Source of the DNA: Parachryseolinea silvisoli
GTDB taxonomy: Bacteria; Bacteroidota; Bacteroidia; Cytophagales; Cyclobacteriaceae
NCBI RefSeq assembly: GCF_021190955.1
Contig: NZ_JAIOAO010000005.1
Coordinates: 310,001-374,000, forward strand
Reading direction: 5' to 3'
Length of the DNA: 64,000 nucleotides
Shown: positions 1 through 64,000 of the stretch, one piece after another
Layout: each line of letters begins with the position of its first letter
Numbering within the stretch: the stretch's first letter is position 1
Made by a program: the position numbers and the translations under genes
Notes under the pieces: model-generated
What the model was told of the DNA's origin: nothing
Seen by the model: the letters and a program-made list of their open reading frames with translations, nothing else
Databases searched by the model: none

Positions 1-256
1 AGGCAGAAATACCGAAGAGCTCAAAGCTAACACCCGCCAGCCATACGACGATGCCATCGGAGACGGCATACTGACCGGTTTTATATCCATGCAACACCTG
101 GGCGGCATCGCGGGCGGCGTCTTGCAGCAATTGCGGACTTAACAGGCCTTGCAGATAGATCGCACCCAGCACACAAGCGAATATGACGTAGTATACGCGG
201 ACAGGAATGCGGATGCGTTCCAAAAAAGTTTCTAACAAGAGGTGTATCGACTGCAT
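1..256 (-). CDS. Hypothetical membrane protein, N-terminal part (runs off the window)
   Basis: An open frame starts at the ATG at 256 and continues without a stop to the left edge, so only the first 85 residues are visible. After a short polar start there is a hydrophobic stretch (PVRVYYVIFACVLGAIYL, about residues 19-36) and a second one near the cut end (IVVWLAGVSFELFGI). This fits a small integral membrane protein with at least two segments. I do not recognise a family. It lies on the same strand as the histidine kinase and its small partner upstream, separated by 87 bp, so a common operon is possible but not shown. Confidence 0.55.
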   Translation of the reverse strand, partial: MQSIHLLLETFLERIRIPVRVYYVIFACVLGAIYLQGLLSPQLLQDAARDAAQVLHGYKTGQYAVSDGIVVWLAGVSFELFGISA

Positions 257-343
257 AACATTTATGCTATGCAAAATAGCGTGCCGTGGGGAAAAGTATA
301 TTACCCCAACATCATGCTATCGCACCTTGTCTATTAATTCTTT

Positions 344-685
344 TCAGGGCTGTACCGGCAGGTAACGCAGCAGCAAACGATCTACTTCCTGATAGAACAA
401 CTGATCGTTTCCGGCCGTCAGGGATGTGGTGCCATGCTCCATGATCTCACGCACCAATCCTTCGTAATGTATACGGTCAAGGGTCGATTGCCGCAGCTGT
501 CTCAATGCCATGCGTATAAACTCGACCTTGATCCGTGATACGTCTTGCATCTGAAAACGTGCCTGGATATACTCGCGCAGATAATTACCGCTCAGCAGAT
601 CGCCGATGAGATCATTGCGGATCAACGTGAGCAGCTCCAGTGTTTTTTCCAGGGGCCACGGTATGGACGTTTTAGGATGCTTCAT
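344..685 (-). CDS. Hypothetical small protein coupled to histidine kinase
   Basis: A 113-residue soluble, helix-rich protein without a signal peptide or recognised motif. Its ATG at 685 lies inside the end of the histidine kinase gene (overlap of 14 bp, 672-685), which indicates translational coupling. The position right after a sensor kinase suggests a role in the same signalling path, but no receiver-domain aspartate pattern is visible, so it is not an obvious response regulator. Function unknown. Confidence 0.65.
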   Translation of the reverse strand: MKHPKTSIPWPLEKTLELLTLIRNDLIGDLLSGNYLREYIQARFQMQDVSRIKVEFIRMALRQLRQSTLDRIHYEGLVREIMEHGTTSLTAGNDQLFYQEVDRLLLRYLPVQP

Positions 686-2522
686 AGAGGGCTTTTTTTT
701 CCGTCACCGACGCCGTCGGAACCTCGAGAGTTTTGTAATAGTTCGGCAGTATAATGAAGAACGATGATCCCTCTCCCGGCGTAGACGTCACGCGCACCTG
801 GCCCTTCAGCCGTTTGAGCGTTTCGTGAAAGACAAATAATCCGAGACCGGAGCCTTTGGAGTCCGTGCTAGCCCGGTAAAACATATCAAAGATTTTATCG
901 ATGTGCTCCGGCCCTATACCGATGCCGTTGTCACGCACCTCGACGGTCGCCTCCAATTCATTGACGGTCAGAAACAGCTTGATATACGACTGTTCTTTGC
1001 CCGGGTCGGAATAGCGAATGGCATTCGAGATCAGGTTGTTCAACAGGATCGTGACCCGATTGCGATCGGAATAGAAGGGCGTGACTTCCTGGATCACGAT
1101 TTCCCGCGTCAGGCGTCCGTTTCCGGCAGGGAAGCTGTGCCCCTCGAAAACCTCTTCCACCAGCTGGTATAGATCCAACTGCTCGGGTTTAATGAGCAGA
1201 CGTTTGTTCTTGGAAAAGCTTACGATTTGGGCGATGAAGGCATCCGAACGCTGAATGCTTTTTTCCATCATGTCGAAGTATACCACCAGGTTCTCCTGCT
1301 GGTTATCGTAGCGCATAATATTAATCAGGCCCAACAGGGACGTCAGCGGCGAGCGTAAATCGTGCGCGGTGCTGTATAAAAAATTATCGAGCTCGCGGTT
1401 GAGCTTCTTTAACTGCCGGTTCTTACGCTTGAGCAATTTTGATTTCGACTGGATCTCTTTCAGCTGCGCATTGGTTTGATGCATCAGAATGTTGAAGGCG
1501 GCCGTGAGCGCGTTGATCTCGTTCGCCGCGTGGCGCACGTTGAAGTCGATGGGCCCGGGCTTCTTATGTACAATCGACATGCGTACCAGCGACGATAAAC
1601 GTGCAATGGGCTCTGACAACCGGCGCGAGATCCACAATCCCGAAATGAGGGAGAAAAATACGGCGCCCGTGAGCATGGCGATATAGAACAGCCGCGCGTT
1701 CTGTTGTGCCTGTACGGACTGCCGCAGCGAGTATTCGGACAGCAGGAAGTATTGGTTGCTGAGCGCCGACGTCAGCTCGTTCAGCTCACGGCGCAAGCCG
1801 TCTTTGTTGCTCAGGCCGATCTGTGACTGGATGTTGACCAGTTCGTTGAAGAGCCGCTGGTATTCCAACATGTGTGTGCGCGCTTCGGTACTGTCGCCGT
1901 GAAAACGCGCCATGTCGCGCATGACCTTGACGGCTGCGCGGTTAAACGTATTGCGATATACCGTATCGTGCCGCAGAAAGAAATCTTTTTCGTGGCGGCG
2001 TAAGAACAATACGTTGACCAAGCCCGGCCCGGCGGATTCTTCTTCCAGCTTGTGCGCATGCCAGCGCATCTTTCCTTCCATTCCATCGTCTTTAAAGCCC
2101 TTGCGATAGACCAGCGCTTCCAGGGCCACAAACTTGTCGTTGTATACCGAGAGTGTGCTGTCGATCGCATCGAGGTTGATGTCCACCTCGTAGCCTTTGT
2201 TGCGTGTCTGCTGCCGCACCGCGCGGATCTCCGCCTGGATGCGCTTGTTCATGCTGTCGCGCAGCTCGAGCGCCGTACTGGTGCGGGTCTTGAAATAGTT
2301 GACGTTGTAAACGTCGAGGTCAAAAAAGTCGTTATCGGATTTGATCAGCGTAAGCGTAAATACCTGAAGTTGGCTGATGCGGCTGTGAATGAGCGCGACC
2401 TTGTTGGCACGGTCGAGTATGTAGAGGGAAACGATGGCCAGGATCAGGATGAGCACTGTCAAAAATAAAAAACCGGAAACCATTCGGCTCCGTATGGAAT
2501 TAAACTCCAAAAATTTAAACAC
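672..2522 (-). CDS. Membrane sensor histidine kinase with HAMP
   Basis: A 616-residue kinase. The order is: an N-terminal TM helix (about 14-35), a long helical periplasmic sensor region (about 40-270), a second TM (about 278-298), a HAMP linker with following coiled coil (about 300-380), a HisKA domain with phospho-acceptor His in STAHDLRSPL (about 388), and an HATPase_c domain with N box (LLNNLISNAIRYSD), G1 (DNGIGIG) and G2 (GSGLGLF). It has no fused receiver. The start is a GTG at 2522; an internal Met at residue 14 would still keep the first TM. The stimulus is unknown. The downstream 113-aa gene overlaps it, and no response regulator is adjacent. Confidence 0.9.
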   Translation of the reverse strand: MFKFLEFNSIRSRMVSGFLFLTVLILILAIVSLYILDRANKVALIHSRISQLQVFTLTLIKSDNDFFDLDVYNVNYFKTRTSTALELRDSMNKRIQAEIRAVRQQTRNKGYEVDINLDAIDSTLSVYNDKFVALEALVYRKGFKDDGMEGKMRWHAHKLEEESAGPGLVNVLFLRRHEKDFFLRHDTVYRNTFNRAAVKVMRDMARFHGDSTEARTHMLEYQRLFNELVNIQSQIGLSNKDGLRRELNELTSALSNQYFLLSEYSLRQSVQAQQNARLFYIAMLTGAVFFSLISGLWISRRLSEPIARLSSLVRMSIVHKKPGPIDFNVRHAANEINALTAAFNILMHQTNAQLKEIQSKSKLLKRKNRQLKKLNRELDNFLYSTAHDLRSPLTSLLGLINIMRYDNQQENLVVYFDMMEKSIQRSDAFIAQIVSFSKNKRLLIKPEQLDLYQLVEEVFEGHSFPAGNGRLTREIVIQEVTPFYSDRNRVTILLNNLISNAIRYSDPGKEQSYIKLFLTVNELEATVEVRDNGIGIGPEHIDKIFDMFYRASTDSKGSGLGLFVFHETLKRLKGQVRVTSTPGEGSSFFIILPNYYKTLEVPTASVTEKKALYEAS

Positions 2523-3113
2523 GGCTAGGTAGTTTTGCTGGCGGATCCGGCAACGCGTGGGGCTTTACTGCCGGAACCAGGGTTAGATGGTTATTGGTTT
2601 TCCTTCCAGGCAGCAAGATACGAGGTCTGTTGCGCGTTTCTGTTTACCCCGTATTAAGTTATTATTACGTGCAATCGCGCGGGCCGTTTTCAACCGTATG
2701 GTTTTGAAGAAATACTACCCGTATTCATCGAAACCAGTGGATCGACGTCATAACCGACGCATCCGCCGCATTGTTTCGATTGGTCCCTTTTACGTTTGCC
2801 GTACACTATACATTCGTTAAACGGACTATTTTCGGGCGGCACACAACATACAATTAACACAGGCTTAATATTAGTATGTCTTTCAATTTTTTTTTACCGC
2901 GATGTTATACTATTGTTATAATACAACATGTTTTTACTATATCTTTAACTCAACTATCCAGGCACACCACCGTGCCATGTTATTGTTCGCGACCGTCTAC
3001 ATCCATTCTCCATACGAGTTATACGAATGATGTTTTTTCTACTGCGTCACTGACAGCAGTGCATTTGACAATTCCTCCGTTTTAACGTCGTTCCAAACGT
3101 TACCAGAAAAACT
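2523..3113. other. Intergenic region between divergent regulator genes
   Basis: This 591-bp gap separates the leftward kinase operon from the rightward AraC gene and should hold both promoters. Short open frames occur but have no protein-like composition. I could not fix a TAnnTTTG element with a matching -33 TTG at proper spacing, so no promoter is assigned. Confidence 0.5.
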
Positions 3114-4112
3114 ATGAGCCATCATTCACAACCAGAAGATTCGTATACAGACAAAGTAAAAGTAACTGAGCATGCCCACGGCCAGATTGACCTCGCTGAA
3201 AATATCCATTCTGACAGCACACTCGTATTAAAATATTCGGGACCGCTCTGCTATGCGCGTGTGCGCGAAGTGCACGTGGATGCTGCCAGCGTAGTCAATA
3301 TCGTGATCCGCACGAAGGATCGCGTATCCGTGCAGATAGCTTCCTCCGAGCCGCTGCTGATGTTCTATATTGTACTGAAAGGCGACCTGCAATACGTGAC
3401 GGGCAAGTACGTCGCGCACACGACCCGTTTTCATTACAACCTGCTGTATCAACCTTCCCTGGAACAGGATTTTGTGTTGGAGAAGGACCGACAATACGTG
3501 CTACTGGCAATACATTTCCAACCGACGGCCTTGCAGCAGTGGGCCGGGCTTCATCCGCTATATTCGCACTTTCTCGAACAGGCTGCTCGCCATGAGTCAT
3601 CGGCGCTTTTTCAGCAGGCACGCTCCGCTTCGCAGGCATTGGTATACGCTGCCCTGAACCTGTTCCGCCGCACTTCGGTCTTTGATCTGAAAATCATGCG
3701 GCAGGTCGCCCTGCTCAATGTATTGCGGCATGCCGTGATGCCGTTGTTTGAGCCGCCCGCTGCCACACACCCCGACCTGAGACCTTCCGACCTGGAGAAG
3801 GTGCATACCGCACGTGCCTATATATTCGACCATCTCGACGAAGGTATTTCGGTGCGAATGCTGGCACGCGTCGCAGGCTTGAATGAACGAAAGCTGAAAC
3901 TGGGTTTTCGCACGATGTACCAGACCACCGTCGGCGGCTTTCTGCGCGAAGAGCGCATGCTACGCGCACTGGCCTTATTAAAAGAAAAGAAGATGCCTGT
4001 CGCGCGTGTAGCGGCAGCGGTGGGATATCGGCATGCCCCCAACTTTTCAGACGCCTTCCGGCGGCACTTCGGCCACCCGCCGACGTTGTGCAGCGAGATC
4101 AGTCGTTTGTAA
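3114..4112 (+). CDS. AraC family transcriptional regulator
   Basis: A 332-residue regulator. The C-terminal ~95 residues form the double helix-turn-helix of AraC/XylS proteins (HLDEGISVRMLARVAGLNER; the second HTH is around VARVAAAVGYRHAPNFSDAF, with the typical F..HFG.PP ending). The N-terminal 220 residues are beta-rich and look like a ligand-sensing cupin-like region, though no metal-binding histidine pattern is clear. Start ATG at 3114. It lies 98 bp upstream of pta on the same strand, so a role in regulating acetate metabolism is possible, but this is only positional inference. Confidence 0.85.
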   Translation: MSHHSQPEDSYTDKVKVTEHAHGQIDLAENIHSDSTLVLKYSGPLCYARVREVHVDAASVVNIVIRTKDRVSVQIASSEPLLMFYIVLKGDLQYVTGKYVAHTTRFHYNLLYQPSLEQDFVLEKDRQYVLLAIHFQPTALQQWAGLHPLYSHFLEQAARHESSALFQQARSASQALVYAALNLFRRTSVFDLKIMRQVALLNVLRHAVMPLFEPPAATHPDLRPSDLEKVHTARAYIFDHLDEGISVRMLARVAGLNERKLKLGFRTMYQTTVGGFLREERMLRALALLKEKKMPVARVAAAVGYRHAPNFSDAFRRHFGHPPTLCSEISRL

Positions 4113-4210
4113 CGCGGGGCGACAAATGTCAGGTAGCACGGTGATAGAAGTCAAAAAAAGCATTTCCAGTAATTTCATACCTTGGAGCGTTTTAACGCCA
4201 CAAGTGCCGT

Positions 4211-6319
4211 ATGAATAAGACCATCTTCATTGCCTCCGCAGAGCCATACACCGGCAAATCGGTGATCGCCCTGGGCCTGATTAACATGCTGCTGGCCCGC
4301 ACCAGCAAGATCGGCTACTTCAAGCCTATTATCCGCCAGACACCCCCCGGTGAAAAAGAGGTGCACATCGAGACAATTCTCAACCACTTTTCCCTGCCGA
4401 TTGAATACGCCGATACGTATGCTTTCAGCGGACAGGAAGTGCTGCGACGCCTGGAGTCCGAGGGCATGGGTGAGATCATCAACACCATCATCACGAAGTA
4501 CAAGAAGCTGGAAGAAGTCTACGACTTTACCGTCATCGAAGGCACCGATTTTCTGGGGGAAGGCCTTGCCTTTGAATTTGAGATCAACGTATCCATCGCC
4601 AAGAATCTGGCCGCGCCGGTGCTGATTGTGGTGAGTGGCGAGCGCCGCACAACGGCCCAGGTGGTAACGGCCGCGCTGAACGTACTGCGCAACTTTGAAA
4701 GCCGCGAGCTACAAGTCATCGGCATGGTGGTAAACCGTGTACAACCGGGGCAGGTAGACGATGTGCGCGAGCTGCTGCGCCTGCAACTGCCAACCGACAT
4801 GATGCTGGTGGTTATTCCGTGGGACAAGAGCCTGCAAAGTCCTACGTTGCGAGAGATCAAAGACGCCCTCGACGCCCGCGTGCTCTTTGGCGAAGAGCTT
4901 CTATCAAACCAGGCCGATAACTTTGTGACCGGCGCCATGATGCTGCCCGGCTTTCTCAGCCACATTAAGGACAACGTGCTGATCGTTACCCCGGGAGACC
5001 GTGGCGACATCGTGATCGGCGCACTACAGGCCAACCTCTCCTCTACCTACCCGAAAGTGGCAGGCATTGTGCTGACCGCCGGCATCGAGCCGGACGAACC
5101 TGTTATCCGCCTGCTGCAGGGTCTGCAAACTGTGGTGCCGATCATTTCCGTGAAGAAAGGCACTTTTGAAACAACCACCATCATCGGCAACATCCACTCG
5201 CGGATTACCGCCGGCAACAAGCAGAAGATCACGCTGGCCATCGACACGTTTGAAAAATACGTGGACTGGAAAGCGCTGGACGACAAACTCTATACATTCG
5301 AGCCAGAGGGCATTACACCGCACATGTTCCAGTACCAGCTGGTGCGGTCGGCGAAGAGCCAGAAGAAACACATTGTATTGCCCGAGGGCAACGAAGATCG
5401 CATTCTGAAAGCCGCCGCGCGCCTCATCAAACAGGATGTGGTAGACCTCACGCTGCTGGGCGACCCTGCTGAAATCACGGCGTCCATCCGCCGCCTGGGC
5501 CTCGACCTCGATCCCGCCTCGATCCGCATCATCAACCCGGCCGACTCATCGTACTATACCCTCTACGTGGAGACACTGTACGAGCTGCGCAAGACCAAAA
5601 ATGTCAACATGGAAATGGCCCGCGACCTGATGACCGACGTCTCCTACTTCGGCACCATGATGGTATACAAAGGCGACGCCGACGGCATGGTGTCAGGCGC
5701 CGTGCATACCACACAGCATACCATTCGCCCGGCGCTGCAGTTTATCAAGACCAGGCCGGGGGTGTCGATCGTGTCCTCGGTATTCTTTATGTGTTTGCCC
5801 GAGCGTGTGGCCGTCTTTGGCGACTGCGCCGTCAACCCCAACCCTACCGCGCCGCAGCTGGCGGAAATCGCCATCTCGTCGGCCGAAAGCAGTGCCCGCT
5901 TTGGCATCGAGCCGCGCATTGCCATGCTGTCGTATTCGTCGGGCAGCTCGGGCGAAGGCGAAGACGTCGAGCGCGTGCGCGAAGCTACTTTGCTGGTGCG
6001 CCAGAAACGTCCCGACCTGAAGATTGAGGGGCCGATCCAATACGATGCGGCGGTCGATCCGCTGGTAGGCAAGCAAAAAATGCCAGGCTCCGAAGTGGCG
6101 GGTCGCGCGAGCGTGCTGATCTTCCCGGACTTAAATACGGGCAACAATACCTATAAAGCCGTGCAACGGGAGACGGGCGCGCTGGCCATCGGGCCCATGC
6201 TGCAAGGGCTGAACAAACCCATCAACGACCTGAGTCGCGGCTGTACCGTGGACGACATCTTCAACACTGTCGTAATCACGGCCATCCAGTGCCAGGACAA
6301 CGCAACGGCTGCCGTATAA
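4211..6319 (+). CDS. pta: Phosphate acetyltransferase
   Basis: Converts acetyl-CoA and phosphate to acetyl phosphate. At 702 residues it is the long form. The N-terminus is a P-loop DTB-synthetase-like domain (SAEPYTGKSVIALGL, residues about 8-22), followed by a DRTGG-type region (about 215-325). The C-terminal catalytic PTA_PTB domain starts near residue 380 (KKHIVLPEGNEDRILKAA) and includes GDADGMVSGAVHTT and the conserved SYSSGSSGEGEDVERVREAT region. Start ATG at 4211. Only 26 bp separate it from the acetate kinase start, so the two form the classical pta-ackA operon. Confidence 0.97.
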   Translation: MNKTIFIASAEPYTGKSVIALGLINMLLARTSKIGYFKPIIRQTPPGEKEVHIETILNHFSLPIEYADTYAFSGQEVLRRLESEGMGEIINTIITKYKKLEEVYDFTVIEGTDFLGEGLAFEFEINVSIAKNLAAPVLIVVSGERRTTAQVVTAALNVLRNFESRELQVIGMVVNRVQPGQVDDVRELLRLQLPTDMMLVVIPWDKSLQSPTLREIKDALDARVLFGEELLSNQADNFVTGAMMLPGFLSHIKDNVLIVTPGDRGDIVIGALQANLSSTYPKVAGIVLTAGIEPDEPVIRLLQGLQTVVPIISVKKGTFETTTIIGNIHSRITAGNKQKITLAIDTFEKYVDWKALDDKLYTFEPEGITPHMFQYQLVRSAKSQKKHIVLPEGNEDRILKAAARLIKQDVVDLTLLGDPAEITASIRRLGLDLDPASIRIINPADSSYYTLYVETLYELRKTKNVNMEMARDLMTDVSYFGTMMVYKGDADGMVSGAVHTTQHTIRPALQFIKTRPGVSIVSSVFFMCLPERVAVFGDCAVNPNPTAPQLAEIAISSAESSARFGIEPRIAMLSYSSGSSGEGEDVERVREATLLVRQKRPDLKIEGPIQYDAAVDPLVGKQKMPGSEVAGRASVLIFPDLNTGNNTYKAVQRETGALAIGPMLQGLNKPINDLSRGCTVDDIFNTVVITAIQCQDNATAAV

Positions 6320-6345
6320 CGCCTATCTTTTCGTTACTTCACAGT

Positions 6346-7542
6346 ATGAATATCCTTGTCATCAACGCGGGCAGCAGCTCGTTAAAATATCAGCTCTTCC
6401 GGATGCCCTCCGAAAAGCCCGCCTGCACGGGTCTCGTAGAGCGTATCGGTCAGCAGGATGCGTTTATCCGCCACAAACAATGGGAAGGCGACGTCGAGAA
6501 AGTAACGGAGCGCACCGGTGGTTTACCGGATCACTACGCCAGTCTCCACGCGGTACTCGCGCTGCTGTCCGCACCGGGTACCGGGGTCATCAGCAGTCCG
6601 GAAGATATTGCTGTCGTGGGACATCGCGTGGTGCATGGCGGGGAGCAATTTGCGGAGCCTGCCATTATCACCCCTGCCGTAAAAGAAACGATCCGCACAT
6701 TGTTCTCGCTGGCGCCCCTGCACAATCCCGCGAACTATACCTGCATCGAGGTGGCGGAGAAAACGTTCCCCCACGCGCGCCAGGTGGCAGTATTCGATAC
6801 CGCCTTTCACCAGACGATGCCACCCCAGGCCTACCGCTACGCGCTGCCCGAGGCGTACTATCGCGAGAAGCGCATCCGCGTGTACGGCTTTCACGGCACG
6901 AGCCACAAGTACGTCACGCAGAAAGCCATGGCCTGGCTGCAAAAGCCGGACGCCCGGCTGATCAGTATACACCTGGGCAACGGTTGCAGCATGGCCGCCG
7001 TGGACAGTGGCCGCTCCGTCGACACCAGCATGGGCTTTGGTCCGCTGGCCGGCCTGATCATGGGCACCCGCTCGGGCGACATCGACCCGTCGGTAGTCTT
7101 CCACCTGATGGAACGCGAAGGCAAGACCGAAGCCGAGATCAGCGCGCTGCTGAACAAACAATCGGGCCTCCTGGGATTGACGGGCACAAACGACATGCGC
7201 GACATCCGCAAAGCCGTCCGCGCCGGCGACGCCCAAGCCGCCCTGGCCTGCGACCTTTACGCCTACCGCGTGCGCAAATACATCGGCGCTTACACGGCCG
7301 TATTAAATGGCCTGGACGCCATAATCTTCACCGCCGGCGTCGGCGAAAACGACGTAGACATCCGCGAAAGCATCTGCCAAAACCTGGACTACCTGGGCAT
7401 TCGCCTGGACCTGGAAAAGAACCGGACAGCCGCTTCCGGCATCCGGGCGATCCATGCCGGGGACTCCCGCGTGGCCGTTTTGGTGGTCCCCACCAACGAG
7501 GAGCTGGAAATTGCCCACCAATGCTACCGGCTACCGGACTAG
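6346..7542 (+). CDS. ackA: Acetate kinase
   Basis: Transfers phosphate from acetyl phosphate to ADP, giving ATP and acetate. It has 398 residues. Signatures seen are MNILVINAGSSSLKYQLF at the N-terminus (acetate kinase signature 1), VYGFHGTSHKYV (catalytic region with His), IHLGNGCSMAAVDSG, DTSMGFGPLAGLIMGTRSGD and, near the end, FTAGVGEN. The frame is open from 6289, but the ATG at 6346 gives the conserved N-terminus, so I chose that. It is the second gene of the pta-ackA operon. No clear terminator was found before the tRNA promoter. Confidence 0.97.
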   Translation: MNILVINAGSSSLKYQLFRMPSEKPACTGLVERIGQQDAFIRHKQWEGDVEKVTERTGGLPDHYASLHAVLALLSAPGTGVISSPEDIAVVGHRVVHGGEQFAEPAIITPAVKETIRTLFSLAPLHNPANYTCIEVAEKTFPHARQVAVFDTAFHQTMPPQAYRYALPEAYYREKRIRVYGFHGTSHKYVTQKAMAWLQKPDARLISIHLGNGCSMAAVDSGRSVDTSMGFGPLAGLIMGTRSGDIDPSVVFHLMEREGKTEAEISALLNKQSGLLGLTGTNDMRDIRKAVRAGDAQAALACDLYAYRVRKYIGAYTAVLNGLDAIIFTAGVGENDVDIRESICQNLDYLGIRLDLEKNRTAASGIRAIHAGDSRVAVLVVPTNEELEIAHQCYRLPD

Positions 7543-7589
7543 TTTGATATTTTTTGAAGCCCGGAACAACGGCGTCTGCCCAGAGTTAT

Positions 7590-7597
7590 TATCTTTG
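7590..7597 (+). promoter_or_regulatory. -7 element of the tRNA-Ser promoter
   Basis: TATCTTTG fits the Bacteroidota -7 consensus TAnnTTTG exactly and ends 10 nt before the first base of the tRNA, the right distance for transcription start. No TTG was found at the usual -33 spacing. Confidence 0.55.
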
Positions 7598-7607
7598 CAC
7601 CCCGCTC

Positions 7608-7694
7608 GGAGAGATGCCAGAGCGGTTGAACGGGGCGGTCTCGAAAACCGTTATACCTGCAAGGGTATCCAGGGTTCGAATCCCTGTCTCTCCG
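7608..7694 (+). tRNA. tRNA-Ser (anticodon CGA)
   Basis: The acceptor stem GGAGAGA (7608-7614) pairs with TCTCTCC (7687-7693), with G as discriminator. The anticodon stem GCGGT/ACCGT encloses loop CTCGAAA with anticodon CGA, reading UCG serine codons. A long class II variable arm follows, and the T arm has GGTTCGAATCC. CCA is not fully encoded. The gene is the integration target of the neighbouring prophage: the recombinase gene on the other strand ends inside it at 7651. Confidence 0.95.
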
Positions 7695-9210
7695 CAGAAG
7701 CAGACGATGAAGAAATCAAATTCTTTTCGTCTGCTTTTTTGTTTTCTATCTCGTTGTGCATCAAGCAAATTAGTCGCACTGCCTCGTTCACTCTCGGGGT
7801 TCGATATTTTCCGTTCTCAAAAATCAATTTTTCTGGAAATATCGAACCTAACATCAAATCACGGGCTGCCAGGTCTTTTAGCCCTGCATAGAAACTGCCC
7901 AGATCACGGACGATTATTACTGCATGGCGTACGTATTTCTCGAAGTCTTCGAGTGGTGATGATAGCGTTGCTTTCTTCCGGATTAAGTCGTTGATAGTGT
8001 TTTCGAGAGTCGCTTTCATGTCTTTATACTCTGCTACATCAAACTCGCCGTCCAGACGCATTTGCTTCGCGTTTTGGAGGCGTTTCTGGTTACGGGCGAT
8101 CTCTGCATCTATAGCGTCTGTCTCACGTTGGTCGTCGCGTTGATTGGATTGGAACGTGCCCATTAGATACTCTTGAAAAGCTTCGATGGCGGCACCATTG
8201 GGTTTAAAGCCGGAAAGATATTTACGAAATTCTTCGTGTGCTTTGTCGGCTCTGAAACGTTCTCTGCACCCGTGTTGGCAGTGATAATAAAAGTACCGGC
8301 CGCCGCGACCTTTGGACGCACTGCCGGTAAGTAGATTACCACAACGTCGGCATGTCAAATGACCACGGAAGAGTACTTCTTCTTTCGTCGTATTCTTTGT
8401 TGGCCTATTGGGCTTTCGTTCTTGTAGGATGTTTTGTACCTCATAGTATAGGTCTTCACTTATGATCGGTTCGTGTACCGCGCGTGTGTAGTAGGACGGT
8501 TCACCTTTAAAGGCGGGCACGCATACTCTACCGATATACGCATGATTTCGTAATAGTATGTGGAAGGCTGAACGTGCGGAATTAAGTCCTTTCTGATTCA
8601 TCTTACGCCTGAGTTCTTCCACGCCAAAAGCGCCGGTGGCGAACTGCTCAAATGCTTCCCGGACTAAAGGCGCGTGTGTATCGGGAACGATTGTGGCTTT
8701 GCCATCGTCACCCCGTACATTCTTATAGCCCGCAGGCGCTACGTTGGCCCACCGGCCTTCTTTGCGGGCGCGGTAGACGCCGGTGATGACGTTGGCTGAC
8801 CGTCGGTCGTTCTCCACTTCCGGAGCCGCCAAGTAGAAAGCCAGCATCATTTTGTTCTCGGGAATGCTGAGGTCCAGCGGTTGTTCGACAGCCTGCGGTT
8901 CTACGTTCAGTTTTTTGAGCGTGGCGAGCATTGCGTACGAGTCGGTGGCGTTCCGGGAAAAGCGACTCCAGTTGGTGAACAATAGTAAATCCACTTCGCC
9001 AGGATGCTTCTTGGCGAAGTGTAAAAACTTTTGAAATGCTGGCCGAACGAATGTCTTCGCGGAGTGGTCGTCTTGGTAGTGGGCGACAACGGTAAAATTA
9101 TTTGCTTCACAGTACTTTCGTAGTCGCTCTTCTTGATACGGAAGACTGTAGCCACGATCAGCCTGATCGTCTGTCGATACGCGGGTGTAAATTATTGCCC
9201 TTCTTTTCAT
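7651..9210 (-). CDS. Large serine recombinase (prophage integrase)
   Basis: A 519-residue site-specific recombinase that should integrate and excise the prophage. The N-terminal resolvase domain has the nucleophile Ser in YTRVSTDDQADRGYS (about residue 12) and LLLFTNWSRFSRN. It is followed by a Recombinase domain (about 160-270), a zinc ribbon with C..C (LTCRRCGNLL) and CQHGC, and a coiled-coil region (about 350-430). The last residues, AERQGFEPWIPLQV, are read from the tRNA-Ser T arm and acceptor, and the stop also lies in the tRNA, so the present C-terminus is host-encoded. Start ATG at 9210, overlapping the upstream small gene by 53 bp. Confidence 0.95.
   Translation of the reverse strand: MKRRAIIYTRVSTDDQADRGYSLPYQEERLRKYCEANNFTVVAHYQDDHSAKTFVRPAFQKFLHFAKKHPGEVDLLLFTNWSRFSRNATDSYAMLATLKKLNVEPQAVEQPLDLSIPENKMMLAFYLAAPEVENDRRSANVITGVYRARKEGRWANVAPAGYKNVRGDDGKATIVPDTHAPLVREAFEQFATGAFGVEELRRKMNQKGLNSARSAFHILLRNHAYIGRVCVPAFKGEPSYYTRAVHEPIISEDLYYEVQNILQERKPNRPTKNTTKEEVLFRGHLTCRRCGNLLTGSASKGRGGRYFYYHCQHGCRERFRADKAHEEFRKYLSGFKPNGAAIEAFQEYLMGTFQSNQRDDQRETDAIDAEIARNQKRLQNAKQMRLDGEFDVAEYKDMKATLENTINDLIRKKATLSSPLEDFEKYVRHAVIIVRDLGSFYAGLKDLAARDLMLGSIFPEKLIFENGKYRTPRVNEAVRLICLMHNEIENKKADEKNLISSSSASAERQGFEPWIPLQV
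7679..7696 (+). repeat. attL core: tRNA 3' end repeated at 44016-44033
   Basis: The 18 bases AATCCCTGTCTCTCCGCA (T-arm and acceptor 3' strand) recur without mismatch at 44016-44033. A direct copy of a tRNA 3' end about 36 kb downstream is the usual mark of an island inserted at that tRNA. Confidence 0.65.
7699..7741 (+). terminator. Rho-independent terminator for tRNA-Ser, nested in the recombinase gene
   Basis: AGCAGACGA (7699-7707) pairs with TCGTCTGCT (7727-7735), extended by AAGAA/TTCTT inside, and is followed by a T run. On the + strand it is a good intrinsic terminator just behind the tRNA. On the - strand the same bases encode part of the recombinase C-terminus (KKADEKNLISSSSASAER). 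It belongs to the prophage side of the junction, so the element seems to bring a terminator for the tRNA it enters. Confidence 0.7.
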
Positions 9211-9391
9211 CCTCTTTCTGCTTTAGGTATGACTTATACTCTGCCCTGGCCATCACCGAGAGGAAATTATGGATTATCGTAATTTCTTCTTTAGAAAAAT
9301 GATAGCCGTGTTTGGCAAATATTTCTCTGCATCTTTCCTCACTGACCATACCCATTGCATCAAATAGTGCACCTAACCTCTCGACTGACAA
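9158..9391 (-). CDS. Small conserved protein upstream of serine recombinase
   Basis: A 77-residue helical, charged protein (MVSEERCREIFAKHGYHF, SKEEITIIHNFLSVMARAEY). Its 3' end overlaps the first 53 bp of the recombinase gene in another frame, a strong sign of coupled expression. Small proteins with this type of sequence are, to my memory, common immediately upstream of Bacteroidota serine recombinases, so a helper or directionality role is possible. No DNA-binding motif is certain. Confidence 0.7.
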   Translation of the reverse strand: MSVERLGALFDAMGMVSEERCREIFAKHGYHFSKEEITIIHNFLSVMARAEYKSYLKQKEDEKKGNNLHPRIDRRSG

Positions 9392-9410
9392 ATTTACAAG
9401 CTACTGATAA

Positions 9411-9890
9411 TCAGCGCTTCTTCCGGCTATTGACCAGTACCGGACCGAGTTTCTCACTAATCTTCTCGAGAGAACGGCCCGCCACGTACCCACCCACGCC
9501 CAACTCCATCAGGTTCCAAATGCGTTCGTCCAGGACGGTCAGGGGCAAGTGGAGGTAGGGCACCAGCACGTAATTGTTGAAGATGATGAACATACAAATC
9601 ACCATTAGCATCGGGCGCCAGTTACGTTGTAGCCAGCTTTCGCCTTTTGCTTCTGAGTCTATAATTTTCGTCTGGCTATCGAGTAGCTTGTTTTCATAGT
9701 TCAGATATGAACCTTCAATCTCCATGAGCAACTGTTTGTACTTTAGTTGCAGTTCAAGTTTCTCATCTGATTTGTCGATTTTGTCTATGGCGGTGCCAAT
9801 AGAGTCTATTGTTGCCTTTGCTCCGGAGCCCAGAATTTTAGACAAAAAACCTCCTATGCCCGGGCCGCCGCCCGCACTTGTCGTTTCCAT
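9411..9890 (-). CDS. Holin, 3-TM family (GTA_holin_3TM-like)
   Basis: A 159-residue protein. A glycine-rich start is followed by an amphipathic helical region (about 25-85, KIDKSDEKLELQLKYKQLL), then the conserved block WLQRNWRPMLMVICMFIIF with a hydrophobic hairpin and ELGVGGYVAGRSLEKI at the end. This order and the NWRP motif fit the 3-TM holin family of prophages and gene transfer agents, which makes inner-membrane holes for endolysin release. It sits in the early, leftward block, far from the endolysin at 26.6 kb. It ends 20 bp before the 77-aa gene and follows the methyltransferase fusion by 22 bp, so it is in the same transcription unit. Confidence 0.8.
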   Translation of the reverse strand: METTSAGGGPGIGGFLSKILGSGAKATIDSIGTAIDKIDKSDEKLELQLKYKQLLMEIEGSYLNYENKLLDSQTKIIDSEAKGESWLQRNWRPMLMVICMFIIFNNYVLVPYLHLPLTVLDERIWNLMELGVGGYVAGRSLEKISEKLGPVLVNSRKKR

Positions 9891-9912
9891 GATATAATAG
9901 TTTAGTGATTAT

Positions 9913-11865
9913 TTATATTGTCTGGCCTGGCAGGGCCTTCATATCAAAGTATGTGAAGAAGTCCAGCATGCCTTTTACACCGTACCTACTTCGGTATATT
10001 TTAATCGTACCGTTCGCTACTTCTCCGGCAATCTGTATCTCGTGCTCCCAATCTTTGCCACCCCGATAGTCGCCATCTTTCGTGTGTTGGAGCACGAGGA
10101 TAAATGCGGTATTGGGATGCGCTACCTTTAACGCCTTGAAATCGTCGAGTTTCAATTTCAAATCGTTAATGGAATCCAGGATAACAACACTGTAACCGGT
10201 AATGTCTGTACCTCGCAAGGATGCGGCGAATTCCAGATTTGTAGGGCGTGGGTTTAGCAGCTCTTTCACTTTTTGTGTGAACGTGACCGACTCAAATTCC
10301 TCCGACGATATGTACATGACTTTCCCGAAGTTGATTGCCAGGTATTCCGCCAGCTTTAGGAGTAGGCTAGTTTTACCTGCGCCGGGCTCACCATGTAGCA
10401 TGAGCGTAAAATTTCTCGCGGGAGTTCCGAGCAGCGAGCGCCACGGATCAGTGAAGTGCAACATTTCAAATGTTCGATTGGCCATTTGCTCTGCTGTCAG
10501 TACTCCATTTAATCCTTGGTTATGGGAGCAAGTTCCGTTTCCCCGAGCGTCCGAATATGTATTGTTAAGACACTTACGAGTGCCCTTTTTGCGTCCCCCA
10601 TAGATGCGGCCAATATCCTGCTCGCGTGAACATGGTTCCTGTGCTCCGCCGTTGACTATTCCGGTCATACGAGTCAGGTCTTTTTTGTTAATGGCAAAGC
10701 GTTCGTTGCCTTTCATCCTCTGAAAGACGCTGATAAGCTTGTCCTGAATAAGATCGATCTCGTTGGCATACGGCGATGCCTTCCGGATTAGCTTCTTGTC
10801 AATGGCGCTTTGCAGGTCTTTGATAAACGATAGAATGGCGGCTGGCGATTTCGTTGTGTTATGCAGGGCGATATACCGTTTTATAAACCGTATTTCCTGC
10901 ACATGATTTTCCAGCAGGGCACCTACCGGTTCAGCCTGAGTTACGTCATCGACTGTCTCGGCCTCCTGAATTTCGGTGACGGCTTGTATCGGAATGACCG
11001 GCCCTACGGTCTGCCCGCCAGACACAAGCCGTTGGGCTATCGCCTGGACCACCGGAACGCTCACTGCGTTGCCGAGCATCTTGTACCGTTGGCTATCGGA
11101 GATTTCGATGACCTGTCCTTCAATCAGGCCATAACGCGTCCAGTCGTCGGGAAAGCCCTGGAGGCGTTCACACTCCGTAGGCGTTAGCTTGCGCGCGTTT
11201 ACTGGCTTGTTCTTTTCCATTGCGTCAGTGATGTAAGTGCCGATGTTGGGGGTGCCGGTATAGAAAGCAACTACCGCTCCCGCCACCGGGCGAGTTTCCA
11301 CTCCAGAAGCCGGGAAATCACTTTCCTGGAAAGGAAAAACTTGGCGCGCGGGTTCTCCTCTAAGATGTCCGACAAAGTACACACGCTCGCGATTTTGGGG
11401 TAGAAACCAGCGAGTATTAAGCAGTTGCCATTCACAGTCATATAGCCCAAGGTCGGCAACCGCTTTAAGTACGATTTCAAAGTCTTTTCCTCCGTTACTG
11501 GAGAGAAGCCCTTTGACATTTTCAAAGACAAAAACACAAGGTTGGTGTTGTCTGATAATTCTAATTGCCTCAAAAAAGAGGCCGCTTCGTGATCCTTCAA
11601 GTCCCGCCCTTCCTCCAGCCACTGAAAGATCTTGACAAGGGAATCCGAAGGTGATGATGTCGGGGTGTTCGATCCCCCCGGTAATGGTTTCAACTGGTCC
11701 TGCATACGTTGCGTCGTTAAAGTTGTGCGAATAGTTAGCAATGGCGTATTTATCCACCTCGCTGAAGTAGTGCTTCCTGAAAGTATACCCGGCTTCCAGG
11801 AGGCCCTTAGCAAAACCACCTATTCCACTGAATAGGTCTAGCAGTACAATACCCGTTGCTTTCAT
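9913..11865 (-). CDS. DNA cytosine C5-methyltransferase fused to RecA-like ATPase
   Basis: A 650-residue two-part protein. Residues 1-285 form a C5-cytosine methyltransferase: SAM motif DLFSGIGGFAKGL (10-22), catalytic PCQ (76-78) in FGFPCQDLSVAGGR, ENV (115-117) and the C-terminal LGNAVSVPVVQAIA. The target recognition region is short. After a helical linker (about 320-470) comes a RecA/RadA/DnaB-like ATPase with Walker A GEPGAGKTS (about 490), a sensor-like stretch MYISSEEF, and Walker B YSVVILDSIND. The first half probably modifies phage DNA. The second half could serve replication or another DNA transaction. No other helicase or packaging ATPase is seen in the prophage. The fusion is unbroken in frame. 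Confidence 0.85.
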   Translation of the reverse strand: MKATGIVLLDLFSGIGGFAKGLLEAGYTFRKHYFSEVDKYAIANYSHNFNDATYAGPVETITGGIEHPDIITFGFPCQDLSVAGGRAGLEGSRSGLFFEAIRIIRQHQPCVFVFENVKGLLSSNGGKDFEIVLKAVADLGLYDCEWQLLNTRWFLPQNRERVYFVGHLRGEPARQVFPFQESDFPASGVETRPVAGAVVAFYTGTPNIGTYITDAMEKNKPVNARKLTPTECERLQGFPDDWTRYGLIEGQVIEISDSQRYKMLGNAVSVPVVQAIAQRLVSGGQTVGPVIPIQAVTEIQEAETVDDVTQAEPVGALLENHVQEIRFIKRYIALHNTTKSPAAILSFIKDLQSAIDKKLIRKASPYANEIDLIQDKLISVFQRMKGNERFAINKKDLTRMTGIVNGGAQEPCSREQDIGRIYGGRKKGTRKCLNNTYSDARGNGTCSHNQGLNGVLTAEQMANRTFEMLHFTDPWRSLLGTPARNFTLMLHGEPGAGKTSLLLKLAEYLAINFGKVMYISSEEFESVTFTQKVKELLNPRPTNLEFAASLRGTDITGYSVVILDSINDLKLKLDDFKALKVAHPNTAFILVLQHTKDGDYRGGKDWEHEIQIAGEVANGTIKIYRSRYGVKGMLDFFTYFDMKALPGQTI

Positions 11866-11915
11866 ATTTCAAAAAGGCCGTCTGGCCATTTGATTTTATG
11901 AAAGATATATTCACC

Positions 11916-12055
11916 GTATTGCGTATGTATCGACTTTCAAGATCAATTGCAGACAAATGCAATCTTTGATATGATTTTGCCGATACTCATAGGTGGTATA
12001 ATAGGATCAATACAGTATTGAGTCGCTATCACGCGAGTATTGTACTCCTGTATTG
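11916..12055. promoter_or_regulatory. Upstream region with repeated GTATTG sites
   Basis: The 209-bp gap before the methyltransferase gene carries GTATTG four times (11916, 12015, 12037, 12050). One copy lies within the perfect inverted repeat GAGTA-TTG-TACTC (12035-12047). Repeated short motifs upstream of an early phage gene suggest operator or iteron sites. Function is not shown. Confidence 0.35.
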
Positions 12056-12074
12056 TGTTGGAAAAACTGACTTA

Positions 12075-12308
12075 CTACCTGCGGTCTTTATCGCCCTTGT
12101 AGCCTGTGGGAAAGATTACATCAACTTCTGATGGCGGACCAATTAGGTCAACGATAATGATGACTTGATTTACGGAAAAGAAGTTTCCGTTACGCGGGCC
12201 AATCTGCTTTAGAAAAGGTTTTAGCTGGTTTTTGATGGTCCGATACGATACTCCATACAATGCACACAAATCCTTGTAAGTGCACATTTTCACTCTCCAG
12301 GTATTCAT
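12075..12308 (-). CDS. Small helix-turn-helix protein
   Basis: A 77-residue protein whose central part (YKDLCALYGVSYRTIKNQL) reads as a helix-turn-helix, followed by IGPRNGNFFSVNQVIIIVDLIG. This is the style of small phage or mobile-element DNA-binding proteins of Bacteroidota that resemble excisionases or MerR-type fragments. Start ATG at 12308. It is isolated by 209 and 592 bp of non-coding DNA on its two sides, so it probably has its own promoter and may act on the GTATTG sites next to it (inference). Confidence 0.7.
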   Translation of the reverse strand: MNTWRVKMCTYKDLCALYGVSYRTIKNQLKPFLKQIGPRNGNFFSVNQVIIIVDLIGPPSEVDVIFPTGYKGDKDRR

Positions 12309-12900
12309 ACTTGTAAAAAAAATATATGTGACTAATAACTAAGTATTCCCCAGTGAAATCGATTCGGAACGTGCGCGCTAACGGTCTTTTATCAACAGCA
12401 CTTACCTGATGCGCAGCGGCTCTGTTTCGTATCTTTTTAAGATTCTAACGATGGTTTTTTATTTAAGTCACATCATCGGAATGTTTCAGCTTGTTCTTTC
12501 ATATTATGAATCATAAGAGAGGGTTATTTCACATTTGTGCATTCTTTTTCGATAGTCTTACCGTTCTGTCAATTAATTAAACAACTGTGACCATCGTTAG
12601 GGCTACCCGGTATAATAATGTTATTTGGTATAACGGTATACCCATCCTGAAAATGTATCTTATATCAAAATATATTTTCAAATAGAGCAATATACCGGCC
12701 AGAATAGGCGAGGAATGAATTATTGAAGCAAAATTGAGAACCTGTGGGTGGGCTAACCGTTAAAGGCGCAAATGTCTATACTTGAACCTATTTCATCTTT
12801 TTTTAACTCCCTACAACTTTTTCCTGCTTGCTCCTGTCTAAACGTCTGTGCCCCACCCGGTCAGCGGATGAGGTCACAAGGAGGACGTGAGTCGGTATTA
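12309..12900. other. AT-rich prophage intergenic region, candidate control or origin region
   Basis: No protein-like frame was found on either strand. The stretch is AT-rich and contains clustered GGTATA repeats around 12608-12642 (GGTATAATAATG, GGTATAACGGTATACCC). Together with its position between early genes this would suit an origin or an operator region, but nothing definite can be assigned. Confidence 0.4.
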
Positions 12901-13365
12901 TTACGAACGAATGAGCAAAAACGCGTCGAGAATCAGGTTTCGAAGCACCTTGATTTCACCCCGGAGCCGGGGCTTCGTTTTACGCGTGTCCACCTTAACA
13001 ACCCTGTCGATTGTACGCGTGATTAATGCCAAAACTTCTCGCAATTCCAAGGTGTATTTCATTTTCGCCATAAATCTGGTTGAATAAAGCCGGCGGCCGG
13101 ATGTGGCAGGGGCTTTGGGCGAGATGTACTTAGTTCCGGAGCCGTTAGGTGCGATTTTTAGTTCTTCTTCCATATCACGAAGCAGATACAAAATGTAGCG
13201 GCCCTCTCGGGTAAATTGTCTTACCAACTTACGGGAGTCGACTGTCGTAAAGTCCTCGGAGCAATCAATCAACTCGAACAGAATTCGCTTCAATGTAAAC
13301 GTGTATTGTATTTCTGACGAATCCGAATCCAAGGTCCAATCTAATACTGGCGATTCTGGCTTCAT
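12901..13365 (-). CDS. Hypothetical early prophage protein
   Basis: A 154-residue basic protein, mostly helical by composition, without TM segment or known motif. Its start overlaps the end of the upstream XRE gene by 4 bp (13362-13365), so it is translated as part of the regulatory block. The C-terminal half is rich in Lys and Arg (TRKTKPRLRGEIKVLRNLIL), consistent with nucleic-acid contact. Not recognised. Confidence 0.65.
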   Translation of the reverse strand: MKPESPVLDWTLDSDSSEIQYTFTLKRILFELIDCSEDFTTVDSRKLVRQFTREGRYILYLLRDMEEELKIAPNGSGTKYISPKAPATSGRRLYSTRFMAKMKYTLELREVLALITRTIDRVVKVDTRKTKPRLRGEIKVLRNLILDAFLLIRS

Positions 13366-13655
13366 CTGCTTTGGCGTTCAGTTTCCTCTTGGTTGGACTT
13401 GTAGTCATTGGCGACATTGGCTATCGCTCGGCTATTGGAACCTATGTTGTAGATTACAACTCCAGTGCATTCGGTGGCAACATTCCCGGTGTCCGATTTG
13501 AAAAGCCTTGCTAGCGTCTCGGCTTGTTGTTCGCTCATTTCGTGCGGGCCTGTTTCAATTTCCTTATATTCCTGTTCAGATATGCAAAGAAGATGGGCGA
13601 GTTCATTTCTCTGATAGCCGTGCAGATTTCTTTGGGTTTGTAGTAGCAGATTCAT
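13362..13655 (-). CDS. XRE-type helix-turn-helix regulator
   Basis: A 97-residue protein with an N-terminal HTH_3 domain: QRNELAHLLCISEQEYKEIE matches the Cro/CI helix-turn-helix, followed by MSEQQAETLARLF. The C-terminal 40 residues are of unknown role. It overlaps the SymE-like gene upstream by 53 bp and the next gene downstream by 4 bp. Together these form a tight early regulatory operon that diverges from the repressor at 15.07 kb. Confidence 0.75.
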   Translation of the reverse strand: MNLLLQTQRNLHGYQRNELAHLLCISEQEYKEIETGPHEMSEQQAETLARLFKSDTGNVATECTGVVIYNIGSNSRAIANVANDYKSNQEETERQSR

Positions 13656-13923
13656 ATGGGTGAGTTGTTATTTTAACGGGTGATTTGTGATTTTTAAATT
13701 GTTCCTCAATAGCGGCGAGGTTTTCCTGGCGGAATTCTTCAGCACTTTTAGTAACACGCATAATTAGCGTGTGTGGTTCGGGGCTCGTAACAGTGACTTG
13801 ATCTCCGACATGGAAGCCAAAGTCGGTCAGCCAGAATCCCTTTAGCCGCACTAAGGGGAAGCACGTTCGGCAACTGTCCGACCATGCTTTGCTGAGCATA
13901 ATTGTTCGTGACTCTTTTTTCAT
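13603..13923 (-). CDS. SymE-like toxin-domain protein
   Basis: A 106-residue protein. The segment PLVRLKGFWLTDFGFHVGDQ with following VTVTSPEPHTLIMRV fits the SymE domain, an AbrB-like beta fold known from the SOS-induced SymE endoribonuclease toxin. The C-terminal 50 residues are polar and family-variable. Small SymE-like proteins are found in many Bacteroidota phages and plasmids, where their toxicity is untested. It overlaps the downstream XRE gene by 53 bp, which could act as its control partner (inference). No antisense RNA was identified. Confidence 0.65.
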   Translation of the reverse strand: MKKESRTIMLSKAWSDSCRTCFPLVRLKGFWLTDFGFHVGDQVTVTSPEPHTLIMRVTKSAEEFRQENLAAIEEQFKNHKSPVKITTHPYESATTNPKKSARLSEK

Positions 13924-13970
13924 GCTGCTTGGATTGGGGCATTTTACCTATTGTGTTCATGCAGATTATT

Positions 13971-14837
13971 TTAAGCGTTTATCCGTTCCGGTGTTAGCGA
14001 AGCAGCTCTTTCTTCATACAGAAACTCGGCGGTTTCCATTAGGTTGTTTACCCGGTCTATCAGGATATTTACTTGCTCTTTGGAGACGGTGTAAGGCTCG
14101 GAATACCGCACTCGTGAATACGATTTTTCCAGAAGGTCCAGGAGTTTTACTTCTTCTTTTGTAATGCAAGGAAAAATGTCCATCGTTAGCGGGGTAAAAT
14201 GCTCGGTCATCGTTAACAAGCGCTTAATACTGTGGCTTGATGTTTTATAGCCGATACAGACGTAGATCAGCGCCGAGCATGTATATTCCGCCACCTGATG
14301 AAGCTGAAGTGTAGCAAGGTCGGACCGGCCGCCGGCGAGACTTTGCTTCGCACTGTGGAAGAACTTTTTAGCCATACCGTACCCTTTGCTCCAGGCTGAT
14401 TCTATATCGCTAAAAGTGGCAATGCGCGATAGTGCATTTCCTGGGTGGGTAAGCGTGAATTTTTCATTGTCGAACAACCGGATGCCCGTAAAGTACATTC
14501 CAGCAAAGAACTCATTGCCTTCCCGAAGGGCACGGTTAACAGAGTAGATGCCGTGAACAACCGCGGCCAATTTAATACCGGCATCATTGTGTTCGTCTAT
14601 TTTCGTCAAAGCCTCGTGGCATCGTAGTGTATCACTTTCTTTGATGATCACGAGCAGATCGCATTCAATGAAAACTGTAGGTTCCTGGTTGGAAAAGCAG
14701 CTCCAAGACTGATGGTCTGTCTTTCGGAGGCCAAAGCAGATGACCATTTCTGGCCGGATCACCTTTATAACGGCTTGGATTTTTTGGTTCAGAGCTTCAT
14801 GCTCGATTTCGTTTAATTTGGGCAGGGAGACACGCAT
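13971..14837 (-). CDS. Nucleotidyltransferase-like/HEPN protein
   Basis: A 288-residue protein. The N-terminal 110 residues resemble a degenerate nucleotidyltransferase (MVICFGLRK followed by IECDLLVII; the usual GSxARG is not intact). The C-terminal part is a HEPN domain: AKKFFHSAKQSL, LQLHQVAEYTCSALIYVCIG, KSYSRVRYSEPYTV. MNT and HEPN modules typically form toxin-antitoxin or RNase defence pairs; here they are joined in one chain. It is the first gene of the leftward early operon, directly opposite the XRE repressor, so it is expected to be expressed when repression is lifted or to be controlled by the repressor. Confidence 0.7.
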   Translation of the reverse strand: MRVSLPKLNEIEHEALNQKIQAVIKVIRPEMVICFGLRKTDHQSWSCFSNQEPTVFIECDLLVIIKESDTLRCHEALTKIDEHNDAGIKLAAVVHGIYSVNRALREGNEFFAGMYFTGIRLFDNEKFTLTHPGNALSRIATFSDIESAWSKGYGMAKKFFHSAKQSLAGGRSDLATLQLHQVAEYTCSALIYVCIGYKTSSHSIKRLLTMTEHFTPLTMDIFPCITKEEVKLLDLLEKSYSRVRYSEPYTVSKEQVNILIDRVNNLMETAEFLYEERAASLTPERINA

Positions 14838-14980
14838 AACTTGCGGGGTTTAAGTGGTATTCTGATAGATATTTTATAGCCCCGGCCAGCCGGTCGCGAT
14901 CCAAGCGGCGGGTACGGCAGTGAAGTAAGGTGTATAATATTCGGTGTGCCATGCCCGAAACCCGATGTTTTATGGGAAAA

Positions 14981-15020
14981 GGCCGATAAAATATAGGTTC
15001 AGATGGATAATTTATCGGTC
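14981..15020. promoter_or_regulatory. Inverted repeat in the divergent early/repressor promoter region
   Basis: GGCCGATAAA (14981-14990) and TTTATCGGTC (15011-15020) form a 10-bp inverted repeat with one mismatch and a 20-bp spacer. It lies between the divergent MNT-HEPN gene and the XRE repressor, where an operator for the repressor would be expected. Binding is inferred. Confidence 0.45.
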
Positions 15021-15070
15021 TAAAAAGTGGCTAAATAGCCTGGAAATGCACAAAACGGTTATATTTGGGT

Positions 15071-15511
15071 ATGGAACAGATAACCGATACCCCTAAGCGC
15101 CCGCATCACGGCAAGAACATTAAGCGTATCCGCGAATTTTTTGGAGTTAAGCAGGAGGCATTTGCAAAGCAGCTGGGACCTGATTGGAGTCAGGGTAAAG
15201 TTTCTAGTTTAGAAGATAAAGAAACTATTGAGCCGGAAATATTGGAACTTGCGGCAAAGGCACTAAACGTTACCCCGACGATATTGGCTAATACTACAGA
15301 AGAGATGGCTACGAATTTTTTTAACAACTATAATTTCCATGAGGGTAGTGCTAACCAAGGTGCAGTAGGAAATAACCACAGCCCTATAACCTTTAATCCT
15401 TTAGATAAACTGATGGAGGTTGTTGGTAAAAACGAGGCATTGTATGAACAGTTGTTGAAAGTTGAACGCGAGAAGAATGAATTACTTGAACGACTGCTAA
15501 AAAAGCAGTAA
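15071..15511 (+). CDS. XRE family repressor of the prophage
   Basis: A 146-residue regulator. The HTH_3 domain covers about residues 12-70 (NIKRIREFFGVKQEAFAKQL, SQGKVSSLEDKE). It is followed by an Asn/Gly-rich linker (NNYNFHEGSANQGAVGNNHS) and a C-terminal coiled coil (YEQLLKVEREKNELLERLL) that may oligomerise. I took the ATG at 15071 rather than a TTG at 15065. Divergent from the leftward early genes with an inverted repeat between them, it is the best candidate for the lysogeny repressor. Confidence 0.85.
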   Translation: MEQITDTPKRPHHGKNIKRIREFFGVKQEAFAKQLGPDWSQGKVSSLEDKETIEPEILELAAKALNVTPTILANTTEEMATNFFNNYNFHEGSANQGAVGNNHSPITFNPLDKLMEVVGKNEALYEQLLKVEREKNELLERLLKKQ

Positions 15512-15515
15512 GCGA

Positions 15516-16082
15516 ATGAGTCCATTTCCACAGGGTTTCAATAAATCAATTGTCATTTCTTTATTATTGCCATTAGCGTTTTTAATCGGATGCTCGGCAG
15601 GAAAATCAAATGAACATCCAGAGGAAATTAGTTCATCGAATTTAGCAGGTATTGATTCGGTAGAGACAGGTAGCAATAAGTACGACACAGTGATATATAA
15701 TGGAAGTGTCGACTTTGTTATGGGGGACATCAATCGTCACTATCTTGACAAACACAAAACCGAATGGAGTGAGCCACTGTCAGGGCAGTATAGGTTTGTG
15801 ATTAAGAATGGGAATTTTCTTGTCTACCGAAATAAGACTCTGATTAATGAATACAATAATTGTATAGGTTATTCAATTAATCGGGGGTCGAAATTTGAGG
15901 ATATGTTGACTGGGAATAAATGGTTGCGTTTTTATTTGAATGGTAATAAACTCGCTTTGAATATTTTGTATCGCGATTCGGACGAGGGGGTCATAACATA
16001 CTATATAGATGCGGGTAATTATATTGTCGGCGAGTTTGTTGGCCAAGATAAATACATCCAAAGCCCGAAGCTAACTCGTTGA
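15516..16082 (+). CDS. Lipoprotein of unknown function, next to the repressor
   Basis: A 188-residue protein with an N-terminal signal (SIVISLLLPLAFLIGC) and lipobox LIGC, so it should be lipid-anchored in the cell envelope. The mature part is beta-rich and acidic. It starts 4 bp after the repressor stop and so is co-expressed in the lysogen. That position suggests lysogenic conversion, for example superinfection exclusion, but this is inference; no family is recognised. Confidence 0.75.
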   Translation: MSPFPQGFNKSIVISLLLPLAFLIGCSAGKSNEHPEEISSSNLAGIDSVETGSNKYDTVIYNGSVDFVMGDINRHYLDKHKTEWSEPLSGQYRFVIKNGNFLVYRNKTLINEYNNCIGYSINRGSKFEDMLTGNKWLRFYLNGNKLALNILYRDSDEGVITYYIDAGNYIVGEFVGQDKYIQSPKLTR

Positions 16083-16189
16083 AATCAGCTGCTAGGCATC
16101 AATCTTGACCAACCAGCTGGTCCGTCACACCTTTGCCTGTGAAAGATCGGAATAGTTAAATGGCAAATTCCTGAAGAAGTTTCCAGTTA

Positions 16190-16648
16190 TTATCTGGCTA
16201 AAACACCATCACGAAACGGCTCTAGCGTAAAACCCTTGAATTTAACAGCTGGCACAAATTTCATAAAGTAACGGTAAGTTTGTGGAGGAGAGAAAGTCGG
16301 AATCCTTTGCTTGATTGAACTGAGTTGAATCTGTTCTGGCAACGTTGCCACATGCGACATGACAATACCTATTGCTTTGTCGGAGTTTTCGTAATACTCA
16401 AAAAAAGCCCTTTTAGTAATTCCTAACTTTTGTGAATGCAATTCCCACATCTCCGAAGGTGTGTGAGTGATTACATCTTCGATAGTCGCAGTACCAACGA
16501 TTGCCTTAACTGGCGACGTGCAGTAAATGATGATAACATCGCCGCTGGAGACACTTGGTTTAGATTTCCGCAGCTCGATCGTCTTGCGCCCTTGAAGTAT
16601 CTGCTCTGTGTATTGTTGCTTAACTGATAAAAGTAGGTATTTCTTCAT
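16190..16648 (-). CDS. ASCH (PUA-like) domain protein
   Basis: A 152-residue protein with the ASCH fold signature near the N-terminus: YLLLSVKQQYTEQILQGRKT followed by IELRKSKPSVSSGDVIIIYC, then AIVGTATIEDVI. ASCH domains bind RNA or modified nucleotides and some act as ribonucleases. The start codon overlaps the stop of the large upstream GNAT-PIN gene by 4 bp, so the two are translated together. It probably works as a partner of that protein (toxin-antitoxin or defence; inference). Confidence 0.8.
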   Translation of the reverse strand: MKKYLLLSVKQQYTEQILQGRKTIELRKSKPSVSSGDVIIIYCTSPVKAIVGTATIEDVITHTPSEMWELHSQKLGITKRAFFEYYENSDKAIGIVMSHVATLPEQIQLSSIKQRIPTFSPPQTYRYFMKFVPAVKFKGFTLEPFRDGVLAR

Positions 16649-18714
16649 CGCGGCACCTTTGCTATCCCGTAAATTTTGTTAAAAACCTCTTTGCTTACCT
16701 TCAGAGGCGAAGTAAAGGTGTTTCTTTTATAATTCTCAGACAATAATACTTTATTAACGGTCTCAAAGTCAATAGGTTTAAAAAAAACCTCAGTATTGCT
16801 GAACTGAATCCCCTTAATTGGTCCGGTTATTTCACCTTTTGCTAGCTCCAAGATTTCCTTCCATTTGTAGATGCCATATTTTTTGAAATAGGAGAATAAT
16901 TTTTTGGCTTCCCCGGTTGTAACATTATTCAGGTAAGAACAGGCTACAATGGCTTTTCTTCTGGTGAACTTGTCCTGCATGCTGGCATACCAAAGAATCC
17001 GCCCAGGAAACCTTTCAACATCGGGTTTCACACTTCGATAGTAAACATTCTCGTTACGCCAGGATAAATCAGGAGGCGCGCCGAAAATCATGTTATTAGC
17101 GCTAAGGTGATCAAAAAGTTGAGACGCCCAATATGGTTTGATTGGTATAATAAAAGTTGGAATCCCCAGGTCTGAAAATTTTAGAGGCCATAGAGCACGT
17201 TCAAGATTTAGTTTCAAATCTTCACGCACTTCTGTATCTGGATGTTCCGATATTTGCTCAATTGCAGCCTCTATGTGTCGATACTGCAGTACCTCTGGAT
17301 GCAAATCTGACAATGATGAAAAATCACACAAACCCGTTAATACTAACTTTGTCCATACACCTTCTGATTTAAAGAATCCATTCCTAATTAATATTATAGA
17401 GAAATCGTTAGAAATATATTTCTCTGAGACGTTGACAGTTTTTTGGCCGAACGCTACCGCTTCACGAATGATCTCTACTAAGATTTGATTAAAAAGCGTG
17501 TTCTGAAGTTGTATGTCTTTAATTCTAATAAATCGCAAATCAATCCGCTCGTCGTCGTTTTTTTCATAACCGAAGAAAGCTACATTGATCTTATCTGGCG
17601 ACGTGACAACTTTTGCTATTCCATTCTTAATATTAGATGAGAGCCTCATTACCAGTGTTTCGAAGTCGATCCTTTTTTCACTTTTGGACTTCGCCACAAA
17701 ATCTTCTAGTGTGCTGGATATCATCGCCGAATCAATTTTTTTTACTTCGAACGATGCACCTTGTAACCTCGCAGGTTCATATAAAGACTTGTTCAGCAAC
17801 TCATCAATTGTGAGTATAAATTCTGTCGGGCGAAGAATAGTTATTCCAAGCACTTCATAAATATCGTCTCTACGGTCAATTATTTCGCCATCGGTTGTTA
17901 CAAAGTATTGAATCTCACAGGCTCTACACTCTGCCAATTGCTTTCGGTCGGAATGATGGTTTTCTGTTTTTCCCGTATGAATCTCTTGAAGCACATCTAA
18001 ATACTTCTGACTCTCTTTAGGGTTCGACCAAAGCTCTTTGAATCGGCTCAAATATTGCACGGTAAACTCAGTTCGCTTATGATCTTTATCTCTATGGATT
18101 TCATTCAATGTTTCCTTCGCATAGAAGTAGTCAACCTCATCAATTAGCCAGTCCGAAAGAAGTGCCGTGACTTCCTCGTTAACCGAATCTTGGTCTCGGA
18201 GTTTTATGAGAATATTTAAGTCTAGTAGGACTTTAATGTTCTCATTGTTTTCGGTTGAAAACAAGTCTGGTTGGCCGAAATCAAACCAAAATTTCAATAA
18301 ATACTTTTCTTGTGAACTGCGACTTCTCACTCGCTTTTTCTTTACGAACCCGTAGTCTTCCCAAAGCTTACATGCCCCTATATAGTCTTCCCGGCAACTT
18401 ACAAGCATACCTTTGAAGGAGTGTTTGTATTTTTCTTGAATTTTGTCCAACAACGCCTTTGGAATCCCTTTCCGCCTTGAATCTTCTTCGATGCAAACCT
18501 GCGTTATACCGATTCTGGACTTTGATTTTACTATTCGAAACATGCAATAACCGAGCAATTTTCTCTCTTCATGAGCCACTACAATGGATCTTTTTCGGGC
18601 GTGGTCGATGTAGGCGTCTCTGGGCATCAGCCCTAATGTTGATGAGTTTCGTTTACCTAGCGTAATTACCTGTTCAAGAAACTCGCTTTGATGATCTATG
18701 AATTCAATTTCCAT
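16645..18714 (-). CDS. GNAT acetyltransferase-PIN nuclease multidomain protein
   Basis: A 689-residue protein. Residues about 1-150 form a GNAT acetyltransferase (ITQVCIEEDSRRKGIPKALL is the acetyl-CoA pyrophosphate-binding motif; YGFVKKKR ends it). About 160-310 is a PIN-like domain (KVLLDLNILIKLRDQ for the first acidic site, QYFVTTDGEIID for the last). About 360-480 resembles a second GNAT-like end (IRNGFFKSEGVWTKLVLTG). The C-terminal ~170 residues look PUA-like. It is AT-rich compared with the flanking phage genes and lies opposite to the structural operon, so it is inserted cargo. It is coupled to the ASCH gene by a 4-bp overlap. A toxin or defence role is inferred. Confidence 0.7.
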   Translation of the reverse strand: MEIEFIDHQSEFLEQVITLGKRNSSTLGLMPRDAYIDHARKRSIVVAHEERKLLGYCMFRIVKSKSRIGITQVCIEEDSRRKGIPKALLDKIQEKYKHSFKGMLVSCREDYIGACKLWEDYGFVKKKRVRSRSSQEKYLLKFWFDFGQPDLFSTENNENIKVLLDLNILIKLRDQDSVNEEVTALLSDWLIDEVDYFYAKETLNEIHRDKDHKRTEFTVQYLSRFKELWSNPKESQKYLDVLQEIHTGKTENHHSDRKQLAECRACEIQYFVTTDGEIIDRRDDIYEVLGITILRPTEFILTIDELLNKSLYEPARLQGASFEVKKIDSAMISSTLEDFVAKSKSEKRIDFETLVMRLSSNIKNGIAKVVTSPDKINVAFFGYEKNDDERIDLRFIRIKDIQLQNTLFNQILVEIIREAVAFGQKTVNVSEKYISNDFSIILIRNGFFKSEGVWTKLVLTGLCDFSSLSDLHPEVLQYRHIEAAIEQISEHPDTEVREDLKLNLERALWPLKFSDLGIPTFIIPIKPYWASQLFDHLSANNMIFGAPPDLSWRNENVYYRSVKPDVERFPGRILWYASMQDKFTRRKAIVACSYLNNVTTGEAKKLFSYFKKYGIYKWKEILELAKGEITGPIKGIQFSNTEVFFKPIDFETVNKVLLSENYKRNTFTSPLKVSKEVFNKIYGIAKVPR

Positions 18715-18849
18715 CTAGGACGTAATTGGTGTAACGGTGTTGTAATTTCAAAATAGTGACTAAACAAATTTCAGAGGATGCTAACATATACATAATAATT
18801 TACTTTTCAGATAAGAAGTATAAATTATTCATAAAAAGCTTTGAAAAAT

Positions 18850-18857
18850 TACGTTTG
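18850..18857 (+). promoter_or_regulatory. Candidate -7 element of the structural operon
   Basis: TACGTTTG matches TAnnTTTG and lies 48 bp before the first structural gene. No clear TTG at -33 spacing, so the assignment is tentative. Confidence 0.35.
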
Positions 18858-18905
18858 TTATCAAAAGTCGATACCTACGCTTTTCGCCCGTCGCATATTT
18901 GATCC

Positions 18906-19166
18906 ATGAACGCAACAGGACAAACAACAGGAGGCCATGGATCAGGTAATTGGATTGCCTTTACCTTTGGCGCAGTATTTAATGTACTCGGAAATGTTGA
19001 TCTAAGTTTTCTCTTAGACTACACATTGCAAGCCCTCATCGGGGGTATCATCTGCTTATTCTTCAAAATCATCGGTGACGTACTAAGCCCCCTCTGGCAG
19101 GACTACAAGGAGAAGCTTCGTAAACTGCTCGGCCCACGTAAAAAACAGGACGATGGCCACGGGTAA
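18906..19166 (+). CDS. Small membrane protein, first gene of prophage structural operon
   Basis: An 86-residue protein: Gly-rich start, a hydrophobic segment NWIAFTFGAVFNVLGNV, a second segment TLQALIGGIICLFFKIIG, then a basic tail (KEKLRKLLGPRKKQ). Two membrane segments and a basic tail fit a virion membrane protein. It overlaps the next gene by 14 bp. No family recognised. Confidence 0.65.
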   Translation: MNATGQTTGGHGSGNWIAFTFGAVFNVLGNVDLSFLLDYTLQALIGGIICLFFKIIGDVLSPLWQDYKEKLRKLLGPRKKQDDGHG

Positions 19167-19635
19167 ACAACTGGCCATCGGTGCCGGGGCCGTCGCTGCC
19201 ATCGGTGGGGTTATTTATCTGCTTAGACTCAATCGGCTATCAAAAGAATTGGAGACGGTCACGAAGGCATCGATTCACAGCGTGAGTTTGAGTGGTATTG
19301 AACTTCGAATAGACGTAACACTTAAGAACCCCAGCGGCGGCAGCGTAAAAGTTAAGCAGCCTTTTGTACGGCTCCGGTATGGTGGCACAACGCTCGTGTC
19401 TTCACAAATGAAGAACGTCAATATTACAGTGCCGAAGTTTGGTGAAGCGAGTACAGAGCCAATCATCCTGAATATAGGACTTGTGCAATTGGCCACTACT
19501 GCACCGGCGCTGCTGAAAGACTACCGGGAGACCGGTAAGCTTATGCTGACGGTAGAGACGGTGACTACGATCAACGACAGCTTGCCGTATAGCAAGACGG
19601 ATAACATCACATTGGGAGGCGGAAAGGAAGCCTAA
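19153..19635 (+). CDS. Membrane-anchored LEA2/WHy-like domain protein
   Basis: A 160-residue protein with one N-terminal TM helix (LAIGAGAVAAIGGVIYLL) followed by a beta-sandwich-like domain: LSGIELRIDVTLKNPSGGSV, then VRLRYGGTTLVSS. The 'xDVTLxNPSxGSV' pattern is typical of LEA type 2/water-stress (WHy) domains. A role as a membrane-anchored virion or assembly protein is inferred from the operon. It overlaps the preceding gene by 14 bp. Confidence 0.65.
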   Translation: MATGKQLAIGAGAVAAIGGVIYLLRLNRLSKELETVTKASIHSVSLSGIELRIDVTLKNPSGGSVKVKQPFVRLRYGGTTLVSSQMKNVNITVPKFGEASTEPIILNIGLVQLATTAPALLKDYRETGKLMLTVETVTTINDSLPYSKTDNITLGGGKEA

Positions 19636-19671
19636 GGGCGAAAGCTGGATGAGGGGACAGATTAGAGGCGT

Positions 19672-21603
19672 ATGGAATCGAAGAAGCGAAAGATCAGAAG
19701 CGGTAGGGAGTTCGACCAGCTCTTTCCGCCACCAAGTGAGCAGGATGTTACGGTGATACAACAGGCGGACGTTGAGGATACCCTAAAACTTATTCGCCGG
19801 ACGGTACCAAAATCAACCTGGCAGACGCAGGGCATCGCCCAGAAGCTGAAGGGCCGAACACTAGAGGAAACGTGCTCGAATATCTGGCACTTTGTATACA
19901 ACCATATACAATACAAAAGGGATAAGGATGGAGTGGAACAGGTACGCAGTCCACGGCGCACGTGGTGGGAACGCGAGACAGGGGTAGACTGTGACTGCTA
20001 CACGGAGTTCATCAGCTCCATCCTTTTAAACTTTGGCATACCCCATAAAGCCCGCATCACCAAATATCCCAAGCGATACCCAGAGGTTCCGCGCTGGCAA
20101 CACATATACCCTGTGGTGCCGAAAGACGGAAATCTTAACCGCGACTTTTTCGACCGGAACAGCTACATCGTGCTGGATTGTGTGAAGGATGAATTTGATA
20201 GTGAACAACCTTTTTTGGAACGTAAAGACTACGATATGAGACTGGACTATTTGGATGGTGTGGAAGATGAAGAAGAGGAAGGCGAGCGGGAGACAACTGA
20301 AGAGACCTACGACCTGATCGGTATGGACTACCTGGAGCCTGACACGGTAGACCTCGCGGATCTTGCGTCGATCTATGACGATGAAGAGCTGGGCAGCATC
20401 TTCAAAAAGATTGGAAAAGCGGTTAAGAAGGTAGCGAAGAAGGTCGCCAAACCGGTTGCAAAGGTGGTAAAGAAAGTTGCGGACAAAGTCGGCGACGGTA
20501 TCCGGATCATCAACCGGTTTGTGAACCCCGCTACGATCCTGCTGCGCAACGGCTTTTTGCTGGCCATGAAGATCAACCTGTTGAACGTGGCCGGTAAACT
20601 TCGGTACGGCTACCTGACGGATGCGCAAGCGACCTCGATGGGGATGAACCTAAGCGAGCTGAAAAAAATCCGACAGGTGAAGGACAGAGCGGAGACAGTA
20701 TACTGGCAGGCCGGTGGCAAAAAGGAAAACCTGAAGAAAGGTATTCTGCACGGCAAGGGTAACAAAAACAAGAAGGTGCCCATGAATGGGCTTTTCGGCC
20801 TCAATGACGAGTACGCTGACATCGAGGAGTATCAGATTATTCACAGTGACCCCGACGACCTGGAAGGCCTTGGAGAGATCGCCAGCGGTACTGCCCTGGC
20901 AGCGGCAACTTCGGCGGTCGCCGCCATCGCTGCCGCCCTTAAGCAAGTCAAAGGTTTATTCAACAAAGGCGGGTCGGAAGAAGCCTCTTTCCAGAGCGAG
21001 ACCGACAACGCCGGTGATGCCAGCGAGGCGACGGCTACCATTCCGGACGACGAAGACCAACTCGTGACCGATCCTATCCAAAGCCTGGTCTCGAAGGTAT
21101 CCACGGTGCTGCCGACAGCCGCATCAGTATCGCAGGCGGTTAGACAGATAACACAGAGTTTACCAGCCCTAAGAACAGCGGCACCGCCGCAATCCCAAAC
21201 GCAAAATGAAACCCAGCAAATCGTACAGGCTGCTGCAAGTTATGCTCCTGCTGCTGTCCCAGCAGTACCAGCTACCACCGCTGTCAGTCGAATCATTACC
21301 GACACTGCTGTACAATCGGCCGCTACGAACACTTCGGTTGCAGCTAAAACGAGCGAGCCAGAACCGAAAGGCTTTGTCCAGGAAAAAGTGGCGTGGATAA
21401 AAGAGAACCCGGGCAAGTCGCTGCTTATCGCTGGCGCGGTAGCAGGAGGCGCTTACCTGCTGGCGAGAGCAATCAAGGGCAATAAAGCCAAGCCCGCGGA
21501 GCTGACCGGCGCTCCTTCGGGAATGGAGCGCAACAGAAGCAGGAACAAGCGGCGAAGGCGGAACCAGGGCAGACCAAGAATAGAACGTAAAAATCTTCTA
21601 TAA
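19672..21603 (+). CDS. Transglutaminase-like cysteine peptidase domain virion protein
   Basis: A 643-residue protein. Residues about 60-170 resemble the transglutaminase/papain-like core: WHFVYNHIQYKRDKDG, the Cys in TGVDCDCYTEFISSILLNFG, His in RWQHIYPVVP and Asp in SYIVLDCV give a Cys-His-Asp triad. A low-complexity acidic stretch (about 185-205, EDEEEEGERETTEE) and a Lys/Val-rich repeat (KKVAKKVAKPVAKVVKK) follow. Later come an Ala-rich region, a Pro/Gln/Ala-rich linker, a TM segment (SLLIAGAVAGGAYLLARAI, about 595-613) and a basic tail. It could process capsid proteins or open peptidoglycan during entry. It is the largest protein of the structural operon. Confidence 0.65.
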   Translation: MESKKRKIRSGREFDQLFPPPSEQDVTVIQQADVEDTLKLIRRTVPKSTWQTQGIAQKLKGRTLEETCSNIWHFVYNHIQYKRDKDGVEQVRSPRRTWWERETGVDCDCYTEFISSILLNFGIPHKARITKYPKRYPEVPRWQHIYPVVPKDGNLNRDFFDRNSYIVLDCVKDEFDSEQPFLERKDYDMRLDYLDGVEDEEEEGERETTEETYDLIGMDYLEPDTVDLADLASIYDDEELGSIFKKIGKAVKKVAKKVAKPVAKVVKKVADKVGDGIRIINRFVNPATILLRNGFLLAMKINLLNVAGKLRYGYLTDAQATSMGMNLSELKKIRQVKDRAETVYWQAGGKKENLKKGILHGKGNKNKKVPMNGLFGLNDEYADIEEYQIIHSDPDDLEGLGEIASGTALAAATSAVAAIAAALKQVKGLFNKGGSEEASFQSETDNAGDASEATATIPDDEDQLVTDPIQSLVSKVSTVLPTAASVSQAVRQITQSLPALRTAAPPQSQTQNETQQIVQAAASYAPAAVPAVPATTAVSRIITDTAVQSAATNTSVAAKTSEPEPKGFVQEKVAWIKENPGKSLLIAGAVAGGAYLLARAIKGNKAKPAELTGAPSGMERNRSRNKRRRRNQGRPRIERKNLL

Positions 21604-21604
21604 C

Positions 21605-22264
21605 ATGAAACGGCACAACAGAATGAAAGCGAGGCGGCGAGGCAAAGCCCTCGGCGAAGTGGAGTATAGTGAAGCAGAAAATGCCAGCGATACCAATGCT
21701 TACGTGGAGACAGCTAAAGAAGGCGGATTGCTCTTACTGGCGGCAATAGCCGCGTGCGGAGTCGGTGCAGCCATCGGCAAGCACTCGCTTATCACCGGCA
21801 TTCCGGTAACACTGATCGGCGTCCACAAAAAGAACCCGTACATCGTCGCCGCTGGGCTCGGGCTGACCTTAAGCAACGGCTTCCAGCGCTCGGCATCCAG
21901 CGTACAGGGCGTCGAAGGGCTCGATATAAAACAGGTAGCCCACGACGCCCAGGACAGGGTAAAAACCTTCTTTGAAAACTTCAAGGAGAAGCTATATATC
22001 TCGAATACTGGCAAAATTGCGGCTTCGTCTTCCTCAACGGACGGCCTCGCCGATACGCCCGGGGAAGAACAGGTTACCTACTTTGTCAACCCCTATAGTA
22101 GCGATGGTAGCATGGCCGAAGAGCATAAAAGCATAGCGCTGTCCGATGTGGATACGCCGGAATTTGATATGTCAGCCATAGACCGCATACAGGAGCAGAT
22201 TGCCGAGATGAGCAAAAGCGGCACGCCCACGGCCGGGTTGAACGAAACAGAACGAGAATTTTAG
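21605..22264 (+). CDS. Prophage membrane protein upstream of capsid candidate
   Basis: A 219-residue protein with a basic N-terminus (MKRHNRMKARRRGKAL) and two hydrophobic segments (GLLLLAAIAACGVGAAIG, about 40-57; YIVAAGLGLTLSNG), then a polar, Ser-rich C-terminal half. It starts 1 bp after the stop of the preceding gene. It fits a virion membrane or scaffold protein; not recognised. Confidence 0.6.
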   Translation: MKRHNRMKARRRGKALGEVEYSEAENASDTNAYVETAKEGGLLLLAAIAACGVGAAIGKHSLITGIPVTLIGVHKKNPYIVAAGLGLTLSNGFQRSASSVQGVEGLDIKQVAHDAQDRVKTFFENFKEKLYISNTGKIAASSSSTDGLADTPGEEQVTYFVNPYSSDGSMAEEHKSIALSDVDTPEFDMSAIDRIQEQIAEMSKSGTPTAGLNETEREF

Positions 22265-22289
22265 AAACAATTAATTAACCATTAAAAGT

Positions 22290-23018
22290 ATGTTGAGTGC
22301 ATTAGGACAGCTCATGGAGAGTGAGTACACCAATCCGACCGATTTGATCGGATTGAACGGAGAGATGGATGCCGAGCTGCTCGGGTATCTAAATGCCCTG
22401 AACCCGGTAGCCCGGGCCAAGGCGATGAACAAAGTAGTGAAGCGGCATATACCCTCGCAAGGGTCGCGTGCAGAGTTTGAGAAGTTCTTCCTGGAGCTGC
22501 CCGCCCACATCAAAGAACAACTGCTGCAAGGCAAGCTGCGCCTAGCTGATCACCTGGTATATACGATCAAGCCTATCAACGGAGCTAAAACTATTAAGAT
22601 GTTCGAGAGCCAGGACGTGAAGGAAGTCAACCTGCGGAACATCAGCAACGGTAAGCTGCCGAAGAACATGGCGCTGCTCGTGTCAGGCATTTATCTCCTG
22701 CAAGGCGAAGCAACTTCGCTAAGCACGGATGATGTGAAGGTCACCAAGTTCGACACAATCGAGAACGTAGGCGCGCTTGCCAACGGCGAGTTCAAACTAA
22801 AGGCCAACAAAAAGCAGCTGGTGAGCGACACGTCAAACCGGAATTTCATTACGGCCACGTTCGACATGGTTCCGAAGGGATACTACAAGCTCGCGAACCC
22901 TCGGCTGATCCACGACGACATCGACATAGAGTTTGAGATCGAGCTGGGAACCGTCAACGGGCTTAATCCAAACACGGTAATCTATGTCGGCTTATCGGGT
23001 ACCGCTACGATTCCTTAG
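22290..23018 (+). CDS. Candidate major capsid protein (jelly-roll-like)
   Basis: A 242-residue protein. The first ~85 residues are helical (GYLNALNPVARAKAMNKVVK). The rest alternates short hydrophobic beta strands, ending with ANPRLIHDDIDIEFEIELG and NPNTVIYVGLSGTA. This alternating strand pattern with a final strand of the type 'tvxvxLxGt' is what I associate with jelly-roll capsid proteins of tailless phages. It has no TM segment or enzymatic motif. It lies in the middle of the structural operon with small beta-rich proteins behind it. The call rests on pattern and position, not on recognised homology. Confidence 0.45.
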   Translation: MLSALGQLMESEYTNPTDLIGLNGEMDAELLGYLNALNPVARAKAMNKVVKRHIPSQGSRAEFEKFFLELPAHIKEQLLQGKLRLADHLVYTIKPINGAKTIKMFESQDVKEVNLRNISNGKLPKNMALLVSGIYLLQGEATSLSTDDVKVTKFDTIENVGALANGEFKLKANKKQLVSDTSNRNFITATFDMVPKGYYKLANPRLIHDDIDIEFEIELGTVNGLNPNTVIYVGLSGTATIP

Positions 23019-23023
23019 CCGAT

Positions 23024-23404
23024 ATGGAAAAGCGACTGCTTGACAAGGTGTATAGCTTCACGGTAGAATCAGAAGGCCAGACTATAAATAAGAAGTTTGA
23101 CCTGGACAAAAACGTGAAGCTGGTGAATGCGATCCTGTTAAGCTCCGATCAGCCCAGCCATCTGTTCTATCGAGGCTCACAGCGCATCGAGATCAGCGGT
23201 GACGAGATCTTTCCCGAGGACTTTGAAAGCAAAATACTCATGAGCGGTATTTCTGTTCCACCGGATCAGAAATACCGCACCCTCGGAAACGGTGTGGTGG
23301 CAGGCAACGGAGAGATCAAAATACAGTACAAGGACGGTAGTAACGCGAATGTGTCCTTCTGCCCGTACAAAGTGATCATCGTATTGCAATGCGTAATGAA
23401 ATAA
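23024..23404 (+). CDS. Small beta-rich structural protein
   Basis: A 126-residue, almost entirely beta-strand protein (KVYSFTVESEGQTINKKFDL, KVIIVLQCVMK at the end) starting 5 bp after the capsid candidate. The shape suits a minor capsid, vertex or spike protein with a single jelly roll. No named family recognised. Confidence 0.6.
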   Translation: MEKRLLDKVYSFTVESEGQTINKKFDLDKNVKLVNAILLSSDQPSHLFYRGSQRIEISGDEIFPEDFESKILMSGISVPPDQKYRTLGNGVVAGNGEIKIQYKDGSNANVSFCPYKVIIVLQCVMK

Positions 23405-23410
23405 GACGCC

Positions 23411-23931
23411 ATGGAGCACGGACAGAAAATAACAACGCGGGTAAAGAGAAACTTCGTCGTACTGCATTTACCGATCGAGTACCCGGAACGATTCAAACCC
23501 TTTGAGGTAAAGCTTCCGGCGAACGTAAGACGTGTGACGGGCATCATGGTAACAGCATCAGCGACATGGATAAACTCGGGACCATAACCTTTCAATCCAA
23601 CGATAGAGCCGATGTGTTCTATGTGACGGATGTATACGAAAATGGCGTGGAGCCTTCGGATGAATCCTTTGTAGGTATCCCACCCGTGGACTTCGAAAGC
23701 GCCAACGCGTGGGTCAATGGCAGGGTGCCATCAATGAAGCCTGTGCATGTGGATGGAGAGACCACCATCCTACACGGTTGGTTCAAAGGCGGCTCTTACG
23801 AGCGGCACTACCGCCTGACGATCTACGTGGAATATGAGCTTGCCGAAGAAGTCTTCCCGGACGGCGCCGAGGATATGGAACGAAGGCGTGAGATTGACGA
23901 TAGCCTTGCGCCACAGGAGATAAACTTATGA
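23411..23931 (+). CDS. Beta-rich structural protein encoded in two overlapping frames (possible frameshift)
   Basis: A 58-codon frame (23411-23587; FVVLHLPIEYPERFKPFEVK, RVTGIMVTASATW) overlaps a second frame (23566-23931; MDKLGTITFQSNDRADVFYV). Neither half looks complete: the first ends abruptly after a beta-strand block and the second starts in mid-domain. A -1 shift near 23560 would give a continuous ~170-residue beta protein reading RVTGIMVTASSDMDKLGTIT. I see no classical slippery heptamer at the junction. It could be a single-base indel, a sequencing error, programmed frameshifting, or two overlapping genes. The second frame overlaps the next gene by 4 bp. Confidence 0.5.
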
Positions 23932-24239
23932 CGGAGCATTTTATCCTTCAGTATATCCCTGGACGCATCCGGCAGTTAGGCTACTGTAAATACCACATTC
24001 GATATAAGGACATGACAATATCCGCTTATACGAAGCAGGTACTTACTGCTTACAACGAGCTATACTTTGTCGTCGATGACCCGAGGGGCGTTTTAATTGA
24101 ATCAGACTATGGGGTTTACGACGGCATAGACGAATCGGCAGCGAGTAATATGCACGAGCACCGGGGTGAAATAACCATAGAAAACCCGGGGAATGAGAGA
24201 AGGCGCATGAAACTAATACAGGTAATCATTGTGAATTAA
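23928..24239 (+). CDS. Small beta-rich structural protein
   Basis: A 103-residue protein of short beta strands (LTAYNELYFVVDDPRGVLIE, GEITIENPG, MKLIQVIIVN), coupled to the preceding gene by an ATGA overlap. It resembles the two preceding small beta proteins in size and composition, so it is likely another minor capsid or spike component. No family recognised. Confidence 0.6.
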   Translation: MTEHFILQYIPGRIRQLGYCKYHIRYKDMTISAYTKQVLTAYNELYFVVDDPRGVLIESDYGVYDGIDESAASNMHEHRGEITIENPGNERRRMKLIQVIIVN

Positions 24240-24243
24240 ACGT

Positions 24244-25053
24244 ATGGCACTTCAATCGAAAGAACGCTACGAGCCTCGCAAGATCGAACGGCTTATCGAG
24301 CACCTTCGCTTGTATTCGGAGAGGGCCCAGCCGATAGATTATGAAATTGTTGTCGATGGGTTTAAAGTCGTGCGCCGGACAAGCGACCTGGCAATGTTCA
24401 GCCTCTTTGAAAGCTTCGTGGACGCGGATACAAAAAGTATGGAAGTGCTTTTATACACCGGCACGAGCAACAACAACGACAAGCGCATATTCTATTTCGG
24501 GGACATGCCCAAAGAGGGACTTAGCGGGTTAGACATTGATGCCCGTATCGACGAGCAGGTGCAACGGAAACTAAAGGAAAGGGAATCGGATACCCTGCGG
24601 CAGCAGAACGAAGAGCTACGCCTGGAGGTTCGGGAGCTTGAAAAGGATATTGAGCAACTGCAAAAGCAGAAAGCCGATTTGGAGGCCAGTCAATCGCCGC
24701 TAAAAGGTTTTTTAGGAGAGATAGGGTCCAGCTTCGTGGAAAGTTTCATCCGGCGCAACCCGAACATTGTACGTGGTATTCCCGGAGGGGAGGCGCTTGC
24801 GGGCTTGATCGAAAACGACAATCGGAGAAAAGCAGAGGAACCGGAAGAGGACGCGGCAGTAAGTTTTCAACCCGGTACCGGGGGACAGGTAACTAATTCG
24901 GAAGATCAGGCTGCCATCACTTTTGTAAGTCAGTTAAAGGCGCAGTTTAACCGCGATGAGTTTGATAAGCTTCTCATCATTCTGCAAGCCCTGGCCGACG
25001 ATAAGAGCAAGATACCATTTGTGCTAAGCCAGTTAAATGTTAAACAACCGTAA
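24244..25053 (+). CDS. Coiled-coil prophage structural protein
   Basis: A 269-residue soluble protein. The N-terminal ~100 residues form a compact alpha/beta region; a strong coiled coil follows at about 110-160 (LRQQNEELRLEVRELEKDIE). The C-terminal third contains an amphipathic segment (FLGEIGSSFVESFIRRNPNI) and an acidic linker. Possible roles are scaffold, spike stalk or assembly factor. It starts 4 bp after the previous gene. Confidence 0.65.
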   Translation: MALQSKERYEPRKIERLIEHLRLYSERAQPIDYEIVVDGFKVVRRTSDLAMFSLFESFVDADTKSMEVLLYTGTSNNNDKRIFYFGDMPKEGLSGLDIDARIDEQVQRKLKERESDTLRQQNEELRLEVRELEKDIEQLQKQKADLEASQSPLKGFLGEIGSSFVESFIRRNPNIVRGIPGGEALAGLIENDNRRKAEEPEEDAAVSFQPGTGGQVTNSEDQAAITFVSQLKAQFNRDEFDKLLIILQALADDKSKIPFVLSQLNVKQP

Positions 25054-25055
25054 TC

Positions 25056-25238
25056 ATGAACAAGTACAAGTTTGAAATCAGCATAGAAGCGCAGACACAG
25101 CAGGAGGCGGAAGTAAAGATGCTATCGGCAACCGTACTCATGCAAAAGCTTCGGGCAAGAGAGATTGCCAAGCTCGCGGATGTGGTGAAGAATGACCCGG
25201 TAAAAACGGCATTGGCAAAACGAGCCTTAGGGTTATGA
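25056..25238 (+). CDS. Small conserved prophage protein
   Basis: A 60-residue protein (KYKFEISIEAQTQQEAEVKM ... VVKNDPVKTALAKRALGL) that starts 2 bp after the coiled-coil gene and overlaps the next by 4 bp. Short proteins with this beta-strand/helix layout and the 'DPxKTALAKxxLG' ending are, as far as I remember, common in Bacteroidota phage genomes. Function unknown. Confidence 0.65.
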   Translation: MNKYKFEISIEAQTQQEAEVKMLSATVLMQKLRAREIAKLADVVKNDPVKTALAKRALGL

Positions 25239-25648
25239 CGCGAAGCATACGCGCATCGGAAACACAGAAGGCCGAGAACCTTAAAACCGTGGTGATCTAT
25301 TCAGCCCTCGGGCTCGGTACTGCTACGGGCCTATTCTTTCTGGCGCGTCATTTCTTCAAGAAGGTGCAGGCTAACCAAGCGCAGAAGAGCAGCCTCGATG
25401 AAGGTGATCCGGCGACCTATGCCAAACAACTGAAAATGGCATTTGACAACGATAACTCGTTTGGCTGGGGAACCAGCGAAGAACAGGTATTCCGGGTATT
25501 CAACGACATACCTACGAAGAGCATGTATACCAAGGTGCAACGCGAGTACTCCAATATGTACGGGAAGAGCTTAAACGCCGATCTGGAAAACGAGCTGAGC
25601 AGTGATGAGTACAACGAACTGATTCGAATATTGAACGCTAAGAAATAG
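25235..25648 (+). CDS. Single-TM prophage protein
   Basis: A 137-residue protein with an N-terminal TM helix (VVIYSALGLGTATGLFFLA, about 20-38) and a soluble helical C-terminal domain (AKQLKMAFDNDNSFGWGTSE, EYNELIRILNAKK). ATGA overlap with the preceding gene. The domain following the anchor resembles a small helical peptidoglycan- or protein-binding module in shape, but no family is certain. Probably a virion membrane protein. Confidence 0.65.
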   Translation: MTRSIRASETQKAENLKTVVIYSALGLGTATGLFFLARHFFKKVQANQAQKSSLDEGDPATYAKQLKMAFDNDNSFGWGTSEEQVFRVFNDIPTKSMYTKVQREYSNMYGKSLNADLENELSSDEYNELIRILNAKK

Positions 25649-25652
25649 GGAT

Positions 25653-26621
25653 ATGGAGCGGAAGGGTAGCAGGGATAATATAAAACAGTGGAAGCAGGAA
25701 CGTAAGGGGTTGGACAAGATGAAGAAGCCGCCGAAGAAGGTAAGACCATCGAAGGTGTTTATCTACGTCTTTGCCCTGGCGGCGCTGGGTGGTGGCGGGT
25801 ATCTGATATATGACAGGTTAAGGAGGAAAAAGTTACAGGTAGCGGATGATGCCGCAGCCGGTGCCTCGGATACCATCTTAATCAATAACTACATCCCATC
25901 GGCATCGCTCGCAACCAAATCGACCAAAGGCACCGATAGCTTTCCCCTGAAACGTGGAAGCCGCGGCACACGGGTGACCGCGTTGCAACAGGGCTTAGCA
26001 CGGATCATTGGCACTGCGGCCATGAATGCGAATGACGGAATCGATGGCCAGTTCGGTCCAGGCACCGCGAACGCTTTGAAGCTGGCGGGCTATGGCGAGA
26101 TTGTAGACGAGGCGGCCTTTAATAAGATCACCGGCGGCACTGTAGCGCAGATAGTATTCAACCCGTCCAACATAGCGCTTCGGTTGTACCGTGCTGCTCA
26201 GGGCAAGGACGTGAGCCTTGTTCTGGCAATTTTAAAAGAGATACGAACCGTATCGGACTACTCAGCAGTGAACGAGTACTACAAACGGCAGGCGCTTGTA
26301 TCAAAGACCATTGTCACCGATTTACTGAATTATGCCTTTGCTGGCAACGAGTCGGCCAAGGGTCAGATCAAAAGCGAGCTTCTGCGCATGGGCCTGAAGG
26401 TGGACAGCGTGGGCACTTGGAGCCTCCAGGGCATCCGGTTGTACAAAGATCTTATTACGCTTCGGGAGACGATTGTGACAGACTCGCGAAACAACCGCAT
26501 ACCGGTTAACCGAAATACCATACTGGGGGACGAAATCAAAATAGAAAACGGGCTCACCTGGTTCCGCTCTGTGGACGACTCCGTTCTATCCGTTCCCACA
26601 CAAGACGTGAGATACACTTAA
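25653..26621 (+). CDS. Membrane-anchored peptidoglycan-binding-like prophage protein
   Basis: A 322-residue protein with a basic start, one TM helix (VFIYVFALAALGGGGYLIYD, about 35-54) and a PG_binding_1-like region (about 95-155): PLKRGSRGTRVTALQQGLAR, DGIDGQFGPGTANALKLAGY. The C-terminal ~150 residues are helical and unrecognised. Such a protein could sit in an internal virion membrane and contact the cell wall during DNA delivery (inference). It is followed by the endolysin 14 bp downstream. Confidence 0.7.
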   Translation: MERKGSRDNIKQWKQERKGLDKMKKPPKKVRPSKVFIYVFALAALGGGGYLIYDRLRRKKLQVADDAAAGASDTILINNYIPSASLATKSTKGTDSFPLKRGSRGTRVTALQQGLARIIGTAAMNANDGIDGQFGPGTANALKLAGYGEIVDEAAFNKITGGTVAQIVFNPSNIALRLYRAAQGKDVSLVLAILKEIRTVSDYSAVNEYYKRQALVSKTIVTDLLNYAFAGNESAKGQIKSELLRMGLKVDSVGTWSLQGIRLYKDLITLRETIVTDSRNNRIPVNRNTILGDEIKIENGLTWFRSVDDSVLSVPTQDVRYT

Positions 26622-26635
26622 AACCAATTAACACA

Positions 26636-27160
26636 ATGGCAAATTTTGAAGGATTTGCAGGCAAGGTCCTGCATTTGGAGGGAGGGTATGTGAATCACCC
26701 ATTGGACAAAGGCGGCCCGACCAAGTACGGCGTCATACTTTCTGTATGGAAGGAGCACGGGCATGACAAGGATTGCGACGGTGATATTGATGCCGAGGAT
26801 ATAAAACGCCTTAGCGAAGAAGATGCCGCCTACGTTGCGAAGACGGTCTTCTGGGACTACTTCCGGGCCGACTTTATTCTGAATCAATCGGTGGCTGAGT
26901 TCATCGTGGATTGGGGCTATAACTCCGGCCGGAAGACAGTGGCAAAGCAGGTACAACGGCTTTTAGGGATTGAGCAGGATGGTATTGTAGGCCCACAGAC
27001 GCTGACGTCGGTTAACGTTTGCCCACAGGATCATTTCTTTGCCGTTTTAAAGGCGGCGCGCAAGTTATTCATCGAAAAGATAGTAGAGCGCCGTCCGGAT
27101 CAGCATGTATTTTACAAGGGGTGGATGAACCGGATCAATTCATTTAAGTATCAGGCGTAA
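26636..27160 (+). CDS. GH108-type endolysin (lysozyme)
   Basis: A 174-residue peptidoglycan hydrolase. The catalytic domain of glycoside hydrolase family 108 is seen at the start: VLHLEGGYVNHPLDKGGPTK with catalytic Glu in LEGGYVN and the conserved DKGGPTKYGV; DWGYNSG follows. A PG_binding_3 segment covers about residues 95-160 (VQRLLGIEQDGIVGPQTL). It has no signal peptide, so release should depend on the holin encoded at 9.4-9.9 kb. It is the next-to-last gene of the structural operon. Confidence 0.92.
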   Translation: MANFEGFAGKVLHLEGGYVNHPLDKGGPTKYGVILSVWKEHGHDKDCDGDIDAEDIKRLSEEDAAYVAKTVFWDYFRADFILNQSVAEFIVDWGYNSGRKTVAKQVQRLLGIEQDGIVGPQTLTSVNVCPQDHFFAVLKAARKLFIEKIVERRPDQHVFYKGWMNRINSFKYQA

Positions 27161-27161
27161 A

Positions 27162-27833
27162 ATGTTAGCCCGGATCAAAGCGATATTGCGCGAGCGTGGG
27201 TACATTCTGTATACAAAGCCCTATCAGCTCAATATTGTAGGGCTGCGTGGTAAGAGTACGGTGCCCAACAAGTTCAATGATGAGATACACGTTTTTTATC
27301 GGACGGATGCCGGAAACTGGAACTATCATGTTTTCAACGCAACGACTGATCCGGGCACATTTTGGTTGAATAACCCTTTATATGAGCAAGGCACGGCAAT
27401 CCTAGCTACCGGGCAGTATGTGGATGCCTATGCGTTGGGAATGCACCGGGGTTTGTACGAAGCCTTGGTGCAGGTTAAACCTGTTACGATCATTCGCGAC
27501 TACAACCGGGATTCCGTTTTAGATTTCAATAATGGAGTTCGTCAAACTGGTTTTTTCGGAATTAACGTTCACCGAGCGGAGAGTTCGGGTACAACACAGG
27601 CGATTAACAAATACTCAGCTGGCTGCCAGGTATTTCAGACGGCGGACGATTTCGCTACGTTCATTGCTGTTTCCAAGCTTCATATTGATAGGCATGGAAA
27701 TCTGATTACTTACAGCTTGATTGATTTCAGAGCAATTAACCGGATAACTTTGAAGAGAGTCGTGCAGACAACTACAGTAGCCGTCATTTTCACGTTAAGT
27801 TGGATACTTAGAAAGTTTTATAGTATTAATTAG
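27162..27833 (+). CDS. Wall-active protein with His...SxGC motif (L,D-transpeptidase-like)
   Basis: A 223-residue protein starting 1 bp after the endolysin. The central part contains GFFGINVHRAESSGTTQAI followed by KYSAGCQVFQ: a His and a Ser-x-Gly-Cys arrangement as in YkuD-type L,D-transpeptidases and related phage wall peptidases. The C-terminus carries one TM segment (VAVIFTLSWILRKFYS). It probably completes the lysis or entry module. A decayed copy of the same gene is found at about 38215-38395. It is the last gene of the rightward structural operon. Confidence 0.65.
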   Translation: MLARIKAILRERGYILYTKPYQLNIVGLRGKSTVPNKFNDEIHVFYRTDAGNWNYHVFNATTDPGTFWLNNPLYEQGTAILATGQYVDAYALGMHRGLYEALVQVKPVTIIRDYNRDSVLDFNNGVRQTGFFGINVHRAESSGTTQAINKYSAGCQVFQTADDFATFIAVSKLHIDRHGNLITYSLIDFRAINRITLKRVVQTTTVAVIFTLSWILRKFYSIN

Positions 27834-27869
27834 CTCCAGTTTACGGAGTTTGGATGTCTCAAATAGGCA

Positions 27870-28736
27870 TTAATCATTTGCCAACACGGAATTTCTAAAT
27901 AACCCAATAATAACAGTCTCAAGGCATTCCAATTCTTTTGAGTTCAATGGTCTATCGCGCCGCTTATTTTCTCGGGCAACAAGACTTGCAAATGCCAATC
28001 TGAACTCCGGCTGATTTCTAAGTTCCTCGTCGGTCATTTTGTGAATTTCGTCGACGGGTCTCGGCTTGAACTTTTTTGCAATCCCGTCCTTAAAATATTC
28101 TATCATAGCAGGGTCTATTATGATATCAACAATTCCTTTCTCAATGCATCGCCTTTGCACTTCATCTTGAATTTCATCAAGTGGTGAAGGGGTGGTTGTT
28201 GCGTCACTTTCAAGTTTTTCTACTTCGTCAAAGTATTTTTCAAAGTCCGGGTGCTGCCTATCGCTAAAATTATGAAACTCTGTGTTATATCTAGTCACTA
28301 AAATCGTGTTAATAAGGAGTATAAGCCCCAAAATCTGATTTAACTCCTTGTAGGTTCTCGGTAATTTAAAGTCAGCAAGTTCGGTCCACCAAGGAGTGAA
28401 TACATTTTTTTGATCTCTATTGTAATGGGCAAGGAGGAGATTACGTGCCTTGCGGAGACCTTTGTACTCGTTAATTCCTTTCAGAGCTGGTTTCATACAA
28501 TATAGCGTATCTTGTAAAAAGATATCTCCTTTCGCTAAACCGTTCAGAATAGTCACTTCGTCAAGAATAGTGCAAATTCTTATATACGAATATTGTATTA
28601 CGTCGGTAAATACCTGTGACTGCAAAGGGACTTTTAACTCTTTCATGCCTTCAACAGAGAAGAAGAGATGACGGGCCACCATATCGATGTTAAGTATGCA
28701 TTGCTGAATCTTTTCATTATTGAGATTTTGTGACAT
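27870..28736 (-). CDS. HEPN-like hypothetical protein (defence cargo)
   Basis: A 288-residue helical protein. RKARNLLLAHYNRDQ has an R(x5)H pattern in a helix as in HEPN/Abi RNase active sites, and the N-terminal half has the long helices of that fold (VFTDVIQYSYIRICTILDEV). The C-terminal ~70 residues are charged and unrecognised. It is AT-rich, transcribed against the phage structural operon, and sits just behind AbiV on the same strand (about 100 bp apart), so the two may form a defence unit. Family assignment is tentative. Confidence 0.55.
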   Translation of the reverse strand: MSQNLNNEKIQQCILNIDMVARHLFFSVEGMKELKVPLQSQVFTDVIQYSYIRICTILDEVTILNGLAKGDIFLQDTLYCMKPALKGINEYKGLRKARNLLLAHYNRDQKNVFTPWWTELADFKLPRTYKELNQILGLILLINTILVTRYNTEFHNFSDRQHPDFEKYFDEVEKLESDATTTPSPLDEIQDEVQRRCIEKGIVDIIIDPAMIEYFKDGIAKKFKPRPVDEIHKMTDEELRNQPEFRLAFASLVARENKRRDRPLNSKELECLETVIIGLFRNSVLAND

Positions 28737-28840
28737 ATGTGATGCAAGGGGTTGATTGGCTGTAAAGTCATGCTAAGTCGACACAAGAACATAAGCATTT
28801 AATAGGCAGGCATCGGCGCAGTTAAGGAAGAAAATCCTGC

Positions 28841-29512
28841 TTAACTGAAAACTTGGGGCAATACCTTATTCAAGGTTACTCGAGCTTTGTCAATCGTCTT
28901 ATAATCGTTTGGCTTGATTTCTTCCAAATGTTTGAGAACCGTAAAAAAAGGATTTGCCAATTCCGAAGTTTGGTCGTAGGCGGACTTTGGAGTGTCCAAT
29001 GGCGTCAACCACTTTCCGTCTGTATATCCGACATATAACCCTGCTTGTTTTTTCGGGTTTGCAGTTTGCCAGAATAGCGCTTGATTTTTAGAAATTGGGC
29101 TTATCTTGAAGCTTCGAATGACTCGAAAAAACAGGCGCACAAAGGCGAAAGGATTAATGAGACGGCCTTTTAATTTTCTACGTTCCATCAAAGGATTTAG
29201 GATATGAAGTAGATTAATCATATCCTGGGCAAAAGGCTGAATTTTTTCAGCTTCTCCAAGCTTAACTTTGTGGCTAGTAAAAAATAATTCGATAGAACTC
29301 GGCAATTTTACTCCGCAAAAGCCTGCCGTTAATGCCATACTTTTGACACATTCCTCCATACCGAGTATCAACAAGGCATTTGCGGTACCATATTTTCCGT
29401 TCGCAGCCAATGCTTGGGCCGAATCATAATGACAGAGGGCATTTTTATAAACTAGTTTAGCTCCTTCAAGAAGCAATTTGCGGGGCGCGGTATTAAATTC
29501 GGAATCGGTCAT
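28841..29512 (-). CDS. AbiV family abortive infection protein
   Basis: A 223-residue protein using the ATG at 29512; a TTG 60 bp upstream is less likely. The N-terminal half matches the HEPN_AbiV pattern: YKNALCHYDSAQALAANGKY, LLILGMEECVKSMALTAGF, and FTSHKVKLGEAEKI with the conserved His-Lys. The C-terminal part has KKQAGLYVGYTDGKWLTPL, also typical of AbiV relatives. In Lactococcus AbiV stops late phage translation. Here it is cargo in an island with other Abi/HEPN proteins. Confidence 0.8.
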   Translation of the reverse strand: MTDSEFNTAPRKLLLEGAKLVYKNALCHYDSAQALAANGKYGTANALLILGMEECVKSMALTAGFCGVKLPSSIELFFTSHKVKLGEAEKIQPFAQDMINLLHILNPLMERRKLKGRLINPFAFVRLFFRVIRSFKISPISKNQALFWQTANPKKQAGLYVGYTDGKWLTPLDTPKSAYDQTSELANPFFTVLKHLEEIKPNDYKTIDKARVTLNKVLPQVFS

Positions 29513-29997
29513 ACTGTATAATTTACTGCAACAAAACGACCTTCTGCGCAGTCTTTTTGCGCAGTAAGTCAAATATTTAATAAGTTTTCATAAAATACAC
29601 TGAATTTTAGGAAAACATCTCTCAGTGAGCCATGGACAACAGTACCGTTTACATTATATAGTTAATAGATTGGCATTGTCGTCTGGGACGGACTGAGCGA
29701 ATCCACTGCCAGCGTATAAACGACGACCTCTAATAGCTAATAATTGGGCTATTGCCCAGTTAAGATAGAGTCGTCTTTGGTTACGGGTCTCGCCCAACGT
29801 ATAATGTCTGCCTACATAAATTCGCTATCAGACAAATTTAGGCCGGGTTAGAGAACAAAGCTTAAAATTAAATAGATTTCGCTACTTGATCCCTTTTTGT
29901 AATTCATATTTTTTTCTATTTTAGAAGGTAACTCCACGTTATTGTCCAAGTAGGATCAAAATGATGTGGCCCAACGTTTCTACTAACTTATACCGTA
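29513..29997. other. Intergenic region between AbiV and radical SAM operon
   Basis: The stretch holds the divergent promoters. CTGCGCA (29544-29550) and TGCGCAG (29558-29564) make a perfect inverted repeat just upstream of abiV. Near the right end TTG (29897-29899) and TATTTTAG (29917-29924, one mismatch to TAnnTTTG) lie 17 bp apart, a possible promoter for the rightward operon. No gene seen. Confidence 0.4.
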
Positions 29998-31212
29998 TTG
30001 ACTTCAGAATATACCGAGCCCTTAGCCTTATCCAGTCAGTTTTATTTTTGCGGTCTACCGGTGAGACTAGACTCGTATTTGGGTTGTCAATTCCAATGCA
30101 AATACTGTTATGCACTAAATCGTGGTGGCGTATTTTACTGGAACAAAATAAAACCTGCTGATCCGAATTTTCTCAAAAGAAGATTTCAACATATTGATAG
30201 GGTCGACGCATCTACATTGGGTGTTCTGTCACAATTTTTGTATAGAAAAACACCTATCCACTTTGGAGGAATGAGTGACCCTTTTCAGAAAATTGAGGAA
30301 AAATATACTGTCAGTAAAAACTACTTGCAAACACTGCAAGAACGCAATTATCCCACTGTAATCAGCACGAGAAGTGATCTAATCGCACGAGACGATTACT
30401 TCAGCATATTGAAAAGTTTTGAGAACGTCGTTGTTCAGTTCTCGTTTTCAACGTTAGACGACAAGAAATCAATGCGAATTGAACCGAATTCGCCCAAACC
30501 GTCCAAGTTACTTCGAACAATGGAAAAGCTTTCAAAAGCAGGAGTTAAAACAGCCGCTAGATGGCAACCTGTGATTGTGGGCTTTAGCGAAACTCCTGAA
30601 ATGTTTATCTCAAAGATTTCATCGACAGGTATAAAGCACCTGGGAGTCGAACATCTAAAGATACCATTGAGCGGTTCAAGCAAGAATGCCCCGTGGCCAA
30701 CCCACGTAGAATCGCTTGGAATGAATTTAAACGAGATATATAAATCAAAGGGGGCATTGCCAGTGGCGCGAGAATTAATATTGCCGGCTGAGGAAAAAAT
30801 AGGGACCATTCTAAATATCAAAAAAAGACTTAATCGTCTTGATATTACATTTGGATGTGCCGACAACGAGTTTCAATATTTATCGGATACTCAATGTTGT
30901 TGTAGCGGAATTGATCAATTTCAGGGTTTCGATAATTGGTATAAATTTCAAATTGGATATGCCATTCGTGAGTCGATCAATAAAAAAACGATCAGGTTTT
31001 CTGCTATAAAAAAAGAGTGGCGTCCTACTGGGTCAATTAAGGAGTTCATAAATAGTCATTGTCGAACGGAGAATGAAAATTCAATTTATGAGCACCTATC
31101 GAAGCGATGGAATAGCAATGACCCCAGGATGAACCTTGCTTCCTTCTACAATGTATCGGATACTAACAGGGTTGATTCTAGCGGCTACAAGATTTATAAG
31201 TGGAACGACTGA
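29998..31212 (+). CDS. Radical SAM protein (SPL-like), first gene of five-gene operon
   Basis: A 404-residue enzyme if started at the TTG at 29998; an in-frame stop lies at 29962 and no ATG precedes the motif. SYLGCQFQCKYCYALN gives the CxxxCxxC cluster motif (C30, C34, C37), and PIHFGGMSDPFQKIEEKY and STRSDLI resemble spore-photoproduct-lyase-like radical SAM enzymes. Two further Cys clusters (FGCADNEF, TQCCCSG) may bind a second cluster or metal. The substrate is unknown. The next gene starts 1 bp after its stop, and five genes follow without gaps, so it acts with a deoxyribosyltransferase-like and a PLP enzyme. Confidence 0.75.
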   Translation: MTSEYTEPLALSSQFYFCGLPVRLDSYLGCQFQCKYCYALNRGGVFYWNKIKPADPNFLKRRFQHIDRVDASTLGVLSQFLYRKTPIHFGGMSDPFQKIEEKYTVSKNYLQTLQERNYPTVISTRSDLIARDDYFSILKSFENVVVQFSFSTLDDKKSMRIEPNSPKPSKLLRTMEKLSKAGVKTAARWQPVIVGFSETPEMFISKISSTGIKHLGVEHLKIPLSGSSKNAPWPTHVESLGMNLNEIYKSKGALPVARELILPAEEKIGTILNIKKRLNRLDITFGCADNEFQYLSDTQCCCSGIDQFQGFDNWYKFQIGYAIRESINKKTIRFSAIKKEWRPTGSIKEFINSHCRTENENSIYEHLSKRWNSNDPRMNLASFYNVSDTNRVDSSGYKIYKWND

Positions 31213-31213
31213 A

Positions 31214-31669
31214 ATGGAAAAATATATTTATCTGGCCGGTCCAATAAGCGGTCAAAAAAAAGCGGATGCTGAAGACTGGAGATCTGTTGTGTCGAGCAAA
31301 GTAGCTAGCGATATTGTCTGTTTAAGTCCGCTACGTGACCGTACAGATTTTAGTTCAATTTCGCATCACAGAACCCCAGAGTCAACACGTACTGATCTGT
31401 TGCATGGAATTCAGATCGTAGCAAGGGACCGGATGGACATCATGAGATGCGATTTGGTATTAGTGAATGTTCTAAATCATGAGAGTATTTCCATAGGAAC
31501 GGTAGGGGAAATTTTTTGGGCTGATGCTTTTCGAAAGCCGGTAATAATCATAAAAAATATTTCGAGTGTATACAATCATTCGATGTTAGATGCGCTTTGT
31601 CAATGGAGGTTTAGTACAATAGAAGAAGGTGTCGATAAGATTAATATACTGCTATCAAATAAGAAGTGA
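31214..31669 (+). CDS. Nucleoside 2-deoxyribosyltransferase-like protein
   Basis: A 151-residue protein starting at ATG 31214. YIYLAGPISGQKKADAEDWR is the typical first motif, CDLVLVNVLNHESI the second, and SIGTVGEIFWADAFRKPVII carries the conserved Glu (E99) that serves as nucleophile in this family. The family exchanges bases on deoxynucleosides or hydrolyses the N-glycosidic bond of (deoxy)nucleotides; relatives occur in nucleotide-signal and defence loci. It overlaps the next gene by 4 bp (GTGA). Confidence 0.8.
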   Translation: MEKYIYLAGPISGQKKADAEDWRSVVSSKVASDIVCLSPLRDRTDFSSISHHRTPESTRTDLLHGIQIVARDRMDIMRCDLVLVNVLNHESISIGTVGEIFWADAFRKPVIIIKNISSVYNHSMLDALCQWRFSTIEEGVDKINILLSNKK

Positions 31670-32493
31670 AATCAGATATAAATATTAGCGCATTAACTCC
31701 GGTTGAGAAAATAAACGGACTATATTTTAAACGCGATGATCTCTTTCGACCTTTCTCGGGTCTTAAGGTTAACGGCGGAAAACTGCGACAGTGCATACAT
31801 ATTGTCCAATCATCAAAGCCAAATGAAATAGTAACCTATTCTTCAATGAATTCCCCACAGCTTGGCATTGTTTCGGCAGTGGGAAAACACTTTGGAATTC
31901 CAGTTAAATATCTAGTGGGTGGAAGTCGTGACACTGAATATTTGCGATTAGCTCGAGGTCAAGGCGCGGAGATTATCAGGCAGAAGCCATATCGTGAGAA
32001 TTATTTATTTTCGCAAGCTAAAAAGATCTCACTTCCAGGTTCTTTGCTAATCAAAAGTGGTATCATCCAACCGTCGATGCTCGCAGAGCAGATCGACATT
32101 ACCTCTGAACAGATAATGAACTTGCCTGACGAAATAGATACTATCGTTGTTAGTTGCGGAAGCGGCTTAACCACACTCGGACTTATCAAGGGCATTTCGC
32201 GGTACGGGAAAAAAGTCAAAAAAATATGGCTGATCTCTACGGCGCCCGATCGACGAGAATTTATTCAAGATGAAATACGAACCCAAAAAATCAACAGCAA
32301 CATCCCTAAATTGAATTTCTACTCATTGTACGATAACGGGAACTTTGATTATAATTTAAAAAAAACATTTAGCATAGGGGATATCTGTTTTCACCCGCGA
32401 TACGAAGCAAAGACCTTTAGCTGGTTTATACAAAACAATAAATTTATTAAGAACAAAACACTATTCTGGATAGTAGGTTCCGAAATTCTATAA
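31666..32493 (+). CDS. PLP-dependent deaminase-like enzyme (PALP family)
   Basis: A 275-residue enzyme of the tryptophan-synthase-beta fold, starting at GTG 31666. YFKRDDLFRPFSGLKVNGGK contains the PLP-binding Lys (K39) in the manner of ACC deaminase and D-cysteine desulfhydrase. TYSSMNSPQLGIVSAVG and VVSCGSGLTTLGLIKG (phosphate-binding loop) follow. At 275 residues it is shorter than the usual 320-340. With the radical SAM and deoxyribosyltransferase-like neighbours it may build or modify an amino-nucleoside type compound (inference). Confidence 0.75.
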   Translation: MKSDINISALTPVEKINGLYFKRDDLFRPFSGLKVNGGKLRQCIHIVQSSKPNEIVTYSSMNSPQLGIVSAVGKHFGIPVKYLVGGSRDTEYLRLARGQGAEIIRQKPYRENYLFSQAKKISLPGSLLIKSGIIQPSMLAEQIDITSEQIMNLPDEIDTIVVSCGSGLTTLGLIKGISRYGKKVKKIWLISTAPDRREFIQDEIRTQKINSNIPKLNFYSLYDNGNFDYNLKKTFSIGDICFHPRYEAKTFSWFIQNNKFIKNKTLFWIVGSEIL

Positions 32494-32495
32494 AT

Positions 32496-33233
32496 ATGCA
32501 ATTTATAAAAAGGCTAGAGTATTGGATCACTGGAGAACCAAAATGGGCATCTCAACTTCAGGAAATCGAAGATAGGGTTGATCATGAGATCAACACATTA
32601 CTCACGGATACGGACGATAAATGTTTGGAGAAGGTTTTGACGACTTTAAAAGATCGAAGGTCCGCGCTTCACATTCAACCTGAATTTACTCACCTGATAG
32701 TAAGTGTCTGCGGCCAAATTCTTGCATTCGGCTCGGCCGGAGTCGGACTGATGGTTGCATTTGCAAATAAGATTCCGGCTTTTACCCCGTTTTGGAAAAG
32801 CATCATTTCGGTTAGCGTTCTTTTTTATCTCGATGTAATGTTAATTGCACTATTCGCCCTTGTTCTTTTCTTTTTACAATCCAGAAGTCGTTATCCTTTT
32901 CTTTTTTTAAAAAAATTGGGAAATACGGCACCTTACTTTTATATGGAAACCTTAAAAAGGGAACGGTCAATTACTTTGTGGTGGCCTTTACACACGCCAT
33001 CTAGTATTTTTGCTTTTAATCGGCTGTATTTAGATGACTTGAAAAATTACGTTGAATATTCGGTTAATGAAACAGAACGAGATAAGCTAAAAATTGAGTT
33101 GAGACAAATCTATCTATTGATTAACTACCAGGGTTTTCTAGACCACTATGAAATGCAACTGGGACATGTTTTTTTGTATGGGTTTATTGGTTCCATCGGA
33201 TCATTGGTATTCTTATACAAGTTCTTTTTATGA
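32496..33233 (+). CDS. Membrane protein of the radical SAM/PLP operon
   Basis: A 245-residue protein: soluble helical N-terminus (about 1-65), two adjacent TM helices (LIVSVCGQILAFGSAGVGLMV; VLFYLDVMLIALFALVLFFL), a soluble stretch, and a C-terminal TM (VFLYGFIGSIGSLVFLYKFF). It starts 2 bp after the PLP gene and overlaps the next gene by 4 bp. The layout recalls SLATT-like or other membrane effectors of defence systems, but no family is recognised. Confidence 0.65.
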   Translation: MQFIKRLEYWITGEPKWASQLQEIEDRVDHEINTLLTDTDDKCLEKVLTTLKDRRSALHIQPEFTHLIVSVCGQILAFGSAGVGLMVAFANKIPAFTPFWKSIISVSVLFYLDVMLIALFALVLFFLQSRSRYPFLFLKKLGNTAPYFYMETLKRERSITLWWPLHTPSSIFAFNRLYLDDLKNYVEYSVNETERDKLKIELRQIYLLINYQGFLDHYEMQLGHVFLYGFIGSIGSLVFLYKFFL

Positions 33234-33577
33234 AAAATGGATATAGATATTTGCCTTGGCGACTGAAGCTTATTTGGGTTTTGACATCAGTTGCTGTGTT
33301 CTTTGTCCTAAATTATTTAATTGCTAGTAAGGTAAGGAATAATGACATGTTCATTTATTCCGAGCAAACCTTGGAGATTCAGCAGAATTCAGACTCTATC
33401 GTAAGAATGCAGCTCCGAATTGATTCACTCGATACGGATTACAACACGAAGCGAAATTCATTGGGACGACTTGAATTAACGATAGACTCACTAGCTAAAG
33501 CTAGAGCATTTTCAGAGAAAGAACTGCGTAAAATTAAAGATTCAATTGTTTCTAGAAGAAAAATAAAAGCCAACTAA
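33230..33577 (+). CDS. Single-TM coiled-coil protein, last gene of five-gene operon
   Basis: A 115-residue protein with one N-terminal TM (LIWVLTSVAVFFVLNYLIAS) and a long coiled coil (about 45-110; IQQNSDSIVRMQLRIDSLDT, LGRLELTIDSLAKARAFSEK). ATGA overlap with the preceding gene. Together with that gene it probably forms a membrane complex. Not recognised. Confidence 0.6.
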   Translation: MKNGYRYLPWRLKLIWVLTSVAVFFVLNYLIASKVRNNDMFIYSEQTLEIQQNSDSIVRMQLRIDSLDTDYNTKRNSLGRLELTIDSLAKARAFSEKELRKIKDSIVSRRKIKAN

Positions 33578-33745
33578 TTCTTGAGCTATTTTCTTTTCTT
33601 TGCTAGTTCCTCAACTGATTGTAATTGATGCTTACATCTCATGAATGAATGAATGCATACATATTGATGGATTAAAAAACGAAAAATCAAATCGTTAGTA
33701 TAACATTGAAGACGACTAAAATCAATTAGGTATATTCATTCTTAG

Positions 33746-34930
33746 ATGAGCGAACAAACAATTAATTCCGAGTTCTATTTCCTTCACAATGGAAAATTAA
33801 CAGCTGAACTTTCAAGAAGGGCTTTTGATAAGTTTTCTAACGAATTTCAATCGGCATTAAAACTTGAAGGTGATTTGCCAATTGTTCTTGACACAAATAT
33901 CCTTCTAGGATACTATGGAATGTCTCAACTTGAAAAAGGAAAGCTGCTAAAGTTTATAGAAGCCTATTCGAGAAGAATTTATATCACTAAGCAGATAGAG
34001 CAAGAATTTTTAAAAAACAGACTCTCCGTAATTAAAAAAGACTTGTTTGAGCCATTAGGTAATATAGCTACAGATTATAAGACACTGCGGAGCAATATTG
34101 CAAATCTTTTTAAAAGCTATAGAGATAAGAGAAAAAAGCTACTGTCTCAAGATTATAATTCTTTGTGGGAACAGTATCAACTGATTGAGAAGATGATTTT
34201 GGAGAAGTTAAACGATGTCGAATTTCTGCAATCGATTGAACGTCAAGTTGGAAGAACCACTAAAGAGAATATAAATATTTCACTGAATGACGAAATGCTG
34301 AACGTTGTCTCCACTCTAAAGCAAATGGATGGTCTCGATGGTGATGAAATTTTGTTTCTTGAGACAGAGTTCGCCAAATTGGTCGCTTTCTATAATGGCG
34401 CGAAAGCAAGTACAAGATGGAGATATGCGTTTCCGGGTTGTGGGGACAGAGACGGCGCCTCAGGCGACTTTATAATATTCCACGAGATGATGAAGTTCAT
34501 GAAAAAGACTTCAAAATCCTGCATTTTTTTAACGAACGATTTCGTAAAAGGCGATTGGTTTCAATTTGACACGAAGCCTCATTTGCATTATGTGGAAAAT
34601 ACGTTTGTGCATACCGACAATGTGATTTTTATAGTACATGCAGAAAGAACGCTAACAAATATTTCTTTCGAAAATATCCACAAAGAGACTTTGGAAATTG
34701 TCAGTGCAAAATACGGTACACTGGCAACGGATAAACTTATAGATGTTACAGATTTGTTGGTCAGCAAAATTGCAAATAACAGATTGACGATTCGAGCAAG
34801 TAATGATCTAGCTGGCGATCCGGATCCAGGTGTGATAAAGGTCTTGCAGATTTTCTATCGCATCGGACAAGCACAAATACAATTGGCGGTGATAACTGAA
34901 GGGGAAACGGTTACGATACCTTATGAGTAG
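33746..34930 (+). CDS. PIN_8-type (PIN-like) nuclease protein
   Basis: A 394-residue protein. LPIVLDTNILLGYYGMSQLE contains the first catalytic Asp of a PIN domain; a long helical insert (about 90-190) follows, with Glu/Asp in MDGLDGDEILFLETEFA, then FPGCGDRDGASGDFIIFHEM and CIFLTNDFVKGDW complete the acidic site. This arrangement matches the PIN-like (PIN_8) family found in defence islands. The C-terminal ~90 residues are probably a separate module. It is 168 bp behind the five-gene operon, so it likely has its own promoter, and 20 bp ahead of the next gene. Confidence 0.8.
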   Translation: MSEQTINSEFYFLHNGKLTAELSRRAFDKFSNEFQSALKLEGDLPIVLDTNILLGYYGMSQLEKGKLLKFIEAYSRRIYITKQIEQEFLKNRLSVIKKDLFEPLGNIATDYKTLRSNIANLFKSYRDKRKKLLSQDYNSLWEQYQLIEKMILEKLNDVEFLQSIERQVGRTTKENINISLNDEMLNVVSTLKQMDGLDGDEILFLETEFAKLVAFYNGAKASTRWRYAFPGCGDRDGASGDFIIFHEMMKFMKKTSKSCIFLTNDFVKGDWFQFDTKPHLHYVENTFVHTDNVIFIVHAERTLTNISFENIHKETLEIVSAKYGTLATDKLIDVTDLLVSKIANNRLTIRASNDLAGDPDPGVIKVLQIFYRIGQAQIQLAVITEGETVTIPYE

Positions 34931-34950
34931 GATTTTAATAAACTTCAATT

Positions 34951-35778
34951 ATGAACGAGCCGAAAAGCCAGTCGACCTATGATCTAGAGGGGCGGCTCAG
35001 AGTTTACTTTCCTGCGCTGTTCAATCTGCTTAATGAAAAAAAACTGGATTGGCGGTCGATCACGCGCACTTTTGAAAGAAAAATGGCTGACCACACGAAG
35101 CGATATAAAGCGAAGGGCGTACCTGTACTTGTGGAGGTTTCGTTCTATGGATATGTGGTAGCTTATTCAAAGGGGATTAAAGAGGCCGAATCATTCCTTC
35201 AGTTTATTAACGATTTGTTTGAGTCATTGAATGGCAGACTGACCGATAAAGAAAAATTGCTTATACGTGACAATATCAATGGCATATTTTCAAATATGGA
35301 TCTTAAGTTTCTGAACTTCGTTGGCGAACTAGCGGTTTTAAACTACATCAAAGCGAACACGAATTGCGAGCTCGACGCAACAGAATGCCTACTCGATCCA
35401 CTAAATTCAAAAGGCTCGAGGATTGACTTTCGTTTGGTTGTACCTAGTACCATGCAGGAGCAATTAATGGAAGTCGTGAATATCATGATGCATAAGGCGT
35501 CGACTTGGAGTGAAAGTCAAGTTAAAAATCGGATTTACCAGAAGATAACAGAGAAACTTCGTTTGAAGGGACTTAGTAAGGAAAGGAATTTTATGCTTGT
35601 TCCTGTGATCTGGGGATCATATGAAGATATCAAAGCTGTAATGTCGCATTACAAAGCAGAGCAGCCGGTTTTTCAAAATACTTCGATCCCGTTTGGATAC
35701 GTGGCGTTCCGTAACTCGGAAGGTGAAGCACAGCTTTTTTTTGGTCCAATCTCGGCCGTCCTAAAAAAGGTTCAATAA
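34951..35778 (+). CDS. Hypothetical protein with possible PD-(D/E)XK nuclease core
   Basis: A 275-residue soluble protein. The order E-x-D-x-EVxN seen in FLNFVGELAVLNYIKA, SRIDFRLVVP and LMEVVNIMMHK is compatible with a PD-(D/E)XK endonuclease fold, with the helix before the Asp strand. It starts 20 bp after the PIN_8 gene, so both are probably one operon. This family call is weak; the protein is otherwise unrecognised. Confidence 0.5.
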   Translation: MNEPKSQSTYDLEGRLRVYFPALFNLLNEKKLDWRSITRTFERKMADHTKRYKAKGVPVLVEVSFYGYVVAYSKGIKEAESFLQFINDLFESLNGRLTDKEKLLIRDNINGIFSNMDLKFLNFVGELAVLNYIKANTNCELDATECLLDPLNSKGSRIDFRLVVPSTMQEQLMEVVNIMMHKASTWSESQVKNRIYQKITEKLRLKGLSKERNFMLVPVIWGSYEDIKAVMSHYKAEQPVFQNTSIPFGYVAFRNSEGEAQLFFGPISAVLKKVQ

Positions 35779-35844
35779 TATTGGCTTCCGGGGCGTCACC
35801 ATATTTTAATCTTCCGATCCCTCAAAAAATGCCGTTTTCTCGAA

Positions 35845-35866
35845 TAACTACCCGGTACAACAGCCC
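35845..35866 (-). repeat. Partial att-like repeat (copy E)
   Basis: TAACTACCCGGTACAACAGCC matches the left end of the 68-bp repeat at 38467 with one mismatch, but the core half is missing. On the - strand it reads LLYRVVIRENGIF and then a stop, the same frame as in the complete copies. It lies between two cargo genes and marks an old junction. Confidence 0.55.
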
Positions 35867-35896
35867 GAATTAATCAACGAATAAACAATACTTTAC

Positions 35897-36847
35897 ATGG
35901 ACTTTTTGCCAGTGTTTGCACTCCGACTGAAAAAGCTTCCAGATGTCTATATCTACAACAAACCACTACCCAAAGAGCTAAAACGAAAATTGGCGCATCT
36001 GATCCTGCAGGCAACCGGGCGGTGGATTAGTGGAACTGTAGCTGACGAGCGGGGAAACAAAATCACTACATCGAACAACGAAGCTCTGTTCGATTTTTAC
36101 CATCCAATCGAAACAAAATTGAGCAAGGAATTCAATACAAAGCGGATCAACTTTTTCCATGATTCATCATCACTTGTCCTCGACTTTTTTACTTCCGAAG
36201 AGAAAATAGAGCGATCTCTCACTGTCTTAGAACTGATTCTTCAACAACTTGACACACTTGGGAGGAACGAAGTTTATAGAAAAAATGCAACCAGCATTGA
36301 AATATTTCCTGATGAAGCCATTTTAGAATTCAATTTCAGAATGCGTGAGTTTGGTATTGGCTATCAATATGAATCAAGTCAGATGGTTCGAATCGACAGT
36401 ACCATCTCGCATTCTGAAATAATAGGTCCGGCAATAAATCTACTTTCAAGCAAGCGATTTAGAGGCGCAAACGATGAGTACCTGAGTGCTCATCAACATT
36501 ATCGCTACAATCGATACAAAGAATGCTTAGTCAATTGTCTGAAGGCATTTGAGAGTACTATTAAAATCGTCTGTGACTCAAAAGGATGGGCCTATGACAA
36601 GACTGATCCTGCAAGAAAACTGATAAAAGTACTTGTAAATAATGGGCTTTTCCAAGACTTCTACACTGAACAATTTACATCATTCGAAAGTCTACTCCTT
36701 AGTGGAGTGCCAGTAACCAGAAATAAACTGGCCGGCCATGGACAGGGGAGTGAGATAACCGAAGTATCTGAAGCTGTTGCGAAGTATGCGCTAAATCTCA
36801 CCGCATCCAATATCTTGTTTATCGTAGAAATTTCAAAAACTAGCTGA
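35897..36847 (+). CDS. Abi_C/HEPN-type protein (STM4504/CBY_0614-like)
   Basis: A 316-residue protein. The N-terminal ~170 residues have the style of STM4504/CBY_0614-type proteins (AIEIFPD-like stretch TSIEIFPDEAILEFNFRM). The C-terminal part is a helical abortive-infection Abi_C/HEPN domain: CLVNCLKAFESTIKIVCDSK, and the motif TRNKLAGHGQGSE (R-x5-H). Abi_C proteins are predicted RNases that kill infected cells. It is followed 28 bp downstream by a polytopic membrane protein on the same strand. Confidence 0.7.
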   Translation: MDFLPVFALRLKKLPDVYIYNKPLPKELKRKLAHLILQATGRWISGTVADERGNKITTSNNEALFDFYHPIETKLSKEFNTKRINFFHDSSSLVLDFFTSEEKIERSLTVLELILQQLDTLGRNEVYRKNATSIEIFPDEAILEFNFRMREFGIGYQYESSQMVRIDSTISHSEIIGPAINLLSSKRFRGANDEYLSAHQHYRYNRYKECLVNCLKAFESTIKIVCDSKGWAYDKTDPARKLIKVLVNNGLFQDFYTEQFTSFESLLLSGVPVTRNKLAGHGQGSEITEVSEAVAKYALNLTASNILFIVEISKTS

Positions 36848-36875
36848 CGCCTGACCACTGAAACAATTTAAGCAA

Positions 36876-38171
36876 ATGGGACCATTGGTTTTCAAAAAAA
36901 AGTTCGAAGAAATAAAATGGCGGAAACCGGTTTATATCTGGATGTCCGTCGCATTGGGTCCACCCTTTGTTGGGGGAATTTATGCTTTGTTATTCACTGA
37001 TCAGTGGCAACCCGGCCTGTTACTAACCATTTTCCTACCCTTTTTTGCGACCTTCATATACAAGTCCGTTCTGAAAATAGAGACGCGAATCAATAGGTGG
37101 AAAACCTTTAGAATTGTTATCGAGGATGATTCGATTCATCGCGATTTCAATAACGAACCAAGGAAAACCATTCTCAGGTCAGCGATCCATAGTGTTGTAA
37201 ACGAGCGTGGACGCGGAGTAAGAATAAACGGAAAGAACAGCGATGGACTCTGGATACCCTCTGACATGGAGGAGTTTAATACGATCCTGTCAACTATTGA
37301 GTCCGATCTTAGAGCTAATACCGTCACAGAAACGACCGCCAGCAATGAAACCGTTAGCAGCGTTATCGCTGAAGAGCAGCCGCCCGAGTCATTTCCGGTT
37401 TTTATCAAAGTACTTCAGGAAAACTTTACGGGCATCTCGCTTTTCACCACGATTATCATCCTCATTAGCTACATTAAAATCTATTTTTATTTCGGGCTTT
37501 ATGGCATTAACGTGAATAACTACCTTGATGTCTCTGAAATCATATTAGCATTTGGCCCTACAGTGAAGGAACTATTCATATTGATGTTATTATATATTGG
37601 AATCTATCGACTTTTTGAGTTTGTCAAAATTAAAGAGGGACGACCGGAGACTTCCGCGAGAAAACGGTTATCAATCTTTATGATACTCATCATTGTCGGA
37701 TTCGGAATACTTGCCTACTACAAGATACCCGACCTTATCATGACATTTATCTCTGACATCACGGCGTATGCGACTGGCCTTGTTATCCTTCAGATTGTAA
37801 CTGTGGGGATTGCCTTTGCTGTGACGCTTTTCGTTGTATCCTTTTTATATATACATGTCATGGCTACTTTTTCCTCGGGACGTTTGGTCACCATGGCATC
37901 CACAGGCGCTGCACTCCTGGTATCTTTTCTCTTCGTTATTCTTTATGAAAATCAAATCTCCTACGGACTGAACAACGCAGGTCGACCGAAATATTCGGTG
38001 ACATTGATGCTAAATAATCAAGAATCCATTATGTCGAGCAATTCGCTAACGTACATCGGGGGGACGGTAAACTATTACTTCTTCCATGATTTCAAAACAA
38101 AAGAAAATATAATCGTTCCAAAAAATTCGGTAACCAAGGCAAAACAAACGCAACACCGAATTGGGTTATGA
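36876..38171 (+). CDS. Polytopic membrane protein next to Abi_C gene
   Basis: A 431-residue protein. Two TM helices near the N-terminus (WMSVALGPPFVGGIYALLF; LLTIFLPFFATFIYKSVL) are followed by a soluble domain (about 70-170), and then about five TM helices (for example FTTIIILISYIKIYFYFGLY, LSIFMILIIVGFGILAYYKI, LVTMASTGAALLVSFLFVIL) and a short soluble tail. Not recognised. Its place 28 bp behind the Abi_C protein suggests they act together, perhaps as a membrane effector. Confidence 0.6.
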   Translation: MGPLVFKKKFEEIKWRKPVYIWMSVALGPPFVGGIYALLFTDQWQPGLLLTIFLPFFATFIYKSVLKIETRINRWKTFRIVIEDDSIHRDFNNEPRKTILRSAIHSVVNERGRGVRINGKNSDGLWIPSDMEEFNTILSTIESDLRANTVTETTASNETVSSVIAEEQPPESFPVFIKVLQENFTGISLFTTIIILISYIKIYFYFGLYGINVNNYLDVSEIILAFGPTVKELFILMLLYIGIYRLFEFVKIKEGRPETSARKRLSIFMILIIVGFGILAYYKIPDLIMTFISDITAYATGLVILQIVTVGIAFAVTLFVVSFLYIHVMATFSSGRLVTMASTGAALLVSFLFVILYENQISYGLNNAGRPKYSVTLMLNNQESIMSSNSLTYIGGTVNYYFFHDFKTKENIIVPKNSVTKAKQTQHRIGL

Positions 38172-38214
38172 CGATTTAGATCAGTAGTTAATTGCCCAGA
38201 TTACGTTGGTGCGG

Positions 38215-38395
38215 ACTTTGCAATTTGATAAATGTATTGAGATTGGCGCCGTTGACGCCGCCGAACAAGTTCGACAATGAAATACACCTATCTATCGAGC
38301 AGATAGCAGCAATGGAATTACCATGTATTCAACACAACGACCGATCCGAGCATTCTGGCTTAACAATCCTTTCTATGAGCGCGTTACTTCGATAA
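38215..38395 (+). pseudogene. Remnant of a second prophage wall-hydrolase gene
   Basis: Bases here align with about 27230-27390 of the intact gene. The peptide PPNKFDNEIHL parallels VPNKFNDEIHV, and after a frame change FWLNNPFYE parallels FWLNNPLYE. The nucleotide match is also clear (CCGAACAAGTTCGACAATGA against CCCAACAAGTTCAATGATGA). Frameshifts and missing ends make it non-functional. A complete att-like repeat follows within 75 bp, the place where a related prophage would end. Confidence 0.7.
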
Positions 38396-38466
38396 CGGAC
38401 ATTTTAGAAAGCCCGTCGCACAGAGCGAAGAAGCGCCAATTTTGCGTTAAACAGGCATTTTCCTAA

Positions 38467-38534
38467 TAATTACCCGGTACAACAGCCTCAAATCTTCTAC
38501 TAATAGGTTCGAGATTTTGCCGGTCCTCCCCGCA
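38467..38534 (-). repeat. att-like 68-bp repeat, copy B
   Basis: First of three complete copies (also 40689-40756 and 43802-43869). The right end CTCCCCGCA resembles the tRNA-Ser end CTCTCCGCA. On the - strand the copy is open and reads AGRTGKISNLLVEDLRLLYR, running on to a stop just outside. The phase at GCGGGGAGG equals that of the recombinase at GCGGAGAGA in attL. Confidence 0.7.
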
Positions 38535-38548
38535 TCCAGAATAAAAAA

Positions 38549-38572
38549 AGCACTGAGAAATCAGTGCTTTTT
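38549..38572 (+). terminator. Intrinsic terminator behind att-like copy B
   Basis: AGCACTGA (38549-38556), GAAA tetraloop, TCAGTGCT (38561-38568), then a run of T. It has the same place relative to the att core as the terminator next to the tRNA (7699-7741). Confidence 0.75.
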
Positions 38573-38695
38573 TTGTTTTGAGCAATCTCATAGCGCCTCA
38601 CATCCGTACCATTATATGGTAGACACATTACCTCCCTGCATAGAGTACATCCCGTCACCGGGGATCGATTTCAGCCGACCGGCCTGTTAGCCGTG

Positions 38696-39643
38696 TTAGT
38701 GCGAAAATGCTCCCCCTCCCCACCCCGTACGCCGCAGAAATTGCTCCCAGGTTTGGCTATTGGGGTCCACTTTACGGCTCCATAACCAGTCGCGATCCTT
38801 GCCAAAATAACCATACTCCACGGCGTACTCTACCATACCCAAAATCTCGTTTACTAACAGTTCGTTTGAACCATAGTGCGGGAAATGATGCAGAAACTCC
38901 TGCCGGGTGTAGGCAGGTCTGTACACAGCCTTCTTGCCGGTAACCCGCACAAAGGTATCGACCATTTCCCGCGGTGAAATGATATCGCCAATCACCGGTA
39001 ACGACTTGCCGGAGTATTTATCCGGGTTCGAGAATATCTCCAAAACCGCCGGGCCGGTGGCGGTGAGCGGATCAACAAAGGGCGCGCGAAAGTCGCCGGG
39101 TAAATAAATCGGGAATACAAGTGTATCGCCTTCAACCCGGGGCGTATAAAACTCTGGCAGATTGGTATAAAAAAGCGCCATGTAGACAAACGAACTTGTG
39201 ACGGGAAGCGTGCGGATGTACTCTTCGATATTGCCCTTATCCGTGAAATGGGGTGCAAACTTCTTTCCTTCTGTAATTTTACCAACGTTTTCCAACCCGC
39301 TGAAAATGATGTGGCGAACCCCAGCTTCGACGGCTGCATCTGCCAACTGCTTACCCAACTCGGTCTCGTGCGTTTGCGGCGGGGCAATTCCGGGCGTCAT
39401 TAAAAAAACGCCGCCGGAACCCCGGAACGCTTCTACAAACTCTTTTTTATATCCTACATCGAGCGGCACGCTCACGAGCTCAGCGCCCTGGGTTGCCAGG
39501 CTAAGCGCCGCTGGCGAATCAACGCGCCGGGTAATGCCGCGCACACGATAACGCCCACTCTGTAACAACGTCTGCGCAGTGCTACGGCCCTGTTTGCCCA
39601 AAACTCCCACGATGGTAATGAGCGGCTTATCATTTTGTTTCAT
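38696..39643 (-). CDS. NmrA-like NAD(P)-binding protein
   Basis: A 315-residue Rossmann protein of the NmrA/atypical SDR family. TIVGVLGKQGRSTAQTLLQS is the dinucleotide-binding motif; HIIFSGLENVGKI and FVYMALFYTNLPEFY follow. Such proteins are redox sensors or oxidoreductases, often for quinones. Start ATG at 39643; a TTG at 39670 is less likely. Divergent from an HxlR regulator with an operator-like palindrome between them, the usual layout for a regulator-controlled oxidoreductase. Confidence 0.85.
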   Translation of the reverse strand: MKQNDKPLITIVGVLGKQGRSTAQTLLQSGRYRVRGITRRVDSPAALSLATQGAELVSVPLDVGYKKEFVEAFRGSGGVFLMTPGIAPPQTHETELGKQLADAAVEAGVRHIIFSGLENVGKITEGKKFAPHFTDKGNIEEYIRTLPVTSSFVYMALFYTNLPEFYTPRVEGDTLVFPIYLPGDFRAPFVDPLTATGPAVLEIFSNPDKYSGKSLPVIGDIISPREMVDTFVRVTGKKAVYRPAYTRQEFLHHFPHYGSNELLVNEILGMVEYAVEYGYFGKDRDWLWSRKVDPNSQTWEQFLRRTGWGGGAFSH

Positions 39644-39709
39644 AACTTCGTTTGCATTTAGATCCGACAATATTCACCTGCTTGTACGGCGAGCCCGGAC
39701 AACTATAAA

Positions 39710-39748
39710 AACTATAGTTGCAAAACTATTTTCAGTACCCTACGTTTG
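39710..39748 (+). promoter_or_regulatory. HxlR promoter with palindromic operator
   Basis: TTG (39718-39720) and TACGTTTG (39741-39748, exact TAnnTTTG) are 20 bp apart, a good Bacteroidota promoter for the HxlR gene. The perfect palindrome AACTATAGTT (39710-39719) overlaps the -33 element, and further AACTAT half-sites lie at 39701, 39724 and 39753. It probably serves as the HxlR operator. Confidence 0.6.
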
Positions 39749-39791
39749 CAATAACTATCCAAACCGATAGGTCAAAAAAAAAGCCTCCAGT

Positions 39792-40178
39792 ATGAACACG
39801 GAATGCATTAGCGACCACGTAAAACTGAAAGGAAGGATTTATCCCTGCACGATTAGCCTTACCATGGATTTGGTGGGAGGAAAATGGAAAGCTGTCATTC
39901 TTTACCATTTGAAAGACGAGGCAAAACGGTACAATGAACTTCGCAAAGAAATGACCTCTGTAACCGAAATGACCTTGAGCTTGCAGTTAAAGCAATTAGA
40001 GAAAGACGGACTGGTGGCGCGAAAAGTCTATGGAAGAAAGCCACCCATTAAAGTTGTTTATAGTCTGACGGAGTTTGGTAAGACGTTTGTCCCCGTTTTG
40101 GAGGCGATCACGGCATGGGGCAATCAGGTTGTACTGGATAAAGGTGAACTAGTCTCTGTTGGAAAGCACAAACTTTAA
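39792..40178 (+). CDS. HxlR family transcriptional regulator
   Basis: A 128-residue winged-helix regulator of the HxlR type: CTISLTMDLVGGKWKAVILY, RYNELRKEM, MTLSLQLKQLEKDGLVARKV and YSLTEFGKTFVPVLEAI are the family's conserved blocks. A Cys in YPCTISL is typical for those members that sense quinones or electrophiles. Divergent from the NmrA-like gene it probably represses. Confidence 0.9.
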   Translation: MNTECISDHVKLKGRIYPCTISLTMDLVGGKWKAVILYHLKDEAKRYNELRKEMTSVTEMTLSLQLKQLEKDGLVARKVYGRKPPIKVVYSLTEFGKTFVPVLEAITAWGNQVVLDKGELVSVGKHKL

Positions 40179-40208
40179 ACGTATAGGGCGCACAACACGC
40201 GTCCTCCA

Positions 40209-40572
40209 GCGAGGATATACAACACAACCGTATTACATGGTCTGCAGCTTCTCCAGCACGTCAATAATCGCGGCGATCAGGTTTTGGTCCACGTTACCTT
40301 CGCCGCCCCCGGAAGAAATTACGCGAAACTCACCGTTATCATCTCGTTCAAATTCCAACTCACTGTCATTTACCGTGATGTAAAATTTGTAAACGTAGGT
40401 AAAGGCGGCCAACCGGCCCTTTAGCAACAACTCCTCACCCTTGTAGGTTACGGGCAACTCGAAATAATCTTCCATATTCTGACTAATTATCCAATTCTTA
40501 TCCAAGAAGCTACTTTTTTACCATTTGGTAAATGAATCACTCATTTTAAACCCTATTTTTCAGGATGAAAGC
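40209..40572. repeat. Direct repeat with 80-aa gene, copy 1
   Basis: About 364 bp that recur at 45983-46353 with only scattered differences, covering the 80-aa gene and about 90 bp upstream of it (for example TTACCATTTGGTAAATGAAT against TCACCATTTGGTAAATGAAT). Both copies follow an HxlR gene, in the same direction. Confidence 0.85.
40233..40475 (-). CDS. Conserved 80-aa protein, copy 1
   Basis: An 80-residue protein (MEDYFELPVTYKGEELLLKG ... DVLEKLQTM). It is nearly identical to the protein at 46010-46252; most changes are single substitutions (SELEF/MELEF, SSGGG/SSEGG, NVDQN/NVDRN). Since changes spare the frame, both copies appear to be under selection. Start ATG at 40475. Strand pattern: short beta strands followed by a C-terminal helix. 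Function unknown. Confidence 0.75.
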   Translation of the reverse strand: MEDYFELPVTYKGEELLLKGRLAAFTYVYKFYITVNDSELEFERDDNGEFRVISSGGGEGNVDQNLIAAIIDVLEKLQTM

Positions 40573-40688
40573 GCTTACCGATATTCCTATCGGGAATGCC
40601 AGCTCATTGCTATGCTCGCTGCTAATACATAAGCAGCTTCCTTCAAACCATTACTCCACACGGCCTTTAAATGAACTGTTTTTTTTGT

Positions 40689-40756
40689 TAATCACCCGAT
40701 ACAACAACTTCAAATCCTCCACCAAAATGTTCGATATTTTGCCGGTCCTCTCCGCA
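40689..40756 (-). repeat. att-like 68-bp repeat, copy C
   Basis: On the - strand it is open and reads AERTGKISNILVEDLKLLYR, continuing VINKKN. In this copy the frame is also open on the other side of the core for at least 20 codons (GFDVHSTTHKKACKLLKFAG ...), as if both halves of a recombinase 3' end were still joined. Confidence 0.7.
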
Positions 40757-40762
40757 TAAAGA

Positions 40763-40798
40763 AAGCCTGCAAATTTTAACAGCTTGCAGGCTTTTTTG
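40763..40798 (+). terminator. Intrinsic terminator behind att-like copy C
   Basis: AAGCCTGCAA (40763-40772) pairs with TTGCAGGCTT (40784-40793), followed by T residues. The bases to its right (GTAGTGGAATGGACATCGAA, from 40801) recur at 44063, so this flank is shared with that of the 44016 tRNA-end copy. Confidence 0.75.
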
Positions 40799-40904
40799 TG
40801 GGTAGTGGAATGGACATCGAACCCAGTCTAGCATCAGTTGACGTAAATAATTGGTAATCTTCAGTTTGCTGTCAAGGGAATTGTCCGCACAGGGATGCAT
40901 CGAC

Positions 40905-41828
40905 TTACTGCAAATAATGATTCATTTCATGAATGGCAGCGTAGGCCTGAGTTCGATCGCTCCAATAGTCTAAGTCATCGAAATTAGCAACCACGTATTT
41001 AACGCCTTTGGGGATAGTACTCAATCTTTTGTAGAAGCCAACAACGTCAACTGCTGGTGATGGCAGATGAACCGAATACACATTTGCCGTCCCATCCTGC
41101 TTTGTTAAACGAAATCGAACAAGAAGCGAGACAAATTCTTTCGGTTGCTTCACTACGTACACACCATCAGGCAAATCAAGCCCATCATTAAAATGAACAA
41201 CACCATGATTATCAAGAATAGTCTCGTAAGGGCTTTGAATTTGTGCCCGAATAAAATTGTATTGGGGCTGCATAATCAATCCATAGCCGAACTTATGGAA
41301 TGCTAATAGGTAGGCAATCTTCAATAGATTCGTTCCCACCGCTTTGGTTTTGTCCTTCACCTCAAAATTAAATTGATTCTTTCCTTTGAAAGACTCTATA
41401 AATTTTGTCAAGTCATCATTGTTGCTCAAAGTAAACTTGATAGTGTTAGTATTGAAATCGAACTCAGTTATAGCACCAAACTTATCTTCCCCTGCTTTCA
41501 ACTTCGCCCGCCAGTTGACCACCGTGGAATCTTGCCGATGAGGCACGTAAACGAGTTCCTTATCAAATTCACTAAAAAGATTGTTGCACTTATAACAAGT
41601 CAATACTTCGGTTCTACCTCCTAAGTATTGTGGGGGGACGTGCTCAATTGTCAAGTAATTTTTATCACCACTTCTTTTAATATCAGATTCCTTGAATGTA
41701 TGAAAACAGATTGGACAGATGATAATGTCTTTTAATACATCACGATTATATCGTGGGTTCTCACAAAGCAATTCAATGTTCTTTCGGTAGAGTTTAAATA
41801 AATGCAGTTTACGTTTTGCCTTACCCAT
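40905..41828 (-). CDS. HNH-type nuclease-like protein
   Basis: A 307-residue protein. IICPICFHTFKESDI and VLTCYKCNNLFSEFD give two CxxC pairs that could bind zinc, and YLTIEHVPPQYLGG between them carries the E-H of an HNH motif. The rest (about 110-307) is an unrecognised alpha/beta region. It may be a restriction-type or defence nuclease. It lies between att-like copies C and D, upstream of nothing on its own strand except the AbiE block, from which it is separated by 68 bp. Confidence 0.65.
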   Translation of the reverse strand: MGKAKRKLHLFKLYRKNIELLCENPRYNRDVLKDIIICPICFHTFKESDIKRSGDKNYLTIEHVPPQYLGGRTEVLTCYKCNNLFSEFDKELVYVPHRQDSTVVNWRAKLKAGEDKFGAITEFDFNTNTIKFTLSNNDDLTKFIESFKGKNQFNFEVKDKTKAVGTNLLKIAYLLAFHKFGYGLIMQPQYNFIRAQIQSPYETILDNHGVVHFNDGLDLPDGVYVVKQPKEFVSLLVRFRLTKQDGTANVYSVHLPSPAVDVVGFYKRLSTIPKGVKYVVANFDDLDYWSDRTQAYAAIHEMNHYLQ

Positions 41829-41896
41829 ATATAATTTTCATGGAAGGTTTTATTTTTTTGCGAGTATTGAAATGATGATCGAACCAGGATTACCTC

Positions 41897-42094
41897 TTAT
41901 AGAAGAGTACTTTTATGTTCGTAAACCTTCGTCAGCAAGTCTTTTGCAGGGACCTTCTTCACCTCTCCATTTATCGAAATAACCAACGATCCTCCGCTGG
42001 CTACAGTTTCCTCTACTAATTTGCGTGTTGCGTCATTCATCGCCTGCAGTATGCTGTTAAAAAACTCAGTCAATTCCGGTCTATTTGGCTCCAT
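41897..42094 (-). CDS. Small hypothetical protein behind abiEii
   Basis: A 65-residue protein (FFNSILQAMNDATRKLVEET, SLVISINGEVKKVPAKDLL), helix followed by beta hairpin and helix. It begins 21 bp after the AbiEii stop on the same strand, so it is likely co-transcribed. Not recognised. Confidence 0.5.
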   Translation of the reverse strand: MEPNRPELTEFFNSILQAMNDATRKLVEETVASGGSLVISINGEVKKVPAKDLLTKVYEHKSTLL

Positions 42095-42115
42095 GCCTAA
42101 TTCGTTAGATATTTC

Positions 42116-43048
42116 TCAATTCCTAATTTCTTCATTTGCAACCCATGGACCGGGCGCAGTCCAGGTATAGTGGGGCTTGTCGCCGGCCAAAATTAGGCCA
42201 ATGACAGGCATGATGAATTTATCGATGCTCGTAACAACCTCTTCAAACGATTCAGGGATGTATTCCTGGTCTAGTTTCTTCCGAAATGCCTGCCACTGTA
42301 ACTGCTTCAATGTGATGAATTCCTTTCTGAACGAACCGATCGCTGCCGGTATTTCTGTCTCACGATTTTTAAAAGTTAGTTGGATAGCATTTGCTAAGTC
42401 ACCTGCGGTGAAGTCGGAAGCACGGGAGAGGAAGTAAATATCGTAAAAGTCTTTCATCCGGCTATTCGCATCACCGAGATAGACTAGTGCTTGTAGTTTT
42501 TCAGCTATAGCACTCTCCCGGCTGTAGCAAAGCAATTCCGCAGGTGGAAAGTCAAGCATGGCCGGTAACCTGTGTTTCGTCGGTGCGGGATAGACAATAT
42601 CTCCAAAACCAATATCTATCTGCATGGAGATTCTTGCGTTATCCAGTTTGCCTGTAAATTTCACACGTACGCCCTGATAGTCGGCGTCCTCCGTAATTCT
42701 TTCCACTTTGACCGTCTCGGTTGAAAAGATAAACCCATCTTGTTCTATCTCCACGGCCATCACTTCCTGTACGATAGCTGTGATAGATTCTAAGTCGTTG
42801 CTAGTATCCTTGGCCAGCATGTCGATATCCCTGGTTGCACGTTGCTCGCTAACATCCCAGACGCGAAGCATCAATGCTCCTTTCAAAACGAAATGATTTG
42901 CACTTCTCGAGTTCGACCAACGATAGAGGAACCGATCCATAGCGGCATATTGCAACAACTCATCGAACGGCCGTTTGTCTTTTCGAGCCTGCTGCAATAG
43001 TCGCTCACGAACTGATGCCGCCTTGTTTTTAATAGGCTTACTACTCAT
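42116..43048 (-). CDS. AbiEii/AbiGii-type nucleotidyltransferase toxin
   Basis: A 310-residue protein of the type IV toxin family. HFVLKGALMLRVWD followed by RATRDIDMLAKD holds the nucleotidyltransferase motif (G...D-x-D), and ESAIAEKLQALVYLGDANSR and MKDFYDIYFLSR are the usual later blocks. AbiEii inactivates tRNA by NTP transfer. It overlaps the antitoxin gene by 4 bp. Confidence 0.9.
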   Translation of the reverse strand: MSSKPIKNKAASVRERLLQQARKDKRPFDELLQYAAMDRFLYRWSNSRSANHFVLKGALMLRVWDVSEQRATRDIDMLAKDTSNDLESITAIVQEVMAVEIEQDGFIFSTETVKVERITEDADYQGVRVKFTGKLDNARISMQIDIGFGDIVYPAPTKHRLPAMLDFPPAELLCYSRESAIAEKLQALVYLGDANSRMKDFYDIYFLSRASDFTAGDLANAIQLTFKNRETEIPAAIGSFRKEFITLKQLQWQAFRKKLDQEYIPESFEEVVTSIDKFIMPVIGLILAGDKPHYTWTAPGPWVANEEIRN

Positions 43049-43647
43049 ACTAGAGATTGGATATACGGTCGCATAACATTTGAAACACGGCAGACATCAG
43101 CATAGTGGGTAATCATTTTCATATTCAGCTTTTTTCTTGATCGGTACAGTTTCAGTGCTTCCAGTACCACGTCCATACCTATTTGATTGCGAAATTTAAA
43201 ACAATCCGCCAGTGTTTTTTCGGCACTGTATATTTTAGTCTCGATACCATCTATAATATGCAATTCGATTCCCTCGTGATAAGCGTTACCTGAAAATCGA
43301 TACACGGCCAGGGGCGGATATTCAAGCTGTGGAGCTCTGGTTGATCGCTCAATAGCGATGTGTATTTTATGGGGAATTTGCGTTGTCATGTCATGAAACG
43401 ACAGTGCTGAGATCAGGCAAACCACCGCGTTCGGAACTCGTGTGGCAACTATAAAAAGATCCGGGCTGGAGAGTTCACTTTCTGTAAGACGATAGACGCC
43501 GCGGGAAGAGAGTTCCAGCTTCCCTTTCTGAACGAGTGCGCTAAGGGTACGCGATTGAATGCCTGCAGCGGTTGCCGTCTTAGTTCGAATCATACCCCCA
43601 TGTCGGCGGATAATCGAGAGTGCCATGTCTGCTATAGCTTCCTTCAT
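43045..43647 (-). CDS. AbiEi-type antitoxin
   Basis: A 200-residue protein. The N-terminal winged helix (GGMIRTKTATAAGIQSRTLS, ALVQKGKLELSSRGVYRL) is the AbiEi_4-type DNA-binding domain; the C-terminal part (CLISALSFHDMTTQIPHKIH, KIYSAEKTLADCFKFRNQIG) is the antitoxin domain. It is first in the operon and should repress it by binding upstream, as known for AbiE systems. Confidence 0.9.
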   Translation of the reverse strand: MKEAIADMALSIIRRHGGMIRTKTATAAGIQSRTLSALVQKGKLELSSRGVYRLTESELSSPDLFIVATRVPNAVVCLISALSFHDMTTQIPHKIHIAIERSTRAPQLEYPPLAVYRFSGNAYHEGIELHIIDGIETKIYSAEKTLADCFKFRNQIGMDVVLEALKLYRSRKKLNMKMITHYADVCRVSNVMRPYIQSLV

Positions 43648-43801
43648 GATTTAATATGTTATCACTTATTAACAAATGTAAACAAATTAGATCAAAATCT
43701 ATTCCATTCAATCAGGAGCTCGTTGAGCCCAAATCTGTACATCGGGACACGTGCGAGCGCCAAAATCCTCCTAAATGCCCTCTAAACAAGGTTTTTCCCG
43801 A
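43648..43801. promoter_or_regulatory. Upstream region of the AbiE operon
   Basis: The 154 bp between abiEi and att-like copy D should contain the operon promoter. The sequence next to copy D resembles the flank of copies B and C (CTAAACAAGGTTTTTCCCG), so the region may be part of the same old element end. No precise site seen. Confidence 0.3.
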
Positions 43802-43869
43802 TAGTCACCCGATACAGCAGCCTCAAATCCCCTACCAAACGGTTCGAGATTTTGCCAGTCCTCCCCGCC
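43802..43869 (-). repeat. att-like 68-bp repeat, copy D
   Basis: On the - strand it reads AGRTGKISNRLVGDLRLLYR and then VTIGKNLV and a stop. The three complete copies differ at many bases but keep the same open frame and the peptide core RTGKISN-LV-DL-LLYRV, evidence that the stretch was selected as coding sequence. Confidence 0.7.
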
Positions 43870-43873
43870 AAAT

Positions 43874-43981
43874 CAAATGCTGCCCGAAGGGCGGCATTTT
43901 TTGTTTTAGGGCGAGCGGAGTGCCTCTCTCCAGCGAGTCCTAAAACAAAAAATGCCGGAGGAGCGAAGCGACCAGCATTTG
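43874..43981. repeat. Long imperfect hairpin
   Basis: CAAATGCTG (43874-43882) pairs with CAGCATTTG (43973-43981), and the inner GGCATTTTTTGTTTTAGG (43893-43910) with CCTAAAACAAAAAATGCC (43939-43956). The arms give about 27 bp in two perfect blocks with small internal loops. A smaller hairpin (TGCCCGAAGGGCGGCATTTTTT) in its left arm looks like a terminator. It lies between att-like copy D and the tRNA-end copy. Confidence 0.75.
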
Positions 43982-44015
43982 AATTGACGCGCCCCCTAGT
44001 GAGATCACTTCAGCT

Positions 44016-44033
44016 AATCCCTGTCTCTCCGCA
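44016..44033 (+). repeat. Candidate right end of the island: copy of tRNA-Ser 3' end
   Basis: Identical to 7679-7696 over 18 bp (AATCCCTGTCTCTCCGCA). It is the only place in the window besides the tRNA with this complete end, so it is the best candidate for the outermost attR. Confidence 0.6.
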
Positions 44034-44217
44034 TAAAAAGCCTGCAAATTTTACCAATTTGAGTAGTGGAATGGACATCGAACCCCGCGTGAAAACTTCT
44101 TTGCTACCGTATGTTAATGCCTCTTCTGGTTCTAGCCTGGGTTTAAAGCACAAGGCAATTGCCATGTATCGATAGATTCAAATGACTGATGCAATAACTA
44201 ATGATTTAAGAATGAAA

Positions 44218-44252
44218 AGCAGAGAGTGACCAACCTTTAGTTACTCTCTGCT
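44218..44252 (-). terminator. Terminator of the SDR/NTF2 operon
   Basis: AGCAGAGAGT (44218-44227) pairs with ACTCTCTGCT (44243-44252); read leftwards the hairpin is followed by TTTT. It lies directly behind the last gene of the leftward pair. Confidence 0.7.
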
Positions 44253-44256
44253 ATAT

Positions 44257-44580
44257 TTAACTGGTTACTTTTAAATGCTGAATCTGGCCATCGATAATAT
44301 CGAAATGAAATTTTAATATAATCGGGCTTCCTGGAAAAGTGCCGGAACACTCTGCCGATAACACACTTGAAGTCCCATTAGCGGTATATTCAAGAGGTTT
44401 CATTACTGATTGGTATTTTTCATTAGATTCTTTAATCCAAAGTTCTATTTCTTTTCGTCCCTTGTGCGTTTTGCCTTCATCATAAACTACGGCTGTTTCG
44501 GAAAAACAATTTGCGTAAGTAGCGCTATCAAAGTTATTTTGTGCTTCTATTAAATCAGATACTACTTCCGGTAAGTTCAT
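44257..44580 (-). CDS. SnoaL/NTF2-like protein
   Basis: A 107-residue protein, using the ATG at 44580. FDSATYANCFSETAVVYDEG, HKGRKEIELWIKESNEKY and ILKFHFDIIDGQIQHLKV follow the cone-shaped NTF2/SnoaL pattern of small ligand-binding enzymes. It starts 20 bp after the SDR gene, so both form an operon under the divergent HxlR regulator. Confidence 0.8.
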   Translation of the reverse strand: MNLPEVVSDLIEAQNNFDSATYANCFSETAVVYDEGKTHKGRKEIELWIKESNEKYQSVMKPLEYTANGTSSVLSAECSGTFPGSPIILKFHFDIIDGQIQHLKVTS

Positions 44581-44599
44581 TATTTTTATTTTGAGGTTA

Positions 44600-45391
44600 T
44601 TAAATAGTCGGTACAGTTCCGCCGTCAATGACAAAATTTGTTCCTGTTAAATAATTGGCTCTCGGTGAAACTAGAAAGCCAACGAATTCAGCAACTTCTT
44701 CCGGCTCGGCGGGCCTGCCGTAAGGTATACCACCCAATGCATCCATAACACCTTGCTGAGCTTCTGCTACAGTACTATTTGCATTTCTTGCAATCTCACC
44801 TAACCAGGCTATCGATGCCGTTGTATTAATCCATCCTGGCGAAACCGTTAGCATGCGGACACCTTTTGGCGTAACTTCATTCGATAAACTTTTACTGTAA
44901 TTGATTAATCCTGCTTTTGCAGCCGCGTACGGCAAGGTTGAATCGTATAGCGGCAATATGCCCTGGATGGAAGCGATATGAATAATAACACCACTTTTCC
45001 GATCAATCATTTGCGGTAAAAATCCCCTGTCAAGCCTGACAGGAGCAAGTAAATTGGCTTGCAGGGTTGATATCCAATCCTCATCATTCAATGCTGAAAA
45101 ACCACCGGCGGGTGTTGATGAAGAACCGAGGTTGTTTACCAGGATATCCAGCCTGCCATACGTTGAAAGCACTTCGCTGATTACTTTTTGTGCATCTTCT
45201 GCCTTGCTTAGATCGGCAGAAATAAAATGCAGGCTGCTGTTTACTTTTTCGGGAGCATTCCTGGCAGTGATAATGACCGTTGCACCGGCTTGTACCAGCC
45301 TTTCTGCAATTGCCTGTCCGGTTCCTTTTGTACCTCCTGTTACCAGGGCAATTTTGCCTGATAATTCGTTGTTGAAATTAAAATGTCCCAT
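44600..45391 (-). CDS. Short-chain dehydrogenase/reductase
   Basis: A 263-residue classical SDR. KIALVTGGTKGTGQAIAERL is the cofactor-binding TGxxxGxG motif; DILVNNLGSSS, HIASIQGILP, and the catalytic YAAAKAGL with Tyr and Lys follow; the end YLTGTNFVIDGGT is typical. Start ATG at 45391 rather than a TTG at 45415. The substrate is unknown. Confidence 0.9.
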   Translation of the reverse strand: MGHFNFNNELSGKIALVTGGTKGTGQAIAERLVQAGATVIITARNAPEKVNSSLHFISADLSKAEDAQKVISEVLSTYGRLDILVNNLGSSSTPAGGFSALNDEDWISTLQANLLAPVRLDRGFLPQMIDRKSGVIIHIASIQGILPLYDSTLPYAAAKAGLINYSKSLSNEVTPKGVRMLTVSPGWINTTASIAWLGEIARNANSTVAEAQQGVMDALGGIPYGRPAEPEEVAEFVGFLVSPRANYLTGTNFVIDGGTVPTI

Positions 45392-45462
45392 TTTTAAGAA
45401 TTGTTTATAGGACAAAACTGGTGTGTAAAAGCAGTTTTCTCAAGTACGGAGTTACGACTCAT

Positions 45463-45485
45463 ATAGGGATAAATTAGTCCCCTAT
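45463..45485. promoter_or_regulatory. Operator-like inverted repeat between SDR and HxlR genes
   Basis: ATAGGG (45463-45468) and CCCTAT (45480-45485) form a symmetrical pair with 11-bp spacing in the divergent promoter region. Probably the site of the adjacent HxlR regulator. Confidence 0.35.
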
Positions 45486-45518
45486 TGCACAAATTGTGAC
45501 ATACGTCTACTTTGCACT

Positions 45519-45905
45519 ATGTATCAGCGGAAAATAATACCGAACTTGAACTGTGGGCTTGATCTGATCGGTGAAGTACTTTACGGCAAATGGAAGATAC
45601 GTTTGCTTTGGTTTATTCATGAGGGACATAAAAGACCAAGTGAGTTGCAGCGTAAAATACCCGATGCTTCACGCAGGGTTTTAAATATTCAGCTAAAAGA
45701 ATTGGAGGATCATGAACTTGTCTCCAAGGTTATTTACCCGGTCGTTCCGCCAAAAGTAGAATATGCACTTACCGAGTTTGGTAAAACTGTAATTCCTTTA
45801 ATTTCTGCACTTGGTCAATGGGGAGATGAACACGAAGACCGTTTGCGGGATGTAATTTTAAAACAAATTGTAATTCCGGATTTGCACGACAACCTTGATA
45901 GTTAA
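45519..45905 (+). CDS. HxlR family transcriptional regulator
   Basis: A 128-residue winged-helix protein: GLDLIGEVLYGKWKIRLLWF, RPSELQRKIPDASRRVLNIQ, LKELEDHELVSKVIY and EYALTEFGKTVIPLISALGQ are HxlR blocks. It differs clearly from the regulator at 39792, so it is not a recent copy. Divergent from the SDR/NTF2 operon it likely controls. Confidence 0.9.
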   Translation: MYQRKIIPNLNCGLDLIGEVLYGKWKIRLLWFIHEGHKRPSELQRKIPDASRRVLNIQLKELEDHELVSKVIYPVVPPKVEYALTEFGKTVIPLISALGQWGDEHEDRLRDVILKQIVIPDLHDNLDS

Positions 45906-45982
45906 GCTGTTTGGATATTCCGGACGTACCAAAGGGTGGAATTAACTTCGCTCTAAAACGGTGTTTGCACGTTCGCCTCAGG

Positions 45983-46353
45983 CGAGGATATACAACAAAA
46001 TTATCCGCGTTACATGGTCTGCAACTTTTCCAGCACGTCAATAATCGCGGCGATCAGGTTTCGGTCCACGTTGCCTTCGCCGCCCTCGGAAGAAATTACG
46101 CGAAACTCACCATTATCATCCCGTTCAAATTCCAACTCCATATCATTTACCGTGATGTAAAATTTGTAAACGTAGGTAAAGGCGGCCAACCGGCCCTTTA
46201 GCAACAACTCCTCACCCTTGTAGGTTACGGGCAACTCGAAATAATCTTCCATATTCTGACTAATTGTCCAATTCTTATCCAAGAAGCTACTTTTTCACCA
46301 TTTGGTAAATGAATCACTCATTTTAAACCCTATTTTTTTTTCAGGATGAAAGC
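45983..46353. repeat. Direct repeat with 80-aa gene, copy 2
   Basis: Second copy of the ~364-bp repeat at 40209-40572, 5.8 kb apart, same orientation. It extends from the shared GCGAGGATATACAACA end to CAGGATGAAAGC. Confidence 0.85.
46010..46252 (-). CDS. Conserved 80-aa protein, copy 2
   Basis: The near-identical twin of the 80-residue protein at 40233-40475, with ATG at 46252. It lies just outside the putative island end, so this copy may be the chromosomal original and the other an imported or duplicated one. Function unknown; it is preceded by the same conserved ~90-bp upstream stretch, likely its promoter. Confidence 0.75.
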   Translation of the reverse strand: MEDYFELPVTYKGEELLLKGRLAAFTYVYKFYITVNDMELEFERDDNGEFRVISSEGGEGNVDRNLIAAIIDVLEKLQTM

Positions 46354-46364
46354 ATCCAGAATAA

Positions 46365-46402
46365 AAAGAGGGCGTCTCAAAGTTTGAGATGCCCTCTTTT
46401 TT
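46365..46402 (+). terminator. Bidirectional-type terminator
   Basis: AAAGAGGGCGTCTCAAA and TTTGAGATGCCCTCTTT form a long stem followed by T residues. The preceding GCATCCAGAATAAAAA is also found right before the terminator at 38549, linking this place with the att-like copy B junction. Confidence 0.8.
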
Positions 46403-46758
46403 GTTTCGGTAGTTCAAATCGACACCTCCGTATAACTCCCGGCGGGATTTCAGAATGACGCGAGCTAGGCAATTGCATGCCTCGCGATTCTCGACCAATA
46501 TTAGAAATACCTCGTCTCACCTTAAGGAACGCTTTCCTAGCAATCAGCTTATCCAACCCAAGCTGATTTTCGCCAAGTGCACTTTAGCATTCGGAATAAA
46601 AGCATGGATTGTACGTTTTTTTGCTTCACGCATTCTCACATAACGAAATCAACCCGTTCCGATGATTATCATTGTGCTGCGGCACATGCCCAATGACAAC
46701 CATCCAGTAAACTCATGACCTTAGTTATTGGTCAACATCAGCCCTTCGCACCATATTG
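46403..46758. other. Intergenic, nothing recognised
   Basis: 356 bp between the terminator and the amylase gene. Short frames look random. No promoter motif is convincing. The region is probably the start of the undisturbed host flank. Confidence 0.4.
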
Positions 46759-48510
46759 ATGCGAAACTTAACGACGAAACTACCTGTGACAACGCGATCT
46801 ATCCACGATCTTGATCTATCACCTAAACCCGGCAAGCAGTATTGGAAGAACGGCGGGCGGGAATGGCGGGAAGAAATGATATACTTCCTGATGGTTGACC
46901 GTTTTCATGACGATCAGCTACGCACCCCCGCTAATGGAACAGGCAAGACAACGGGTTACGGGACTCCCGACGAACTCCGACGAATTTGTGGTGGAACCCT
47001 CCGAGGGATCACAAAACACCTCGATTACATCAAAGATCTCGGCTGTACTGCACTCTGGCTGAGCCCGATATTTGAAAATAACGAAGAATCTTACCACGGA
47101 TACGCTATACAAGATTATACGGCGGTTGACAAGCGCTTTGGAAGCAAAGAAGATCTGGCCAATCTGGTGGATGCGGCACATGCTCTCGACATGCGCGTGT
47201 TCCTCGACATCGTACTGCACCATTCCGGAAATAATTGGGGCTACCCCGACGACCTCGATTATTACTATTACAACGGCTTGGTATTTCCATTTGGTAAATG
47301 GAGGTTCCCGGGCAAGCCCTCTCCCATAGAGCTTCGAAACCCAGATCTATATTCGAGAAAAGGGCAAATCCGAAATTTCGACAGCTTTCCCGAGACCCGT
47401 GACGGAGATTTCGCACAGTTCAAGACCTTTCGCAATGATGATTCACCAGAAGCATTGTACGTGCAGGAAGTGCTGACCAAAGTACATTGTTACTGGATTC
47501 GTGAGACGGACATCGACGGCTTTCGGCTTGATGCGGTGAAGCATATGGGTGAAAAAACGATCAGCCAGTTCTGTTCACATATCCGGGAATATGCGTATAA
47601 ACTCGGAAAACGTAATTTCTTTTTGTTCGGCGAGCTTTTGGGGCCCGAAGAGATGTATAACAAATACATCGGGCCGAAAACCGCTGTCACAGTCGAAGAT
47701 ACGGCGCTCTATTATGGACTTAACTCGGTGCTCGACTTTCCGCTATACCATGTTCTGTCGAAGGTCATCTTGGGAAAGGCTACGCCGGAGAAACTCATTG
47801 AGCGATATGAATCGTTGCGCAAGAATGCCATGTCACGGGGTGAGTTTGGCGAGTTCCTGGTGACCTTTATTGATAATCATGACCAGGTAGGCCATGACGT
47901 AAAGGCGCGGTTCGGCCACGATGCGACCGAACAACAGATCATCGCCGGCATCGGCTTTCTGCTCTGCGCTTTAGGTACGCCCTGCATCTACTATGGCACG
48001 GAACAAGGCCTCGCCGGCTGCGGCGACGGTGACTGGGCGGTGCGCGAATCCATGTTTGACCTGCAGGACAGCCAACACAACATCCTAAACAAAAACAATC
48101 GAATTTATCAGGAGATCGCGCGCCTTGCCAATTTCCGAAAGGGTAGCGCGGTGCTAAAGTTTGGCCGCATGTATATGCGTGAATCATCAAACGACGGCAG
48201 AACATTTCATCTGCCGGTGACCAGCGACTGCATGCTGGCTTTTTCACGCATTCTTTATGACGAGGAAATACTTGTTGTTTATAATGGATCCCTTCAGCAC
48301 GACGACGAGGAATACATTGGCATCGATGGGCATCTCAACCCAGAAGGCAGCGCATTTCGCTACTGCTACGGTGGCAACGGCAAGATTCACGTGCTAAAAG
48401 ATGAAGATGGGAACCGTCATTTCATTAAGATAAAATTGAAACCCACGCAGTTCGTGATTCTAACAAACCAGCATACCGCCCCGGATGGATCAATTCCACG
48501 CCAACCATAA
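46759..48510 (+). CDS. GH13 alpha-amylase family protein
   Basis: A 583-residue glycoside hydrolase of family 13 without signal peptide, so probably cytoplasmic. REEMIYFLMVDRFHDDQ opens the barrel; DIVLHHSGNNWG, DGFRLDAVKHMG (nucleophile Asp), FFLFGELLG (acid/base Glu) and VTFIDNHDQVGHD (third carboxylate) are the four conserved regions. A C-terminal beta domain follows. I used the ATG at 46759 (a TTG precedes it). With the glycosyltransferase and GH57 remnant downstream it may act in glycogen or trehalose metabolism. Confidence 0.9.
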   Translation: MRNLTTKLPVTTRSIHDLDLSPKPGKQYWKNGGREWREEMIYFLMVDRFHDDQLRTPANGTGKTTGYGTPDELRRICGGTLRGITKHLDYIKDLGCTALWLSPIFENNEESYHGYAIQDYTAVDKRFGSKEDLANLVDAAHALDMRVFLDIVLHHSGNNWGYPDDLDYYYYNGLVFPFGKWRFPGKPSPIELRNPDLYSRKGQIRNFDSFPETRDGDFAQFKTFRNDDSPEALYVQEVLTKVHCYWIRETDIDGFRLDAVKHMGEKTISQFCSHIREYAYKLGKRNFFLFGELLGPEEMYNKYIGPKTAVTVEDTALYYGLNSVLDFPLYHVLSKVILGKATPEKLIERYESLRKNAMSRGEFGEFLVTFIDNHDQVGHDVKARFGHDATEQQIIAGIGFLLCALGTPCIYYGTEQGLAGCGDGDWAVRESMFDLQDSQHNILNKNNRIYQEIARLANFRKGSAVLKFGRMYMRESSNDGRTFHLPVTSDCMLAFSRILYDEEILVVYNGSLQHDDEEYIGIDGHLNPEGSAFRYCYGGNGKIHVLKDEDGNRHFIKIKLKPTQFVILTNQHTAPDGSIPRQP

Positions 48511-48610
48511 ATCAGTCATCACCCCGATGACATCAATCACCAAGCGGCCTCATTCCCGTCATAGCCGTCGAAAATACACCACGTTATCTTTATCGAAAAA
48601 TGCCACTGAG

Positions 48611-48715
48611 ATGAATACTATCATAAAAACACTTCAAGATGCGCTGACCTACTTCAACAATTGCTGGAATGAGAAATTGCCATCGGAAATCGCCTTTCCC
48701 GCTTTCCGTTCATGA
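48611..48715 (+). CDS. Possible small protein (34 aa)
   Basis: ATG at 48611 opens a 34-codon frame (MNTIIKTLQDALTYFNNCWN ...). Composition is protein-like and helical, but there is no other support. Confidence 0.25.
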   Translation: MNTIIKTLQDALTYFNNCWNEKLPSEIAFPAFRS

Positions 48716-48762
48716 ATTCAATAAATCGAACACCAAGATAAAATAGCATTAGCTTACGTACC

Positions 48763-49506
48763 ATGAATGACGTCGCCCCCAGTACGGATATAAAAGCAGA
48801 AATCCAGTTTCTTCGTGGGCCACAGTCACGGTGGCAGGATCTGAAATTTACAATCAAGACGCTACTTGAGTTTATACGCGGATTCCGCGCGCTGCACTTC
48901 ATCGGCCCGTGTGTTACATTCTTCGGTTCGGCCCGGTTTGAGGAAGAACATGAGTACTATAAGGTCGCGAGGGCGGCTGCGGGGGAAGTAGCGAAACTTG
49001 GATTCACTGTTCTTACCGGTGGCGGTAGGGGGCTGATGGAAGCTGCCAATCGTGGCGCCAAAGACGTCGGAGGAAGATCGGTTGGATGCAATATCGTACT
49101 GCCGCACGAACAGAAGCCAAACGCATACCTGGATAAATGGGTAGACATTCGCTATTTTTTTATACGGAAAACCTTGCTCATCAAGTATTCATTCGCTTTC
49201 ATTGTATTCCCGGGTGGGTTTGGCACGCTCGATGAATTTTTCGAAGCGCTCACGCTGACGCAGACCAAAAAGATTAACCAGTTCCCGATCATTGTCTTTA
49301 ACCGATCATACCACAAGCAGCTTCTCGGGCATATCGAGTTAATGAAAAAACAGAAAACGATTTCCCCGGAAGATCTCAGCTTAATTCTTGTCACCGACTC
49401 CATTGAGGAAGCTCTTGCGTTCATCCGATCTCATAGCATCGAAAGGTACGGCCTTCTCCCAGAGAAGAAGCATACTCCTGCTCCCTGGCTATTTGAGCAC
49501 ACCTAG
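48763..49506 (+). CDS. LOG family (TIGR00730) Rossmann-fold protein
   Basis: A 247-residue protein. VTFFGSARFEEEHEYYKVAR, LTGGGRGLMEAANRGAKD and PGGFGTLDEFFEALTLTQT carry the two signature motifs of the LOG/lysine-decarboxylase-like family (GGGxGxME, PGGxGTxxE), whose studied members are nucleoside 5'-monophosphate phosphoribohydrolases. It stands alone between the amylase and the kinase. Confidence 0.9.
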   Translation: MNDVAPSTDIKAEIQFLRGPQSRWQDLKFTIKTLLEFIRGFRALHFIGPCVTFFGSARFEEEHEYYKVARAAAGEVAKLGFTVLTGGGRGLMEAANRGAKDVGGRSVGCNIVLPHEQKPNAYLDKWVDIRYFFIRKTLLIKYSFAFIVFPGGFGTLDEFFEALTLTQTKKINQFPIIVFNRSYHKQLLGHIELMKKQKTISPEDLSLILVTDSIEEALAFIRSHSIERYGLLPEKKHTPAPWLFEHT

Positions 49507-49528
49507 TGCGGACAATACTATAAGATGC

Positions 49529-51202
49529 CTATGCAGGCATGCTTAAGATGACGTTAACCTGTGTGCCTTTCCCGGTGTTACTTTCGAGCGTTACTGTTCC
49601 CTCCAGCATTTCCACGTACCGTTTGATAATGTGCAACCCAAGTCCCGTCCCTTGAGCGTTCCCGGCATTTGATGCACGGTAAAAACGTTCGAATAGATGC
49701 TTTTGATCTTCCTTCGAAATACCGATGCCAGCATCGATCACTGTCAAATAAATCTTGCCATTCACCCGGGTGGAAACATAAATAGGAGAATTTTCCGGCG
49801 AGTATTTGATCGCATTCGTCACCAGATTCCTCACGATATTGGACAACATGATGCGGTCAGTCAAGACATCGTTTGAGCCCGTGTGGTCATACCCAATAGT
49901 CTGGCCGGGTTTTGCAAAAGCCTGCAAATTTCGACACAGATCCGCCAGAAATGCAGGGAGATCCATTTGCTCAAAACTCGGATGAACCCTGCCTTCGTCG
50001 ATCTTGGTGATCGCAAGGAATTCGTCGAGCATCGAGGTGAGACTATTGACCGAGGAATTTATTTTAGCCAGATGACGGACCGCTCTCTCACGGCTTTCGC
50101 CGTATGAATAATTCTCCAGTAAGAACGCCGATGACCGAATAGTCGTCAACGGTGTACGAAACTCGTGTGAGGCGAGTGTTACAAAATCAGCTTTTAATCT
50201 GCTGAGCTCCAGCACAGCTTCCAGTGCCTTTTTGGTATCTTCCTCGGCCTGCTTATGACTTGAAAGGTCAAGTATGGCTGTCAGCAGACAAGGGCTATCG
50301 TACAACGGAATCACGTGCGCATGAATAGAGACGTAAATTCGGTCACCTCCACGCGGTTGGATATAGACCTCGGTTTGTTTCGCTACCCCGCCCGCTATTG
50401 CGTCTGACACGAGGTTGTTTCGTTGTTCCTGGCTTTCAAAAATCCCAAGCTCCACGGCCGTGTTACCCACCAGCGCATCCATGCTATAATTCACCGTCCC
50501 GGCAAATACACTGTTGCAATGCAGGATTTTACCCGTTTCTAGCTCGCTGATGACAATGGCGATCGGGCTTTCATAGAAGACTTTCTCGAACAAAACATTA
50601 CTACGTCTGAGTTCCTCCTGCATGCGAATCCGCTTATTGAAATTGTACCGAATAGCAAAGAAAGCGGACAATAACAACACCGTTATACTGCACAGCAGCA
50701 GAGCAAGTGTATTTTTAAATCCAGCGGCACTTTTTTGAGTTCGGATAACTCGCTGTCGTAAAAGGATTTCCTCGGTTGCTTTGATAGAATTTAATTGCCG
50801 TGATACCACTTCGTGATAAGCACTCCAGCCGCTATCTGTTCCGATGACCGCAGAGTAGTCCGAGGCGATCCATTGCCGCAGGATTGCCTCCAACGAATCA
50901 ATTCGTCGATTCTGATCGCTGTTATCACTCGTTAACGCCCGCAGACTATCAGTTGCAGCGAACAATATTTTTGTGGCCTCCAGACGCTTGCGGGATTTTT
51001 CGATTTCCCCCGCCTGAAGCTGGATGTTTTTGCAGGTGATCGATATCGCATCCACTTTTTCGACGACCCGATGGGAATGATCCACCCAGTGCACGGCATC
51101 GAGCGTCTTCAGGTTTCCGTCATAACAAACTGCGCCGAGGATTGCAATGGCAACGACCAATAATATAAGTAAAGAACCCAGTATGACTTTGAACGAGATC
51201 AT
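49529..51202 (-). CDS. PAS-domain sensor histidine kinase
   Basis: A 557-residue kinase using the ATG at 51202. N-terminal TM (SFKVILGSLLILLVVAIAIL), a helical periplasmic region (about 35-150), a second TM (TLALLLCSITVLLLSAFFAI), a PAS domain (about 200-320; FYESPIAIVISELETGKILH), HisKA with His in LASHEFRTPLTTIRSS and HATPase_c (NIVRNLVTNAIKYS, DAGIGISKED, GTGLGLHII). No response regulator is adjacent. Its start touches the end of the GH57 remnant. Confidence 0.92.
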   Translation of the reverse strand: MISFKVILGSLLILLVVAIAILGAVCYDGNLKTLDAVHWVDHSHRVVEKVDAISITCKNIQLQAGEIEKSRKRLEATKILFAATDSLRALTSDNSDQNRRIDSLEAILRQWIASDYSAVIGTDSGWSAYHEVVSRQLNSIKATEEILLRQRVIRTQKSAAGFKNTLALLLCSITVLLLSAFFAIRYNFNKRIRMQEELRRSNVLFEKVFYESPIAIVISELETGKILHCNSVFAGTVNYSMDALVGNTAVELGIFESQEQRNNLVSDAIAGGVAKQTEVYIQPRGGDRIYVSIHAHVIPLYDSPCLLTAILDLSSHKQAEEDTKKALEAVLELSRLKADFVTLASHEFRTPLTTIRSSAFLLENYSYGESRERAVRHLAKINSSVNSLTSMLDEFLAITKIDEGRVHPSFEQMDLPAFLADLCRNLQAFAKPGQTIGYDHTGSNDVLTDRIMLSNIVRNLVTNAIKYSPENSPIYVSTRVNGKIYLTVIDAGIGISKEDQKHLFERFYRASNAGNAQGTGLGLHIIKRYVEMLEGTVTLESNTGKGTQVNVILSMPA

Positions 51203-51429
51203 AAATCCAGACGCATAAACATCCAATTAACTACTTTCTTTTCGCATGCCAATGTTTCGTAATCCATGCCCAGGCACACAAACCGTTCCTGACCACACAC
51301 GATATCGCGGTTGAGCTCATCATCAAAGTACCCGCGACCAGCACCGATATCGAAGAACTGAAACTTCCCGCGGCGTCTCGGTTGATGTACCTGGAAATAT
51401 AGGTTCAAATAGCGCCGATCAGATTTCAT
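51199..51429 (-). pseudogene. Truncated GH57 alpha-amylase remnant
   Basis: The N-terminus (YLNLYFQVHQPRRRGKFQFF, DIGAGRGYFDDELNRDI) is that of GH57 amylases of Bacteroidota, which are normally 400-450 residues. After about 45 residues it jumps to ERFVCLGMDYETL, which resembles an internal region of the same family, and the frame is then lost. So most of the gene is deleted and only about 75 codons remain. It overlaps the end of the glycosyltransferase gene (ATGA-type), the usual operon partner of such an amylase. Confidence 0.65.
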
Positions 51430-52708
51430 GATACAGTTGATTAATACGCTTTGCTGTCCGTTTCCAGGTAAGTGTTTTAATTTCGTGCTGGCCATTCAGC
51501 TTCAATGCCGCGGACAGCCCTTTATGCCGGAAGACGCTGATGATGGCATTCGCCAATGCATCCGTGTCCCAGAAGTCGACCTTGATCACGTGGTCCATCA
51601 CCTCGGCTACTCCGGATTGATTCGAAACAATAACGGGCACGCCAGCCTGGACAGCCTCCAGCGGTGTAATTCCGAATGGTTCTGACACTGAAGGCATAAC
51701 ATATACATCGGTAACGGACCAAACCTGATGAATTTGTTCACCTTCCAGAAAACCGGTAAAATGTAAGCGTGAGGATATCTGCGACCGCGCCGCCCGCTCG
51801 ATGATTGAAGTAAGTAGGTCGCCCGAACCTGCCATGATAAAATGCGTATCCGGGAAATAATCCAATACCTTCCGGGCTGCATCAACAAAATACTGTGGTC
51901 CCTTTTGGTGTGTTACTCGTCCAAGAAATGTTACGACATAATCGCCGATGCGAGGAATGAACGGGAAGTCGGCGTCTGCTGCAGGCGCTACTCCATTGTG
52001 AACGACGTGGACTTTGTTCGCCGCTATACCATACTTTTGTGTTATGATGTTTTTTGTCCAATGGCTGACCGCAATGACGACGTCTGCTGCGAGCATGCCG
52101 CGTTGTTCAATCGCAAAAATGCGTTCATCGAGGTGATCCTTGCCTGCCCGATCGACTTCCGTTGCGTGAACATGCACGATGAGCGGCCTGCCACTCACCG
52201 TTTTCGCTTCCATGCCTGCCAAAAAGGTGAGCCAGTCGTGGGCGTGAATGACGTCAAAGGAATATTGCCGGGCAATCTCGGCAGCCACAACAGCATAGCG
52301 CTGGATTTCTTCCAGCAGTGCAGGGCCATAGCCGCCACGGAATGCATAGTGTACGCGTCGCCCGTTATTCCCGCGGCGATCCTCTTCGGATAGATATCGC
52401 CAGTTCCACGCCTCCAGTGAGTGGAATGGCTCATGCTGCGAGTACGGCGTGATGGATGCAGGAATCGCGATCAACCGGCTGCCCGAGAGATGCTCCTCAC
52501 GAGAAGATCGAACGAACGGGTCCTGCCCGCCTACAGGTATCTGGGATGCGTCAATAAGAGTGATCGGCTCGTCTCCTTGAGCTCGCGGTACAACGAAAAA
52601 GAGTTTAATGTCTTGCTCCATCAACGCCGTAGCCAGGCCCAGGCATGCCGTACCAAGACCACCCGATATGTGCGGCGGAAATTCCCAACCAAACATCAAA
52701 ACTGTCAT
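51419..52708 (-). CDS. Glycogen/starch synthase-like glycosyltransferase
   Basis: A 429-residue GT-B enzyme. MTVLMFGWEFPPHISGGLGT is the glycogen/starch-synthase-type start; DVIHAHDWLTFLAGMEAK, a GT4 domain from about residue 225 (VVTFLGRVTHQKGPQYFVDA) and the E-x7-E stretch SEPFGITPLEAVQAGVPVI follow. It probably makes alpha-glucan from ADP-glucose. The downstream GH57 gene is broken, so only the synthesis half of this usual pair survives here. Confidence 0.9.
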   Translation of the reverse strand: MTVLMFGWEFPPHISGGLGTACLGLATALMEQDIKLFFVVPRAQGDEPITLIDASQIPVGGQDPFVRSSREEHLSGSRLIAIPASITPYSQHEPFHSLEAWNWRYLSEEDRRGNNGRRVHYAFRGGYGPALLEEIQRYAVVAAEIARQYSFDVIHAHDWLTFLAGMEAKTVSGRPLIVHVHATEVDRAGKDHLDERIFAIEQRGMLAADVVIAVSHWTKNIITQKYGIAANKVHVVHNGVAPAADADFPFIPRIGDYVVTFLGRVTHQKGPQYFVDAARKVLDYFPDTHFIMAGSGDLLTSIIERAARSQISSRLHFTGFLEGEQIHQVWSVTDVYVMPSVSEPFGITPLEAVQAGVPVIVSNQSGVAEVMDHVIKVDFWDTDALANAIISVFRHKGLSAALKLNGQHEIKTLTWKRTAKRINQLYHEI

Positions 52709-52968
52709 AACGTTGTCGATTTAAACAATAGTTAACTTTCTATTACCTACTACCAGAATTGCTGTGTTTATCCGGTGTGAATTCTGATCCTTGCTCAAAA
52801 AGTAGTCAATCTCGTGTGAGCGCGAAGTTTATTCCAAAGAACGGCCCGAAGCGCAGCCAGTACAGTGACAGACGTCATCGGATTAGAAAACTTTCTGCAA
52901 GAGACAAAATATAACGTGACCAATATCTTCGGAGACTGCGCCTGACATAATTGGTAAACGACGCGAAA
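52709..52968. other. Intergenic, nothing recognised
   Basis: Promoter region of the glycosyltransferase gene. No motif could be fixed. Confidence 0.35.
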
Positions 52969-53067
52969 ATGCACAGGTTCCGTCAGGCCGGATTATTTCG
53001 ATTAAGCATTCTCGCAATGCTGCTCATTAATCCCTTACTCAAAATGGGATTCGGCTACTTTATTTAG
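52969..53067 (+). CDS. Possible small hydrophobic peptide (32 aa)
   Basis: ATG at 52969 opens a frame reading MHRFRQAGLFRLSILAMLLI and NPLLKMGFGYFI. One TM-like segment with a basic start. Many Bacteroidota have such short peptides near stress genes, but there is no homology evidence here. Confidence 0.3.
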   Translation: MHRFRQAGLFRLSILAMLLINPLLKMGFGYFI

Positions 53068-53176
53068 GTCCGGCGTGTGATAGATCAACACTTTGTAGGT
53101 TGTCAGTCAACTGGCCTCTAACGGTTATTTGTAATCGAAGTTCGCTTCGGCGATTTGTTACACACGCCCGAAAGGG

Positions 53177-53209
53177 TCTGTCACACCTTTTTAATCCCAG
53201 TGTGACAGA
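53177..53209. repeat. Perfect 10-bp inverted repeat
   Basis: TCTGTCACAC (53177-53186) and GTGTGACAGA (53200-53209) with a 13-bp loop, 91 bp behind the HPF gene end. It could be a regulator site or part of a transcription end; there is no T run on the HPF strand close behind it. Confidence 0.6.
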
Positions 53210-53299
53210 ACACGTAGTAAACCACATTCAGAGCCCTATTTGGACATACCATTTAAAAACCTAACGTTATTGCTTCTTGAATCTTTGACGAGCAGCGAT

Positions 53300-53644
53300 T
53301 TACAAACGCGCTTCCTCGGCGCGCGGTGTTTCCGATCCCCGAAGCTTTCCTTGATCCTTTGAATCCGTCAGGCGCTCTACCGAATGCTTCAGAGCATGCG
53401 TGCAGGCTGTCACTGCCTCTTCAAACGTAGCACACTGCTTCTTAGCAAACAGGTTATGCCCCAGAATGATCACTGTCAACTCACAGATTTTATTCTCGCC
53501 TGTATCGGATTTGTCTATTTTAAGTATTACGCGTGCTTGCATAATTTCAGCATCCAGGGTAGCGAGTTTTGAAACATGCGACTCGATATAGTCCGTCAAT
53601 TTTGACTGTGCCTTGAAGCCCGGGGTTAGAATGGTAATTTTCAT
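53300..53644 (-). CDS. Ribosome hibernation promoting factor (HPF/RaiA family)
   Basis: A 114-residue protein, ATG at 53644. MKITILTPGFKAQSKLTDYI, ESHVSKLATLDAEIMQARVI and FAKKQCATFEEAVTACTHAL follow the short HPF/YfiA pattern (beta-alpha-beta-beta-beta-alpha). It inactivates ribosomes in stationary phase or stress. It lies near the CHAD and UspA genes, also stress-linked. Confidence 0.88.
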   Translation of the reverse strand: MKITILTPGFKAQSKLTDYIESHVSKLATLDAEIMQARVILKIDKSDTGENKICELTVIILGHNLFAKKQCATFEEAVTACTHALKHSVERLTDSKDQGKLRGSETPRAEEARL

Positions 53645-53977
53645 ATTAGATTGTTTGGTTGAATATTTTATGTAGGCCATAAGAGGCAAAGGGCGAAAGT
53701 ACTCCGACCCTTCACCACATTAAAACCAAAAAAAGATCGAAAACCAGTGACGGCAACCCACCATTTTTTTTGCTGCTAAATTCATAAATCCTCCTTGTTT
53801 TAAGTGTAGTCAAAACTAGCGCGCCAAAGGAGGGCCAGCGATGACCGCCATCAGAAAACTTCAGGATTATTGTCGCACGTTTCAGCAGGAGGCAAATGAT
53901 TAATATCATTCAACAAAGTTGCGCGCAGGCAAGACCACCCGCTCCTGTCGTCTTTTAAACGCACGCTGAAAGAGTTG

Positions 53978-54073
53978 ATGTTAATACTGCTCATCGTGGC
54001 CGCGGTGGTGCCTATCTTTGATATACAGCAGACAGGCTCGCGCACAAATGACGATTGTCACAGGGTCCCATGA
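53978..54073 (+). CDS. Possible small TM peptide (31 aa), paralogue 1
   Basis: ATG at 53978: MLILLIVAAVVPIFDIQQTG ... Upstream codons read LKEL. It resembles the next peptide (KEA-IALVIVTATVLIFDI). Start uncertain. Confidence 0.35.
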   Translation: MLILLIVAAVVPIFDIQQTGSRTNDDCHRVP

Positions 54074-54130
54074 TGGCTCTCATGGGATAATATGCCGGTC
54101 AGGTGTTCTTTTGATAGTAATACAGAACAT

Positions 54131-54232
54131 ATGATCACAAATGTTAAAGAAGCGATCGCGCTGGTAATTGTCACAGCCACCGTACTTATCTTCGACATCC
54201 TATACATGGCTGTTCTGCTATGCAATCCCTAA
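54131..54232 (+). CDS. Possible small TM peptide (33 aa), paralogue 2
   Basis: ATG at 54131: MITNVKEAIALVIVTATVLI and FDILYMAVLLCNP. A single membrane helix with the shared pattern KE-(x)n-V-x-IFDI. It ends 3 bp before the CHAD gene, so it may be co-translated with it. Confidence 0.4.
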   Translation: MITNVKEAIALVIVTATVLIFDILYMAVLLCNP

Positions 54233-54235
54233 TAT

Positions 54236-55171
54236 ATGAAAACAATAGACCTCAACCTCCAGGACCCTGGCGCTGATCAGCCGAACGAGATACCTCAGCC
54301 AGGTAAAGAGCCGGAAACCGTTCCGGCTCGCGAGCCAACGCCCCCCGGCTGGCCTCGCACCGATCCCGAGATACGCCCCGGCCAGGAGCCGCTGACGGTT
54401 CCACCGAACGCCCCTAGCGAAATCCCGGTCCTACCCCACACTGATGCCGGCCCGTGGGTGGACATTACCGTACGGCAACACAAAGCGATACGATACCGCT
54501 ATAAAAAATGCCTCAACGAAATCCTCCAATACTTCTATGCCGAGGATCAAACATCCCCCACCGTCGTGCATGACCTGCGCGTTAACCTGAAGCGTGTACA
54601 GGCAATGATCGATGTGCAGCGCTTCGGAAATAAAAAGCTTCCTTCCCGAAAAATCAAGGCCTTGACAGCACTGTTTACGATGGCCGGAAAACTGCGATCC
54701 GCGCAAATTGAATTCGATCTGATCAGTCAGCATTACAATCGCGCGGAGTTTAGTTCATCCTACTTGCGTCAACTTCACGAAAATAAGGTACGCTTGCTGG
54801 AGGATTACCGGAAATACTTGCGGGCAGCCCCATCACGGCAGCTCGAAAAAGCGATCAAAACATTAAAACAACATGTCCGGGATTTATCCCACAAGCAACT
54901 TCGCAACTACTTTGACGCCGCGCAAAAACGCGTTGCACACCGGCTGAGGCGCAGTGTCTTCCGGGAGCAGGAGTTGCACCTGATAAGAAAAGATTTAAAA
55001 CGATACTACCTGAACTTGCGCCAGGCCAATAATCAAAACATACCACTAAAAAACTTCCTCGAGCTTCTCGGTATGTGGCATGACAGCCAGCGTGCATTCG
55101 ACAATCTCGTCAAAGCCGTTTACACCGGCGAGTTCACCGCGTTCGAGCGTGAGCCTATTGAAAAAAATTAA
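54236..55171 (+). CDS. CHAD domain protein
   Basis: A 311-residue protein. The first ~75 residues are Pro/Glu-rich and disordered (NEIPQPGKEPETVPAREPTP and similar). From about 80 on it is a helical CHAD domain: VVHDLRVNLKRVQAMIDVQR carries the conserved His and basic residues that bind polyphosphate, and MWHDSQRAF lies in the last helices. CHAD proteins bind inorganic polyphosphate and go with stress responses. It is followed by UspA. Confidence 0.85.
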   Translation: MKTIDLNLQDPGADQPNEIPQPGKEPETVPAREPTPPGWPRTDPEIRPGQEPLTVPPNAPSEIPVLPHTDAGPWVDITVRQHKAIRYRYKKCLNEILQYFYAEDQTSPTVVHDLRVNLKRVQAMIDVQRFGNKKLPSRKIKALTALFTMAGKLRSAQIEFDLISQHYNRAEFSSSYLRQLHENKVRLLEDYRKYLRAAPSRQLEKAIKTLKQHVRDLSHKQLRNYFDAAQKRVAHRLRRSVFREQELHLIRKDLKRYYLNLRQANNQNIPLKNFLELLGMWHDSQRAFDNLVKAVYTGEFTAFEREPIEKN

Positions 55172-55175
55172 AGAA

Positions 55176-55277
55176 ATGCTGCTGGTGGAAAAAGGTCAAT
55201 TATATGATCGGATTGCTTCCTTTTACGCGGAAGAGCTCTTACCCAGACAACGAACAAAAAAGAAGGCTGCGTTATGA
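55176..55277 (+). CDS. Possible small protein coupled to uspA
   Basis: A 33-residue frame (MLLVEKGQLYDRIASFYAEE, LLPRQRTKKKAAL) starts 4 bp after the CHAD stop and overlaps the UspA start by 4 bp (ATGA). This exact spacing argues that it is translated. Function unknown. Confidence 0.45.
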   Translation: MLLVEKGQLYDRIASFYAEELLPRQRTKKKAAL

Positions 55278-56092
55278 AAAAAATCTTATGCCCCACCGAT
55301 TTTTCAGAAGCATCGAACAACGCCATTGCATACGCTGGAAAGCTGGCGCAGAGACTTCAGGGCACAGTAACGCTATTGCATGTGCAATCCGTTTATGATC
55401 TGTCACCGACAGAAATAATCCGCGACGCGGAAACGGCAACCATCGCCATGTTGCCTGTGTTAGAAGCACAGTCAGAAGAAGTAACGCGTGCGTTTAAGGT
55501 CCCCTGTTATGTGATTACGGAGACTACATCCCGAAAGCTCAGCACCGTCATCCGTGACAATGCCCAGGAATTCGATCTCGTCGTCATGGGCTCAAACGGC
55601 CCGGATGACGTTTACCAGCTGTTTTTCGGCACCAATACGTACAATGCTATCACAAAAAGCAATACACCGGTGATCGTTGTTCCCGCGGGTTGTGTTTACC
55701 ACGACCTGAAGTCAATAGTCTATGCCTTTGACTACTTGCGAAACCGAGCACTGCCCCGAACGCAACTGCTGCCACTGCTGCAGAAGTTTTCCACCAAATT
55801 GACGGTGTTGCAGGTGATGGAAGTCGCTTACAGCCAGGATGCGGAAGACGACCTCTCTGAGCTGCAATATATACTCAGTACCTACCAACCTCCGGAACTC
55901 CACGTCGAGTACGATACCCTTCATGCCTCCGACATTTCCGCCAGCATCAATGAATATGTTCTAAAAATGCAACCAGACGCTCTGGCACTCTGTTCAGAAC
56001 ATCATGGCCTGATCACGCAGGTTTTCCACAAGAGCGTCATCAAGAACCTCACCGCCATTTGTAGTTACCCTATTATCGTTTTTCAACACTGA
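55274..56092 (+). CDS. Universal stress protein, two-domain
   Basis: A 272-residue tandem Usp protein. Domain 1 (KKILCPTDFSEASNNAIAYA; FDLVVMGSNGPDDVYQLFFG; SNTPVIVVP) has a near-complete G-2x-G-9x-G(S/T) ATP-type loop; domain 2 (about 145-272) is more divergent and ends with YPIIVFQH. It belongs to the CHAD-small protein-UspA operon. Confidence 0.88.
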   Translation: MKKILCPTDFSEASNNAIAYAGKLAQRLQGTVTLLHVQSVYDLSPTEIIRDAETATIAMLPVLEAQSEEVTRAFKVPCYVITETTSRKLSTVIRDNAQEFDLVVMGSNGPDDVYQLFFGTNTYNAITKSNTPVIVVPAGCVYHDLKSIVYAFDYLRNRALPRTQLLPLLQKFSTKLTVLQVMEVAYSQDAEDDLSELQYILSTYQPPELHVEYDTLHASDISASINEYVLKMQPDALALCSEHHGLITQVFHKSVIKNLTAICSYPIIVFQH

Positions 56093-56211
56093 CACTCCGA
56101 AAGTAATTAGACTTCCCTTGCGCCTGATGCGCCGTCCGAGCCCATTACGATCAGATCGATTCCTTCCTCTTCGCACCGCGATGCCCTACAACGAATCAAC
56201 GAATCAGCCTA

Positions 56212-57183
56212 TCAACTCACCGTCAACACAATTTTTCCCTTTGCGTGTCCGGCTTCCAGGTAGTCCATTGCCTCCTGAATTTCATGGATTGAATAGCGCT
56301 TATCGATCACTGGTTTCAATTTGCCGGCTTCTACTTGCTCCTTAAGGTATATCAGGTCTGCTTGCGTTGTTTTGAAAACCAATTGGAAAAACGTTCTTCC
56401 ATTTTTTTCCGAATAAAATGAACCCAGCAGCATCGGCTCAAAGATTTGTCTGTTCGATCCGCCAACACCCACATACTTCCCTTTCGAAGTAAGGGCACGT
56501 TTGTAATCGGACAAAGACAAATTACCATTTGCGCCAATAATCAAATCATACTTCTTTCCATTGCGCGTAAAATTCTTCTTCGTGTAATCAATCACGTGGT
56601 CTGCTCCAAGCATCTTCGCCTGGTCTGTTTTAGCGGTGCTGCAAACTGCGGTGACCTCTGCGCCTTCGTTCTTCGCAAGTTGAATCAAGTAAACACCGAC
56701 ACCACCGGAAGCTCCGTTAATCGCAACCATTTGTCCCGCCTTTACCTCGCCCTTGTTTCGCAAAGCATGCAACGCTGTTGCTGCTGCAAGAGGAACGGAG
56801 GCGGCTTCTTCGAAAGACAATACGGAGGGTTTACGCGCCACCATTTTCTCAGGCGCGCAAACATATTCTGCAAACGCTCCGAAGTTGTGGGCGGCAAGAT
56901 CCCCAAACACTTCATCGCCCTCGCGAAATTGTGTTACATTTTTTCCAACCGCTTCTACAATTCCTGCCACGTCCGCTCCGAGAATGCTGTACTTGGGTTT
57001 TGTCAGGCCTAGCACCACACGATAAAATCTTGGCTCACCTCGCATGATGTGCCAGTCGGCAGCATTGAGGGATGTTGCTTTCACCCTGATCAATACTTCA
57101 TCATCAGAAGGAAGCGGTTTTGAAATTTCATCAACGGTGAGCACCTCGGGCCCGCCATATCGACTAACAGTAATCGCTTTCAT
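56212..57183 (-). CDS. NADP-dependent quinone-oxidoreductase-like protein (MDR family)
   Basis: A 323-residue medium-chain reductase. VTVDEISKPLPSDDEVLIRV, GADVAGIVEAVGKNVTQF and INGASGGVGVYLIQLAKNEG (cofactor-binding AxxGxxG) are conserved; catalytic zinc ligands are absent, as in zeta-crystallin-type quinone reductases. It starts 13 bp after the DUF4386 gene. Confidence 0.9.
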   Translation of the reverse strand: MKAITVSRYGGPEVLTVDEISKPLPSDDEVLIRVKATSLNAADWHIMRGEPRFYRVVLGLTKPKYSILGADVAGIVEAVGKNVTQFREGDEVFGDLAAHNFGAFAEYVCAPEKMVARKPSVLSFEEAASVPLAAATALHALRNKGEVKAGQMVAINGASGGVGVYLIQLAKNEGAEVTAVCSTAKTDQAKMLGADHVIDYTKKNFTRNGKKYDLIIGANGNLSLSDYKRALTSKGKYVGVGGSNRQIFEPMLLGSFYSEKNGRTFFQLVFKTTQADLIYLKEQVEAGKLKPVIDKRYSIHEIQEAMDYLEAGHAKGKIVLTVS

Positions 57184-57196
57184 TTTTTAGATGGGT

Positions 57197-57901
57197 TTAG
57201 ATTGCACTTGAATAGACGTTTTTTGATTCGGCTTTGACCCCTTTGATCAGGAGATAAAACAGAAATGTAAATTCAGCGATGGTTGTTACTAGCGTTGCAT
57301 AGGAAAACACATCCGCATACGAGGGTGCTACGATATTTACGATGAATATCAGCACATACCCAAAACTTCCAACCATGAGCATTATGCCGAGAATCCCTGG
57401 AAATAAGTCGGACTTGTAAACGCAATAGCCCAACGGCAATAGCCACAATCCCCAAAAAACCTCGACCACCTGTATTCCCGTATTCCGAAGCTTGAAGAAT
57501 ATCATCGACAGTGCATTTAGCTGATCCATTGTGAAAGCCTTTAGGAAGGCATCATCGCCAAGCATAATAAATGGAGCCAGCTCAAAAACTCCATAGACAA
57601 ATGCAATGGGCACCGCAACAAGCACGAACGCGAGCATCGCTAAGGCGTGAAGAGGGTTCACAGGTTTCAAGAGCCTGTACAACAAAACACCAACCATTAC
57701 AAAACTCACCTGGCCGACCAGACCACTAATCACTCCCAGTCGGAAAAGCGTTGGGTGAGTTGAAATATTCTGCATCGTGGCGGCTACGTCATCTGCCACG
57801 ATGATTTGCGAGGGAACGTACATGATTCCGAACATTCCTGTGATTGCGAGCGCCAGATACATGATCCCGGCGGCCCGCGCTGTTCTTTTACTTGATTCCA
57901 T
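57197..57901 (-). CDS. DUF4386 membrane protein
   Basis: A 234-residue protein with about six TM helices. TARAAGIMYLALAITGMFGI, FRLGVISGLVGQVSFVMVGV and VFWGLWLLPLGYCVYKSDLF are characteristic of DUF4386. The role is unknown. It lies between the oxidoreductase and the DUF4249 gene on the same strand. Confidence 0.82.
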   Translation of the reverse strand: MESSKRTARAAGIMYLALAITGMFGIMYVPSQIIVADDVAATMQNISTHPTLFRLGVISGLVGQVSFVMVGVLLYRLLKPVNPLHALAMLAFVLVAVPIAFVYGVFELAPFIMLGDDAFLKAFTMDQLNALSMIFFKLRNTGIQVVEVFWGLWLLPLGYCVYKSDLFPGILGIMLMVGSFGYVLIFIVNIVAPSYADVFSYATLVTTIAEFTFLFYLLIKGVKAESKNVYSSAI

Positions 57902-57939
57902 AGTCAGAATGGTTTAAGATTTTCAATTTATCAGATTGG

Positions 57940-58881
57940 TCAATCTGCCTTTTGCTTTGCAGCTTCCGCTAACTCCGGTGTAAGTCGTTGTCCTCTCCCA
58001 CTGATTGCCGATACATTGAAGAATCCCGCAGCAATTGTTTTCGAGTCTTTGTTTACGTTCAAAATGTTGGTAGTCGCATTGGCAAGAGGCATTGAAAACA
58101 GTTCTGCAAATCCCCCGGGTCTTGTGATCTGAAAATAAACGCCGAACAAGAATTCATAAGCCATCGGATCGATAGAATGGATCTCAACATATACGGAGTC
58201 ACCTGGTACATACGGAGGAAGCATTTGGTCCTTCTCCTCGGGATTTTCGTCAAGCGGATTTATGAAGTCTTTGCGGATAGGAATAATGAATTGCTGACCA
58301 TCCACGGATTGCCCCGGTGTAAAACTCGCATCATAGGTCATATTCAATTCACCAGGCTTATTGAGATAGTGGCCGTTCTTCCATGCTTTAATCCAATACG
58401 TGTCACCGACGCCTGCAGGCTCCAGAGCTTTAAATTCTGCGGCAAAGTAATCCTGATTTACAAGAAAGTCCTTTTTATTAAATGTGAATTCAATGGAGTC
58501 AATTGAAGGAACTCGCCCGAGACGAGAAAATGCCTCAAACGTTTCACCATCAACCGAAACCGTCAACCTATACTGATGCCCAATGACACCGAACGGAGTG
58601 GACGTAGGTTCCCAATAATACGCATCGTCTCCTTCTTCAAAAGTAAAGACCTCGCCACTCGCCAGATCGTGGACAACCACTTCAGCATTATTGATTTTCT
58701 TCGGAGTGCTATTGTCAAAATAAGGCTGAGATCGCGTAACCGAAATAGTCTGTCGTTCCATTTTCTGATTGAGCCATGCGTCAACTACAACTATTTTTTC
58801 AGCCTGCTCAAGTTCCGGATGAATGGTGGTTTCGCAGCTTAGAAAGGTGAATGCCAGCGTTATAAAATATATGTATCGCAT
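57940..58881 (-). CDS. DUF4249 lipoprotein (TonB-receptor partner)
   Basis: A 313-residue protein with a lipoprotein-like signal (YFITLAFTFLSCETTIHPEL, Cys in the lipobox). EKIVVVDAWLNQKMERQTIS and the following beta-rich sequence fit DUF4249. These proteins accompany TonB-dependent receptors in Bacteroidota, as here: its start is 4 bp after the receptor stop. Substrate unknown. Confidence 0.88.
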   Translation of the reverse strand: MRYIYFITLAFTFLSCETTIHPELEQAEKIVVVDAWLNQKMERQTISVTRSQPYFDNSTPKKINNAEVVVHDLASGEVFTFEEGDDAYYWEPTSTPFGVIGHQYRLTVSVDGETFEAFSRLGRVPSIDSIEFTFNKKDFLVNQDYFAAEFKALEPAGVGDTYWIKAWKNGHYLNKPGELNMTYDASFTPGQSVDGQQFIIPIRKDFINPLDENPEEKDQMLPPYVPGDSVYVEIHSIDPMAYEFLFGVYFQITRPGGFAELFSMPLANATTNILNVNKDSKTIAAGFFNVSAISGRGQRLTPELAEAAKQKAD

Positions 58882-58885
58882 AAAA

Positions 58886-61279
58886 CTAAAATTTAAAGTT
58901 GTAAGTAATGGCTGGCACCAGTGTGCCGATCATTGAGAGTTGCTTTGCGGATGTTTTTGCCGGAGCATCGTCTGGCTGACGATCTGCACCCTGTGAAAAG
59001 TATATGCTGAATGGATTCTGACGCGCATAAACATTATAGATCGATACTACAAGATTGTCTTCTCCCCTGCGTCCTTTTCTTCCACGCCAGATGTTATCGA
59101 ACGTCACAGCCACGTCAAGGCGATGGTAATCCGGAATTCTATAGTTATTGCGAGCGCTTCCACTGATGTACGGAATCACATATCCTTGAACTACAATTCG
59201 ATCGGTCGGGAATGTTGTTGGTGTACCGGAGATATAGCTGAAGTTTGCGGATAGCGTTACATTCTTTTTAAGATCATAAAACGAGGCGACTTTAAAGTTG
59301 TGTCGCTGATCGAAACGCGCAGCGTACCAATTACCTTCGCGTTTAAGATGATCCTTCCCATAGTTAATTCCATCAACTTTTAACTCCGATTTACCAAGTG
59401 TATAGCTGATCCATCCGGTAAGCCTGCCAGAATTCTTCTTCGCGTAAAGTTCAAGGCCGTAAGCACGACCGATTCCACTCAACAACTGCGACTCCAGAAA
59501 CTGATTGATGAAAAGATCTGCACCATCAATGTAGTCGACCTGGTTCTTACTTGTCTTGTAATAGACTTCCGCAGAAGTTTCATATTGATTGTTTTTTAGA
59601 TTGCGGAAATACCCTAACGCTACCTGATCTGCGAGTTGTGGTTCTATGTTGTTGGAAGACGGTTGCCAGATGTCAATGGGAGTCGTGGCGGTTGTGTTGG
59701 AAATCAAGTGGATGTATTGCACCATCCGATTGTAACTTCCTTTGATGGAAGAAGTCTTTGATAACTGATACCGAAATGAGAACCGTGGCTCAGGGTTCTG
59801 AAAACCCGCAATTTGTTCCCAGTCTCCTTTTTCAGAAATATTACGCAATGGCTTTTTAATTCCGGGAATCGTATCCCCATATTGAAAGACCGAACCACCC
59901 AGATACCGGAAGTTGCTAAAGCGGAAACCATACTGAAGGGTGAGCTTATCTGTGAGCCTGTGATTGTCGCTAATGAACAATGAAGCTTCCACTGCTTTTC
60001 GATGATCGAGACTGATGTCGGTTGTTACGCCTTCACTAACGGATACTGCATTCGCAGGACGGAAATCATACACAATCGCTTCACCACCAAATGAGATTTC
60101 GTGGCTGGTATTTGGAAACCAGGTGAATTCAGGTTTGAAATTATAGGTTCTGATATCGGACTTCCAATCATATTTGTCGAGTTCGTTTTCGCCGATTTGA
60201 AATCCATAGTCGTAGTTGCTGCGGAACAACGTGAGGTTTGAAAACAATTTGCTTCCGTAAAGATGATTCCAGCGAAATGTTGCCGTGCGGTTTCCCCAAT
60301 TGAATCCCTGGAATTTATCAAACTTGAAAACATCTCTTCCAAAATATCCAGAAACGAAGATCCTGTTACGTTCATTGATATTAAAATTCGTCTTTGCCGT
60401 GATGTCGTAGAAAAATAGTTTTGCGTCATCGGGTATTGCGTCTGTAACGGCCCTGGCGATTACGTCAGCATACGACCTTCTTGCGGCCAGAATAAAAGAT
60501 GACTTGTTTTTCTTGATGGGGCCTTCCACCGACAGTCTGCTGAAAATTGTTCCGAGGCCCCCCTTTACATCGTACTCTTTGTTGTTTCCTTCCTTCATTC
60601 GGATGTCGAGCAAAGACGAAATCCTTCCGCCATATTGTGCGGGTATTCCACCCTTGTAAAGTTTGACGTCTTTCACTGCATCCGGATTGAAAACCGAAAA
60701 GAATCCGAAAAGGTGGGATGATTGATAGACAGGAGCCTCATCGAGTAAAACAAGATTTTGTCCCACGCTCCCACCCCGGACATTGAATCCGGAAGCACCC
60801 TCACCAACCGTGCTCACCCCCGGGAGAAGCTGAATACTTTTGATGAGGTCAACTTCGCCAGCAAACGCAGGCAGTTTTTCGAGCGCCCGTACATCCAATG
60901 TGGCTGTGCTCATCTCAATGCTCTGAACATTCTCATCAACCGCTTTGCCGGTCACTTCAATTGCCTGAAGCATTTCTTCGGAAGAAAATAATTCAAGGTC
61001 GAGCCGTACATCACGATTGAGGTCAACTTCTTTGACTTGATCGTTGTATCCGACATAGTCGATCGCCAAATGGTAAGTGCCCTTCGGCAGTGTGATCGAG
61101 TAAAATCCATACACATTCGACGTCGTTCCTGTTGATGCTTCCGTTACAAAGATCGAAGTGCCAATCAGCACTTCGCCATTTCCTGCGTCTTTAACATAGC
61201 CACTCACCGTAAATTGGTTCTGACCAAAGCAAGTGATAGCGGCCAGGTAGCAAAACGCTACCGGTATTAATCGTTTCAT
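58886..61279 (-). CDS. TonB-dependent receptor with carboxypeptidase-like N-terminal domain
   Basis: A 797-residue outer membrane receptor. A signal peptide (LIPVAFCYLAAITCFGQ) comes first, then a CarboxypepD_reg-like domain (about 22-105), a plug domain (about 120-225; GASGFNVRGGSVGQNLVLLD) and a beta barrel ending with AITYNFKF (C-terminal Phe). It imports an unknown ligand together with the DUF4249 lipoprotein. It has no SusC-specific extension and no SusD, so it is not a typical glycan PUL. Confidence 0.92.
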   Translation of the reverse strand: MKRLIPVAFCYLAAITCFGQNQFTVSGYVKDAGNGEVLIGTSIFVTEASTGTTSNVYGFYSITLPKGTYHLAIDYVGYNDQVKEVDLNRDVRLDLELFSSEEMLQAIEVTGKAVDENVQSIEMSTATLDVRALEKLPAFAGEVDLIKSIQLLPGVSTVGEGASGFNVRGGSVGQNLVLLDEAPVYQSSHLFGFFSVFNPDAVKDVKLYKGGIPAQYGGRISSLLDIRMKEGNNKEYDVKGGLGTIFSRLSVEGPIKKNKSSFILAARRSYADVIARAVTDAIPDDAKLFFYDITAKTNFNINERNRIFVSGYFGRDVFKFDKFQGFNWGNRTATFRWNHLYGSKLFSNLTLFRSNYDYGFQIGENELDKYDWKSDIRTYNFKPEFTWFPNTSHEISFGGEAIVYDFRPANAVSVSEGVTTDISLDHRKAVEASLFISDNHRLTDKLTLQYGFRFSNFRYLGGSVFQYGDTIPGIKKPLRNISEKGDWEQIAGFQNPEPRFSFRYQLSKTSSIKGSYNRMVQYIHLISNTTATTPIDIWQPSSNNIEPQLADQVALGYFRNLKNNQYETSAEVYYKTSKNQVDYIDGADLFINQFLESQLLSGIGRAYGLELYAKKNSGRLTGWISYTLGKSELKVDGINYGKDHLKREGNWYAARFDQRHNFKVASFYDLKKNVTLSANFSYISGTPTTFPTDRIVVQGYVIPYISGSARNNYRIPDYHRLDVAVTFDNIWRGRKGRRGEDNLVVSIYNVYARQNPFSIYFSQGADRQPDDAPAKTSAKQLSMIGTLVPAITYNFKF

Positions 61280-61320
61280 AAATTTCTTTTTAGCTTTTGG
61301 GTTTACATCACGATGTGCGG

Positions 61321-61842
61321 TCAGGGATTATTGGTCCATTCCACCAGGGCGTCCCCCGTTCGAAAGGTCAAAAATCGAATCGTGTTATCTTTTCCTCTTA
61401 ATTTGCAGCCCTTTTCAATGCTGACAGTCAATGAATCGGATTGAAAATTCCGTATGGTAATTTCACTGCCCCTGCGCCCCCATACCGATCGCAAAAGAGG
61501 CATCGTGATTCTCACTTTAATGACCGGATTAGTCACTAACGAATCGGCATCAGGTTCAGAAAAATACAGCGTACCGTCTACTTCTTTCACTAGCGGGAAA
61601 ACGTGAGTAGAGTCTTTCACAGCAATCTCTACCGAATACTCCAGGCCGGAAACTACCTCTGCGTGGTAGTTCGCAGAAAAGTCAAGTCGCTGAAATTCAT
61701 CAACGGCTATGGTTTTGAAATTCCAGTCCTTGTCTTTCACGAAGAGCAGCTGAATGTCATCACGTACGATGATCATTATGACGACGATCAGAATCGTGAT
61801 CATCGCCACGGCAACAAGTATTATCTTTTGACTCGTTTTCAT
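61321..61842 (-). CDS. GIN/DUF2807-like exported protein
   Basis: A 173-residue protein with an N-terminal signal anchor (IILVAVAMITILIVVIMIIV) followed by beta strands: FQRLDFSANYHAEVVSGLEY resembles the beginning of the DUF2807 'head GIN' domain. Shorter than the usual ~220. It starts 69 bp after the GntR gene and probably belongs to its operon. Confidence 0.6.
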   Translation of the reverse strand: MKTSQKIILVAVAMITILIVVIMIIVRDDIQLLFVKDKDWNFKTIAVDEFQRLDFSANYHAEVVSGLEYSVEIAVKDSTHVFPLVKEVDGTLYFSEPDADSLVTNPVIKVRITMPLLRSVWGRRGSEITIRNFQSDSLTVSIEKGCKLRGKDNTIRFLTFRTGDALVEWTNNP

Positions 61843-61911
61843 GTCCTTTTTTTGAGTTGCTGTTTATGAGAAGCGTTACCTGGCGCTTCTCATAAACAGG
61901 TCTTTCATACA

Positions 61912-62307
61912 TTAATCAGCAGAATCCTTTTGGTTTTTCGTGTTTTCCCGTGACTTATACTCCTGATAATACACGCGCATGTCGTCAAGAGAAAGGTTCA
62001 ATAAATGCATCGTTTTGAAAAAACGGGGCACCTCCGTGTACACAAAATTCTCTTTGAGCAATGCAATTGTTTTTTCCATACCATCTTCTGCCACAAAATA
62101 TCCAACCCCCCTTTTGTTGAAGATGATTCCTTTTTCCTGCAAGAAAATATAGGTTTTCACAACGGTATTGGGATTGACTTCAATTTCAACAGCCAGATCG
62201 CGCACGGATGGAATTCGATCGAGCGCTTTCCACTTTCCGAGCAAAATATTCTCGCAGAACGTGTCAGCAATCTGTAGGTAAATAGCCTGGTCTCCTCGAA
62301 ATTCCAT
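61912..62307 (-). CDS. GntR family regulator, YtrA type
   Basis: A 131-residue regulator with only the winged helix (IYLQIADTFCENILLGKWKA, RIPSVRDLAVEIEVNPNTVV, IFNKRGVGYFVAEDG) and a short tail. Such short GntR proteins (YtrA) go with ABC transporters. It starts 1 bp after the permease gene. The inverted repeat upstream of the ABC gene (63919-63946) is its likely operator. Confidence 0.9.
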   Translation of the reverse strand: MEFRGDQAIYLQIADTFCENILLGKWKALDRIPSVRDLAVEIEVNPNTVVKTYIFLQEKGIIFNKRGVGYFVAEDGMEKTIALLKENFVYTEVPRFFKTMHLLNLSLDDMRVYYQEYKSRENTKNQKDSAD

Positions 62308-62308
62308 G

Positions 62309-63070
62309 CTATACCTCTTTTTCTTTTAACCCCAGGTATGTTACAATCCAGCACAACGGTGCAAGTGTCCACCAGAATAGAAATTTAACAATTTGCCAAC
62401 CGGTGTGGGCTTCGATCGAATCCAGTATTTCACAGTGTCCTGCTGTGCACTCGTGATCCACGAGAAAAGAATCTCGCATAAGAAAATAGGAGACAATACC
62501 GATGATCAGAGTGAACAATACCAACACAAATATTGTCTTGGCAAAAACATAACCTTTGAAATGCGCAGCCGCCACGAGGAAAATTCCCTGCAGCACGAAG
62601 TAGTATTGGATGACCGTCACTGAATATTCCCCGAAAGGCTCAAAGGGCTGGAAAGTAATAGGGCCAAACAGCAACGCGGCAATCGGATTCACGATTACAG
62701 TATAGAGCCAAAAAACAAGCGTATAAAGCATAACCCAACCCACCGAAGTGAGGAGCCACATGCTTAGAAATTTTTCAAAGGTCGATGCCGGGAGAGTGAG
62801 GTAGTTTGAGCGTCTTAAGGAGCTCGACAAATCCATAAATGCAAGACTACTTAATATGAAACCACCGATCATCATCGAAGCAGCATAGTTCTCATGGTGA
62901 TCGTACACCAGGCGAATATCACTGACGATGATATCAAGCAATAATCCAAACAGAATAAGCATTCCCAACGTAATCACCAGCATCATTCCGATAGCTCTTC
63001 GACTGCGGAATAGTTCCAGCTTCAGCAACAACCAGAATCGCGAGGCCACAAAATAATTCTTCAATTCCAT
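62309..63070 (-). CDS. ABC transporter permease-like membrane protein
   Basis: A 253-residue protein with about six TM helices (AIGMMLVITLGMLILFGLLL, MMIGGFILSSLAFMDLSSSL, VGWVMLYTLVFWLYTVIV, TIFVLVLFTLIIGIVSYFLM and more). It lies 3 bp after the ATPase gene, so it is its membrane partner. The substrate is unknown; YtrA-type loci often respond to wall stress. Confidence 0.85.
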   Translation of the reverse strand: MELKNYFVASRFWLLLKLELFRSRRAIGMMLVITLGMLILFGLLLDIIVSDIRLVYDHHENYAASMMIGGFILSSLAFMDLSSSLRRSNYLTLPASTFEKFLSMWLLTSVGWVMLYTLVFWLYTVIVNPIAALLFGPITFQPFEPFGEYSVTVIQYYFVLQGIFLVAAAHFKGYVFAKTIFVLVLFTLIIGIVSYFLMRDSFLVDHECTAGHCEILDSIEAHTGWQIVKFLFWWTLAPLCWIVTYLGLKEKEV

Positions 63071-63073
63071 ACC

Positions 63074-63910
63074 CTATGCGCTAAAAACCTCTTTGATTTT
63101 CTCCCTGCTATGGATCACCGCATTAAAAAGGATCTCAAGATTTATGTTGGTTTCCCCCCCGGCATCATTTGGCCTTACAACAGTATATCCGCCAAACGTT
63201 GGTTCTGCATAAACAATATTCTTTTTTCCATCGATCTCTTTTTCTTTCGACACTGTCAGCTTTTTCGAAATTGTTTCATAGTGTTCAAAAAAGACAACCT
63301 GTCCTTCATCGAGTATGATAATCGGATCAATCAAATTTTCCATGTCGCGAGCCTGATGTGTCGAGATAATAAATGTTCGGTTTTCATCGATTGCATTGGC
63401 AACAATTTTTCTAAACTGGCTTTTAGAAGGAATATCGAGACCATTCGTGGGCTCATCGAGTATCATTACCTTACAGTCTGTCGCCAAGCCGAATGAAAGA
63501 AGAAAGTTTTTTTTCTGGCCGTATGATAGCGTTGATAGTTTCTGATTTTTATCAAGACCGAATCCGCGCAGGTATTCGTCAAAAAGAATTTCATTGAATC
63601 GGGGATAGAACCTGCTATAGAGCATTTGATATTCACGCAGCGAGCTCGAGGGTAGAAAAAATTCCTCGTTAACGATGAAGATTTCACGGAGAAAATCGGG
63701 ATATCGCTGTTTCGCCTTGAAGCCCAAAACCTCTATGTTTCCTTTTGCCGGAAAGAGAAGACCCGCTATGAGCTTTAGAAGTGTTGATTTTCCCGCCCCG
63801 TTTTTTCCCAGTAAACCGTAGATATTGCCACCGGAAAGAGAAAGATCCAGGCTGTCAAACACGTCCCGCTTTTCAGGATAAGAAAACGCAATCTTGTCTA
63901 TTGTTATCAT
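63074..63910 (-). CDS. ABC transporter ATP-binding protein
   Basis: A 278-residue ATPase. Walker A is GLLGKNGAGKSTLLKL, the signature LSYGQKKNFLLSF, Walker B KVMILDEPTNGLD and the switch His in FIISTHQA. The C-terminal ~70 residues are an accessory region. It is the first gene of the leftward operon ATPase-permease-GntR. Confidence 0.93.
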   Translation of the reverse strand: MITIDKIAFSYPEKRDVFDSLDLSLSGGNIYGLLGKNGAGKSTLLKLIAGLLFPAKGNIEVLGFKAKQRYPDFLREIFIVNEEFFLPSSSLREYQMLYSRFYPRFNEILFDEYLRGFGLDKNQKLSTLSYGQKKNFLLSFGLATDCKVMILDEPTNGLDIPSKSQFRKIVANAIDENRTFIISTHQARDMENLIDPIIILDEGQVVFFEHYETISKKLTVSKEKEIDGKKNIVYAEPTFGGYTVVRPNDAGGETNINLEILFNAVIHSREKIKEVFSA

Positions 63911-63918
63911 GCCGTGTC

Positions 63919-63946
63919 GTAGTGTACTATGTTGCTAATACACTAC
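63919..63946. promoter_or_regulatory. Candidate GntR (YtrA) operator
   Basis: GTAGTGTA (63919-63926) and TACACTAC (63939-63946) are perfect inverted arms with 12-bp spacing, starting 9 bp upstream of the ABC ATPase start codon. YtrA-type regulators bind such sites at their own operons. The autoregulation is inferred. Confidence 0.55.
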
Positions 63947-64000
63947 AAACATAACGGGATTTTGCCGATTTGGTTGTCGCGGCTTTAAATTTTCCTTAAC

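Follow-up and report, generated by a model that had tools for sequence, protein, structure and literature searches.

The window, by which we mean the whole 64,000-nucleotide stretch of Parachryseolinea silvisoli DNA analysed here (contig NZ_JAIOAO010000005.1, positions 310,001 to 374,000), carries a large serine recombinase gene that runs into a tRNA-Ser(CGA) gene on the opposite strand (Table 1). Translation of the recombinase gives the C-terminus ...SSASAERQGFEPWIPLQV followed by a stop codon. Its last 15 codons lie inside the tRNA gene predicted by ARAGORN, and the 3' part of the tRNA, read backwards, encodes the present end of the protein. This agrees with the first-pass annotation, which had read the end of the recombinase from the tRNA-Ser; the two are in frame in the antisense direction. 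The Resolvase (PF00239, 92.6 bits) and Recombinase (PF07508, 42.6 bits) domains both score above the Pfam cut-off and the zinc ribbon (PF13408) scores 22.2 bits, just under its cut-off of 25.3. The predicted order, Resolvase catalytic domain, Recombinase domain and zinc ribbon, is that of the large serine integrases, and a structure search with the family profile placed the A118 integrase among the solved relatives.

Far from this gene the window holds three diverged repeats of one family (D2, 93 nt; identity to the reference copy is 72% and 77% for the other two). Translated on the minus strand starting with the core GCG, all three encode a peptide tail in the phase of the recombinase, the first and the third closed by a stop codon (Table 1). 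That three repeats encode another tail in this phase had been claimed from the letters alone, and both the repeat families and the translations bear it out. A partial repeat noted at 35845 does have the LLYRV-like distal part but has lost the core. Tail 1 was assigned to the present prophage by position only; its CTCGAAC motif lies 5 nt farther from the core than the T-loop TTCGAAC of the tRNA. The flank beyond tail 3 (44033-43860) aligns at 70% to the region that follows tRNA-Ser(CGA) in a genome of the same genus (G002, L270 1315-1509). A separate small protein starting at the core was ruled out, as the window copies have no ATG, GTG or TTG between the core and the SN of the tail. The window shows three P halves behind a single tRNA.

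Table 1. Features of the recombinase, its tRNA target and the tail copies in the window.
Feature	Position	Strand	Basis
tRNA-Ser(CGA), target gene	7608..7695	+	ARAGORN
Large serine recombinase, 519 aa, Resolvase and Recombinase domains	7651..9210	-	Pfam
tRNA-encoded tail AERQGFEPWIPLQV and stop (integrated state)	7651..7695	-	translation
Probable crossover core GCGG (minus strand), left border, in recombinase frame	7692..7695	.	identical to 38530-38533
Terminator-like hairpin and T run inside last codons of recombinase body	7698..7741	+	sequence
Partial tail, only LLYRV-like part, core lost	35836..35883	-	repeat family D3, translation
Tail 1, AGRTGKISNLLVEDLRLLYRVIIRKMPV, stop 38447-38449; probable right end (P half) of present prophage	38450..38533	-	repeat family, translation
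CTCGAAC motif in P half of tail 1	38507..38513	-	sequence
Tail 2, AERTGKISNILVEDLKLLYRVINKK...; probable right end of older, decayed element	40672..40755	-	repeat family, translation
Tail 3, AGRTGKISNRLVGDLRLLYRVTIGKNLV, stop 43782-43784; probable right end of older element adjoining native chromosome	43785..43868	-	repeat family, translation, flank
Terminator-like hairpin, probably of native tRNA-Ser(CGA) flank	43875..43899	+	hairpin scan; similar flank in G002

The tRNA-encoded end is a common property of the relatives. Among 110 distinct recombinases, including that of the window (111 of 115 loci taken, one duplicate set apart), 86 end in frame in an antisense tRNA, of 25 anticodon kinds, and 10 more have a tRNA-like end; L008, L011, L015 and L030 were left out as partial or distant, two of which (L008 and L011) also end in an antisense tRNA. 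A second sample (26 of 30 loci; L276, L280, L288 and L293 had already been covered) gave 22 antisense tRNA ends, 3 tRNA-like ends and one P-tailed gene. The peptide read from the tRNA has the form xxxG(F/L/I)EP.... Two genes labelled as carrying an SN tail (L035 and L082) were accidents of a loose pattern, since their SN sits inside the body.

If integration exchanges the two ends, the tails should lie at the far border of the element and on the strand of the recombinase. Tail-profile matches no more than 150 kb from a listed recombinase were on the predicted side and the same strand in 17 pairs (16 matches, one in the model), and the other three classes held 0, 2 and 1 pairs. This count left out the G157 matches, the G000:C9 model matches, the recombinases of G146, G149, G152 and G155 and the weaker recombinases of G078, G159 and G160. 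In new genomes the predicted class held 22 pairs (19 matches, 13 recombinases) vs 1, 5 and 0 in the others, and two of the five pairs on the wrong side were about 0.65 kb from the matched end of the recombinase and not fused to it. Over the two counts, 9 pairs fall in a wrong class, including one that is on the predicted side but on the other strand; both counts were made on hand-compiled lists, into which tails on contigs with no listed recombinase cannot enter.

The borders themselves were compared in ten recombinase/tail pairs. In 10/10 the two sequences are identical over 4-8 nt counted from the core codon, and the five core types agreed pair by pair, which was matched by only 10 of 200,000 random pairings. 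A very short predicted core common to attL and attR is also what is expected of a large serine integrase. The P-half motif was offset from the T-loop motif by +5 nt in 9/10 pairs by script, where both distances follow from the rules that set the core 4 residues before GxEP and 7 codons before SN, and the real test of core placement is the identity in all ten pairs together with the core of the G053 element at an empty site. The tenth pair, from G166, was scored -28 because its T loop reads TTTGAAC, which stands at the same place as the T-loop motif of the other pairs. The shift corresponds to that between attB and attP of large serine integrases, and the motif may be what the zinc domain binds. 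An empty tRNA-Lys site in a genome of the same genus (G167) fixes both borders of the G053 element, whose body and tail join in phase at a common GTGA core. One ICE has its border at the tail in both G157 and G163.

The final codons of the recombinase body also form a hairpin with a T run, and we suggest that this is a terminator-like structure which the element gives to the tRNA. Such a hairpin was found at the body end in 81/83 recombinases scored, compared with 0-2 of 83 in shuffled controls and 0-5 when windows farther upstream in these genes were scored. The consensus hairpin scan, with a loop limit of 8, did not list the window copy.

Most tails are about 20-30 aa long with their own stop and share the motif SN-x-(L/F)-x-x-D-L-x-x-L; ends and charges differ much between lineages. 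The first-pass annotation had called the tail long and basic, and basic charge is no property of the family, as VNDMVQNSNQLIEDLKLLADILAA illustrates. Its claim that the peptide is better conserved than the bases holds clearly in comparison with relatives but only modestly among the three window copies, where synonymous/nonsynonymous changes in codons 10-22 are 7/2, 6/3 and 3/5 and the changes in codons 23-28 are mostly nonsynonymous. From codon 10 to the end, 12 pairs with relatives had 97 nonsynonymous changes vs 119.3 (sd 4.2) expected, and 0/3000 random draws were that low. Four pairs similar in DNA, one of which uses L194 (found by profile first, its DNA likeness seen later), had 30.3 vs 40.3 (sd 2.8; P 0.001), and in these four there was no deficit after the tail stop codon. 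The signal was confined to the named frame and absent from shifted frames of the tail, and codons 1-9, the att half-site, gave none (44 vs 45.7, P 0.26). Tails from new genomes yielded only 2 usable pairs, with 12.5 vs 11.8 and no signal. The test covered 36 of 41 collected tails, in which SN is invariant because SN at codons 8-9 was the entry condition; the second base is fixed or nearly so in codons 14, 15 and 18, of which 15 and 18 vary at the third. Judged by these substitution counts, our results show protein-level selection on the tails beyond the att half-site, in the named frame only and not past the stops.

Tails joined to a recombinase do occur. In-frame fusions of a recombinase body to an SN tail were found in two genes of G157:C33 and also in G159:C183, G283:C1 and G164:C8, in the last of which the contig end removes the start of the gene, and the possibility considered earlier, a peptide with no match at the end of any recombinase, is thereby removed. 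The G157 fusions lie in a tandem array, where G163 has a single copy, and in G283, a one-contig genome, the fusion lies in an array with tRNA-Arg(ccg) 53 kb off. The deviant tails of L083 and L077 were not counted as fusions. L077 has only NSNLIT; L083 is nonetheless a row in both tail profiles, and its tail DNA searched against 11 genomes matched itself and one 32-nt repeat (E 1e-9), all else being at E >0.01. Free forms were sought in viral contigs. Two degenerate tail patterns gave 0 matches in that collection, and none of seven viral contigs with a relative had an SN tail: L111, L112, L245 and L246 have tRNA-like tails, L113 breaks off at the core, and L114 and L115 have short other ends. 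Since the viral contigs gave no SN tail and contigs L248 and L249 had no end overlap, we do not claim a free form.

Taken together, the in-phase tails, the coding selection, the array fusions and the G053 borders at an empty site suggest that attP lies inside the integrase gene (int) and that integration exchanges the C-terminus of int. Both points had been proposed in the first-pass annotation and gain support from the G053 borders, the in-phase tails and the fusions. The window would then be the integrated form of a mobile element with attP in the 3' end of a large serine integrase gene, with crossover on the short core, alike over 4-8 nt, within the final codons of the int body. On the P' side the int codons would double as a terminator-like hairpin able to serve the occupied tRNA, and on the P side the element would carry the in-frame tail with its own stop. 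The 3' end of a tRNA gene would serve as attB, its TTCGAAC T loop standing 5 bp closer to the core than the P-half motif. Integration would remove the int tail and put the antisense tRNA peptide in its place, and a second element entering between the tRNA and the first would re-tail the resident int with its own P half. The tail, perhaps a short helix (a helix at 511-525 was predicted, with pLDDT <50 in the tail region and pTM 0.39 for the whole model), may be a module that the enzyme has in its free and tandem forms and that promotes attP x attB integration or makes it possible. The tRNA-tailed enzyme would have to do the excision, and integration itself would reset the enzyme. As a whole, we regard this explanation as likely. 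The leading idea, which would follow from the anatomy, is that there are separate integration-phase and excision-phase enzymes. A more speculative extension, which we put forward tentatively, is that the DNA joint serves as a memory of state: the P-tailed enzyme would be tuned for attP x attB and the tRNA-tailed one for excision with a directionality factor, and newcomers in an array would re-arm the resident integrase with their own tail, even at ~25% integrase identity.

The tail could instead be a stability tag that makes the integrase of the free form short- or long-lived and that is removed by integration, as for the BPs repressor. An attP-dependent ssrA-like tag on the repressor and a proteolysis signal on the integrase are a precedent in the available text of PMC4557955, and several tails end in small residues (LAA, TA, SA). 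The window tails, however, end in ...MPV, ...NLV and ...RVE, others in KN, LY, FP and NRQ, and the strongest conservation is in the inner SN..DL..L rather than in the final residues, which makes a tag unlikely. Selection could also act mainly in tandem arrays, where the tail restores the integrase of the resident, and not in the free circle. The fusions with a resolvable context do sit in arrays (G157, G283), as might the three P halves behind one tRNA in the window; on the other hand, many tails at right borders adjoin a terminator-like flank and no recombinase, and a donor's tail has to pass the free state before entering an array, and we find this reading quite improbable.

That the repeats are conserved only as DNA, as an attP arm whose peptide has no function, would suit codons 1-9. 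It is very hard to reconcile with the strong coding signal from codon 10 to the end and with codons fixed at the second base that vary at the third. Least credible is that attP lies elsewhere and that the repeats of 68 bp, as first delimited, are a separate cassette: three copies do occur within 5.4 kb of the window, and G283:C1 has P halves with no nearby recombinase at 4.53-4.55 Mb, but the G053 element, with its empty site and its two borders, speaks against this reading, as does the border of the same ICE at the tail in G157 and G163.

The preferred reading, attP within int, has its closest parallel in Mx8 (and Mx9), for which attP within the integrase coding sequence, a new int 3' end on integration and a changed specificity are reported (PMC6070905, in the part available). 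The portion available of PMC4383910 names the Mx8 and SSV integrases as extending across attP and deals with tyrosine integrases only. The element here resembles Mx8 in the placement of attP and in the apparent replacement of the C-terminus, as suggested by borders, tails and fusions; it is not a member of that group, as it has serine recombinase domains, and its tail is conserved over many lineages and tRNA kinds and handed on in tandem arrays. In the literature searched we found no report of attP inside int for a large serine integrase. Integration-dependent immunity in mycobacteriophage BPs likewise places attP in a coding sequence and gives the prophage protein a different C-terminus (PMC4557955, same extract), but there the repressor is truncated, whereas here the core is in the recombinase frame and the integrase end would be replaced by a tRNA-encoded peptide. 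Serine recombinases at tRNA genes, as in phiRSM1 of Ralstonia and the mycobacterial AICEs (tRNA-Leu), are called rare in the text seen of PMC3218068. They share the attB at a tRNA gene, but phiRSM1, as described in the excerpt of PMC3816273, has a small resolvase-like enzyme and a core between ORF14 and ORF15, outside the recombinase gene. With the A118/LI kind our element shares the domain order, the short core and the 5-bp shift, the zinc-domain motif being 5 bp closer to the centre in attB than in attP (PMC3783163, in part); the available sections of PMC3783163 and PMC3556126 describe neither attP inside int nor a tRNA target for these integrases. The signature of tyrosine-type Islanders, a tRNA fragment in attP that rebuilds the gene, is absent here: P half and tRNA share the 4-8 nt core, and the T-loop-like motif stands at another distance.

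One-way control of serine integrases is a central question in phage biology and genome engineering, and a natural pair of enzymes, alike except for the C-terminal tail that recombination exchanges, would make the protein-level share in directionality directly testable. Recognition of the T loop would explain the use of 25 tRNA anticodon kinds by one family in our sample. The proposed exchange would also account for the ...G(F/L)EP... ends of many Bacteroidota recombinases: those ends are a tRNA read backwards, and the genes as sequenced would lack their native tail.

The other tail proposed in the first-pass annotation was recovered in three diverged repeats, where on translation it opens at the GCG core codon in the phase of the recombinase; a partial copy retains its distal part. 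The end that the recombinase now carries was confirmed to be read from the tRNA-Ser gene, as its final 15 codons lie antisense within the 3' part of tRNA-Ser(CGA). Because the flank beyond the third tail aligns at 70% with the downstream flank of tRNA-Ser(CGA) in a genome of the same genus (G002), this tail is probably the oldest right border in the window. The first tail (38533) probably belongs to the present prophage, to judge by its position and by a like tail, VGLTGKISNQIYQDLKLLHRLF, of its relative in G071 (55% identical).

Recombinase, target gene and tail copies in the window
Feature	Position	Strand	Source or remark
Large serine recombinase	7651-9210	-	Resolvase/Recombinase family domain search
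tRNA-Ser(CGA), target gene	7608-7695		ARAGORN
Three diverged repeats, each encoding the other tail	38467, 40689, 43802		In the phase of the recombinase
Fourth, partial copy, distal part only	near 35845		

An end in an antisense tRNA is the habit of the family. Relatives of the recombinase were drawn from whole genomes, genome contigs (80 of 314 listed) and viral contigs, and among the matches listed 86 of 110 distinct primary recombinases, the window's included, overlapped an antisense tRNA by ARAGORN, with 25 anticodon kinds. The remaining 24 of these listed matches comprised 10 with a tRNA-like tail, 3 at a contig end, 6 with a loose SN pattern (genuinely terminal in 4) and 5 others. In a second, class-wide sample of 295 genomes, 46 held a relative at E 1e-80 or better, and the 26 recombinases read gave 22 antisense tRNA ends, 3 tRNA-like tails and 1 other (P-type) tail. 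The tRNA part was entered in one common frame in all 83 scorable recombinases, the fourth residue before GxEP being V in 78, A in 4 and R in 1. On the opposite strand of the codons directly before the core, 81 of the 83 carried a hairpin followed by a T run, as compared to 0-2 in ten shuffles; four windows placed upstream in these genes gave 0, 0, 0 and 5. This suggests that the element gives the occupied tRNA a new terminator. Elements in tRNA-Lys(ttt) (L066, L081, L088, L089, L091, L095, L109 and like loci) have a second serine recombinase about 3.3 kb before the main one, 40-41% identical to that of the window and ending in LR(N/D)R(M/I) with no tRNA. In the viral contig IMGVR_UViG_3300006033_001290 (L112) the tRNA-Leu-like recombinase end is followed by two more near-copies within about 200 nt.

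The element-encoded tail at the far end (P tail) was sought by profile. A profile of 10 tails, searched in 29 genomes at a threshold of E 10, matched in 28, with several matches below 1e-8 in genomes outside the profile, some of them copies of one ICE. The tails found share the motif SN-x-(L/F)-x-x-D-L-x-x-L, often with a terminator-like flank directly before the core, and among 26 distinct tails the core codon, seven codons before SN, encodes V in 20 and A in 4. When each tail match was paired with the listed recombinases lying up to 150 kb away on its contig, 17 pairs had the predicted side and strand, none the predicted side on the other strand, 2 the wrong side on the same strand and 1 was wrong on both. 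For a 26-tail profile in 42 further genomes the corresponding counts were 22 (19 hits, 13 recombinases), 1, 5 and 0.

The claim that this peptide was selected as coding sequence holds. From codon 10 to the end, 12 tail pairs showed 66 synonymous changes and 97 nonsynonymous ones, where 119.3 (sd 4.2) nonsynonymous changes were expected, and none of 3000 draws was as low. No deficit was seen in codons 1-9, the att half-site (44 vs. 45.7 expected), or in the two other frames of the same DNA (121.8 vs. 112.4 and 129.5 vs. 119.2). Since a profile search might favour conserved peptides, the test was repeated on 8 strong-scoring pairs (55.8 vs. 71.8 expected, sd 3.7; 0 of 4000 draws as low) and on 4 pairs alike at the DNA level (30.3 vs. 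40.3, sd 2.8; P 0.001); in this repeat the stretch beyond the stop codons showed no deficit (P 0.90 and 0.43). Tails from new genomes, two pairs only, gave 12.5 vs. 11.8 expected.

That attP lies inside the recombinase gene is supported by the borders of a tRNA-Lys element in G053, which has a P tail at its far end. In the congeneric genome G167, tRNA-Lys runs directly into the flank that lies beyond the tail in G053 (49 nt, 88%), so that the element is bounded by the GTGA core on both sides; in the predicted circle the recombinase body must then continue in frame into the tail. All 10 int/tail pairs agreed in at least the first 4 nt counted from the core codon (GCGG, GTCG, GTGA, GTAC or GTTG, depending on the pair), a fit reached by 10 of 200,000 random pairings of these words. 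The tRNA T-loop motif and the like motif of the P half differ by 5 nt in their distance from the core, the former being the closer, in 9 of 10 pairs by script and in the tenth by eye; both distances follow from the rules for placing the core, and the real test is core identity together with the empty site. A like 5-bp shift of zinc-domain motifs between attB and attP is described for serine integrases (PMC3783163).

In-frame fusions match the peptide to the end of a recombinase. The Flagellimonas pelagia recombinase (L106) ends in VTSRGHSSNFLKEDIEIIIKESFHIRSA with no tRNA, and a DNA search of that genome found four further copies of the stretch, 84-90% identical, with peptide and stop kept and no recombinase directly before. 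The adjoining ICE (G157:C33, 46148 to about 105330) has a counterpart in G163, a single copy in tRNA-Arg(tct), at 97.5% over the first 39 kb and 81-97% in further pieces. Its right end reads VNDMVQNSNQLIEDLKLLADILAA and a stop, after a terminator-like flank in G163, while in G157 it is joined in frame to the adjacent serine recombinase. G157 has here a tandem array, with the tail supplied by the neighbouring element. A further array is present in the one-contig genome G283, where a recombinase ends in VAPRVENSNLLLEDLLDLCPLLGITG and a stop; tRNA-Arg(ccg) lies 53 kb away on the tail's side, 125 nt from the matched end of another serine recombinase, which shares 26% identity with the query. Elsewhere in G283 (L338, G283:C1 4530001-4550000) 14 kb contain four copies of the tail, all on one strand, three preceded directly by the palindrome-like GGAAATAAC..GTT(A/C)TTTCC, with neither a recombinase match nor a tRNA in the 30 kb read (L338 and L339); these may be either the remains of several dead elements or an array that is passive.

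Since a single integrated copy could make only the tRNA-tailed enzyme, excision would have to be done by this form, and integration by the P-tailed enzyme of the circle. The tRNA-derived tails, variable in length and sequence, seem to be tolerated, and selection acts on the P tail. Most simply, the P tail would serve integration, or would keep the free element from a wrong reaction. An AlphaFold2 model of L106 from 18 sequences (mean pLDDT 78.8, pTM 0.39) had pLDDT below 50 at residues 483-529 with a helix at 511-525, and the tail may thus combine a flexible linker and a short helix.

The Myxococcus phage Mx8 has attP inside int, which gains a new 3' end upon integration (PMC6070905, PMC4383910), the geometry we propose for a large serine integrase; in BPs-like phages it is the repressor rather than the recombinase gene that carries attP (PMC4557955). 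Use of tRNA genes by serine recombinases is described as rare, the examples being phiRSM1 and mycobacterial AICEs (PMC3218068), and a 2014 paper states that tRNA genes were known as targets of tyrosine integrases only (PMC4383910). In phiRSM1 the core is intergenic, with one gene on either side (PMC3816273), whereas here it is within the recombinase frame. In a literature search that covered mostly open-access papers, no large serine integrase was reported to carry attP inside its gene, nor, within this scope, was an SN-x-(L/F)-x-x-D-L-x-x-L P tail.

The array in the window looks like a mosaic built from two tRNA-Ser sites. Beyond the third tail, 44016-44085 holds a displaced piece of a tRNA-Ser 3' part, whose flank resembles that of tRNA-Ser(GGA) elsewhere in the same genome (L274); a similar flank follows the second tail (40749-40824). 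In its T arm (7665-7695, CAGGGTTCGAATCCCTG) the window's tRNA-Ser(CGA) agrees with the tRNA-Ser(GGA) genes read for this genus and is unlike that of G002, where the tRNA-Ser(CGA) arm reads GAGGGTTCGAATCCCTC. Two blocks, 38696-40527 and 44600-46304, are in similar order and contain the 300-nt direct repeat D1 (95% identity, 5777 nt apart), beside whose copies two ORF pairs keep their order. Between the second and third tail there is an AbiEii/AbiEi-type pair (42116-43647); near the recombinase (9913-11865) there is a cytosine methylase that also has an AAA part.
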